A stretch of 34,523 nucleotides of DNA from a virus. The stretch is from the IMG/VR virus record IMGVR_UViG_3300045966_000100, positions 1-34,523 of that record, one strand, 5' to 3'. This document shows, piece by piece, positions 1 to 34,523 of the stretch (the first letter of the stretch is position 1; each line of letters starts with the position of its first letter). The translations under genes were made by a program, and so were the position numbers. The notes below the pieces were generated by a model. It did no database searches. It saw nothing but the letters and a program-made list of their open reading frames with translations, and was not told where the DNA came from.

Positions 1-127
1 ACGGGTCATGACGAAGGAGTTCGCGCGCGGCTCCTTCCGGGCGGACGACTCCCATCAGAAGGTCGTCAACCTGTCGGACTCGAACTGGGACCTCCGGCGG
101 CTCCGGGTCCATCAATGGAGCCGACCG
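1..127. repeat. Left copy of 127-bp terminal direct repeat
   Basis: Identical to 34397-34523. A coding frame continues unbroken across the join, so this is the overlap of a circular or circularly permuted sequence. The length of 127 equals a common assembler k-mer, which suggests an assembly overlap rather than a biological terminal repeat. Confidence 0.95.
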
Positions 128-1756
128 GCGGAGTCCGGGCGGGCGCGCGTCGTCGCGCTCGCGGCGTACATCCTGAACGGCTCGTCCTCGACGGTGACGA
201 ACGCGACGAAGCGGAACACGACGGTCATCGACGCCTCGACCTATGTCCCGAACACGAACCTCGTCACGATGGACGCGCGGGTGTACGACTCGACCGATCC
301 CTACGCCGTGATCGAGGAGTGCGCGCGGGCGGAGGGGAAGACCTTCTTCGTCTTCGTGGACGCGACGACCGGGAACATGATGCTCTTCTACGACCTGGGA
401 ACCTCGACGGCGATCGCCTCGACGGTCTCGATCACGGACGAGGACCCCGACGGCGAGACGACCTTCGCTCCGGCGGAGGACGGCTCTCCCGGAGCCGAGG
501 ACCCGACCGAACTCCTGAGCGGCGCGGGGATGGTCTACGGGGAACAGACGACGATCACGGAGGCTCGACCCGCGATCGCGTCGGCACACGATGTCGCCGA
601 GGACACGATCTACGACTCGGGCGCGGGGAGTGACGCGGCGACGCGACTCTCGAACTTCCTCGATGTCCGCGAGGAGGAGGAACTCCGCTACTCCTGCTCG
701 ATCGAGGTCCGCGACGATCAGGCCCATCTCATCCAGGCGGGCCAGACGATCTCCTTCCGGTGGGCGGCGGCGAACGCGCTCACGCCGACGATCCAGCGGA
801 TCGTCCGCTGCGCGCCGGAGAAGATCGAGCCGGACCGCTACCGGCTCCATCTCGAACTCTCCTTCCCTGAGAAGGTCCGGCCCAGGATTCAGAATCACGG
901 GCAGGGGACGGTCCTGATCCGTCCTCAGGTCGCGACCTACGAGAATGTCTCCTTCTCCACGGATCACGACAACTTCTACACGGACTCGAACAAGATCAGA
1001 GACGGAGATGTGTATTGGCTCAACTCTCCGGCTGACCTGAGGCAGGGCGCGGGGACCGAGTACGACATCTATGACTACGACGCGGACGCGGTCTGCGGCG
1101 CGACCGTTCAACTGCGGGACCCGAAGCAGACCTTCGCGGCGACGCTCCTCACCTTCACCTCCGTTACGGGGACGCCGGTCCGTGTGAAGTTGACCGTCGA
1201 GTGGGATCGAGAGGACCCTCCGCTCGGCCCTCGTCCTCAGGCGAAACAATGGATGCCGATCCTCGTCACTTGCCAGGAACTCACGGCGGGCGACCCGATC
1301 CCGATCGACCCGACGCTCTACGGCGGGATCGGGGTCCGGGTCCTGAATGAGACCGCCGATAGCGGGTCCTTCGACTTCCGCGCTCCGGTGGGCGGGAGCG
1401 GCTCGACCCGCTACATCTTCGTCGTCTTCCGTCCGTTGTGGGAACTCGCGTCGGACGCCGTCTGCGGGCATCCGGACGACTGGGGCGCGAGCGAGATCGG
1501 CGCGATCCAGGCGGGCGCGGCCCTCGAACAGATCGCCTCCGCCGGATGGGTGGAGGCGGCTCCGCTCGGAGCGCGTGACGGGCTGGAGACCGACTTCGAT
1601 CTCGCGGGGGATGTCCAGGAGATCGAGTGGGTCACGAAGAACGGGCTAGAGATGCCGGAGACCGAATGGGAGGTTGACACTTCCGGGGATGCGATCTCCT
1701 TCGTCACCGCTCCGAAGGCGAGCGATCTCGTGATCGTCCGCTACCGCGTCGCATGA
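2..1756 (+). CDS. Tail hub/baseplate-like protein, main part (gene starts at 34188)
   Basis: This is the C-terminal part of a 654-residue protein whose GTG start lies at 34188; the frame enters through the terminal repeat, so the ATG at 8 is internal. It lies straight after the tape measure gene, where siphoviruses encode the distal tail protein and tail hub. The N-terminal half, read with the 34188 segment, has the beta-rich look of hub proteins; the region around residues 430-650 may be a carbohydrate-binding-like extension. Position and size support the role; no catalytic motif was recognised. It ends ATGA-coupled to the next tail gene. Confidence 0.75.
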   Translation, partial: RVMTKEFARGSFRADDSHQKVVNLSDSNWDLRRLRVHQWSRPAESGRARVVALAAYILNGSSSTVTNATKRNTTVIDASTYVPNTNLVTMDARVYDSTDPYAVIEECARAEGKTFFVFVDATTGNMMLFYDLGTSTAIASTVSITDEDPDGETTFAPAEDGSPGAEDPTELLSGAGMVYGEQTTITEARPAIASAHDVAEDTIYDSGAGSDAATRLSNFLDVREEEELRYSCSIEVRDDQAHLIQAGQTISFRWAAANALTPTIQRIVRCAPEKIEPDRYRLHLELSFPEKVRPRIQNHGQGTVLIRPQVATYENVSFSTDHDNFYTDSNKIRDGDVYWLNSPADLRQGAGTEYDIYDYDADAVCGATVQLRDPKQTFAATLLTFTSVTGTPVRVKLTVEWDREDPPLGPRPQAKQWMPILVTCQELTAGDPIPIDPTLYGGIGVRVLNETADSGSFDFRAPVGGSGSTRYIFVVFRPLWELASDAVCGHPDDWGASEIGAIQAGAALEQIASAGWVEAAPLGARDGLETDFDLAGDVQEIEWVTKNGLEMPETEWEVDTSGDAISFVTAPKASDLVIVRYRVA

Positions 1757-2625
1757 GCGAACCTCAGGTCGATCTCTCCTATCAGGCGAAGATCGGAGAG
1801 GACTTCACCCTCCCGCAGATGGGCGGCGGGACCGGGCGCACCGACGGCGGCGCGCAGTTCGTCGTCGTCCCGGTCCAGAACGAATCCGGCGGAAGCCTCG
1901 CGATCGGGACCGTCGTCCGACGGGACAATGTGTACCCGACGGGTCCGGCGCTCCTGGTGACTCCTGTCACCGCTGCGACGCAGATTCCGGTCGGGGTCGT
2001 CGTCGGCGCGGCGATCGCCGACGGCTCTCCTGGGTACATCGCGGTCCACGGCTCCCCCGCTCTCGTCCTGACGGAGGGGACGGTCTCCGACGGAGATGTC
2101 CTCGTCGCGTCGGCTACCTCCGGGCGGGCGAAGACGGCGGCGGCGAACGCGCTCTCGGAGATCGGCTTCGCGATCGCGCTCAACGACGCGAGCGGGACCT
2201 CTCAGGTGTGGGCGACCCTCGTCGGTCCGTTCACGACCGGACTCTCGTACTCGATCTTCCCAGGGGAGGTCTCGCTCCTCGTCGGGAACGGGACGGATGT
2301 CATCACGACCGGGATCAAGGCGGACTTACGGTGGCCGTTCTCGGGGACGCTCACGCGCTGGACGCTCCTCGCGGACATCGCGGGCGCGATCGTCTTCGAC
2401 ATCTGGAAGGACACCTTCGCGAACTTCCCACCGACCGTCGCCGACACGATCACCGCGTCGGCGAAGCCGACCCTCACCGCGTCGGACGACGAGGCCGAGA
2501 GTACGACCCTCACGGGCTGGACGACCGCGTTCAATGAGGGCGACATCTTCCGCTTCAATGTGGACTCCGTGACGACGATCCGACGCGTCACACTCGGACT
2601 GAAGTACCTACGGACGGGGACCTGA
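1753..2625 (+). CDS. Minor tail protein, probable receptor-binding module
   Basis: This 290-residue protein starts at an ATG overlapping the previous stop (ATGA). The first 150 residues are rich in Gly, Val, Thr and Ala with alternating hydrophobic residues, as in beta-structured fibre shafts. The last 110 residues, from about W193, form a separate Thr/Asp/Phe-rich beta module resembling the C-terminal tip modules of phage tail proteins. It sits between the hub and a LamG-like tail protein, which suggests an adsorption role at the tail tip. This is inferred from position and composition, not from a catalytic motif. Confidence 0.6.
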   Translation: MSEPQVDLSYQAKIGEDFTLPQMGGGTGRTDGGAQFVVVPVQNESGGSLAIGTVVRRDNVYPTGPALLVTPVTAATQIPVGVVVGAAIADGSPGYIAVHGSPALVLTEGTVSDGDVLVASATSGRAKTAAANALSEIGFAIALNDASGTSQVWATLVGPFTTGLSYSIFPGEVSLLVGNGTDVITTGIKADLRWPFSGTLTRWTLLADIAGAIVFDIWKDTFANFPPTVADTITASAKPTLTASDDEAESTTLTGWTTAFNEGDIFRFNVDSVTTIRRVTLGLKYLRTGT

Positions 2626-2626
2626 G

Positions 2627-3700
2627 ATGGCGCTACTCCACATGGACTCCTTCGACTTCTACGCGACGACGCATCTGTCGCAGTTGTACGACTCCGTAGA
2701 CGAGACGGGCGACCCGGGAGTCTATGTCTCGGCGACCGGGAGGAATGGGACGAATAGCCTCCGTATCCGGGCGACCTCCGGCGGGAGTGCGCGGACTCCA
2801 TCGGTCCGGAAGAACTTCGGGACGGCGGTCGATACGATGATCGTCGGCTTCGGTCTCCAGGTGATCAACAACGACTCCGGGTCGATTCAACTGCTCGCCT
2901 TCTACGAAGGGAACCTCGTCACTCGGCACATGGGCCTCTGGATCAGCGTAGACAACGGCTCGACTTGCGATCTCCTCGTCGTGAACGGCGCGAACGCGAC
3001 GCTCTCCACCCTCTCCGCTGCGATCCCGCTCGGGACCTATGTCTACATCGAGTTCAAGACGAAGATTCACGACACGACGGGGACCTGGGAAGTCTGGAAG
3101 AACGGCGTCTCGATCGGCTCGGCGTCCGGCGTGGACACGAGGAACGGCGGGACCTCCGGCGTGATCGGCTCGGCGCTGATCGGCAACGACGCGGGCAACT
3201 CGAACAACTACGATGTCCGCTACGACGACCTCGTGTTCCTGGACACGACGGGGTCGGCTCCGAACAACGACCGGATCGGCGATGTCCGAGTGGCGGTACT
3301 CGTCCCGTCCGGAGCCGGGAACTACGCACAATGGACCCCGAGCGCGGGGTCGAACTACCAGAATGTAGACGACCTCGCGTCCGTGGACGACGACACGACC
3401 TACAACTCCGAGGCGACGGCGGGCGACAAGGACTCCTTCGCGATGGGGAACCTCCCGACGACTCCTTCGACCGTCTACGCGATCGCCGAGTCGATCCGCT
3501 ACCGGAAGGACGACGCCGGGTCGTCCACCATCCGACAACTGCTCCGGATCAGTTCGACCGACTACGAGGACGCCGACATCTCCGTCGCCGACGCCTACAC
3601 CTACACGCGGCGCATCCGTGAGACGAACCCGAACACGACGGCGGCGTGGACCGGCTCCGATGTGGACGGCCTCGAAGCGGGCTACAAGCGGCAGACTTAG
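2627..3700 (+). CDS. Minor tail protein with LamG/concanavalin-like domain
   Basis: This 357-residue protein starts two bases after the previous stop. Residues from about 10 to 210 follow the pattern of a LamG/concanavalin A-type jelly roll common in phage tail proteins: a DSFD opening, FGLQV and YVYIEFKTKI strands, a GTWEVWKNG strand and a closing YDVRYDDLVFLD. The remaining 150 residues form a second beta-rich region ending in Thr/Tyr-rich sequence. Its role is probably binding host surface polysaccharide, together with the upstream tail-tip genes. The fold is a good guess; the ligand is unknown. Confidence 0.65.
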   Translation: MALLHMDSFDFYATTHLSQLYDSVDETGDPGVYVSATGRNGTNSLRIRATSGGSARTPSVRKNFGTAVDTMIVGFGLQVINNDSGSIQLLAFYEGNLVTRHMGLWISVDNGSTCDLLVVNGANATLSTLSAAIPLGTYVYIEFKTKIHDTTGTWEVWKNGVSIGSASGVDTRNGGTSGVIGSALIGNDAGNSNNYDVRYDDLVFLDTTGSAPNNDRIGDVRVAVLVPSGAGNYAQWTPSAGSNYQNVDDLASVDDDTTYNSEATAGDKDSFAMGNLPTTPSTVYAIAESIRYRKDDAGSSTIRQLLRISSTDYEDADISVADAYTYTRRIRETNPNTTAAWTGSDVDGLEAGYKRQT

Positions 3701-3703
3701 ACG

Positions 3704-3892
3704 ATGGCCGACCGCGTCACGCAGAAGGTCGTCGAGGCGATCTACACCCCGACGCCGACGGTGAGAGTCACGCAGAAGGTCGTCGAGGCGATCTACAAGC
3801 CGACGCCGACCGTCCGGGTCACGCAGCGCGTCATCGAGGCGGTCTATAAGGAGTTCATCGCGGGCGGCGATCAGATCGTCTGGATCGACTGA
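3704..3892 (+). CDS. Small three-repeat VTQ protein
   Basis: The protein has 62 residues and consists almost wholly of three tandem 17-residue units of the form RVTQ(K/R)V(V/I)EA(I/V)Y followed by PTPTV, in register at 3713, 3764 and 3815. The first two units are nearly identical at the DNA level. Small proteins built on this VTQ pattern occur near minor tail genes in many phages, and their function is not established to my knowledge. Its position between the tail-tip gene and the lysis genes suggests a virion or assembly role. Confidence 0.7.
   Translation: MADRVTQKVVEAIYTPTPTVRVTQKVVEAIYKPTPTVRVTQRVIEAVYKEFIAGGDQIVWID
3713..3855 (+). repeat. 51-bp tandem repeat, about 2.8 copies
   Basis: Three in-frame units begin at 3713, 3764 and 3815. 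Units one and two share nearly every base; unit three has diverged and is cut short by the gene's end. The register matches the protein repeat, so duplication followed by drift is likely. Confidence 0.8.
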
Positions 3893-3894
3893 GG

Positions 3895-4002
3895 ATGCTC
3901 CCGTTCCTGGAGGTCCCGATCCTCCTCGTCGGGATACTGATCGGTCTTCTCCTCGGACTGATCGTCGCGCTCTACCTCGCGCAGTTCGGGCGGCGCGAGT
4001 GA
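3895..4002 (+). CDS. Small single-pass membrane protein, possible holin
   Basis: This 35-residue ORF starts two bases after the previous stop. A long hydrophobic stretch (about residues 8-30, with repeated Ile, Leu and Val and a GxxxGxxxG-like pattern) is followed by a short basic tail, FGRRE. It lies 28 bp before the endolysin, and small one-span membrane proteins in this position often help lysis as holin or spanin-like partners. Membrane insertion is strongly suggested; holin activity is inferred from position. Confidence 0.6.
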   Translation: MLPFLEVPILLVGILIGLLLGLIVALYLAQFGRRE

Positions 4003-4030
4003 CGAATCACCCCGTACCATAGGAGACGAG

Positions 4031-4864
4031 ATGTTCGCGAACCCGCTCCCAGGGCGCATCCAGGCGAAGGACGAGGCGTGGCTCGGGACGCCGACCTTCC
4101 GCGTGACCTCGACCTTCGCCGATCATGTGGCAAGCGGCAGGGGTCACGGCGTAGACCTCGGAAACGGACGATGCGGGGACCCGGTCCTCGCGATGGAGGG
4201 CGGGACCGTCTCGGCGTCCTTCCGGGACCCGGGGAACGGGGCGCTCATCGTCCGGGTCCGACACGCGGGCGCGCTCGCGGCCTACGAGTCCGGCTACGCG
4301 CATCTCGCGACGATCATCGTCGGAGTCGGAGCGGCGGTCCGACGCGGGCAACAGATCGGAACCGTCGGGATGACCGGCGCGGACGCGTGTCACCTACATC
4401 TCGGGATGAAACTGAACGGGGTCGAAGTGGACTCGTGGCCGCTACTCGATCAGAACATCGCGCAGACCGGAGGAGGAGTGGATGTGATTCAGGGGACGAA
4501 CCCGACGGCGATCGTCAACCGGAAGACGAGCGTCAAGGGCGACTCGACGAACTTCCGGGCCGACCCTTCGACCGCGAATCCGCAACTCGCGCAGTTCAAC
4601 GCGGGCGCGGTCTTCCTCCCGGACTTCGGGGTCCAGGGCCAGTCCGTGTCCGGCTCCGCTCTCTGGTACGCGGGCTTCATGCTCGTCGGCGGGAAGCAGA
4701 CGCTCGGCTACTTCCACTCCTCGACGGTCGGTGAACTGACGCCGGTCGAGGCGACGGGAGGCTTCACGGAGGCCGATGTCGCGAAGGCGAAACTCGACGG
4801 CGCGAACGAACGCGAGGCGGCATGGGAGGCGTGGAACACCGAGGCTCAGGGGAAGAAGCCGTGA
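4031..4864 (+). CDS. Endolysin, M23-family peptidase
   Basis: This 277-residue protein should cut peptidoglycan cross-links at lysis. An M23/LytM fold spans about residues 20-145, with zinc ligands suggested by H39-x-x-D42, catalytic H91 in GYAHL, and the H121-L-H123 motif followed by LG. The first motif is one residue shorter than the usual HxxxD. Residues about 160-245 look like a separate beta-rich SH3-type wall-binding module, and the C-terminus is helical and charged. TAGGAGACGAG precedes the ATG. It is flanked by two membrane proteins, forming a lysis cassette. No signal peptide is visible, so release would need a holin. Confidence 0.9.
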   Translation: MFANPLPGRIQAKDEAWLGTPTFRVTSTFADHVASGRGHGVDLGNGRCGDPVLAMEGGTVSASFRDPGNGALIVRVRHAGALAAYESGYAHLATIIVGVGAAVRRGQQIGTVGMTGADACHLHLGMKLNGVEVDSWPLLDQNIAQTGGGVDVIQGTNPTAIVNRKTSVKGDSTNFRADPSTANPQLAQFNAGAVFLPDFGVQGQSVSGSALWYAGFMLVGGKQTLGYFHSSTVGELTPVEATGGFTEADVAKAKLDGANEREAAWEAWNTEAQGKKP

Positions 4865-5238
4865 ACGCGTCGGCGACGACCTCGCAGGAGACGAGCCTCG
4901 ATCGCGTCATCCGCTACGGGGTCGCGATCATCATCATCGAGTCGCTCCTCTTCTTCCTGTACCTCGCGCTCCTCTCCCTGGACACGGCGGCGCTCTCCGA
5001 GTCGGCAGAGGGGATCATCGTCGGCGGCTTCGTCTCGATCATCTCGATTATCGTGACCTCCCTCTTCCAGGGGATCGCGACCGGAGCGGCAGTCCGACAG
5101 GCGGTCCAGGCGACGCAAGCGGGCGCGAACGCGGCGCTCACGATGCCGGGGACGACGACAACGATCGACGAGGGACCTCCGACCGTCGTCACGACGGGAC
5201 CGTCTCCGGCGGTAGACGGAGGGTCGCCGACCGGCTAG
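4861..5238 (+). CDS. Holin-like membrane protein
   Basis: The GTG start overlaps the endolysin stop (GTGA); the 125-residue frame could start further upstream but the overlap favours 4861. Two hydrophobic spans are clear, about residues 17-38 (YGVAIIIIES onward) and 50-70 (GIIVGGFVSI onward), joined by an acidic loop, with a Thr/Pro-rich soluble tail. This layout and its position directly after the endolysin fit a two-span holin. Family assignment rests on topology, not on a sequence signature. It is the last gene before the terminator. Confidence 0.7.
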   Translation: MNASATTSQETSLDRVIRYGVAIIIIESLLFFLYLALLSLDTAALSESAEGIIVGGFVSIISIIVTSLFQGIATGAAVRQAVQATQAGANAALTMPGTTTTIDEGPPTVVTTGPSPAVDGGSPTG

Positions 5239-5282
5239 TGTGAAGACGCCGTCGGGCGCAGTCTCAGGCCTCCGGTCGGCTT

Positions 5283-5318
5283 AGGAGGCCCGTCGGAGGC
5301 AGAACTGACGGGCCTCCT
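5283..5318 (+). terminator. Perfect 12-bp hairpin after the lysis genes
   Basis: AGGAGGCCCGTC at 5283-5294 pairs exactly with GACGGGCCTCCT at 5307-5318 around a 12-nt loop. No U-tract follows, only TCC. Placed between the lysis operon and the next promoter, it most likely ends late transcription. Confidence 0.75.
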
Positions 5319-5327
5319 TCCCACTCC

Positions 5328-5357
5328 TTGACACCGGATCGCACCGGGGCGTACCAT
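5328..5357 (+). promoter_or_regulatory. Early rightward promoter
   Basis: TTGACA at 5328-5333 and TACCAT at 5352-5357 are 18 bp apart. Predicted transcription start is near 5364. Unlike the leftward operons it lacks the palindromic operator and the upstream box and leaves a leader of about 57 nt. It should drive the genes from 5421 to about 11440. Confidence 0.8.
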
Positions 5358-5363
5358 CGGATC

Positions 5364-5400
5364 GCGTCCCGGGGGTCGGCCTACATGGACCCCGGGACGC
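5364..5400 (+). promoter_or_regulatory. 5'-terminal leader hairpin
   Basis: GCGTCCCGGGG at 5364-5374 pairs perfectly with CCCCGGGACGC at 5390-5400 around a 15-nt loop. The stem begins at the predicted first transcribed base and ends before the ribosome site AAGAAGGAG, so it may protect the 5' end or regulate elongation. Confidence 0.6.
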
Positions 5401-5420
5401 CTTGAAGAAGGAGTTCTGCC

Positions 5421-5573
5421 GTGTCCTTCCTCCTCTCCACTCTCGCCCGCCGATGGCGGCTGCGCGGGACTGAGACCTGGGTCCTCCCTCCGGGCGGGCG
5501 TCCGTCTCTCGACTTCGCGACCGGGCGGTACAGGCTGCTCCCGTTCCGTCCCGGGTGGCGGAGGGTCCGATGA
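5421..5573 (+). CDS. Small basic protein, unknown function
   Basis: This 50-residue protein starts at GTG, with AAGAAGGAG seven bases upstream. It is rich in Arg, Leu, Pro and Trp, with RRWRLRG near residue 11 and a C-terminus of RPGWRRVR. Its stop overlaps the next ATG (ATGA), which supports real translation. It is the first gene of the early operon. No family is recognised; a nucleic-acid or membrane-contact role is only a guess from charge. Confidence 0.6.
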   Translation: MSFLLSTLARRWRLRGTETWVLPPGGRPSLDFATGRYRLLPFRPGWRRVR

Positions 5574-5791
5574 TCGACCGCTTCCGCCGATGGCTCTACG
5601 AGCCGGAGGAATCGGAACTCGCCGACCATCTCCGCGAGCCTCTGACCTTCCGGACCCTCTCGATCAACTTCCCATCCCGGACGATCACGATCGACGGGAC
5701 GACGCACACGATCGAGGCCGACTCCGTCGCGATCCCGATCCTCTCGACTGAACATCCGGTGATCCCGGGCGGTCGGAGATGGCCTCGATGA
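5570..5791 (+). CDS. Hypothetical early protein, 73 residues
   Basis: The ATG at 5570 follows GGCGGAGGG and overlaps the previous stop. The N-terminus is amphipathic and basic (DRFRRWLYEPEE), then a Thr/Ile-rich beta-like section (residues 30-60, with ITIDGTTHTIEAD). It overlaps the exonuclease start by 13 bases. No family recognised. Its place just before a nuclease suggests a role in early DNA metabolism, but nothing in the sequence proves this. Confidence 0.65.
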   Translation: MIDRFRRWLYEPEESELADHLREPLTFRTLSINFPSRTITIDGTTHTIEADSVAIPILSTEHPVIPGGRRWPR

Positions 5792-6561
5792 TCCCGAAGG
5801 AGGGCGCGTTCCGGTCTCCGGCTCACGACTACTGGTTCAACGGGGAAGGCCCGCTCCCAGGCGCGACGCGACCGGCGGGGGAACTGTCGAAGGACGCGGT
5901 GATCAACTGGGCGAAGACGGAGGCCGCGCGCTGCGCGATCCAGAACCTCGACATCGTCGCCGACCTCGTGAAGCGGGGCGGGGAGGAGGCGGCGATCAAG
6001 TGGATCGCGGCGCTCCCGGACTACAAGCGGGACACGGCGGCGACGCTCGGCTCGTCGGTTCACACGATGGCCGAACAGATCGCCCGGGGCGGCGATGTCA
6101 CGATCGGCGACACGGAGCGGCCCTACATCGAGGCGTATCAGGCCTTCATCGAGGCCGAGAAGCCGACCTCCGTCAAGGTCGAGCGGATGGTCTTCAACTT
6201 CGAGGTCGGCTACGCCGGGACGCTGGATATGCTCTGCCGACTGAAGGACCCGAAGACGGACCGGACCGTCCTGACCCTGCTCGACCTGAAGACCGGCGCG
6301 AGCGCGGGCGGCGTCTGGCCGGAGACGCGGCTTCAACTGGCGGCGTACCGCTACGCCGAGTTCGTCGGGGTCGTCGGGAACCCGCGACGGTTCGCGATGC
6401 CGAAGGTCGAGCGGGTCGCGGTCCTCTGGATCAGGCCCGACAAGGTCGCCCAGGGCTACCGGCTGATCGACTACCCGATCGACGAGGCCGACTTCGAGGC
6501 GTTCAAGGCCGCGCTTTCGATCTACCGCTGGAAGAAGGCCCTCGGAAGGAGTCGATCATGA
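5779..6561 (+). CDS. Cas4-like PD-(D/E)XK exonuclease
   Basis: This 260-residue protein carries the RecB/Cas4-type nuclease core: H95 in the GSSVH motif, the GTLD motif with D150, D169-L-K171 as the (D/E)xK, and QLAAY (Q186, Y190) as the QxxxY motif. Such enzymes degrade DNA ends and act in recombination, replication or host DNA breakdown. No Cys cluster for an iron-sulphur site is evident (only C52 and C153), unlike true Cas4. A second Met four codons in (5788) is an alternative start. It overlaps the next gene by four bases. No recombinase partner was recognised nearby. Confidence 0.85.
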   Translation: MASMIPKEGAFRSPAHDYWFNGEGPLPGATRPAGELSKDAVINWAKTEAARCAIQNLDIVADLVKRGGEEAAIKWIAALPDYKRDTAATLGSSVHTMAEQIARGGDVTIGDTERPYIEAYQAFIEAEKPTSVKVERMVFNFEVGYAGTLDMLCRLKDPKTDRTVLTLLDLKTGASAGGVWPETRLQLAAYRYAEFVGVVGNPRRFAMPKVERVAVLWIRPDKVAQGYRLIDYPIDEADFEAFKAALSIYRWKKALGRSRS

Positions 6562-6962
6562 ACTCGCCCATCGAGAAGATCACGGAAGGCCTCGACCTGA
6601 TCGCCGAAGGACTGGCCGAACTCGCCCACTCCTTCCGGGCGATCGAGGCCGGGTCCAGGCCTCAGGAGCGGCCTCAGATGGAGCAGTCGGCGACGATCGA
6701 GGCCTTCGACCGGGGAGCCGTAGACGACGGCTTCAGCGTCCAGGCGACGAGCCGTCGGGCGCGGCCCGTCTCCGAGGAGGGCGTCGAGTACGGCCACGAG
6801 GCCGTCTGTCCGAAGCATCGCATCCCGTACTCCGACAAGGGACGCGGTCCCTTCTGCTCGGCGAAGTCGGACGAGCCTCGATGGACCTCGGAGAAGGGCT
6901 ACTGCCAGATCACCCCGAAGTCGGCGGCGGCATGGCTCGCGCAACACGCGGTCGGGCCGTGA
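6558..6962 (+). CDS. Hypothetical protein next to exonuclease, possible zinc binder
   Basis: This 134-residue protein opens with an amphipathic helix (residues 1-30, EKITEGLDLIAEGLAEL), has a linker rich in Glu, Arg and Gln, and ends with a cysteine-containing region: C-P-K-H near 84, FC near 98, YC near 114. The C/H spacing suggests a small metal-binding fold. It is ATGA-coupled to the Cas4-like exonuclease, so it may be its partner, for example a single-strand binding or loading factor. That role is inferred from adjacency only. Confidence 0.6.
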   Translation: MNSPIEKITEGLDLIAEGLAELAHSFRAIEAGSRPQERPQMEQSATIEAFDRGAVDDGFSVQATSRRARPVSEEGVEYGHEAVCPKHRIPYSDKGRGPFCSAKSDEPRWTSEKGYCQITPKSAAAWLAQHAVGP

Positions 6963-7120
6963 GGATCGAGCGGTGTCTCGTCTGCGGGCGGTTCGTCTGG
7001 CCGTGGCAGCGTCAGGGCTGGATCGTCGGCGCGGGCCGGTGGCATGGGGAACACCCTCCGTCCGAGGCGGCGCGGATCGCGCTCTACCTGGAGGCTCAGG
7101 CGCGGGGGAGGCCGAGATGA
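6959..7120 (+). CDS. Small treble-clef/zinc-ribbon protein
   Basis: GTG start overlapping the previous stop. The 53-residue protein has CLVCG at residues 6-10 and WHGEH at 30-34, a CxxC...HxxxH arrangement typical of small zinc folds, with aromatic residues (FVWPWQRQGW) between. The helical C-terminus is basic. Small treble-clef proteins of this type are common in actinophages and usually unassigned. An ATG at 6932 is a possible longer start, but the GTGA junction favours 6959. Confidence 0.6.
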   Translation: MRIERCLVCGRFVWPWQRQGWIVGAGRWHGEHPPSEAARIALYLEAQARGRPR

Positions 7121-7380
7121 TCCCGGCCCATCCCGGCGAGTACGAGCCGGAGATGAACGCGGTCTGCGTCGCGCTCCGACTCGTCGTCCAGGACTGCGGA
7201 CTCGCGCCGGACGACTCGAAGTGGACGATCCGCTGCGAGGTCGGCGACGACGGGACCTTGTACCTCCATCCGATCTTCCCTCTCGATGTCCCGAAGTGGG
7301 TCGAGGAGATGTGGACCTTCCAGGAGGGACACGGACTCCCGTCGAACGAGACCGGATGGACCCTGGAGCCGGACCGATGA
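7117..7380 (+). CDS. Hypothetical early protein, 87 residues
   Basis: Starts at an ATGA overlap and ends in another ATGA overlap, so it is translationally coupled on both sides. The middle alternates charged and hydrophobic residues; a Trp/Glu-rich helix (KWVEEMWTFQE, about 63-73) follows a predicted beta region. No motif or family recognised. Confidence 0.65.
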   Translation: MIPAHPGEYEPEMNAVCVALRLVVQDCGLAPDDSKWTIRCEVGDDGTLYLHPIFPLDVPKWVEEMWTFQEGHGLPSNETGWTLEPDR

Positions 7381-7841
7381 TCTACTCGTGTCAGAAGTGC
7401 GGGAACCCGTCGCCCGATCCTCGGCTCCTTCAACACACGACCTCCGACGAGTACCGGACGGGGAAGTGTCTCTACTGTAAGCGGAAGCGCGTCTTCCGCC
7501 GGGTCGCGACCGAACCGGCGGGCGAACTCGACGCGGGCGAAGGACGGACCCGGGCCGAACGCGGCATGGCGCGAGCGGCGGCGTCGGAGGGACGCGCGTC
7601 GGACTGGAACCTCGCGGCGGACTCCGTGATCCGCGAACTCGCGGCGTCCGGCTCCGAGTTCACGAGCGAAGATGTGACCGCGCGCGTCGGCCTTCCGCTT
7701 CGGTCGCCCGGAGCGGTCGGCGCGCGCATGAACGCGGCCTCGAAGAAGGGCTGGATCGCGTGGACGGGGCGGATGTCCCAGGCCGAGAGGCCGAATCAAC
7801 ACGCGGCGGTCCTGAAAGTATGGAAGGGGATCGGGTGGTGA
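7377..7841 (+). CDS. Zinc-ribbon plus winged-helix-like protein
   Basis: This 154-residue protein has an N-terminal zinc ribbon (C5xxC8 and C31xxC34), a basic Ala/Arg linker, and a C-terminal region from about residue 78 (LAADSVIRELAASG) that reads like a winged helix: helix, FTSEDVTARVGLP turn, GAVGARMNAASKKGWI recognition part. The domain order suggests a DNA-binding regulator or replication accessory protein. It is one of three candidates in this genome for the factor binding the repeated operators. It overlaps the epimerase start by four bases. Confidence 0.65.
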   Translation: MIYSCQKCGNPSPDPRLLQHTTSDEYRTGKCLYCKRKRVFRRVATEPAGELDAGEGRTRAERGMARAAASEGRASDWNLAADSVIRELAASGSEFTSEDVTARVGLPLRSPGAVGARMNAASKKGWIAWTGRMSQAERPNQHAAVLKVWKGIGW

Positions 7842-8695
7842 AGGTTCTCGTCACGGGCGATAAGGGCTTCGTCGGGCGGCACACGGTCCCGGTCCTCCGG
7901 GCGGCGGGACACGAGGTCGAGGGCTTCGACGCGGCGGACGGTCTCGACCTCCGGGAGGGTCTCTTCGACGCGGCGGAGAGAGTCGATGTCGTCCTCCATC
8001 TCGCGGCGGTCGCGCAGTTCGCGGCGGCGGACGAGAACCCGATCCAGGCGCTCGAAGTGAACGCGCTCGGGACGAGGAATGTCGTCCGGGCGTGTGAGGC
8101 CTTCAGTCTCCCACTCGTCCACGCCTCGACCGGGTCGGTGTATATGCCGGTCCTCGATGTCCCGATCCGCGAGGATCATCGGCTCTCGGGGAACTCCGTC
8201 TACGGGGTCACGAAGCGGATCGCGGAGGCCTATGTCGAGGAGGCGAAGGTCCCGGCGGTGATCCTCCGCTACGCGCATCTCTACGGCCCGGGGAAGATCG
8301 GACACGGACTCGTCGGCGGGGTCCTGGGACGGATCGCGATCGGGGAGCCTCCGCTCGTCATGGGCGACGGGAACCAGACGAACGACTTCACCTACATCTC
8401 GGACATCGCGGCGGCGAACCTCGCGGCGGTCGAGCGGGTCTACCTCTACCCGGGCGTCCGGGCCTACAACATCGGGACGGGAGTCGAACTGTCGGCGATG
8501 GACGCGGCGCGCATCGTGGCGGAGCGCGCGGGCTGGACCGGGCCGATCGAACACGCTCCGCGTCGCGAAGTGGACGCGTCCCGGTTCGCGTTCGATGTGT
8601 CGGCGGCGGAGCGCGACCTCGGCTGGAAGGCGCTCGTCCCGTTCTGGAAGGGGATGGAGACGATGCTGAAGGAGATCGAGTGGGCCTCGAAGTAG
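7838..8695 (+). CDS. NAD-dependent sugar epimerase/dehydratase (extended SDR)
   Basis: This 285-residue protein should alter an NDP-linked sugar. It has the Rossmann motif GxxGxxG at residues 7-13, the loop HLAA near 54-57, the catalytic Y122xxxK126 with an upstream Ser/Thr at 97-98, and a conserved RYAHLYGPG substrate segment. GTG at 7838 overlaps the previous stop, with GGAAGGGG before it; a GTG three bases upstream is also possible. Length is slightly short for the family (usually 300-330). It heads a sugar cassette with an acyltransferase and an aminotransferase. The exact sugar cannot be read from sequence. Confidence 0.9.
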   Translation: MKVLVTGDKGFVGRHTVPVLRAAGHEVEGFDAADGLDLREGLFDAAERVDVVLHLAAVAQFAAADENPIQALEVNALGTRNVVRACEAFSLPLVHASTGSVYMPVLDVPIREDHRLSGNSVYGVTKRIAEAYVEEAKVPAVILRYAHLYGPGKIGHGLVGGVLGRIAIGEPPLVMGDGNQTNDFTYISDIAAANLAAVERVYLYPGVRAYNIGTGVELSAMDAARIVAERAGWTGPIEHAPRREVDASRFAFDVSAAERDLGWKALVPFWKGMETMLKEIEWASK

Positions 8696-9096
8696 GAGCC
8701 GGGACTCGGGTCTGGCATCCGGAACTCTCGATCCACGAAGACTCCCGGATCGGGGCGAACTGTACGATCCACGCGCCGACCTGGATCGTCGGGACCGTGA
8801 TCGGGGACCGATGTCGGGTCCAGGCCTTCTGCTACCTCCCACCGGGGACGATCCTGGAGGACGATGTCTTCCTCGGACCGGGCGTGACCTTCACGAACGA
8901 CGAGTACCCTCCGTCGCCGATCGAGGCGTGGCGCGGCGCGGTCGTCCGGAAGGGCGCGTCCCTGGGCGCGGGCGTCGTCGTCCTCCCGGGCGTGATCATC
9001 GGAGCCGGGGCGCGGATCGGCGCGGGCGCAGTCGTGACCCGCGATGTCCCTCCCGGCGAGACGCGGGTCGGCGTCCCGGCTCGGAGGCTCGCGTGA
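8680..9096 (+). CDS. Hexapeptide-repeat sugar N-acetyltransferase
   Basis: This 138-residue protein has a GTG start inside the epimerase end (16-bp overlap). Left-handed beta-helix repeats of the (I/V)GxxxxI type run through it, with the FTNDEYP segment typical of nucleotide-sugar acetyltransferases of the WlbB/FdtC/QdtC type. Those enzymes acetylate an amino sugar, so the neighbouring aminotransferase is a logical supplier. It is somewhat short, but the helix appears complete. Four-base GTGA overlap with the next gene. Confidence 0.85.
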   Translation: MGLEVGAGTRVWHPELSIHEDSRIGANCTIHAPTWIVGTVIGDRCRVQAFCYLPPGTILEDDVFLGPGVTFTNDEYPPSPIEAWRGAVVRKGASLGAGVVVLPGVIIGAGARIGAGAVVTRDVPPGETRVGVPARRLA

Positions 9097-9725
9097 CGAG
9101 TCGGGCCTTCCGGTCGGTCGAACTCCTGGAGGAGGCGCTCGCGGAGTACGGCGGGAGCCGACACGCCGTCGCCGTGGACTCGGGGACGAGCGCGATCTTC
9201 CTCTCCCTCCTCGTCTCGGACATCCGTCTCCAGCGGGTCCGCGTCCCGGCTCGGACCTACATCTCCGTCCCGTTCGCGGTGATCCGGGCGGGCGGTATCC
9301 CGGAGTTCGTGGACGAGGAGTGGACCGGACAATGGAGGCTCTCGCCGACGGCGGTCGTGGACTCCGCGCTCCGGCTGCGCCGGGGATGCCACGCACTCGG
9401 GACGATGACCTGTCTCTCCTTCCACGCGCGGAAGCGGCTCCCGGTCGGACGCGGCGGCGCGATCCTGCTCGACTCCGCGTACCTCGCGGAACGGCTCCGG
9501 CGGCTCCGCTTCGACGGGCGGACCGGCTCCGTCCCGTTCATGAAGGACCGCGTCGAGGAGGTCGGCTTCAACGCATACCTCACTCCGGATCAGGCGTCCC
9601 GGGCGCTTCAACTTCTGGAGGCCCTCCCGGACGACCCTCCGGACCTCACTCCGGAATACCCGGACCTTCGCGAGATGCCCGTCTTCAAGGAGGCGTCATG
9701 GACAGTCAGTCTTCCGGCGTACTAG
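9093..9725 (+). CDS. Very short DegT/DnrJ/EryC1-type aminotransferase
   Basis: Only 210 residues, against about 370-400 in the family, yet motifs appear in order: SGT at 30-32, TYISVPFAVIRAGGIPEFVD (55-74), SFHARK at 109-114 with K114 as likely PLP lysine, GRGG at 119-122, LRRLRFDGR near 135, and FNAYLTPDQA near 159-168. The intervals between motifs are compressed and the C-terminal domain is missing. PLP-dependent amination of a keto-sugar is the known family reaction. Either an active miniature or a degenerate relic; the GTGA junction and normal codon style argue for a maintained gene. Confidence 0.8.
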   Translation: MTSRAFRSVELLEEALAEYGGSRHAVAVDSGTSAIFLSLLVSDIRLQRVRVPARTYISVPFAVIRAGGIPEFVDEEWTGQWRLSPTAVVDSALRLRRGCHALGTMTCLSFHARKRLPVGRGGAILLDSAYLAERLRRLRFDGRTGSVPFMKDRVEEVGFNAYLTPDQASRALQLLEALPDDPPDLTPEYPDLREMPVFKEASWTVSLPAY

Positions 9726-9910
9726 AACCGCTCCTCTCGGCCCGCGAGGTCGCCGACTACCTCGGCGTCCATCTGAACACGGTCCACCGGATGATCCTCG
9801 CCGGACATCTCCCGGGCTACAAGGTCGAGCGGGACTGGAGGGTCCGGCCCTCGGACCTCTCGGCGTATCTCGCGGAGAGGGCGTACCAGCCTCCAGGACG
9901 GCCCACATGA
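9698..9910 (+). CDS. Excisionase/MerR-like HTH DNA-binding protein
   Basis: This 70-residue protein has AAGGAGG four bases before its ATG. Residues 12-60 match the excisionase/MerR-type winged helix: LLSAREVADYLGVHLNTVHR, then AGHLPGYKVERDWRV and a closing helix DLSAYLAERA. Such proteins bind direct or inverted repeats as regulators or recombination directionality factors. No integrase was found, so a regulatory role is more likely. It starts inside the end of the aminotransferase gene and ends ATGA-coupled to the next gene. Confidence 0.85.
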   Translation: MDSQSSGVLEPLLSAREVADYLGVHLNTVHRMILAGHLPGYKVERDWRVRPSDLSAYLAERAYQPPGRPT

Positions 9911-10323
9911 CGGTCTTCGGGCGTGAGAGGGTCACGGCCCATCCACGCCGACCGCACCGCTACATCGACGGCGTGTGTCCGTGTGGCGCGGTCGAGGACG
10001 AGGTCCGGACGCGGCGCAACCGGAACAACCGGAGCCGGGGGAGTCGGGCCGAACTCGCGGTCGCGCGCGAGTACGGCGGCGAGAAGGTCGGCCCGCTGAA
10101 CCTCCCGGAGGATGTCCGGGGGAAGTCCTGGAGGACTCAGGTCAAGGTGACGCAGCGTCCCGTCCCGGCGATGTGGGCGAAGTCCTTCCGGGGGATGGAC
10201 TCCCACAAGGACGAGCGGACGGCCCGGATCATCATCCGTCACACGCGGCCCGGAGCCGGACACGAGGACTTCGTGATCGTCCGGGGGAAGGACTGGCTCG
10301 ACTGGTTCGGGAGGGACGACTGA
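9907..10323 (+). CDS. Possible Holliday-junction-type PD-(D/E)XK nuclease
   Basis: This 138-residue protein has a CxC near residue 24 and then SRGSRAELAVAREYGG (about 43-58), a segment like the Hjc motif KGxxxE, followed by a D in PEDVRG and QVKVT near 78-82, where Q stands for the usual Glu/Asp of the ExK motif. Together these suggest a junction-resolving nuclease or a similar endonuclease. The Gln replacement lowers confidence in activity. Phage resolvases clear branched DNA before packaging. Confidence 0.55.
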   Translation: MTVFGRERVTAHPRRPHRYIDGVCPCGAVEDEVRTRRNRNNRSRGSRAELAVAREYGGEKVGPLNLPEDVRGKSWRTQVKVTQRPVPAMWAKSFRGMDSHKDERTARIIIRHTRPGAGHEDFVIVRGKDWLDWFGRDD

Positions 10324-10324
10324 G

Positions 10325-10636
10325 ATGATGCGAGCGCGCGACTACGCGGAGGACCTCGCATGGGTCCTGACCCGGCGGACCTCCTGGGAGGGGTCCGAGG
10401 TCCAGGGCCTCGCGGAGCGGATGCGACGCGCGCCGCGCTGCTACCTCGGCCTCCACTACCCGTCCTTCAAGGTGGACGGCCACTACGACCCGATCGAGTC
10501 CTGGGAGTGCGCCGAGTGCGGGCGGGAGGCCTACCCGGTCCGGATGCGGATCGCGATCTGGTTCTGGACCGTGACGGAGCCGGTCTGGTTCCGCTACTAC
10601 GAGTGGCGCGAGCGGCGTCGGGAGGACGACGAGTGA
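10325..10636 (+). CDS. Hypothetical zinc-containing early protein
   Basis: This 103-residue protein starts one base after the previous stop (TGAGATG). It has a basic N-terminal helix, CAEC near residues 62-65, and an aromatic Trp/Tyr/Phe-rich C-terminal segment (AIWFWTVTEPVWFRYYEW, about 77-94) ending in a charged RERRREDDE tail. It may bind metal and lie at a membrane or protein surface. No family recognised. Confidence 0.6.
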   Translation: MMRARDYAEDLAWVLTRRTSWEGSEVQGLAERMRRAPRCYLGLHYPSFKVDGHYDPIESWECAECGREAYPVRMRIAIWFWTVTEPVWFRYYEWRERRREDDE

Positions 10637-11100
10637 TCGTCCATCTCACGCCGGAGCGGATGGACCTCGCGTGGACCTGGGCGCACCGCGAGACGCTCCG
10701 CGCGTGGAACACGGGCGCTCGACATCGCGTCCCGGAGAAGAGTCCGACGACCTTCGAGGACGATCGGGAGCAGAGGTTCCAGGCGTACTGCGCCGAGAAC
10801 GGCGTCGCCGATCATCTCCGGCTTCCGTGGCGGACACCGCGCGAGCAGAACGGCTCGACCTCGCCGGATGTCGGCCACAATGTCGGCGTCCGGTGGAGCC
10901 GATACGCCGGACCTCACCTTCTGGTCCGGCCCGGGGACCCGGATCGGTTCGTCTTCTTCCTCGTGTCGGGGAAGGCTCCGGAGATGACGATCCACGGATC
11001 GGTCCTCGCGTCGCGCGCGAAGTGTCACGAGTACCTGAGGACGGACTGGGGCGATCCTCCGGTGTGGGCGGTCCCGATCGCGGACCTCGTCGTCCCGTGA
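10633..11100 (+). CDS. Hypothetical early protein, possibly nuclease-like fold
   Basis: This 155-residue protein starts at GTG in a GTGA overlap. It begins with LTPERMDLAWTWAH, has a central acidic helix (FEDDREQRFQAYCAENGV), then VGVRWSRYAGPHLLVR and a hydrophobic DRFVFFLVSG strand. The pattern VxVR...LxVRxxD...Fxxx is reminiscent of small phage proteins suspected of a restriction-endonuclease-like fold, but I cannot place catalytic residues securely. Its neighbours are nucleic-acid proteins. Confidence 0.5.
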   Translation: MIVHLTPERMDLAWTWAHRETLRAWNTGARHRVPEKSPTTFEDDREQRFQAYCAENGVADHLRLPWRTPREQNGSTSPDVGHNVGVRWSRYAGPHLLVRPGDPDRFVFFLVSGKAPEMTIHGSVLASRAKCHEYLRTDWGDPPVWAVPIADLVVP

Positions 11101-11318
11101 CGCGCTGCGCGGTCGTCTACCCGGGCGTCCGGTTCGAGACGGGCGATCCCGTCCGCTGCGAGGAGCCGAAGGGACACGAGGGTCCTCACTTCCACTCCTT
11201 CGCGATGCGGTCCTGGAACCGCTGCGAGTGGTGCGATCGCGGGCGGAAGCCGATCGACGGCTTCCATCAGGTCCCGGACGAGGAGGACGGCGTCGTGACC
11301 GTCCGGTGTACGCGATGA
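11097..11318 (+). CDS. Small cysteine/histidine-rich protein
   Basis: A 73-residue protein with a GTGA start overlap. It contains CEEPKGHEGPHFH (about 21-33) and CEWC (44-47), a C/H arrangement like the small zinc proteins common in actinophages. It ends coupled to a tiny membrane protein. Function unknown. Confidence 0.6.
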   Translation: MTRCAVVYPGVRFETGDPVRCEEPKGHEGPHFHSFAMRSWNRCEWCDRGRKPIDGFHQVPDEEDGVVTVRCTR

Positions 11319-11440
11319 CCGACGAGCCTCCCGTCTGGCGCGGCTGCGGCTGCGTCTTCCTGCTCGCGCTCGGATTCTGGATCGGCCTCGCGATATGGGC
11401 GGGGAACTGGATCGGCGAGTTCCTCCGGAGCGTGACTTGA
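11315..11440 (+). CDS. Tiny membrane protein
   Basis: A 41-residue protein whose ATG overlaps the previous stop (ATGA). Residues about 11-34 form one hydrophobic, Trp/Gly-rich span (GCVFLLALGFWIGLAIWAGN). It is the last gene of the early operon before a structured stretch and a terminator. Function unknown; superinfection exclusion is one possibility for such proteins, not shown here. Confidence 0.6.
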   Translation: MTDEPPVWRGCGCVFLLALGFWIGLAIWAGNWIGEFLRSVT

Positions 11441-11461
11441 CGCCGGGTGTAGGCTCCCTCC

Positions 11462-11551
11462 ATGAAGCGACGCGGGTCGTTGACCCTCTCTGTTATCATC
11501 TTCGCGCAACGACGCGGCGCTTCATCGTGTCTGCGGGTGGACCCCTTCTAG
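11462..11551 (+). other. Possible leaderless short ORF/leader peptide
   Basis: A 29-codon ORF (opening MKRRGSLTLS) starts six bases after TAGGCT (11450-11455), the same -10-to-ATG distance as the leaderless operons. No -35 box sits at the right distance, so this is weak. ATGAAGCG at 11462-11469 pairs with CGCTTCAT at 11518-11525, and GTCGTTG at 11476-11482 with CAACGAC at 11507-11513, so the region can fold. It could be a leader feeding the terminator that follows. Confidence 0.25.
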
Positions 11552-11580
11552 GACTTGTCCTGGGAGGGGTCTTCTCTTGC
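11540..11580 (+). terminator. Strong hairpin terminator with CTTCTCTT tail
   Basis: GACCCCTTCTAGGAC (11540-11554) pairs with GTCCTGGGAGGGGTC (11557-11571), 15 pairs including two G-U wobbles, around a minimal loop. It is followed by a pyrimidine/T-rich CTTCTCTT. This fits an intrinsic terminator ending the early operon. Confidence 0.7.
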
Positions 11581-11864
11581 CCGCCGCAGAACGCAGGAGG
11601 GGTCCGAGACGACGGTCTGCGGCTGCGCGGATCACTCCAGGGTATCGGCCTCAGGCCGACCGACACGCGTACCGGGCCGGAGTCCTTCGGGACTGGCGGG
11701 TCCTGGACGAGGAGCGTACAGACGGCACCCCGCTCCGTTCGAGTCCAGGTCTACACGACGCCGACGACTGCGATCTCGCACACGGCATCGACTCCGTCTC
11801 TCTTCGGAGGGCGGAGTCTGCCTCCCTGCTCCTTCGCTCCGGCATCGTAGGACGGACCCGATGA
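11577..11864 (+). CDS. Doubtful ORF in structured region
   Basis: A 95-codon frame from TTG, with GGGAGGGG seven bases upstream and an ATGA overlap with the next gene, which are the two arguments for it. Against it, third codon positions are mixed (many A and T), unlike the strong G/C third-position style of nearby genes, and the ribosome site lies inside the terminator stem. The C-terminal half (VLRDWRVLDEERTDG) looks somewhat protein-like. If it is not a gene, 11441-11860 is about 420 bp of mostly non-coding, structured sequence. Confidence 0.35.
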   Translation: MPAAERRRGPRRRSAAARITPGYRPQADRHAYRAGVLRDWRVLDEERTDGTPLRSSPGLHDADDCDLAHGIDSVSLRRAESASLLLRSGIVGRTR

Positions 11865-11956
11865 AGGGCGAGAAGTGGTACGACATCCTCGTCGTCTTCG
11901 CGCTGATCGTGAACTCGATCGCGATCCTCGCGATGCTCCTCTACTGGACACGGTGA
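11861..11956 (+). CDS. Tiny single-span membrane protein
   Basis: A 31-residue protein: a charged start (MKGEKWYD), one hydrophobic span of about 21 residues (ILVVFALIVNSIAILAMLLY) and a TR end. Codon style matches the genome. Function unknown. It is followed four bases later by the next gene. Confidence 0.6.
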   Translation: MKGEKWYDILVVFALIVNSIAILAMLLYWTR

Positions 11957-11960
11957 CGAG

Positions 11961-12077
11961 ATGCCCTTCAAGTCGGCCCGACAGAGGCGGTTCCTCTACC
12001 TGAAGCATCCGGCGATCGCGCGACGATGGGCGCGCGAGGCGAAGGCGAAGACGAAGCCGAAGCGGAGGAAGAAGTGA
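11961..12077 (+). CDS. Small basic protein of the PFKS type
   Basis: A 38-residue protein beginning MPFKSARQRRFLYLKHP and ending in a Lys/Arg-rich tail (KTKPKRRKK). Short proteins opening PFKSxAQRRY/FL are widespread in phages and probably bind nucleic acid or virion DNA. Role unproven. GACGAG precedes the ATG, and the end overlaps the next GTG. Confidence 0.7.
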   Translation: MPFKSARQRRFLYLKHPAIARRWAREAKAKTKPKRRKK

Positions 12078-12286
12078 TCGGGACCTGGGCGATACGGATC
12101 GAGGACTGGGACGGAGGCTCCTCGATCGTCGGGAAGGCTCACTTCGTCGAGTCGGAGATCGAGGACCGCGTCGTGACGCGATGCGGGCGACAACTGAAGC
12201 GCGAGACGGAGCGCGGGAACCTCGTCTCGGACGACTGGATCGACCGCGTGAAGTGTCGGACCTGTAAGGGTAGGGAGGAGAAGTGA
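12074..12286 (+). CDS. Hypothetical zinc-binding protein, 70 residues
   Basis: GTG start in a GTGA overlap. The first 40 residues look like a beta domain (GTWAIRIEDWDGGS), and the C-terminus has CGRQ near residue 37 and CRTC near 63-66, probably a metal site. Unknown family. Confidence 0.55.
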   Translation: MIGTWAIRIEDWDGGSSIVGKAHFVESEIEDRVVTRCGRQLKRETERGNLVSDDWIDRVKCRTCKGREEK

Positions 12287-12666
12287 CCGACGAAGAAGAA
12301 GTGATCGGGCGCTTCCTCGACGACGAGGCGCTGACCCTGGAACTGCTCGACAAGGAAGGACGCGTCACATGGACCTCGAAGGCCTCCAGTCCCGACGGAA
12401 CAACTGGTCCCGAGTCCGGGACCCGCTCCTCGTCGCGATCCTCGACCTCGTCCCGGAGCCGACCCTCTCGGACGCCGAAGGTCTCCCGCATTGGCGCTGC
12501 TCCGACTGCGGCGCTCCCTGCTTCTGCTCGATCCCGTACACGCTCCATCGCGACTGCGGGCGACAGGACGCGTCCTGGGTCGGTGTGGGGGAGCCTCCAC
12601 GACCTATCCTGCCGGGGGAAACCCTGCTCCTGTCGTCGAGGCCCGATCCTGCTCGTCCATCCGTAG
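12283..12666 (+). pseudogene. N-terminal ORF overprinted by 12369 gene, possibly frameshifted
   Basis: A GTGA-coupled start gives a convincing first 30 residues (TDEEEVIGRFLDDEALTLEL), but from about 12370 the frame becomes Ser/Arg-rich, typical of an out-of-frame reading of the gene at 12369. A shift of -1 near 12360-12370 would join both into one protein of about 135 residues. It may therefore be a broken or frameshifted gene, a sequencing indel, or two overlapping genes. Confidence 0.4.
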
Positions 12667-12689
12667 ACGAGATCGCGTTCGGGGAATAA
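12369..12689 (+). CDS. Zinc-ribbon protein
   Basis: 106 residues with a helical N-terminus (LEGLQSRRNNWSRVRDPLLV) and a cysteine cluster CSDCGAPCFC (about 44-53), then C near 63. This resembles small phage zinc ribbons. Its start lies inside the frame at 12283, without a clear ribosome site (upstream ACGCGTCAC), so initiation may depend on coupling or a frameshift. It ends at the convergent junction. Confidence 0.6.
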   Translation: MDLEGLQSRRNNWSRVRDPLLVAILDLVPEPTLSDAEGLPHWRCSDCGAPCFCSIPYTLHRDCGRQDASWVGVGEPPRPILPGETLLLSSRPDPARPSVDEIAFGE

Positions 12690-12741
12690 GTCCGGCGCAT
12701 CCCCCCGGTGCGTCGCGAGGGTAGGTCTCGTGAGCCTTCGT

Positions 12742-12762
12742 GTCCGGTCCCTGAAGCCGGAC
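12742..12762. terminator. Short hairpin in convergent junction
   Basis: GTCCGG at 12742-12747 pairs with CCGGAC at 12757-12762 around nine bases. It lies between the rightward gene ending at 12689 and the leftward gene ending at 12770, so it may stop transcription from both sides. Short stem and no U-tract make this tentative. Confidence 0.4.
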
Positions 12763-12769
12763 CTCGAAC

Positions 12770-12976
12770 CTAGCGGAGGTCCCTCAGCGGCGGCGTCTCG
12801 CGCGTCCTGAGGTCCCGGAGTTCGGGGTCTCGACGGAAGAACTCCTCGCGCTCCCGCTCGTGGAGGATGGAGTGATCCTCCCTCAGCGTCGCGAGCGTCG
12901 TCAGATGCTCCCGGCCCTCCAGGTTCCGGACGCCGTGGAACTCGATCAGGTGGCGGACGAGTTCGGCCTTCTTCAC
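12770..12976 (-). CDS. Hypothetical protein, last gene of leftward operon D
   Basis: 68 residues from GTG (12976), overlapping the HTH gene's stop (GTGA). Helical and charged: an ELVRHLIEFHGV opening, a REDHSILHEREREEFFRRD helix and an Arg-rich end. The HLIEFHGV...LREDHSILHE pattern is similar to small actinophage proteins whose function is unknown to me. It ends in the convergent junction. Confidence 0.6.
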   Translation of the reverse strand: MKKAELVRHLIEFHGVRNLEGREHLTTLATLREDHSILHEREREEFFRRDPELRDLRTRETPPLRDLR

Positions 12977-13170
12977 GCGGCCTCCTCCGGCGCGTCCGTC
13001 ACGACGCGGCGATGCTGCGCGGCGTACCGCTCGACCTCGCGCTCCGTGACGGTCCAGGCCCATCCGATCTTCCGCGCGCGGAGCGAGCCGTTCCGAATCT
13101 GCCACCGGAGCGTCGAGGGCGACAGGCCCAGGCGCGCTCCGGCCTCCCTGAGGGTCATGTTCCTCTTCAT
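12973..13170 (-). CDS. HTH DNA-binding protein (excisionase/MerR-like)
   Basis: 65 residues. AAGGAG lies six bases before the ATG at 13170. TLREAGARLGLSPSTLRWQI (residues 6-25) is a clear helix-turn-helix, followed by the wing NGSLRARKIGWAWTV and a closing helix. It is the best candidate within the leftward array for a regulator of the shared promoter module, but nothing links it directly to the palindrome. It is the second such protein in the genome (the other is at 9698). Confidence 0.8.
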   Translation of the reverse strand: MKRNMTLREAGARLGLSPSTLRWQIRNGSLRARKIGWAWTVTEREVERYAAQHRRVVTDAPEEAA

Positions 13171-13427
13171 GAGTTCTCCTTCTTCGGTGTGACCTCGACG
13201 GCCTTCGACCCGGCGATGACCTCCCACTCGTACAGTCTCCAGACGAGGCGCTCGTCCGCGTCGCGCTCCGACCCGACGCCTCTGATCCAGATGTTCGTCT
13301 CTCCCTGGTGGGGGAGCCGGTGGCCGTGGAGTCGATTACACGAGACCTTCTGCGGGCTATGGCCGGGGATGACCCGGCGCGATCCACAATGCCGGGACCG
13401 CCCGTAGTTCCGACCCCACCGGCTCAC
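13167..13427 (-). CDS. Hypothetical protein, His/Cys-containing
   Basis: 86 residues, ATGA-coupled at both ends. It is very basic at the start (SRWGRNYGRSRHCGSRRV), with CNRLHGHRLPH (about 30-40) that might bind metal, then a domain ending EWEVIAGSKAVEV. The H/C spacing is not a standard HNH. Function unknown. Confidence 0.55.
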   Translation of the reverse strand: MSRWGRNYGRSRHCGSRRVIPGHSPQKVSCNRLHGHRLPHQGETNIWIRGVGSERDADERLVWRLYEWEVIAGSKAVEVTPKKENS

Positions 13428-13627
13428 TTCATCCTCCGGATCAGGGTCTCGACCTGATCGAGGGTCCGGGGATACCCGGCGGGCGTCGTGAAGGCGTCCC
13501 GGACCTTCTCCAGGGTCACGGCGCGCTCCGCTGCGAGTGCGGCTCGGACGAGATAGCGTCGGTCCACTTCGGACATCCGCGTCCCGTCCCTGAAGAGGTC
13601 GAGGAGGCGCTCGGCTTCGGGCGTCAT
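13424..13627 (-). CDS. Small helical protein
   Basis: 67 residues, ATGA-coupled. Predicted all-helical: PEAERLLDLFRDG, YLVRAALAAERAVTLEKVRD, LDQVETLIRRMK. It has no cysteines and no known motif. It could be a small protein-protein interaction factor; no function is recognised. Confidence 0.6.
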   Translation of the reverse strand: MTPEAERLLDLFRDGTRMSEVDRRYLVRAALAAERAVTLEKVRDAFTTPAGYPRTLDQVETLIRRMK

Positions 13628-14007
13628 CGGTATCCCCTCCGGCGCTGCGTCGCGAGGGCGGCGCGGTTCAGACGCTTCGTCTCGGCGTCGATCTTCCGGT
13701 TCCGCTCGGAGACGATCCGGTCTTCCAGGGTCCCGGCCTGTACGATCTGAGAGGGCGAGAGGATGACCGTCCGGTTCGTCTTCGAGACGGTCCCGTCCTC
13801 GTCGAGACGGACCTGATCGAAGACTCCGGCCTTCACGGTTCCTCCGGCGATGAACCGGACCTGGAGGAGTCGATGGGTCCAGGTTCGGGTCGGACTCCAG
13901 CCGTATCCCTTCTTCGCGGCTCGCGTCTTCACGAAGTAGACCTCCCCGACCTTCATCGAGGAGAGGAGGTCGTTCGCCTCCTCCGGACTGCTAGGTGTGA
14001 TCCACAT
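13624..14007 (-). CDS. Hypothetical protein, 127 residues
   Basis: The ATG at 14007 has AAGGAG about nine bases upstream. The first 85 residues look like a beta-rich domain (VGEVYFVKTRAAKKGYGWSP, then RLLQVRFIAGG), followed by a long basic helix (EDRIVSERNRKIDAETKRLN). The helix suggests oligomerisation or nucleic-acid contact. Family not recognised. Confidence 0.65.
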   Translation of the reverse strand: MWITPSSPEEANDLLSSMKVGEVYFVKTRAAKKGYGWSPTRTWTHRLLQVRFIAGGTVKAGVFDQVRLDEDGTVSKTNRTVILSPSQIVQAGTLEDRIVSERNRKIDAETKRLNRAALATQRRRGYR

Positions 14008-14030
14008 CTGACGGCGCTCCTTATGTTCTG

Positions 14031-14210
14031 CTATCGGACTCGGCGAGCCGAGGCCTTGACGACGACGCCTCCCTCGTGGAACTCGACGAGATGCTTCGCG
14101 TCGATGGCGTCGAGGGCTGAGACATCCCAGGTCCTCTTCTGACCGTCTGCGAGTTCGTAGTCCACGCGGTAGGTCTTCAGGTTGACGAGTTCGCGTTCGG
14201 TGTTGTTCAT
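14031..14210 (-). CDS. Leaderless first gene of operon D
   Basis: 59 residues (MNNTERELVNLKTYRVDYEL and on). The ATG at 14210 is seven bases after the -10 box TAGAGT, so the message should start at or next to the start codon with no ribosome site. The protein reads as a small alpha/beta domain with a VEFHEGGVVVKAS strand pair. Its opening MNNT resembles the first genes at 16002 and 25825. Unknown function. Confidence 0.75.
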   Translation of the reverse strand: MNNTERELVNLKTYRVDYELADGQKRTWDVSALDAIDAKHLVEFHEGGVVVKASARRVR

Positions 14211-14283
14211 GAGAGGGACTCTACACGAGACCGTGTAGGTCTGTCAAGCGGTAGGCGCGCGAAGTGTTGCGCGCCGTCACCAC
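14211..14283 (-). promoter_or_regulatory. Promoter module D (leaderless, with two operators)
   Basis: Reading leftward: box GTGGTGACGGCGCGCAACA (14283-14265), 17 bp, TTGACA (14247-14242), an 18-bp spacer, TAGAGT (14223-14218), 7 bp, ATG at 14210. The spacer and -10 hold the palindrome TACACGAGACCGTGTA (14222-14237). A repressor there would block polymerase. Confidence 0.85.
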
Positions 14284-14286
14284 TTC

Positions 14287-14535
14287 CTAGAGGACGCCTC
14301 CGAAGCGGGGGTCCTCGTCCCAGGCGAGGTCGTACCCGCTGAGGTCCGACTTCGCCTCGGCTAGGGTCGAGGTCGAGATCGGCCACGAGGCCGCTCCAGA
14401 GACTCCAGGACGGCTCTCGGCCCACTCCCTGAAGGCGACGGCTCGACGCTGCGTCGAGAAGTAGTACGAGACGGCTCCCCCGGTGTTCCTCCAGGCGTCC
14501 GAGGAGACCTCGACGATCCAGAACTCGCGGCTCAT
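14287..14535 (-). CDS. Hypothetical protein, last gene of operon C
   Basis: 82 residues, ATGA-coupled to the gene before. FWIVEVSSDAWRNTGGAVSY and FREWAESRPG suggest a small beta-beta-alpha fold; the middle has WPISTSTLAEAKSD and the end is acidic (DEDPRFGGVL). It stops four bases before promoter module D. Unknown function. Confidence 0.6.
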   Translation of the reverse strand: MSREFWIVEVSSDAWRNTGGAVSYYFSTQRRAVAFREWAESRPGVSGAASWPISTSTLAEAKSDLSGYDLAWDEDPRFGGVL

Positions 14536-14915
14536 GATTCCTTCATCCTCTCGTGATCCTCGGAGGCGGGCCAGTCCACGAGCCGACCGACGGCTCGGAC
14601 GACGGCGCGTCCGGAGTTGTAGTCCGCGAGCGTGTCCGCGTTGTGATCGCCGTAGCGGTAGGAGTCCATCAGGTGATCGGCCTCCCACCGGAGACGCGCG
14701 AGGAGCGCGTCCGACGGGTCCCGGATCACGACGGCGCGGTGGAGGTCCATCATCGCGAGCAGGGTCAGGCGTGGCTCGTCCTGGACGGCCTCCGCTCCTT
14801 GTCCCCATCCCGTCCCGTCCATGAAGAACGACAGGCGGGCGGGGACGCGGATCGTCCTCCGCGTGGAGTGCGTCCAGCGCGCTCCCGAGTAGTTGTTCCC
14901 AGTCCGGCGGGTCAT
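14532..14915 (-). CDS. Hypothetical protein, 127 residues
   Basis: Starts at the ATG at 14915 (ATGA overlap); a longer frame upstream is less likely. Basic start (TRRTGNNYSGARW), a helical core (LTLLAMMDLHRAVVIRDPSDALLARLRWEADHL), then a YRYGDHNADTLADYNSGRAV segment. The acidic and histidine-rich middle could be a small enzyme fold, but no catalytic signature is recognised. Confidence 0.6.
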   Translation of the reverse strand: MTRRTGNNYSGARWTHSTRRTIRVPARLSFFMDGTGWGQGAEAVQDEPRLTLLAMMDLHRAVVIRDPSDALLARLRWEADHLMDSYRYGDHNADTLADYNSGRAVVRAVGRLVDWPASEDHERMKES

Positions 14916-15139
14916 CGGAGGGTCCCGACGATCTGCCACGGCTCGACCGTGACGAAGACCGGCTCGTCGCCGTTCTCCAGGGCGGAGACGAGGTCCTGGG
15001 CGGGCCGGTGATCGACGGCGATCAGGACGCGTCCGACCTGGACGCTCCCGGTCTCGCCGACCTCCGGGTCGGCCTGTCCCTCGAAGAGGACGACCGATCC
15101 CTCGTCGCGATGGACGGCGGTGATCTCGTAGCGGTTCAT
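14912..15139 (-). CDS. Hypothetical protein, 75 residues
   Basis: ATGA-coupled at both ends. Mostly beta by pattern: YEITAVHRDEGSVVLFEG, TGSVQVGRVLIAVDH, then a helix LVSALENG and a final strand PVFVTVEPWQIVG. A compact single-domain protein of unknown function. Confidence 0.6.
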   Translation of the reverse strand: MNRYEITAVHRDEGSVVLFEGQADPEVGETGSVQVGRVLIAVDHRPAQDLVSALENGDEPVFVTVEPWQIVGTLR

Positions 15140-15414
15140 CGTGGCGCTCCTATCTGCTTCAGGGTCCAGGAGAGGATCGACTGGGCCTCGGCCTTCCGGA
15201 TGTGGTGGTTCCAGACGCTCGAACCTTCCGGCGTGAAGACGCTCGTCCGGCTCGCGATCGCCCGTCCCCCGCTCTCCACATGGACCCATACCTCCAGGCC
15301 CGCGAGACGCTTCGGCGCGGCTCCGGCCTCGTAGCAGTCCAGGGAGGCGGCGTGACTGAGCCGGACCTCTCCCCATCCCCCGCGCTGAATCTCGGCGACG
15401 ATGTAGGCCTTCAT
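15136..15414 (-). CDS. Hypothetical protein, 92 residues
   Basis: Starts at the ATG at 15414, overlapping the previous stop. KAYIVAEIQRGGWGEVRL opens a beta-rich half with a WVHVESGGRAIAS strand pair; the end is a helix EAQSILSWTLKQIG. Small domains of this beta-alpha type recur in this array. No family recognised. Confidence 0.6.
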   Translation of the reverse strand: MKAYIVAEIQRGGWGEVRLSHAASLDCYEAGAAPKRLAGLEVWVHVESGGRAIASRTSVFTPEGSSVWNHHIRKAEAQSILSWTLKQIGAPR

Positions 15415-15758
15415 CGGGGGACCTCCACGCGGAACCGGCGTCCGGCCCACTTCGCGATCCGGTCCTGGGCTTCGCTCAGGCTCCGGGCGCTCTCGTGGCG
15501 GTTTCCGTTCGGCTTCGTCTCGCCGGGAGTCGTCCACTCGTAGATCGTGAAGTCCGAGTACGGGACCTCGCGGATCGTGAGGATCGAGTCCTTCGCGCTC
15601 GCGGGGCGTCCGAGGATGCTTCCGAGGACGGTCTCGCGGTGGAGGAACCGGGCGTCCCATCGCCCGAGCGGGAGCCGTCCGGCGGCGACCCGCTGCCACA
15701 CGGGGTCCTTCTCGTAGAAGACGACCTCGGCGGCGGTAGTGGTTGTCTGGCGCTTCAT
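15411..15758 (-). CDS. Hypothetical protein, 115 residues
   Basis: The ATG at 15758 has GGAGCA upstream. It opens MKRQTTTTAAEVVFYEKD, with a basic middle and a C-terminal helix SEAQDRIAKWAGRRF. The MKR-T opening is shared with other genes of the array (17257, 17793, 17981). No function recognised. Confidence 0.6.
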   Translation of the reverse strand: MKRQTTTTAAEVVFYEKDPVWQRVAAGRLPLGRWDARFLHRETVLGSILGRPASAKDSILTIREVPYSDFTIYEWTTPGETKPNGNRHESARSLSEAQDRIAKWAGRRFRVEVPR

Positions 15759-15768
15759 TGTCTGCTCC

Positions 15769-16002
15769 CTAGATGTCCCGGCCCGCGTAGAACGCGGCCC
15801 GGACTGCTTCGCGGCTGAAGTGGACTTCCTGGCCGTTGTCTCGGAGGATCGTCGCGAAGTTCCGACCTCCGATGGCCTTCAGCGTGTCCTCGTCGTCCCA
15901 GTACGCGGGGACGAGGATGTAGGCGGCTCCGCGCGAGCCGGTGATCAGGAAGTGTCCGTTGACCTTCGAGATCGAGTAGTGGCGCTTCGTCGTGTTGTTC
16001 AT
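15769..16002 (-). CDS. Leaderless first gene of operon C
   Basis: 77 residues. The ATG at 16002 is six bases downstream of the TACCAT -10 box, so the longer upstream frame (to 16074) is not used, since it would start above the promoter. Sequence: MNNTTKRHYSISKVNGHFL, a GSRGAAYILVPAYW strand and a final helix SREAVRAAFYAGRD. The YSISKVNGHFLITG pattern suggests a small beta domain. Unknown function. Confidence 0.75.
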   Translation of the reverse strand: MNNTTKRHYSISKVNGHFLITGSRGAAYILVPAYWDDEDTLKAIGGRNFATILRDNGQEVHFSREAVRAAFYAGRDI

Positions 16003-16074
16003 GTGAGCATGGTACACGAGGTCGTGTAGGCCTGTCAAGTACCCTGGAGATGAATCGTTGCGCGGTGTCAACAC
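16003..16074 (-). promoter_or_regulatory. Promoter module C (leaderless, with two operators)
   Basis: Reading leftward: box GTGTTGACACCGCGCAACG (16074-16056), 17 bp, TTGACA (16038-16033), an 18-bp spacer, TACCAT (16014-16009), 6 bp, ATG at 16002. The perfect palindrome TACACGA-GG-TCGTGTA lies at 16013-16028. A second TTGACA inside the box looks incidental. Confidence 0.88.
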
Positions 16075-16078
16075 TTCG

Positions 16079-16303
16079 TCAGGCCTCCCGGATCGCGGCG
16101 CGGGCGATCCTCTGAACCTTCCGGATGACCGGCGAGAGAAGGTCCGAGCCGAGGTCCAGGTCGTGACGCCTCTCGAAGCGGTCGAACCAGTCCTCCCACT
16201 CGACCCGGCCCGTGTCGGGGTCGAGGTCCCATCCCTCCGCCGCGAACTCCTCGATCTCGGCCCGGATGTCCTCGACCTGGGCGGTCGTCTCGATCGTCCT
16301 CAT
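16079..16303 (-). CDS. Hypothetical protein, last gene of operon B
   Basis: 74 residues, ATGA-coupled. Acidic helical half (TTAQVEDIRAEIEEFAAEGW), an aromatic section VEWEDWFDRFERRH, then a basic helix IRKVQRIARAAIREA. It could be a small regulator or antirepressor, but no family is recognised. The stop is five bases from promoter module C. Confidence 0.6.
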   Translation of the reverse strand: MRTIETTAQVEDIRAEIEEFAAEGWDLDPDTGRVEWEDWFDRFERRHDLDLGSDLLSPVIRKVQRIARAAIREA

Positions 16304-16596
16304 CGCGAGCCGTCCACTTCCGCGAGCCGGTCGATGAGGTCCTCGACGGAGGCGAACTCGCCCTCGACCCTGGACGCGAGCGGGCCTTCGGCCTCGACGA
16401 CGATCCGGGTCGGCGTCCAGACGGTCACATGGGCGTCCAGGAACCGCGCGACTCCGAAGGTGACATTCCGGACCTTCCCTCCGCGCGGGAGGTCCTGGAG
16501 GCCCGCGATGACGCCGTAGGGCGCGCTCCAGTAGCGGCGGCGCTCCGTGAGATGGGCGACGATCGCGGCCTGGACTGCTTCGCGCTCGCTCACCAT
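16300..16596 (-). CDS. Hypothetical protein, 98 residues
   Basis: Start at ATG 16596 or GTG 16593 (GTGA overlap); both are in frame. A helix EREAVQAAIVAHLTERRRYW is followed by strands KVRNVTFGVARFLDAHVTVW and RIVVEAEGPLAS, and an acidic end helix. Alpha-beta domain with no recognised family. Confidence 0.6.
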   Translation of the reverse strand: MVSEREAVQAAIVAHLTERRRYWSAPYGVIAGLQDLPRGGKVRNVTFGVARFLDAHVTVWTPTRIVVEAEGPLASRVEGEFASVEDLIDRLAEVDGSR

Positions 16597-17063
16597 CGGA
16601 CCTCCGGCGGGACGCGCTTCGCGCACTCGCTCCCGACTGGGAACCATCCCTGGGATCGCGGGTCGTTCATGGCGGCGTCCAGGTCGCGGACCGGGTCGAT
16701 CGTCCCGTCCGTGAGGAGATGGATCGAGGTCCCCCGCTCGACCGCGTCGGCGGTCATCCCGCGTCCGCAGACGAAGCACTCGTCCGGGAGGTTCCGTCGG
16801 TTCGCGGCGCGGTTCCGCGCGCGGACCTGGGGGTCCTTCTGGAGGTCGGAGGCCTTCAGGATCGGGGTCAGGTCGTAGGCCGGGGCGACGACGCGTCCCG
16901 TCGCGCCTGACTGATCCCACTCGATCGTCACATGGCCGCTCCGCCCGTCATGGTTCACGACGACGCGGACGATCGTTCCGGTCCAGCCGGAGCCGTTGCG
17001 TCGGACTCGCGTCCCTGGGCGCGCTTCGCGCCACGCGGGGAAGGTGACGGGACCGCGAGTCAT
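16590..17063 (-). CDS. Two-domain protein: SH3-like plus zinc-finger-like
   Basis: The 157-residue protein has an N-terminal domain PGTRVRRNGSGWTGTIVRVV...VTIEWDQ (16-55) like the small beta-barrel of the first gene of operon A, with which it appears paralogous. The C-terminal half has CFVCG (95-99), a His near 114 and C near 148, suggesting a zinc site. It may be a small chromatin- or RNA-binding barrel with a finger. Function unknown. Confidence 0.65.
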   Translation of the reverse strand: MTRGPVTFPAWREARPGTRVRRNGSGWTGTIVRVVVNHDGRSGHVTIEWDQSGATGRVVAPAYDLTPILKASDLQKDPQVRARNRAANRRNLPDECFVCGRGMTADAVERGTSIHLLTDGTIDPVRDLDAAMNDPRSQGWFPVGSECAKRVPPEVRW

Positions 17064-17257
17064 CGGGTCTCGACCTTCACGATCCGGGCGACCTTCGGGT
17101 CGGAGGCGAAGATCGTCACGGTCATCTCCTCAGGAGTGACCTCGATCTCGCCGGGGCGGTACTTGCGAACTCGGACGAGGTCCTGGTTCACGAGACCGTC
17201 TTCCCATCCCAACCAGGAGATCAGGAGGACCGGCTGCTGCTTCGTCGTGCGCTTCAT
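17060..17257 (-). CDS. Leaderless first gene of operon B
   Basis: 65 residues; the ATG at 17257 is six bases after TAGGAT. MKRTTKQQPVLLISWLGWED leads a small beta-rich protein with VRVRKYRPGEIEV and a VTIFASDPKVARIV strand pair. No family recognised. ATGA-coupled to the next gene. Confidence 0.7.
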   Translation of the reverse strand: MKRTTKQQPVLLISWLGWEDGLVNQDLVRVRKYRPGEIEVTPEEMTVTIFASDPKVARIVKVETR

Positions 17258-17328
17258 GTGAGAATCCTACCTGACCTCGTGTAGTCTGTCAAGCGGTAGC
17301 GGGGAGGATCGTTGCCTCCCCGCACCAC
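17258..17328 (-). promoter_or_regulatory. Promoter module B (leaderless, weaker operator)
   Basis: Reading leftward: box GTGGTGCGGGGAGGCAACG (17328-17310), 17 bp, TTGACA (17292-17287), a 17-bp spacer, TAGGAT (17269-17264), 6 bp, ATG at 17257. The palindrome at 17268-17283 is imperfect (TACCTGACCTCGTGTA), so binding may be weaker than at A and C. Confidence 0.8.
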
Positions 17329-17332
17329 ATCT

Positions 17333-17500
17333 TCAGGACTCGTCCCAGGTCGGCTCGTACTCCCCCGCGTCCTCGTTGAACTGGAGGTCCGCGTGATCCT
17401 CGTCCTCGATCCGGATCATGTAGACCACATGATCGAGGACCTTATCGTCCGGTCCCTCGAAGGAGCAGTCCCGGCCTCGGCACTTCGTCCAGGGCTTCAT
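17333..17500 (-). CDS. Small acidic protein with CxxxxC, last gene of operon A
   Basis: 55 residues, coupled to the gene before (ATGA at 17500). CRGRDC near residues 7-12 might bind metal; the rest is strongly acidic (DEDHADLQFNEDAGEYEP), with VVYMIRIED strands. Codon style matches neighbours. The stop is close to promoter module B. Function unknown; acidic proteins of this size can be DNA mimics, which is only a guess here. Confidence 0.6.
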   Translation of the reverse strand: MKPWTKCRGRDCSFEGPDDKVLDHVVYMIRIEDEDHADLQFNEDAGEYEPTWDES

Positions 17501-17793
17501 CGGAGCGTCCCGGTCGCGCGCTGGATCGCGCGGAGCAGATGCCAGAACTTCGGCGCGTCTCCATCGACGGCCAGATAGACATCGGCGAGCATGAGGGCTT
17601 CGTCCTCACTCCGGGCGTAGGTCGCGCCCGGGAGGATGTTCGCGAACCCGCTCTCGTCCAGGACGCGCCACACGACGGACCATTCCGTCCCGATGCGTTC
17701 GTGTCCGGGCTTGATCGTGAGGCCCGCGTAGCGGACGGTCACGGCGGGGAGTTCGGGTCGGGCTTCCATTGTCGTCATCTCCTGGCGCTTCAT
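17497..17793 (-). CDS. Hypothetical protein, 98 residues
   Basis: Starts at the ATG at 17793, overlapping the previous stop. MKRQEMTTMEARPEL leads a beta-rich core (VTVRYAGLTIKPGHERIG, WSVVWRVLDESG), then ARSEDEALMLADVYLAV and a basic end helix. Unknown family. Confidence 0.6.
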   Translation of the reverse strand: MKRQEMTTMEARPELPAVTVRYAGLTIKPGHERIGTEWSVVWRVLDESGFANILPGATYARSEDEALMLADVYLAVDGDAPKFWHLLRAIQRATGTLR

Positions 17794-17981
17794 CGGTACT
17801 TCTCCCAGTTCCGCCGCATGGCGGCGAGTCGTTCGTCCGAGATGTAGCAGCAAGTCTCGTCCGCGCGGATGTGACGGCCCTCGCGGGCGCATCGGCTCAG
17901 ATGTCCGGCGGTGAGGCGCTCCATCGCGGCCTCGTGTTCCGGCGTCCCCCAGGAATCGACCGGGCTAGTGTCGCGCTTCAT
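17790..17981 (-). CDS. Hypothetical protein with possible C/H metal site
   Basis: 63 residues; GAGGAGCC precedes the ATG at 17981. MKRDTSPVDSWGTPEHEAAM is followed by HLSRCAREGRHIRADETCCY, whose H/C spacing may form a metal site, then an RLAAMRRNWEKYR helix. Unknown function. Confidence 0.55.
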   Translation of the reverse strand: MKRDTSPVDSWGTPEHEAAMERLTAGHLSRCAREGRHIRADETCCYISDERLAAMRRNWEKYR

Positions 17982-17992
17982 CGTTGGCTCCT

Positions 17993-18175
17993 CTACTTCG
18001 TGAAGTCTTCGAGGTCGATGTCCAGACCGGCCCGGACCTTCGCCCGGATGTGTTCGGCGCTGGACCTCGTCTCGGTGAAGATGCGGGTCCGTCGTCCGTG
18101 GGCGTCGGTCCCGGAGATGCTGAATCCGTCGCGGCCTCGGTAGACCTTCGGGCGGATGGAGAGGCGGGCCGTCAT
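17993..18175 (-). CDS. Hypothetical 60-residue protein
   Basis: Starts at the ATG at 18175, overlapping the previous stop (ATGA). TARLSIRPKVYRGRDGFSIS and TRIFTETRSSAEHIRAKV suggest two strands then a helix; the end DIDLEDFTK is acidic. The fold pattern resembles the N-terminal (AP2-like) DNA-binding part of phage integrases, but no catalytic domain follows. Confidence 0.55.
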   Translation of the reverse strand: MTARLSIRPKVYRGRDGFSISGTDAHGRRTRIFTETRSSAEHIRAKVRAGLDIDLEDFTK

Positions 18176-18375
18176 CGGACGACCTCGACCTCGCGTGGGC
18201 TGAAGAAGCCCGCGCTCCGTGAGACGCGCTTCTGGTCGTCCCACTTGACCTCGACGAGACCGCCGAGTTCGCCTTCGGAGGCGACGATGCGGACGATCGT
18301 TCCGCGACGACCGGAGAAGTGAAGGCTCCGGACCTGGGCGCCGACCTGGAAGTCGGCGGGAAGGGAAGTGAACAT
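18172..18375 (-). CDS. Leaderless first gene of operon A, SH3-like barrel
   Basis: 67 residues. ATG 18375 is six bases after TATATT, so the frame further upstream is excluded. FQVGAQVRSLHFSGRRGTIV then GGLVEVKWDD and a closing VEVV follow the pattern of a small SH3/KOW-like barrel, and match the N-terminal domain of the gene at 16590. Probable nucleic-acid or protein adaptor; unproven. Confidence 0.7.
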   Translation of the reverse strand: MFTSLPADFQVGAQVRSLHFSGRRGTIVRIVASEGELGGLVEVKWDDQKRVSRSAGFFSPREVEVVR

Positions 18376-18446
18376 GAGAGGAATATACACGAGGTCGTGT
18401 AGCGTGTCAAGTACCCTGGACGAAGAATGTTGCCCGGAGTCACCAC
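18376..18446 (-). promoter_or_regulatory. Promoter module A (leaderless, with two operators)
   Basis: Reading leftward: box GTGGTGACTCCGGGCAACA (18446-18428), 17 bp, TTGACA (18410-18405), a 17-bp spacer, TATATT (18387-18382), 6 bp, ATG at 18375. The perfect palindrome TACACGA-GG-TCGTGTA is at 18386-18401. This has the best -10 of the five modules. Confidence 0.9.
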
Positions 18447-18469
18447 TTCTTCGCGGAGGCCGGATCGTC

Positions 18470-18475
18470 TACACT
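18470..18475 (+). promoter_or_regulatory. Possible rightward -10 for glycosyltransferase/terminase genes
   Basis: TACACT fits the TAnnnT form; the -35 region (TTCTTC near 18447) is poor. A start near 18482 leaves a 20-nt leader with GAGAGACGGAG before the GTG. The box of module A sits about 45 bp upstream of that start, a position used by activators. Confidence 0.45.
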
Positions 18476-18502
18476 CCCTCGAACTGAGGACGGAGAGACG
18501 GA

Positions 18503-19720
18503 GTGGACGCGCTGATCCTCTCGAACGCGCTCGACACGAACGGCCAGAACGCGCGGTATGTCCGGGCCTCGGAGCGATGGGGCAACGACCCGGATGTCGT
18601 TCGCGCGCTCGCGCTCGGCTCCTACGATCCGGCGGCGGTCATCGCGCGCTTCCAGTTCGCCGCCGAGAAGTTCGGGAACATCGCGATCCGGTCGGCCCAT
18701 CGCTCGACACACATCTATCAGTCGATGCCACACGACATCATGTGGACGGCCTCGTCTCACGAGATGGTCCGGCGTCTCGCGATGGAGGCCGACATCCTCC
18801 ATCTGAACAACTCCTGGAGACCGCTCCAGAGACTCCGGCTGAAGCGAGACGCTCCGCCGATGCTCCTCCATCATCACGGCTCCCTCTTCCGCTCCGACCC
18901 GCGCGGGATGCTGGACTGGGCCTACCGGAACCGGGCGCTTCAGGCGGTCTCGACGATCGACCTACAACACGCCGCGCCGGATGTCCTCCATTGGCTCCCG
19001 ACGGCCTACGACATCGGCGCGCTCGAAGCGTTCGGTCGCGAGCATCGGCGCGAGCCGGACGGTCGCGTCCGGGTCGTGACCTGTCCGACGAACCGCGAGA
19101 TCAAGTCCACGGCGACGCTCGAAGCGGCGGTCCGTCGGCTCGCGGACGAGGGCCTCGACATCGACCTCGTCGTCGTCGAGGGTCTCCGGTGGGAGGAGGC
19201 GCTGAAGATCAAGGCGACGGCGGACATCTACTTCGATCAGGTCCTACTCGGGGTCGGCTGTAACGCGATCGAGGCCTGGGCGATGGACATCCCAGTTATC
19301 GCGGGCGCGGGACCCTGGACCCTGGGACAGATGGAGCGGACCTGGGGCGACATCCCGTTCCGACAGGCGACGGAGGAGACGATCGGCGACGCAGTCCTCG
19401 ACCTCGCGGTCCATCCGAAGAAGCGGGAGTCCTGGGCGAAGAAGGGGAAGGCCCATGTCCTCCGCTTCCACGACGAGCGGCCCGCACTCGCCCGACTCGC
19501 CGAACTGTACGGGCGGACACTCGCGCACCGGACGGAGAGGGCGGACTATCCGGAGGTCGTGGCCGTGACCTTCACGGCCCAGGTCCCATCGCTCCGTCTC
19601 GGGAACCAGCGGTTCGACTTCGCATCGGGTCCGGTCGTCATCGCGAATCCGTTCACCGCGAACCGGCTCCGGAACTACGCGCTCCGACATCCGTCGGACG
19701 GGATACGGGAGGTCGCATAG
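18503..19720 (+). CDS. GT-B-type glycosyltransferase with C-terminal extension
   Basis: This 405-residue protein should move a sugar from a nucleotide donor to an unknown acceptor. About residues 1-345 read as a GT-B fold: a helical/Rossmann N-domain (DILHLNNSWRPLQRLRLKR, LLHHHGSLFR) and a C-domain with RVVTCPTNREIKST, ADIYFDQ and GVGCNAIEAWAMDIPVIAG, the segment that normally holds the donor-binding Glu. From about 350 a separate region (PEVVAVTFTAQVPSLRLGNQ, then FASGPVVIANPFTANRL) does not belong to GT-B and resembles small phage structural modules. The gene heads the terminase operon, pointing to virion rather than DNA glycosylation, though that is inference. Confidence 0.8.
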   Translation: MDALILSNALDTNGQNARYVRASERWGNDPDVVRALALGSYDPAAVIARFQFAAEKFGNIAIRSAHRSTHIYQSMPHDIMWTASSHEMVRRLAMEADILHLNNSWRPLQRLRLKRDAPPMLLHHHGSLFRSDPRGMLDWAYRNRALQAVSTIDLQHAAPDVLHWLPTAYDIGALEAFGREHRREPDGRVRVVTCPTNREIKSTATLEAAVRRLADEGLDIDLVVVEGLRWEEALKIKATADIYFDQVLLGVGCNAIEAWAMDIPVIAGAGPWTLGQMERTWGDIPFRQATEETIGDAVLDLAVHPKKRESWAKKGKAHVLRFHDERPALARLAELYGRTLAHRTERADYPEVVAVTFTAQVPSLRLGNQRFDFASGPVVIANPFTANRLRNYALRHPSDGIREVA

Positions 19721-19797
19721 TGGAAGGCTTCATCATGATCGTCGTCGCGGTCCTCGTCGCGCTCCTGATCTGGCGCTGGCTCTCGGGTCGGCGATGA
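19720..19797 (+). CDS. Tiny membrane protein
   Basis: 25 residues from GTG, overlapping the stop before it by one base and the next ATG by four. A single hydrophobic span (IMIVVAVLVALLIWRWL) and a basic end (SGRR). The tight overlaps suggest it is translated. Unknown role. Confidence 0.5.
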   Translation: MEGFIMIVVAVLVALLIWRWLSGRR

Positions 19798-20087
19798 CAC
19801 CGGATCAGCGGCGGCTCGTCGCGCTGCGTCGGCTCGCGACCGATCCGTCCGCGACAGAGAACGAACGACAGGTCGCGGAGACGAAGGCGTCGGAACTGGA
19901 GACACGGGGCGTCCGGCTACCTCCGCCTCCGCCGCGTGCTCCGGTCGCTCCTGCGCCGGAGGCGTGGCCGATGGGATGGGGCGGGACGACGACGGGGACC
20001 TGGACCTCGTCCGGCACGACGAACCTCCGAGGACCCTTCGGCTTCAAGGTTCGGATCATCGTCGGGACGACGCGCTTCGATGGCTAG
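19794..20087 (+). CDS. Hypothetical protein upstream of HNH, possible small terminase
   Basis: 97 residues, ATGA-coupled. The N-terminal helical part (LVALRRLATDPSATENERQ) resembles the helix pattern of the DUF2786 type; a proline-rich linker and a Gly/Thr-rich end follow. Its place before HNH and large terminase would suit a small terminase subunit, but no HTH is evident. Low certainty. Confidence 0.5.
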   Translation: MTPDQRRLVALRRLATDPSATENERQVAETKASELETRGVRLPPPPPRAPVAPAPEAWPMGWGGTTTGTWTSSGTTNLRGPFGFKVRIIVGTTRFDG

Positions 20088-20460
20088 GCGGCATTGGACC
20101 TACAAGGGCGAGCGTCGTCGGCGGGCGGTCTTCCGCCGGGACAACTGGGAGTGTCAGGTCCGGGGTCCCGGCTGCGTCGGCGTCGCGACGGAGATCGACC
20201 ATCGCATCCCGCGCAGTCGCGGCGGGACGGAGGAGATGGGGAACCTCCGGGCCGCGTGTGGTCCGTGTAACCGGCGGAAGGGCGCGCTCCTTCTGCGCGG
20301 GGACGGACCCGATGGTCCGACTCGGACGAGGCCGTTCTTTAGCGAGGCGGCTCCCGCTGGAGAGGCCTTCCGAACAATCTCTCCCCAGGCTCGACGCCGT
20401 GAGTCGCGATGGGCGACGGCGGCGCGCGACTACACGCGGCGGAACCGTGGCGCTGACTGA
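20080..20460 (+). CDS. HNH endonuclease
   Basis: This 126-residue protein has the HNH signature: C25 and C32, E38-I-D40-H41, a following R-x-R-G-G-T loop, N55, and C60xxC63-N with RRKG. HNH genes next to the large terminase are typical of cos-type phages, where HNH assists end cutting (as for HK97 gp74). It overlaps the terminase by 14 bases. The C-terminal 50 residues are Arg-rich and probably bind DNA. Confidence 0.9.
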   Translation: MARRHWTYKGERRRRAVFRRDNWECQVRGPGCVGVATEIDHRIPRSRGGTEEMGNLRAACGPCNRRKGALLLRGDGPDGPTRTRPFFSEAAPAGEAFRTISPQARRRESRWATAARDYTRRNRGAD

Positions 20461-21829
20461 CGCGATCGCGCGACCGAAGCGCGGCGTCCAGGTCCCGCGC
20501 ATCGCTCCCCCGCGTCCCGCGCGGAGCCTGATCCGCGAGTTCCGGAAGGTCGCGACCGAAGCCGGGATCGTCCTCATGAAGTGGCAGGACACCGCCGCGA
20601 CTTACCTCTGCGCGCGCGGTCCGGCGGGCTGGATGTTCCGCGAGATCGCGGTCGTCGTCGCGCGGCAGAACGGGAAGACCGAACTCCTCGTCCCGCGCAT
20701 CCTCCTCGACCTGAGGGCGGGGAAGCGGGTCATCCACACGGCGCAGAACCGGACCCTCCCCCGGGAAGTCTTCCTCCGGGTGGCGTCCCTCCTGGACCTC
20801 GACGAGACGAAGTTCGTCCGCTACGCGAACGGCCAGGAGATGATCATGATGTCGAACGGCGGGTCCTACCGGATCGTCGCTCCTCAGCGGGGCGCGCGCG
20901 GACTGACCGGCGATACCCTGATCTTCGACGAACTGCGCGAGTTCGAGGACTACGACATCGTCGGCGCAGCGGGTCCGACGCTGACGGCGTCGCCGGACCC
21001 TCAGGTCATCTACCTGTCGAACGCGGGCTACGACTCGTCGGTCGTCCTGAACGATCTCCGGCGGCGGGGCGAGACCGGCGGCGACGGGGACCTCTGCTAC
21101 CTGGAGTGGAGCGCGGACCCGGACCGTCCGGCCCAGGACCGGCGCGGGTGGGCGGAGGCGAACCCGGCGCTCGGGACGATCATCTCCTGGGACTTCCTGG
21201 AGCATCAGTACCGGACCCGGCCTCCGGCGATCTTCGAGACGGAGCATCTCTGCCGATGGACCGCGTCATCGAACCCGACGCTCGTCTCGATCGGCGCATG
21301 GGCCTCGTGTCAGACGAAGATCACGGAGGACCCGGTCCGTCCCTCGATGGCCTTCAACATGGACCCGTCCGGGAAGCGCGCGTCGGCGGCGATGTCCTGG
21401 ACGATGACCGACGGTCGGGTCGCGCTCGTCGAACTGGAGGAGGCGACGGGGGACCCGATCGCGGTCGAACTGCTCGGCGCGCGGCTGAAGGAACTCGCCC
21501 GGACGCATCGCGCGCGGCGCGTCGCCTTCGCGTCCTGGACCGATAAGGACCTCGCGCGCTATGTCCCCCGGGCCGAGGCGCTCGACGGGAAGGACTTCGC
21601 GAACGCGTCCGAGAACTTCGCGCGGCTCGTGGCGCAGGGTCGGCTCGCATGGGAGTCGGCGGACCACATCTCCGAGGACCTCGCGTGGACGGCGCGGAAG
21701 CCTCACGAGTCGGGCGCATGGCAAGCCGTCCCAGTCAATCAGGAGCGGGCGGTGACATCCGTCCTCGCGGCGATCCGCGCGGTATGGTTAGCGTCGGCTC
21801 CTCGACCTCCCGTTCCGAGGATAGGTTAG
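20447..21829 (+). CDS. terL: Large terminase subunit
   Basis: This 460-residue GTG-start protein is the packaging motor. The N-terminal ATPase has a Walker A variant VVARQNGKTE (70-79) and Walker B LIFDE (158-162), with an R-rich MWQ-like entry segment before it. The C-terminal half carries the RuvC-like nuclease, with Asp in NMDPSG (about 304) and later acidic residues. Length is at the short end of the Terminase_1 family. It lies between HNH and portal, the standard order. Confidence 0.93.
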   Translation: MALTDAIARPKRGVQVPRIAPPRPARSLIREFRKVATEAGIVLMKWQDTAATYLCARGPAGWMFREIAVVVARQNGKTELLVPRILLDLRAGKRVIHTAQNRTLPREVFLRVASLLDLDETKFVRYANGQEMIMMSNGGSYRIVAPQRGARGLTGDTLIFDELREFEDYDIVGAAGPTLTASPDPQVIYLSNAGYDSSVVLNDLRRRGETGGDGDLCYLEWSADPDRPAQDRRGWAEANPALGTIISWDFLEHQYRTRPPAIFETEHLCRWTASSNPTLVSIGAWASCQTKITEDPVRPSMAFNMDPSGKRASAAMSWTMTDGRVALVELEEATGDPIAVELLGARLKELARTHRARRVAFASWTDKDLARYVPRAEALDGKDFANASENFARLVAQGRLAWESADHISEDLAWTARKPHESGAWQAVPVNQERAVTSVLAAIRAVWLASAPRPPVPRIG

Positions 21830-21831
21830 AG

Positions 21832-23181
21832 ATGGGACTTCTCTCGCAACTGGCCGAACTGTTCATCCCTCCTCCGGCAGAGGAGCAGATGCGCGTCGTC
21901 AACTCCGAGGACTTCATCCTCGCGAACGAAGCGAGCGCGATCGACGATAACTACCTGAACTTCGTCGCGATGCTCACGGCGCGACGGAACGGCGGGTCGT
22001 ACCGCGTCCCGTCGGTGGACGAGGCGCTCGGCGTCCCGGCGGTGTGGGCGGCGACGACCCTCATCGCGAACACGGTCGGCTCGCTCTCGATGGAGGCCTA
22101 CCGGAGCGGCGTCCTCCTGGAGCCGAAGGAGACGCCGAGGCTGATCCAGAGGCCGAACCCGTTCACGACTCCGCGCGAGTTCTACCGGGACACGGCCTAC
22201 TACCTCGCGACGCGCGGGGAGGCGTGGTGGTGGATACCGACCCGGGACACGGACGGCTCGGCGCTCGCGCTGTACCCGATCCCTCCCTGGGAAATCAGCG
22301 TCGAACCGAACGGTCGGAACCGGCTCCGTCCGACGATCAAGTGGGGGAAGGAGACCGTCGCGAACGAGGACCTCCGACATCTGACGATGATCCGGGGGAA
22401 GGACGGGCGCGGGGTCGGCCCGCTCCAGAAGTGCGGCTCGGCAGTCTCCGTCACGGTCGAGGCGCAGGACTGGGCGGCGAACTTCTTCTCGGGGAACCTC
22501 CCGTCGATCATCGGGACGACCGATCAGGACCTCGACGAGGGGGAACTGAAACTGCTCGACAAACAATGGGCGGAGAAGGCCGGGAACCTCCCGCGCTGGA
22601 TGACTCAGGGGATGAAGATCGCGCCGTCGCCGATCTCGCCCGAGACGGCGCAACTGACGGAGGCGCGGAACCATCAGATCGGGGAAGCGGCTCGGATGTT
22701 CTCGATGCCCGGGGCGCTCCTGGAGTTCCAGATGGGCGGCTCGTCGATCACCTACCAGAACCAGCAGGACATCTGGTCCGACTTCCAGCGGCGGTGTCTC
22801 TCGCCGAACTACCTGGAGCCGATCGAGCAGGAGATGACCGACCTCCTCGTCCGCTCGACGACCGCGCGCTTCAACCTGAAGCAACTGCTCCGGGCCGACG
22901 CGAAGACACGCTTCGAGGTCCACAAACTCGCGATCGAGGCGGACATCTACGACTCGGAGACGGCGGCTCGCGAGGAGGGCTACGCTCCGGGATCGGTGGA
23001 CTTCGCTCCCGTTCCGTTCGCGGTCCCTCAGGCGGTCCCGGCGCTGATCCCGACGATGACCCGCTCGGAGGCTCCGCTCCAGGACCTCCGGTGTCCGAAG
23101 TGCGGGTGGCTCGCGGGCCGCGTCGCAGGGCGGGCGGAGATCAAGTGTCGGCGCTGCGGGAAGATCGTCGAGGCGGCATGA
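21832..23181 (+). CDS. Portal protein with C-terminal Com-like zinc ribbon
   Basis: 449 residues. Residues about 30-400 match the HK97-type portal: a VDEALGVPAVWAATTLIANT helix, RLIQRPNPFTTPREF, GEAWWWIPTRD, LHMI/LTMIRGKDGRGVGPLQ-like and MFSMPGALLEFQM segments. The last 29 residues form an unrelated zinc ribbon with C421xxC424 and C439xxC442 (AEIKCRRCGK), like the Mu Com protein that controls mom translation. Such a fusion is unusual. The ring would display twelve ribbons. The role of the ribbon is unknown. Confidence 0.9.
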   Translation: MGLLSQLAELFIPPPAEEQMRVVNSEDFILANEASAIDDNYLNFVAMLTARRNGGSYRVPSVDEALGVPAVWAATTLIANTVGSLSMEAYRSGVLLEPKETPRLIQRPNPFTTPREFYRDTAYYLATRGEAWWWIPTRDTDGSALALYPIPPWEISVEPNGRNRLRPTIKWGKETVANEDLRHLTMIRGKDGRGVGPLQKCGSAVSVTVEAQDWAANFFSGNLPSIIGTTDQDLDEGELKLLDKQWAEKAGNLPRWMTQGMKIAPSPISPETAQLTEARNHQIGEAARMFSMPGALLEFQMGGSSITYQNQQDIWSDFQRRCLSPNYLEPIEQEMTDLLVRSTTARFNLKQLLRADAKTRFEVHKLAIEADIYDSETAAREEGYAPGSVDFAPVPFAVPQAVPALIPTMTRSEAPLQDLRCPKCGWLAGRVAGRAEIKCRRCGKIVEAA

Positions 23182-23182
23182 G

Positions 23183-23512
23183 ATGAACAACCAGATCACG
23201 ATCACGCGCGGGGATGACCGGGAACTGGAACTGACCCTGACCGACGGCGGCGGCGCGCCGATCGACCTGACCGGGGCGTCCCTCTGGTTCACGGTGGAGA
23301 ACCTCTTCCAGAAGACACTCGCCGACGGGATCGCGGTCTCGGCTCCGTTGACCGGAGTCGCGATCATCTCCATCGAGGCCGGAGACACTTCAGGCTCTCC
23401 GGATCGTCGAGTAGCCTATCCCTACGATGTCCAGGTTCGGACTTCGCTCGGGAAGACGAAGACTCCCATCCGGGGCGTTCTCGTCGTGAAGCCTGACATA
23501 ACGGAGGACTGA
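23183..23512 (+). CDS. Beta-sandwich virion or head-tail protein
   Basis: 109 residues; the ITRGDDRELELTLTDGGGAP opening and PIDLTGASLWFTVEN are the usual pattern of phage BppU-type N-terminal/Ig-like domains. Such proteins sit in baseplate or neck. It lies straight after the portal. Role inferred from pattern. Confidence 0.6.
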   Translation: MNNQITITRGDDRELELTLTDGGGAPIDLTGASLWFTVENLFQKTLADGIAVSAPLTGVAIISIEAGDTSGSPDRRVAYPYDVQVRTSLGKTKTPIRGVLVVKPDITED

Positions 23513-23514
23513 CG

Positions 23515-23940
23515 GTGGCGGCAGGAACCTGGACCCTTCCGGACTCGGCTCGAACGGACCTACTGAACGGGACCTTCGACATCGACTCCGACACATGGAA
23601 GATGGCGCTCTTCCTCTCGTCCTCGAACATCGGGGCGGGATCAACGACATACGCGGCGCTCACGAACGAACACGCGAACAACAACGGCTATACGACAGGC
23701 GGGATCACGATCGCGCTGAACCTGTCGGGGACGACGAGCGTGAAGATCGACATCACGACGGACCCGGTGTGGACCGCGTCCGGCGGGTCGATCACGGCGC
23801 GCTTCGCAGTCATCTACGAGAGCGGCGGGCGGGTCCTCTGCTACTGCCTACTCGACTCGACTCCGGCGGATGTGACCGCGACGGACGGGAACACCCTCAC
23901 GGTCGCCGCGCATACGAACGGCGTCGCGACTCTGGCCTAA
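23515..23940 (+). CDS. Probable virion (decoration/fibre) protein
   Basis: 141 residues from GTG. TWKMALFLSSSNIGAGSTTY and TTGGITIALNLSG are alternating strands of a Gly/Thr-rich jelly-roll-like fold, followed by WTASGGSITARFAVIYESGG. This domain is common in phage structural proteins of unknown precise role. It sits between the portal-proximal gene and the repeat fibre, both structural. Confidence 0.65.
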   Translation: MAAGTWTLPDSARTDLLNGTFDIDSDTWKMALFLSSSNIGAGSTTYAALTNEHANNNGYTTGGITIALNLSGTTSVKIDITTDPVWTASGGSITARFAVIYESGGRVLCYCLLDSTPADVTATDGNTLTVAAHTNGVATLA

Positions 23941-23945
23941 CCTGA

Positions 23946-23962
23946 GGGAGGGATAGCCTCCC
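23946..23962 (+). promoter_or_regulatory. Hairpin covering the ribosome site of the repeat protein
   Basis: GGGAGG (23946-23951) pairs with CCTCCC (23957-23962) around GATAG, and the GTG start follows directly. The only ribosome-binding sequence of the next gene is thus in the stem, so translation may need opening of the hairpin. Confidence 0.55.
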
Positions 23963-25747
23963 GTGGCAATCGGAGCGGGCGCGGCTGGCGCATGGGCGGC
24001 AGTCAACGCGACGACGCAGACGGTCACCCTGCCGACACACGCGGCGGGCGATCTCCTCCTGCTCATCGCGGCGTGTAAGGCGTCCACGATCGACTCTGCC
24101 GATCCGACGATCACGACTCCGGCGACGGGCTGGACGAGGATCGGGACCTTCGCGGACGGGTCGGTCAACGCGGGGAACGGCCTCGGCTCCGTCCGACAGG
24201 CGATCTTCTACAAGATCGCGACCTCGTCTTCTGAGACGAACCCGGTCGTCACATGGGGCGGGAGTCAGACGGCGGCACCGGGGATCGCGGTCGCGCAGTC
24301 GTTCACGAAGGGCGGCGGGGAAGTCTGGAAGATACCCGTCGCGGTCCAGGCGGCGACGAACAACGCGACCTCGATCTCGGTCACGATGGGATCGAACCCG
24401 GGGATCATCGCGGGGGACTGGGGCGTCATCTTCCACACGACCCGGGATGACTCCGCGCTGACCGTCCCGTCCTGGACGGCGACGGGGACGACGCTCGCAG
24501 CGGTCGTCGAGTACCCGGGGACCGCGATCGCGACCGGGACCTCGAACGATATGGCGGGCGACTCGGGCTACCGATCGGTCACATCCGGGACGGCGTCTGC
24601 GGCTCCGGTCGTGACCGGGACGCAGGGCGCAGCGGAGACCGGCGTGACGGCCTTCGTCCGGCTCCGGGTGGAGACGGCGGCTCCGCAGACGGCGACCCCG
24701 TCCACGGTCTCCCTCACGATCACGACTCACGCGCCGACGGTGTCGGTCCCGAACAATGTCACGGTCACTCCGGCGACGGCGAGTCTCACGATCTCGACGC
24801 ACATCCCGACGGTGTCCGCTCCGAGGCTCGTCACTCCGGCGACGGTCGCGCTGACGATCTCCGGCCTCGCGCCGACCGTCTCGACTCCGAGGCTCGCGAC
24901 TCCCTCCACGGCTTCGCTCGTCGTCACGACTCACGCGCCGACCGTCTCGACCTCGGCGAACCAGACGGTCACTCCTGGAACCGCTTCGCTCATGGTGACG
25001 GGCTTCGCTCCGACCGTCACGGCCTCGGCTCACCAGACGGTCACGCCGGGGACGGCCTCTCTCGCGGTGACGGGCTTCGCGCCGACGGTCACGGCGTCCG
25101 ACCATAAGACCGTCGTCCCGACGACACGGGACCTCACGGTCTCAGGCCACGCTCCGACCGTCACGGCCTCGAACAACCAGACGGTCGTCCCGGGGACGGC
25201 GGCGCTCACGATCACGACACACGCTCCGAGCGTCGGGCAACCAGTCCAGGTCACGCCGGACACGCGGGCGCTCACGGTCACGACTCACGCGCCGACGGTG
25301 ACGGCGACGGCGCATCAGACCGTCACGCCGGGGACCGTGGCGCTCGTCCTCCAGGGCTTCGCGCCGACCGTCACGACTCCGAGGCTCGTCACCCCGACGA
25401 CGCGGGCGCTCGTCCTGACGACCTTCGAGCCGACGGTGACGATCGGCGCTGGAGGGACGGAGGTCGTCCCGGGGACGGCGGCGCTCGTCCTGACGACCTT
25501 CGCTCCGACCGTCGGACTCGGCCCGCTCGTCGTGACTCCTGGGACCCGGGCGCTCGTCCTCACGCGCTACGCGCCGACGGTCTCCGTCTCGGCGGAGGGG
25601 ATGTTCGGCTCGATCGGACCCTTCGACCCGACACACGGCGGCGTCGGCCCGAGCGGTCCCGGGATGGGCGGCGGGATCGGTCCTCATCAGCATACGGTCG
25701 GCGAACTCTCCCAGTCGGGGATCATCCGAGGCGAGATCGAAGGCTGA
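23963..25747 (+). CDS. Fibre-like virion protein with 13 tandem repeats
   Basis: 594 residues. Residues about 1-235 are a beta-rich head (VTLPTHAAGDLLLLIAAC, WTRIGTFADGS) typical of phage fibre-associated domains. Residues 243-546 hold 13 repeats of about 23 residues with core TP.T..L.(I/V/L)TT.APTV. A Gly-rich tail containing HQHTVGEL closes the protein. Repeats 5 and 6 are the most alike. It probably extends from the virion to contact the host, and repeat number could change by recombination. No enzyme motif seen. Confidence 0.75.
   Translation: MAIGAGAAGAWAAVNATTQTVTLPTHAAGDLLLLIAACKASTIDSADPTITTPATGWTRIGTFADGSVNAGNGLGSVRQAIFYKIATSSSETNPVVTWGGSQTAAPGIAVAQSFTKGGGEVWKIPVAVQAATNNATSISVTMGSNPGIIAGDWGVIFHTTRDDSALTVPSWTATGTTLAAVVEYPGTAIATGTSNDMAGDSGYRSVTSGTASAAPVVTGTQGAAETGVTAFVRLRVETAAPQTATPSTVSLTITTHAPTVSVPNNVTVTPATASLTISTHIPTVSAPRLVTPATVALTISGLAPTVSTPRLATPSTASLVVTTHAPTVSTSANQTVTPGTASLMVTGFAPTVTASAHQTVTPGTASLAVTGFAPTVTASDHKTVVPTTRDLTVSGHAPTVTASNNQTVVPGTAALTITTHAPSVGQPVQVTPDTRALTVTTHAPTVTATAHQTVTPGTVALVLQGFAPTVTTPRLVTPTTRALVLTTFEPTVTIGAGGTEVVPGTAALVLTTFAPTVGLGPLVVTPGTRALVLTRYAPTVSVSAEGMFGSIGPFDPTHGGVGPSGPGMGGGIGPHQHTVGELSQSGIIRGEIEG
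24689..25600 (+). repeat. About 70-bp coding repeats, 13 copies
   Basis: Thirteen units of 22-24 codons run in frame, with a conserved TP.T...L...APTV core and variable ends. Identity is higher in the protein than in the DNA, apart from neighbouring units 5 and 6, so most of the array is old. Confidence 0.8.
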
Positions 25748-25751
25748 AGAA

Positions 25752-25824
25752 GTGTTGCGTCCGCGCAACATCTGAGGCGCATATCGCTTGACAGGTCTAC
25801 CCGACCTCGTGTATCGTTCCTCTC
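25752..25824 (+). promoter_or_regulatory. Promoter module E (leaderless) within the structural region
   Basis: Box GTGTTGCGTCCGCGCAACA (25752-25770) with perfect half-sites TGTTGCG/CGCAACA, 17 bp, TTGACA (25788-25793), an 18-bp spacer, TATCGT (25812-25817), 7 bp, ATG at 25825. The operator TACCCGA-CC-TCGTGTA is at 25798-25813. This is the only rightward copy. Confidence 0.88.
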
Positions 25825-26358
25825 ATGAACACAACACCGCGAACGATCAAGGCTACGGGCGCTCGTGGCGGCTTCGCCTCCGAGGGCGCGGTCCGGCAGA
25901 ACGGCGGCTCGCTCCCGATCTACATCTGCTCCGAGTGCGGCGCGGATGTCGTGTGGGTCGAGTCGAAGCGAACCGGGCGGAAGTACCTCGCGAACATCTC
26001 CCGCGCGTACAACGGCGGGCGGTTCTACATCGGAGCGAACATCCACCAGGACGACCCGACCGACCCCCGGACGAAGTCCTACTTCGCGGCGCTGGAGGGC
26101 GACGGGGCCGAGGCTCAGGCCGAGGGCTTCGTCCCGGCCACGATCAACGGCCTGACTCCGGCAGAGTGGACCGAATATCAGGAGATCAAGGCGCAGAAGC
26201 GCGGCCTCGTAGACGCCTACGACGCGGCGACGACTGACGAGGAGCGGGCCGAGGTCCAGGCGAAGATCGACGCGATGACGGCGTCGAATCCCTGGGCTTC
26301 CTACCTGAAGTCGAGCGAGACGATCGTCGCGACCTTCATCCGGGACCGCGAGCGATGA
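25825..26358 (+). CDS. Leaderless first gene of cassette E, zinc-ribbon protein
   Basis: 177 residues starting MNTTPRTIKATGARGGF. A zinc ribbon begins with CSEC (about 35-38) and the section KRTGRKYLANISRAYNGGRF; no second CxxC is obvious. The middle part is rich in Glu and Ala helices (EYQEIKAQKRGLVDAYDAAT), probably a coiled coil, and the end is charged. It leads a cassette regulated like the leftward operons, so it probably acts with them. Function unknown. Confidence 0.7.
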   Translation: MNTTPRTIKATGARGGFASEGAVRQNGGSLPIYICSECGADVVWVESKRTGRKYLANISRAYNGGRFYIGANIHQDDPTDPRTKSYFAALEGDGAEAQAEGFVPATINGLTPAEWTEYQEIKAQKRGLVDAYDAATTDEERAEVQAKIDAMTASNPWASYLKSSETIVATFIRDRER

Positions 26359-26570
26359 AGTCGAACTACGACTACCGGCGGGCCGGGATCGAGTGGGCGC
26401 TGAAGGCGCTCCGGGTCCGGGGCGGGCGGAACCAGAGACACGCGATCCGCGACGAGAAGACCTACTACTGCGGGCAGCGGCGGACGAAGACGGAGGTCCC
26501 GGCGACGATCTCGCAGCGGCCTCGTTGCGCGGAGTGCGTCCGGGCCGCGCGGGAGCAGCCTATGTCGTGA
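26355..26570 (+). CDS. Small zinc-finger-like protein
   Basis: 71 residues, ATGA-coupled. C near 39, then C58xxC61 with a basic helix after it; a Lys/Arg-rich N-terminal half (KSNYDYRRAGIEWALKALRV). Probable nucleic-acid binder. Confidence 0.6.
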   Translation: MKSNYDYRRAGIEWALKALRVRGGRNQRHAIRDEKTYYCGQRRTKTEVPATISQRPRCAECVRAAREQPMS

Positions 26571-26812
26571 CAGACGCTACGGAAGACGCAGACGGAAGGA
26601 AGCGCCGATCTATGACACGGGACATCCGTCCCCCAGGAACGATCACCCTCGAAGACCTGAAGTCACTCGTCGATCCCCCGCAGAAGGGGACGCGGGCGAC
26701 GGATCAGGAAGTCCACGAGGCCGCAGTCAAGGCTCTTGACGGTATGCGCGGGATGAGTCTCGCGACGAAGCGTCGCGTCGTCCGGCGCGCGCTGAAGATT
26801 CTCTCGGCGTGA
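26567..26812 (+). CDS. Hypothetical helical protein
   Basis: 81 residues from GTG in a GTGA overlap; an ATG at 26612 is an alternative. [20 protein letters not shown] and [20 protein letters not shown] then a basic helix [11 protein letters not shown]. Unknown function; its stop overlaps the next gene. Confidence 0.6.
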
Positions 26813-27147
26813 AGGTCGTCGAGTACGGCGTCCAGGAGGTCCCTCGCGGGCTTCCTGGACTCCGGGGAATCTTCGTCGGCGGCTGCGTGGATCGCGGCGT
26901 CGGGAGTTCGTTCCGGGCGCGGGGACACGCGCACAACCGGCGCGGGGACTCGAACCTGGGATGGGTCTGTATCCGCTCCTCGAAGCGCGTCTTCACGGCG
27001 CGCGGGTGGCCGACCCGTCTCCTCTGGCACGAGTACGCGCACATCCTCACGCCGGGACACGGCCACGACGACAAGTGGCGGGAGGCGATGCGGTTCCTCC
27101 GACAACCGATCCCGGCCCGCTATCAGCGGAGACGGACGCCGATGTAG
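26809..27147 (+). CDS. Small zincin-like metalloprotease
   Basis: 112 residues. WHEYAHI near residue 73 is an HExxH zinc motif, with a downstream HDDKW that could supply the third ligand, as in SprT/WLM-type proteases and minimal zincins. [12 protein letters not shown] may help substrate contact. The protein is short for SprT, so this is a minimal version. It closes cassette E. Substrate unknown. Confidence 0.7.
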
Positions 27148-27213
27148 GATCAGGACAGGCCGGGGCGAGCCGTCGGCGCTGCGCGATGCGGCGGTGGGTC
27201 CGAACCCTCGGGA

Positions 27214-27254
27214 CCGATCCGTCCTTCGGGACTGGATCGGGGGCCATGACCCCC
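27214..27254 (+). terminator. Tandem hairpins before the capsid operon
   Basis: CCGATCCGTCC pairs with GGAC-T-GGATCGG around a TTCG tetraloop (27214-27240), and GGGGG pairs with CCCCC around CCATGA (27239-27254). Together they should end cassette E transcripts. There is no U-tract. Confidence 0.6.
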
Positions 27255-27260
27255 GGCCTC

Positions 27261-27290
27261 TAGACACGCGCCGACGCGATCGGCTACTCT
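27261..27290 (+). promoter_or_regulatory. Capsid operon promoter
   Basis: TAGACA (27261-27266) and TACTCT (27285-27290) are 18 bp apart; start near 27297, leader about 85 nt. CCGACG/CGTCGG (27311-27337) forms a stem, and GACCTC (27320) could pair with GAGGTC (27369), covering part of the ribosome site AGGAGG. Confidence 0.6.
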
Positions 27291-27381
27291 CGCGGCGAAC
27301 TGAAGTACGACCGACGCAGGACCTCAGAGTCCGTCGGGATACGGAAGGCCTCCGAGCCTACGCGCTAGGAGGTCTTTCTCT

Positions 27382-29094
27382 ATGGCAGACGAAGAGACAG
27401 TCGATCTCGAACCGCGAGAGACTGACGCGGTCGAGGCAGAGGTCCAGGTTCGCGACGCGGCTCTCCGCGAGGTCGAGTTCCGGATCATGCCGTGGAACAC
27501 TCCCGTCAATACGGTCTTCGGGCCGGAGGAGTTCGACCGTGGAGCCTTCGCCGAAGTCGATCCGAAGAAGGTCCTTCTCATGGGACCGGAACACGAGGCC
27601 CACTTCGGCGTCGGCCAGGACGGGAAGCCTCGTCTCACTCGGCGTCCGATCGGGCGGGGGAAGTGGCTGGAGGAGCGCGACGACGGGGCCTACATGGGCT
27701 TCCGAGTGGCGGCGACTCAGGCCGGGGACGAGTACCTCGTCCTCGCTCAGGAAGGGGTCATCGACTCGGCCTCGGTCGAGTTCGTGGAGCGTCTAGGCGG
27801 GACTCGCTTCACGATGAAGAACGGGAGGCGGCACAAGGTCCACGCGCGGGTCGATCTCCCGGCAGTCTCGCCCACATACCGACCGGCCTATCCAGGCGCG
27901 GCGGTGATCGCAGTCCGCTCGGCGGAGGAGGAAGAGGAACCGATGGCAACCACAACGAAGGGTCTCCAGGAGGACCCGGCTCCTGAGCCGACTCCTCCCG
28001 ACGAGCCTCAGGAGCCGGAGAAGGTTCCGGAGGGCGTCCAGGCCCGCTCGATCCAGGGCTACTTCGACCGCATGGACGCGAGCCTCGCGGACTTCGCGGA
28101 CAAGTTCGTCTCCCGGCTGGAGTCCGTCGAGGAGCGGACCCGGTCCCAGTTCGTCGTACCTGGGATCGAGGACGCCGGACCCGAAGTCTCGATCGGCGAG
28201 TGGACGAAACTCGTCTTCTCTCTGCTCTCCGGGGATCGCATCCCTGAGGCGCAGATGCGGACCGTCGCGGACCTGATCACGCCGGACAACGCGGGCGTCG
28301 TCCCGGAGGCCTTCATCTCGGAACTGCGCGGCGTCATCGACCCGAGCCGTCCCTTCATGGAGTCCACGCGGAAACTGCCGACGCCGACCTCCGGGACCTC
28401 GATGCGAGTCCCGAAGATCACGCAGCGTCCGACCGTCGCGGAGCAGGACCCCGAGAAGGAAGAACTCTCGTCTCAGAAGACGATCATCACTTCCGACACC
28501 TTCGAGATGAAGACGAAGGGCGGAGTCGGGGACCTGTCGCTTCAACTCCTGAAGCGGTCCGACCCGTCGTTCCTCGACCTGTATGTCCGGCTTCTGGCCG
28601 AGGCCTACGCGATCGAGACCGACGACGAGGCGGTCCACGAACTGATCGACGCGGTCGGTTCGGTCGGAGCGGCGAACCCGATGGACCCGGAGAACCTCGC
28701 GCTCGGCGCGTCGTTCCAGACTTCGTTCGACGCGATCCGTCGGCCTCCGGACACGATCTGGCTCTCGACCGAAGCGGTCGGCGAGTTCATCGACGCGAAG
28801 GCGACCGGCACGAACGCGCCACTCTACCCGGGCCTTCAGGCCTCGGCGACGGCGGCGGGTGGGATCACGGGGACGATCTCCGGACTCCGGCCCGTTCATG
28901 TTCCGGCGCTCGACGCTCACGGGGCCTACGCGATCGTCGGACCGTCGTCCGGCTTCGCATGGGCGGAGGACGGGACCTACACCCTCCAGGTCGATGTCCC
29001 GGCCCGCGCGGGTCGCGATGTCTCGATCGTCGGGATGGTGTGGTTCGTTCCCTGGTATCCCGACGCGTTCTCTCTCTACAATGTGGCCTCCTAA
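27382..29094 (+). CDS. Prohead protease-major capsid protein fusion
   Basis: 570 residues. The N-terminal part (about 25-180) is an HK97-type S78 protease with H71/H74 in PEHEAHFG and a Ser in DSASVEF (129-131). Residues 180-270 are a Pro/Glu-rich and coiled linker that could act as scaffold (delta) domain. The rest follows the HK97 capsid fold: PEAFISELRGVIDPSRPFME, VPKITQRP, TFEMKTKGG, and closing W/Y-rich beta strands. Fused protease-capsid genes are known in some phages; self-release would be needed. An internal ATG at 27943 after GGAGGAGGAAGAGG could give separate capsid of 383 residues. Confidence 0.9.
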   Translation: MADEETVDLEPRETDAVEAEVQVRDAALREVEFRIMPWNTPVNTVFGPEEFDRGAFAEVDPKKVLLMGPEHEAHFGVGQDGKPRLTRRPIGRGKWLEERDDGAYMGFRVAATQAGDEYLVLAQEGVIDSASVEFVERLGGTRFTMKNGRRHKVHARVDLPAVSPTYRPAYPGAAVIAVRSAEEEEEPMATTTKGLQEDPAPEPTPPDEPQEPEKVPEGVQARSIQGYFDRMDASLADFADKFVSRLESVEERTRSQFVVPGIEDAGPEVSIGEWTKLVFSLLSGDRIPEAQMRTVADLITPDNAGVVPEAFISELRGVIDPSRPFMESTRKLPTPTSGTSMRVPKITQRPTVAEQDPEKEELSSQKTIITSDTFEMKTKGGVGDLSLQLLKRSDPSFLDLYVRLLAEAYAIETDDEAVHELIDAVGSVGAANPMDPENLALGASFQTSFDAIRRPPDTIWLSTEAVGEFIDAKATGTNAPLYPGLQASATAAGGITGTISGLRPVHVPALDAHGAYAIVGPSSGFAWAEDGTYTLQVDVPARAGRDVSIVGMVWFVPWYPDAFSLYNVAS

Positions 29095-29110
29095 CGGGGA
29101 CTACTGAGTA

Positions 29111-29123
29111 GAGGTCGAACCTC
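29111..29123 (+). promoter_or_regulatory. Hairpin covering the connector gene's ribosome site
   Basis: GAGGT (29111-29115) pairs with ACCTC (29119-29123) around CGA, and ATG 29124 follows without gap. Second case of a ribosome-site hairpin touching a start codon. Confidence 0.5.
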
Positions 29124-29405
29124 ATGGCATGGCCTACGGCGGCGGACCTGAAGAAGAGACTCGACATCCCATCGTCCGACTGGGACGGTCACATGGAGAG
29201 GCTCGTCGAAGGGTCCGTCGCATGGGTCAAGGCCCAGGTCGGGGACTGGGACGAGGAGACTGACACGCCGGACGCGGCGCTCGCTCAGGCGGCGCTCGAA
29301 CGGGCGGTCGAACTCGCAACGAACGGGGAGCAGGAGGAGCCGCGCGCCGTCTCGAAGGCGCGCGCTCTCCTGTACGGACATCGGAGGAGGTTCGGGATCG
29401 GATGA
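29124..29405 (+). CDS. Head-tail connector protein (gp6-like)
   Basis: 93 residues: AWPTAADLKKRLDIPSSDWD, then HMERLVEGSVAWVKAQVGDW and helices to the end. Helical, with the LKKRLDI entry common in HK97 gp6-type connectors. It lies between capsid and tail genes. ATGA-coupled to the next gene. Confidence 0.75.
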   Translation: MAWPTAADLKKRLDIPSSDWDGHMERLVEGSVAWVKAQVGDWDEETDTPDAALAQAALERAVELATNGEQEEPRAVSKARALLYGHRRRFGIG

Positions 29406-29548
29406 GCGATCAGGCGAAGAACGCGATCGAGGAGCGCGAGCGGCGGTCTCGCGGCGAACCGGCTCCGAAGGAGAAGAAGGACAAGGAGTCGAAGGAGGAG
29501 AAGACTCCGGCGGAGTCTGAGAGTGGCGGGTCTGAAGGGAGCGCGTGA
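29402..29548 (+). CDS. Short charged protein
   Basis: 48 residues, almost entirely charged: ERERRSRGEPAPKEKKDKES, then Glu/Ser-rich and a Gly-Ser end. It is coupled by ATGA to the connector and overlaps the next gene by 26 bases. Likely a disordered head or connector accessory; unsupported by family. Confidence 0.55.
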   Translation: MSDQAKNAIEERERRSRGEPAPKEKKDKESKEEKTPAESESGGSEGSA

Positions 29549-29939
29549 GGCGAAGGCCCGCGCGCGAGCGATCCAGGACGCTCCTCAGAAGGTCCGGAAG
29601 GACTGGCAGAAGCGGACCGTTCAGATCACGAAGGCCGCGACGCCGTCCGTCACGGGGAAGACGAGACGCTCGATCCGGGCGCGACACGGCGGCGGCGACT
29701 CGGCCCAGGTCGTCGGGAACGCGCCGGTCCACTTCATCGACCGGGGCGTGAAGGCTCACGACATCGAGCCGGTCCGACGGCGGGCGCTGAAGTTCAAGGG
29801 ACCTCAGGCGATCTTCCGACCGAAGGCGCACAAGCCTCGACAGGCCGCGAGGCCGTACCTGAAGAAGGCGGCTCGGCTCGCGATGGAGGCGGTCGATCCG
29901 GAGGACGCGGTGATCCGTCTCTGGAACGGAGCGGCGTAG
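29523..29939 (+). CDS. HK97 gp10-like tail/head-joining protein
   Basis: 138 residues from GTG. RTVQITKAATPSVTGKTRRS then VHFIDRGVKAHDIEPVRRRA, with a YLKKAARLAMEAVD end, is the usual pattern of gp10-type proteins near the tail completion site. Basic and mixed alpha/beta. The next gene starts directly after it. Confidence 0.75.
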   Translation: MAGLKGAREAKARARAIQDAPQKVRKDWQKRTVQITKAATPSVTGKTRRSIRARHGGGDSAQVVGNAPVHFIDRGVKAHDIEPVRRRALKFKGPQAIFRPKAHKPRQAARPYLKKAARLAMEAVDPEDAVIRLWNGAA

Positions 29940-30383
29940 ATGCCACGCTACGCGATGCGACAGGCGATGCGGACGGCGGCGGTCGCGCTCCTGAACGACT
30001 ACGCGGCGTCTGACTCCCTGAACCTCCAGGTCTACCCGGGCCGTCCTCGATCCTTCTATCCCCCGACCGCGTTCATCGACGCGATCAACGAACCGGAGAT
30101 CACCTACACGGGCCTCCGTCAACGGAAGGTCCAGGTCGAGATCATCCTCGTCCACGGCCTCTACGACTCGGCGGAGGCGGCTCTCCAGGTGGACGAGTTC
30201 ATGGACGAGTTTCTCGACTGGGTCACGGACAACGCGGCGGAGTCCGGACCGGCGACGCTCTCGGCGATCATCTCGACGGAGGACATCCCGGCCTTCGTCC
30301 CGGACTGGCTTCCGGAGGACGAGCAGAAGTCCTACTATGCGACTCGGGTCACTTTGGAGGGTCTCGTACTGGACGGGAACTGA
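29940..30383 (+). CDS. Tail terminator/completion protein
   Basis: 147 residues. The order (connector, gp10-like, this, tail tube) and the alpha/beta pattern VQVEIILVHGLYDSAEAALQ fit the tail terminator family. The end STEDIPAFVPDWLPEDEQKS is acidic. Start directly follows the previous stop. No motif is decisive. Confidence 0.7.
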   Translation: MPRYAMRQAMRTAAVALLNDYAASDSLNLQVYPGRPRSFYPPTAFIDAINEPEITYTGLRQRKVQVEIILVHGLYDSAEAALQVDEFMDEFLDWVTDNAAESGPATLSAIISTEDIPAFVPDWLPEDEQKSYYATRVTLEGLVLDGN

Positions 30384-30446
30384 TCGGCAGTCACACTTCG
30401 GGTCCAGCCTCGGACGGTAGAGGTTCTCAGCGTAAGGAGTGGAACG

Positions 30447-31514
30447 GTGCCTATTCAGGGCTTCACGCGACTACGGCGGCACATCTTCGGTCGGCAGGGC
30501 GCGTTCGGGAACGCGGAGCCGGGACAACGGGCCTACCCGTTCCAGGGGACTCCCGATGTGGACCTCTCCTGGACGGACCCGGAGGGCGACTTCGGATCGT
30601 TCGACCCGGTGGCTCCCCCGTACCGGGGCGCGCCGGAGATCGGCGCTCCGCTCACGGCTCCGATCCTGAACTACAACGACCTTCCGCTCCTCCTCTGCGC
30701 GTTCTTCGGCGGCGGCGAGACGCCGACCGGCGGCGGGACGGCGAAGACCTGGGCGCACACTCCCGCGTCTCTGACGGCGGACGCGTTCGATCACTTCACC
30801 TACGAGTTCGGGGACGATGTCCTGACCGACTGGTATCAACTGCGGGACGGCATCCTCTCGGAGTTCGAGGTCTCCGGCTCGGAGCAGGGTCCGCTCGAAG
30901 CCTCGATGACCTGGATGTTCGGACACGCGGCCTCGACCGGCTCGACGGACTCTCCGGTGGACGGCTCCGTCCCGGCGTCCGAGGTCGTGGACGCGAGGGC
31001 GATCCCGCTCTACCTGAAGGATATGTCCCTCTACATCGACTCGACTCCGGGCGCGCTCGGCGGGACGCAGATTCTCGACGCGGTCCACGGGATCAGGCTC
31101 CGGCACTCCCAGGAACTCGATAAGAAGCGGTTCTCGAACGGCGCGCAGGAGTTTGAGATCAACGGCTACGGGCGCTCGACCCGGTCGATCGAACTCGAAC
31201 TGACCCTCGCGAAGACGACCGACACGGTCGGGACCGGCTCGGAGTCGGACGCGTGGATGTCGGACGAGGCGGTCGATCGGTATGTCCGGATGGAGTTCAT
31301 CTCGACGGCCTTCGCGCAGACGGCGGGGTCTCCCGACATCCCGTACTCGTGGCGCGTGAACCTCCCGCTCCGCTACTACACGCGGGCGGAAGGCGAGATG
31401 GGCGGGAACACGACGATCGTCCTGAACGGTCACGCGTTCCTCGATGACACCCTGGACTATGTCTACGACTCGACCCTCGTGAACACGCTCGCACTCGCGG
31501 ACTTCCAGTCGTGA
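30447..31514 (+). CDS. Major tail tube protein
   Basis: 355 residues from GTG with AAGGAGTGG upstream. Position before the frameshifted chaperone pair and tape measure is that of the tail tube gene. Beta-rich: LSWTDPEGDFGSF, FTYEFGDDVLTDWYQLRDGI, RSIELELTLAKT, RVNLPLRYYT. Larger than many tube proteins, so an additional Ig-like or decoration domain may be present. Upstream 63 bp hold no clear promoter. Confidence 0.8.
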   Translation: MPIQGFTRLRRHIFGRQGAFGNAEPGQRAYPFQGTPDVDLSWTDPEGDFGSFDPVAPPYRGAPEIGAPLTAPILNYNDLPLLLCAFFGGGETPTGGGTAKTWAHTPASLTADAFDHFTYEFGDDVLTDWYQLRDGILSEFEVSGSEQGPLEASMTWMFGHAASTGSTDSPVDGSVPASEVVDARAIPLYLKDMSLYIDSTPGALGGTQILDAVHGIRLRHSQELDKKRFSNGAQEFEINGYGRSTRSIELELTLAKTTDTVGTGSESDAWMSDEAVDRYVRMEFISTAFAQTAGSPDIPYSWRVNLPLRYYTRAEGEMGGNTTIVLNGHAFLDDTLDYVYDSTLVNTLALADFQS

Positions 31515-32038
31515 GTCTGAACGGGGCCGGGACTCCCCCGGTCGAGGTCCGCGTTCCGTGTCCATGCCCGGGCGCGCCACACGCGGACGGCGACATCGTC
31601 CGTCTGAGGCCTCGACTGGGGCTTCAGGCGGGCGTCGCTATCCAGAGACTCGTCGTCGATGCGAATCAGCGGCGGGGGATGGATCAGGCCGAGATCGTCG
31701 GCGTTCTGGCCGAGGCCTATCTGATCCACGGGGTCGAGTCCTGGACCTTCACGGACGCGGACGGACGGGGCGTGATCGTCACTCCGGAGTCGATCCGGGC
31801 GATCCTACTCGTGGACTTCGCGCTCGCGGCTCCGATCGCGGACGAGGCTGACGACATCTATCAGGCGGCGGTCCTCCTCCCTTTAGTGGAGCGGGCGAAG
31901 AAGTCCTCGCCCACTTCGCCGACGGGAAGATCGACATCTCGGCGCTCGGGTGGTACGCGTACTCGGAGGACCCCGAAGCGGTCCTCGCGATCCTCGACTT
32001 CTACTACCCGGACGGGAGGCATCGCGACGACTTCATAG
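31511..32038 (+). CDS. Tail assembly chaperone, unshifted product
   Basis: 175 residues in the unshifted frame; the first 125 (RVPCPCPG, IVGVLAEAYLIHGVESWTF, ESIRAILLVDFALA) are genuine, the rest Ser/Arg-rich because it is read out of the frame of the downstream part. It is the G product of the G/GT chaperone pair. GTG overlaps the tail tube stop. Confidence 0.75.
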   Translation: MSLNGAGTPPVEVRVPCPCPGAPHADGDIVRLRPRLGLQAGVAIQRLVVDANQRRGMDQAEIVGVLAEAYLIHGVESWTFTDADGRGVIVTPESIRAILLVDFALAAPIADEADDIYQAAVLLPLVERAKKSSPTSPTGRSTSRRSGGTRTRRTPKRSSRSSTSTTRTGGIATTS

Positions 32039-32175
32039 TCGCCCGGTGGCGGCTTCAACTGATCGCGGAAGTAGAGGTCGGGACGGCATCCCGAAACCGG
32101 AACCGGCAGGAGGATGCCCAGGTGTCCCGACTGAAGGCGGCGACGAAGCGGAGGAGGGCTAGTGGCGCTCTCTGA
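31511..32175 (+). CDS. Tail assembly chaperone, -1 frameshift product
   Basis: A -1 slip at CCCTTTA (31879-31885) continues in a frame that looks real (EEVLAHFADGKIDISALGWY, ISALGWYAYSEDPEAVLA, DFYYPDGRHRDDFI) to a stop at 32173-32175, giving about 221 residues. Bridging G and GT proteins this way is standard for siphovirus tails. The extended protein binds the tape measure; the tape measure start lies inside its end. Confidence 0.8.
31879..31885 (+). other. Slippery heptamer CCCTTTA for -1 frameshift
   Basis: In the zero frame C-CCT-TTA, so both tRNAs can re-pair on CCC-TTT. The zero frame becomes low-complexity just after, and the -1 frame begins a plausible protein. Confidence 0.85.
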
Positions 32176-34183
32176 TACCGCGCGGCTGATCTCCGAGATG
32201 GTCCTCGTCGATAAGTTCTCGGCGAACGCGCGGAAGTACGGCCAGTCCGTCTCGACGATGGAGCGTCAGACATCGACGCTCGGGCGCGTCGGACAGACGG
32301 CGGCGGGCGGCATCGGGACCGCAGTCGGGAACCTCGCGAAGATGGGAGTCATCGGGGTCGGCATCCTCGGGACTCAGGTCGCAGCGGGCATCCGGTCCCT
32401 AGAGCGGCTCGAAGAGGTCGTCGTCGCGACGAACGAAGTCATCCGCTCGACGAGCGGCGTCGCGGGTCAGTCGGCGGAGGACATCCGGAACCTCGCGGAG
32501 AAGTACGAGGGACTGAACGCGACGATCGACGACAAGGTGATCCAGTCGGCGGAGAACCTCCTCCTCACCTTCACGAACATCCGGGGACAGGCCTTTGAAC
32601 CCGCGCTCGAAGCGGCGCTGAACATGAACCAGGCGCTCGGCGGCGGGGAGGAGGGACTCCAGGGGAACTTGATCAAGGTCGCGCGGGCGCTGAACGATCC
32701 GATCGCCGGTCTCTCGGCGCTCGGGCGGGCGGGCGTCCAGTTCTCCGACGAGCAGAAGGATCGGATTCAGCAAGCCGTCGAGGAGAACCGGCTGTACGAC
32801 GCGCAGCAGATCATCCTCGATCAACTGGCGACGAAGTTCGGCGGGCAGTTCGCCCAGGCCGGAACGACGGCGACGGCGAAGTTCGCGAAGTTCCGGGACA
32901 CGATCGAGGACGCGCAGATGACCCTCGCGACCGCGTTCCTCCCGGTCCTCGTCAAGGTCGCCGACAAGTTGGGCGAGTTCCTCGCGAAGCCTGAGACGCA
33001 GACGATGATCGCGGAACTCGGGGAGGGACTGGCCGACGCGTTCGATCAGGTCGTCGAACTCGCGGGGCGGGTCCCGTGGAGTTCTGTCATCGACGCCTTC
33101 AAGATCATGGGGACCGGCTCGAAGGCCCTACTCGACGCGTTCGTCGCGCTCCCTCCCTGGGTCCAGACGGCGGTCATCACGGGATGGGGCCTGAACAAAC
33201 TCACGGGCGGCGCGCTCTCGACGATCTTCTCGACCCTCGCGTCGGGGATCATCCGGGGCGTTCTCGGGATCAACGCGGGCGTCGTCAACCTGAAGGCGGC
33301 GACGGTCGTCGGCGGCGGCGCGGCGGGTGGCGCTCCGATCGCAGCGGCGGGCGGCGGGGTCGGCGGCGTGATCACGAAGATACTCGGCGTCGTCTCGGCG
33401 GGCGCGCTCGGCGCGCTGATCGGCTCGGAGATCGGACACGCGGTCTTCTTCGACCCGACGGTGAAACCGGCGGTCGAGTTCGAGCAGTCGCAGTTCGACC
33501 GGCTCGTCGCGTCCCAGGACCCGGAGAAGATCAGGACCGGACTCCGGGCGATCGAGGACGGGCTAGGAGACCTCGACGCGCTCGGCCCGCTGAAGATTCT
33601 CGCCGGAGATCAGTACGACATCCTCGTCTCGCAGCGGGACACCCTCCGCTCGATCCTGGAAGACCTGGGCCAACCGACGGCACCGACGGCTCCTCTCCCG
33701 AGTCCCATCAATCAGGGCGGGACGCAACCAGTCCCGGTCGCGATTCCGGCTCCGTCGTCGCGGGACCTTCAGCAGTCGCGGCAGTTCCTCGCGAACATCG
33801 AGACCGCGACGGGGTCGAACACTTCGACCTCCCGCGATGTTCTCGCGACGAACCGGCGGACGCTCGGGCTGACAGACGCGCAACTGGGACAGGACCGGCG
33901 GTCGTCGGCGATGCGGTCGTCCGAGTCGATCCGTGGATTCTTCGCCCAGGAGCGGACGACCGGGGCGACGAAGACGGCGGCGCTCATGGCGAAGGGCGAC
34001 GCGATCCGGGACTTCTTCACGCAGATCGGACAGACGGGACTCCTCCGGATCATCGCGTCGAAGAACTTCTCGCCGACGATCATCGTGAAGACGACGACGA
34101 ACACGAGCATCTCCGGGAAGACGGTCCAGTCCACGATCACGCAGTCGCAACTCCAGGTCGGCACCGGGCCGCAGGAGTTCTAG
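32162..34183 (+). CDS. Tape measure protein
   Basis: 673 residues from GTG. Helical throughout the first part (LVDKFSANARKYGQSVSTME), hydrophobic membrane-like stretches around residues 45-85 and 340-430 (Gly/Ala/Val-rich, GAAGGAPIAAAGGGVG), and a helical end. At about 1.5 angstrom per residue it would set a tail of about 100 nm. The Ala/Gly region may insert into the host membrane for DNA entry. Start overlaps the end of the frameshifted chaperone. Confidence 0.9.
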   Translation: MALSDTARLISEMVLVDKFSANARKYGQSVSTMERQTSTLGRVGQTAAGGIGTAVGNLAKMGVIGVGILGTQVAAGIRSLERLEEVVVATNEVIRSTSGVAGQSAEDIRNLAEKYEGLNATIDDKVIQSAENLLLTFTNIRGQAFEPALEAALNMNQALGGGEEGLQGNLIKVARALNDPIAGLSALGRAGVQFSDEQKDRIQQAVEENRLYDAQQIILDQLATKFGGQFAQAGTTATAKFAKFRDTIEDAQMTLATAFLPVLVKVADKLGEFLAKPETQTMIAELGEGLADAFDQVVELAGRVPWSSVIDAFKIMGTGSKALLDAFVALPPWVQTAVITGWGLNKLTGGALSTIFSTLASGIIRGVLGINAGVVNLKAATVVGGGAAGGAPIAAAGGGVGGVITKILGVVSAGALGALIGSEIGHAVFFDPTVKPAVEFEQSQFDRLVASQDPEKIRTGLRAIEDGLGDLDALGPLKILAGDQYDILVSQRDTLRSILEDLGQPTAPTAPLPSPINQGGTQPVPVAIPAPSSRDLQQSRQFLANIETATGSNTSTSRDVLATNRRTLGLTDAQLGQDRRSSAMRSSESIRGFFAQERTTGATKTAALMAKGDAIRDFFTQIGQTGLLRIIASKNFSPTIIVKTTTNTSISGKTVQSTITQSQLQVGTGPQEF

Positions 34184-34187
34184 GAGC

Positions 34188-34523
34188 GTGACTCAGGTCA
34201 TCACGATCGACGGGGTCAATCGCGCGAGTGTCATCCGCTACCCGGGGTCCACTTTCGACTCGGGCGCGTGGAACGGGGAGGCGGGGACGGGGTCCCTCCT
34301 CCTGGAGGACGAGGCGGCGGCTCTCGACTTCCCAGGGCTGAAGATCGTCCGGATGACCGAGGACGCGTCCGGCTCGACGAAGCATCTCTACCGGGGACGG
34401 GTCATGACGAAGGAGTTCGCGCGCGGCTCCTTCCGGGCGGACGACTCCCATCAGAAGGTCGTCAACCTGTCGGACTCGAACTGGGACCTCCGGCGGCTCC
34501 GGGTCCATCAATGGAGCCGACCG
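34188..34523 (+). CDS. Tail hub/baseplate-like protein, N-terminal part (continues at 2)
   Basis: A GTG start at 34188, four bases after the tape measure stop with TAGGAG in front. The 72 codons up to the ATG at 34404 are in frame and continue through the terminal repeat into 2-1756. They open TQVITIDGVNRASVIRYPGS and include GSLLLEDEAAALDFPGLKIV, the usual first domain of siphovirus hub proteins. The complete protein has 654 residues. Confidence 0.8.
   Translation, partial: MTQVITIDGVNRASVIRYPGSTFDSGAWNGEAGTGSLLLEDEAAALDFPGLKIVRMTEDASGSTKHLYRGRVMTKEFARGSFRADDSHQKVVNLSDSNWDLRRLRVHQWSRP
34397..34523. repeat. Right copy of 127-bp terminal direct repeat
   Basis: Exact copy of 1-127. Removing it leaves a 34,396-bp circle in which the tail gene reads through without interruption. 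Confidence 0.95.

Follow-up and report, generated by a model that had tools for sequence, protein, structure and literature searches.

The window, by which we mean the whole 34,523-bp virus record that was analyzed, has lost nearly every copy of about 22 Type II-like recognition specificities. A fixed list of 22 sites is expected to occur about 746 times (the sum of order-2 Markov expectations, with CTYRAG replacing CTCGAG and with small overlaps among the sites), and a single copy was observed. The absence is all or none for each site. Very probably, this is passive evasion, in which selection has removed about 22 Type II recognition sites met by the lineage and left one copy.

The earlier note had claimed a total absence of the tetramers ACGT, AGCT, and TGCA, and a count of all 4-mers against a maximal-order Markov model bore this out. 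Each tetramer occurs 0 times in the whole record, versus expectations of 136.3, 49.4, and 12.6, respectively, and a synonymous-codon shuffle that kept the proteins fixed expected 104.8, 65.8, and 25.6 copies. TCGA, GATC, CCGG, and GCGC are as common as had been stated (383/391, 412/419, 484/419, and 425/394 observed/expected). The context-dependent codon switches that the note described were exact wherever we counted them in the called proteins. Before GTN, Asp is GAT (33 of 33), Tyr is TAT (9 of 9), Asn is AAT (9 of 9), and His is CAT (6 of 6), and before CTN, Glu is GAA (40 of 40), Lys is AAA (7 of 7), and Gln is CAA (15 of 15). Thr preceding a T-starting codon is never ACG (0 of 96), and Cys preceding an A-starting codon is always TGT (7 of 7). 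The dipeptides Met-His and Met-Gln, which force TGCA and were said to be unseen, were indeed not found (0 observed versus 6.1 expected; 47 versus 60 in relatives), and no start codon in the window is directly followed by CA. Noncoding DNA obeys as well, with 1 site versus 97 expected in 4.8 kb (21 of the 22 fixed-list sites), so the absence is not a codon-usage effect. The note's guess that composition accounts for the missing AATT and TTAA held in that the maximal-order expectations are only 1.1 and 0.6, so that no special cause is needed; AATT is less settled, as the codon shuffle expects 11.

These three tetramers are a minority among the absent sites. Also missing are RGATCY, GRGCYC, CCGCGG, GTCGAC, CGGCCG, CTYRAG, GCCGGC, CASTG, CCWWGG, ATCGAT, ACCGGT, TTCGAA, CGTACG, RCATGY, WGTACW, AGCGCT, CTRYAG, and the spaced BglI site GCCN5GGC. 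Absent words with an expectation of at least 7 comprised 3 four-mers, 2 five-mers, 19 six-mers, and 2 seven-mers, where Poisson statistics predict well under one altogether. When elimination was defined as an observed/expected ratio of <0.1 for recognized Type II sites, 29 of the 88 REBASE palindromic specificities with an expectation of at least 10 were eliminated. Removal of overlaps left 22 independent specificities, 20 of them at zero: ACGT, RGATCY, GDGCHC, CCGCGG, AGCT, GTCGAC, CGGCCG, CTYRAG, GGCGCC, CASTG, GCCGGC, CCWWGG, CGTACG, ATCGAT, ACCGGT, TGCA, RCATGY, TTCGAA, GGTACC, WGTACW, AGCGCT, and CTRYAG. The sole surviving forbidden site in a pattern scan is a GGCGCC at positions 18337 to 18342, where 29 copies were expected; the fragment of a sister phage, described below, has none. 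Of the earlier attribution to several host 4-base systems, the restriction pressure is strongly supported, but the scope was too narrow: about 22 specificities are involved, and most are 6-base sites.

Words of other kinds are depleted too. The asymmetric words CCAAG, CACAG, CCCAGC, and ACCTGC are absent (0/31, 0/30, 0/14, and 0/10 observed/expected), and the non-palindromic CCAA/TTGG is sixfold depleted in the window (9/58) and at 0.94 of expectation in relatives, in which CCAA and the four absent words are near normal (ratios of 0.80 to 1.06). The spaced words AGGN4CCT (0/16) and GGCNGCC (0/19) are missing from the window and normal in relatives (0.96 and 1.15), while GCCNGGC (0/15) is partly depleted in relatives as well (0.60). 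These asymmetric and spaced words may be further specificities. CAGCGA was rejected as a forbidden site, as the sister has 5 copies.

Avoidance is strongly biased toward palindromes: of the 23 palindromic hexamers whose expectation reached 7, 13 were eliminated, versus 10 of 958 non-palindromic classes (Fisher p = 1e-17), and several of those ten classes are members of degenerate palindromic sites. A structural aversion to short perfect palindromes, acting through hairpins, cruciforms, or a structure-specific nuclease, would fit the loss of all four NTCGAN and all four NGTACN palindromes, but we consider it very improbable. Ten palindromic hexamers (CGATCG, TCGCGA, TCCGGA, CCCGGG, ACGCGT, GCGCGC, CGCGCG, AGGCCT, TGATCA, and TCATGA) are kept at or near normal frequency (71/80, 73/51, and 41/47 observed/expected for the first three), which indicates a list of sites rather than general palindrome avoidance. 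Moreover, non-self-complementary members of degenerate sites are gone: AGATCC (RGATCY) was lost together with AGATCT and GGATCC, GAGCCC (GRGCYC) with GGGCCC, and AGTACA (WGTACW) with AGTACT, and CTACAG (CTRYAG) is also absent. The loss of GCCN5GGC (0/17.5 observed/expected) is spacer specific, with GCCN2GGC, GCCN3GGC, and GCCN4GGC at 22/17, 16/17, and 14/17. The presence of ACCGGC, AGCGCC, and ATCGAA led us to reject single degenerate enzymes recognizing RCCGGY, RGCGCY, or WTCGAW; ACCGGT, GCCGGC, AGCGCT, GGCGCC, ATCGAT, and TTCGAA therefore behave as separate specificities. As for base composition, dinucleotide bias, or codon bias, the 67% G+C of the window explains AATT and TTAA, but as a cause of the absences at large we give such biases a probability close to nil. 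Both the Markov model and the codon shuffle predict counts that are far from zero, and nineteen relatives of similar G+C carry ACGT, AGCT, and GTCGAC at 1173/1178, 996/936, and 233/280 observed/expected. These figures refute composition as the cause for ACGT and AGCT and for most of the hexamers; for TGCA, the argument rests on 13 to 26 expected copies.

The window has one sister in IMG/VR, IMGVR_UViG_3300045952_000104, a 20.3-kb fragment whose terminase is 97% and whose head protein is 95% identical, with DNA identity of 82 to 96% over the longer aligned blocks. The sister has zero copies of every fixed-list site; its forbidden list is the same, and it added no new class of absent site. The 1,492 substitutions that separate the two created 0 forbidden sites, whereas random placement at equivalent positions predicts 220 new sites with the base matched, or 237 ± 18 with the codon phase matched at nearby positions. 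These results show that the site absence has been maintained by ongoing selection since the window and its sister split.

The avoidance is specific to this lineage and is not common to the nineteen relatives of similar G+C. Broader IMG/VR relatives have terminases 44 to 68% identical to that of the window, and those tabulated in the REBASE specificity test eliminated 0 to 5 specificities each. One relative (L089), recovered from the metagenome that also yielded the sister, showed no such avoidance, and the nearest relative after the sister (G002/L081), which has a related terminase and a similar G+C content, eliminated no specificities. G002 has as its own feature a Dam-like methyltransferase; the complete window genome gave no match to the methyltransferase families PF02086, PF01555, PF00145, and PF05869, a sequence search that covered four families, and other base modifications may exist. 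At most, this contrast is suggestive: the families are also missing from the majority of the other relatives, most of which are fragments. Four distant relatives with 45 to 49% G+C (L003, L014, L015, and L017) eliminated different sets, of 10 to 12 independent sites each in 11 to 14 kb (for example, GGCC, CCNGG, and ACGT in L015, GGNCC and GTAC in L014, and CCGG in L003).

A 127-bp terminal repeat makes the record a circle of 34,396 bp, and the recognized genes suggest a tailed phage with a siphovirus-like layout. On the plus strand are the terminase large subunit (20447 to 21829; phrog_9, E = 2.8e-47), which served as the query for finding the sister and the non-avoiding relatives, the portal protein (21832 to 23181; phrog_12, E = 5.5e-51), a major head protein with a protease-like N-terminal part (27382 to 29094; phrog_2263, E = 1.9e-48, and phrog_80), and a tail tape-measure protein (32162 to 34183; phrog_27166, E = 6.2e-20). 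A RecB-like exonuclease and an M23 peptidase were also recognized among the window proteins. We found no tRNA genes or Rfam families in the window, no integrase among the proteins scanned, no defense genes among the eight window proteins scanned, and no known relative in viral contigs for the protein encoded at 18503 to 19720. An excisionase-like HTH protein is encoded at 12973 to 13170 on the minus strand, so the signs of a non-temperate lifestyle are mixed. Three adjacent sugar genes at 7820 to 9725 encode an NAD-dependent epimerase/dehydratase, a hexapeptide transferase, and a DegT-type aminotransferase, and a 594-amino-acid protein at 23963 to 25747 has few acidic residues and many repeats of the HAPTVS or GFAPTV type. 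In the minus-strand gene block, an intergenic element of about 48 nucleotides occurs in four copies (14239 to 14286, 16030 to 16077, 17284 to 17331, and 18402 to 18449), and in each a minus-strand hexamer resembling TTGACA adjoins an imperfect inverted repeat like CTACACG-N4-CGTGTAG, an arrangement suggestive of a promoter plus operator in repeated form. The largest gap between called genes (11440 to 11860) obeys the site absence like other noncoding stretches. Within it, noncoding positions 11545 to 11860 fold somewhat better than shuffles (z = -2.2) and have no tRNA or Rfam match.

Megablast of the first 24 kb against phage isolate and plasmid records found no relative. In searches for a host, cellular genome contigs gave no match to the terminase, and the epimerase matched plasmids at only about 34% identity, in mixed phyla. 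The closest terminases and capsids among isolates belong to actinobacteriophages, with about 30% identity. These matches hint at an actinobacterial host without establishing one, and WhiB, sought in 46 relatives, was found in none.

Restriction-site elimination is an established viral strategy, and the window is an extreme instance of it. A published study found sites eliminated completely or almost completely in roughly one viral genome in ten; the sites concerned were nearly always of the orthodox Type II kind, and non-temperate phages showed the effect more often (Rusinov et al. 2018, PMC6286503). The double-stranded DNA phages of that study likewise eliminate orthodox palindromic sites, and the window differs in combining about 22 specificities in one small genome, including three 4-base sites, several degenerate sites, and some asymmetric words. 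The study pairs sites with host enzymes, whereas the window's sites stand unpaired. When 79 sequences no shorter than 10 kb were compared, a set in which several controls cover only part of a genome and in which many short fragments allow fewer sites to be tested, the window ranked first by independent eliminated specificities (22), ahead of Escherichia phage T7 (19), the sister (18), Giles (10), P23-45 (10), phiC31 (8), and KHP30 (4), with a median of 3. T7 (NC_001604) has 10 of its 19 at zero, compared with 20 of 22 in the window, and its main eliminated sites are different (GATC, 6/141; CCWGG, 2/83). T7 carries Ocr by annotation, and no relationship between T7 and the window is implied. In breadth T7 comes close to the window, which is set apart by how complete the loss is and by how many 4-base and degenerate sites have gone at once.

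The restriction pressure proposed earlier is strongly supported by the all-or-none absence, the palindrome bias, the lost members of degenerate sites, the spacer dependence of GCCN5GGC, and the sister. Against this reading, CCAAG, CACAG, CCCAGC, and ACCTGC are asymmetric, a kind of site that phages rarely avoid (PMC6286503). Judged from the genome, the cause is very probably cutting by Type II restriction endonucleases. Such enzymes, distributed among the strains of a host population or concentrated in one host with an unusual wealth of them, would select continuously. Any surviving site would carry a chance of being cut, so that mutations that create sites would be lost, and the sites would have been removed chiefly through synonymous codon choice. 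A nuclease encoded by the phage itself or by a satellite, cutting these sites in host DNA and forcing the phage to avoid its own cutter, could be sought among the several window genes of no known function, but it is extremely improbable: more than 20 different specificities would be required, and the only nucleases recognized in the window are the RecB-like exonuclease and the terminase.

It is possible, though rather unlikely, that each cell of a single host species, to which the phage is specialized, contains some 20 Type II systems or more. The absence of the same list from both sisters and the completeness of the loss suggest constant exposure. However, T7 hosts are not known to carry more than a few restriction systems each, and T7 nearly eliminated 19 specificities, 10 of them to zero, which favors a population-wide repertoire; KHP30 eliminated only 4 sites, although its host is known for many restriction-modification systems. 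Breadth alone is no proof of a large arsenal in one cell. Because T7 is nearly as broad, circulation through many strains is the more likely source of a breadth of more than 20 sites than one exceptionally armed host.

Removal of sites under restriction pressure would show the reach of passive escape in a small double-stranded DNA phage, with some 750 expected sites brought down to a single copy and with codon choice, and perhaps dipeptides such as Met-His and Met-Gln, bent to fit site avoidance. A bolder and doubtful extension is that the missing sites can be read as a fingerprint of the restriction systems in a host population that is rich in G+C and armed with a very wide range of Type II enzymes, some absent asymmetric and spaced words (CCAAG, CACAG, AGGN4CCT, and GGCNGCC) pointing to enzymes or defenses outside the REBASE copy used or to classes that phages are not known to avoid. 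The finding may thereby offer a way to read host restriction specificities from a virus genome, and the two sister genomes provide material for measuring the strength of selection.
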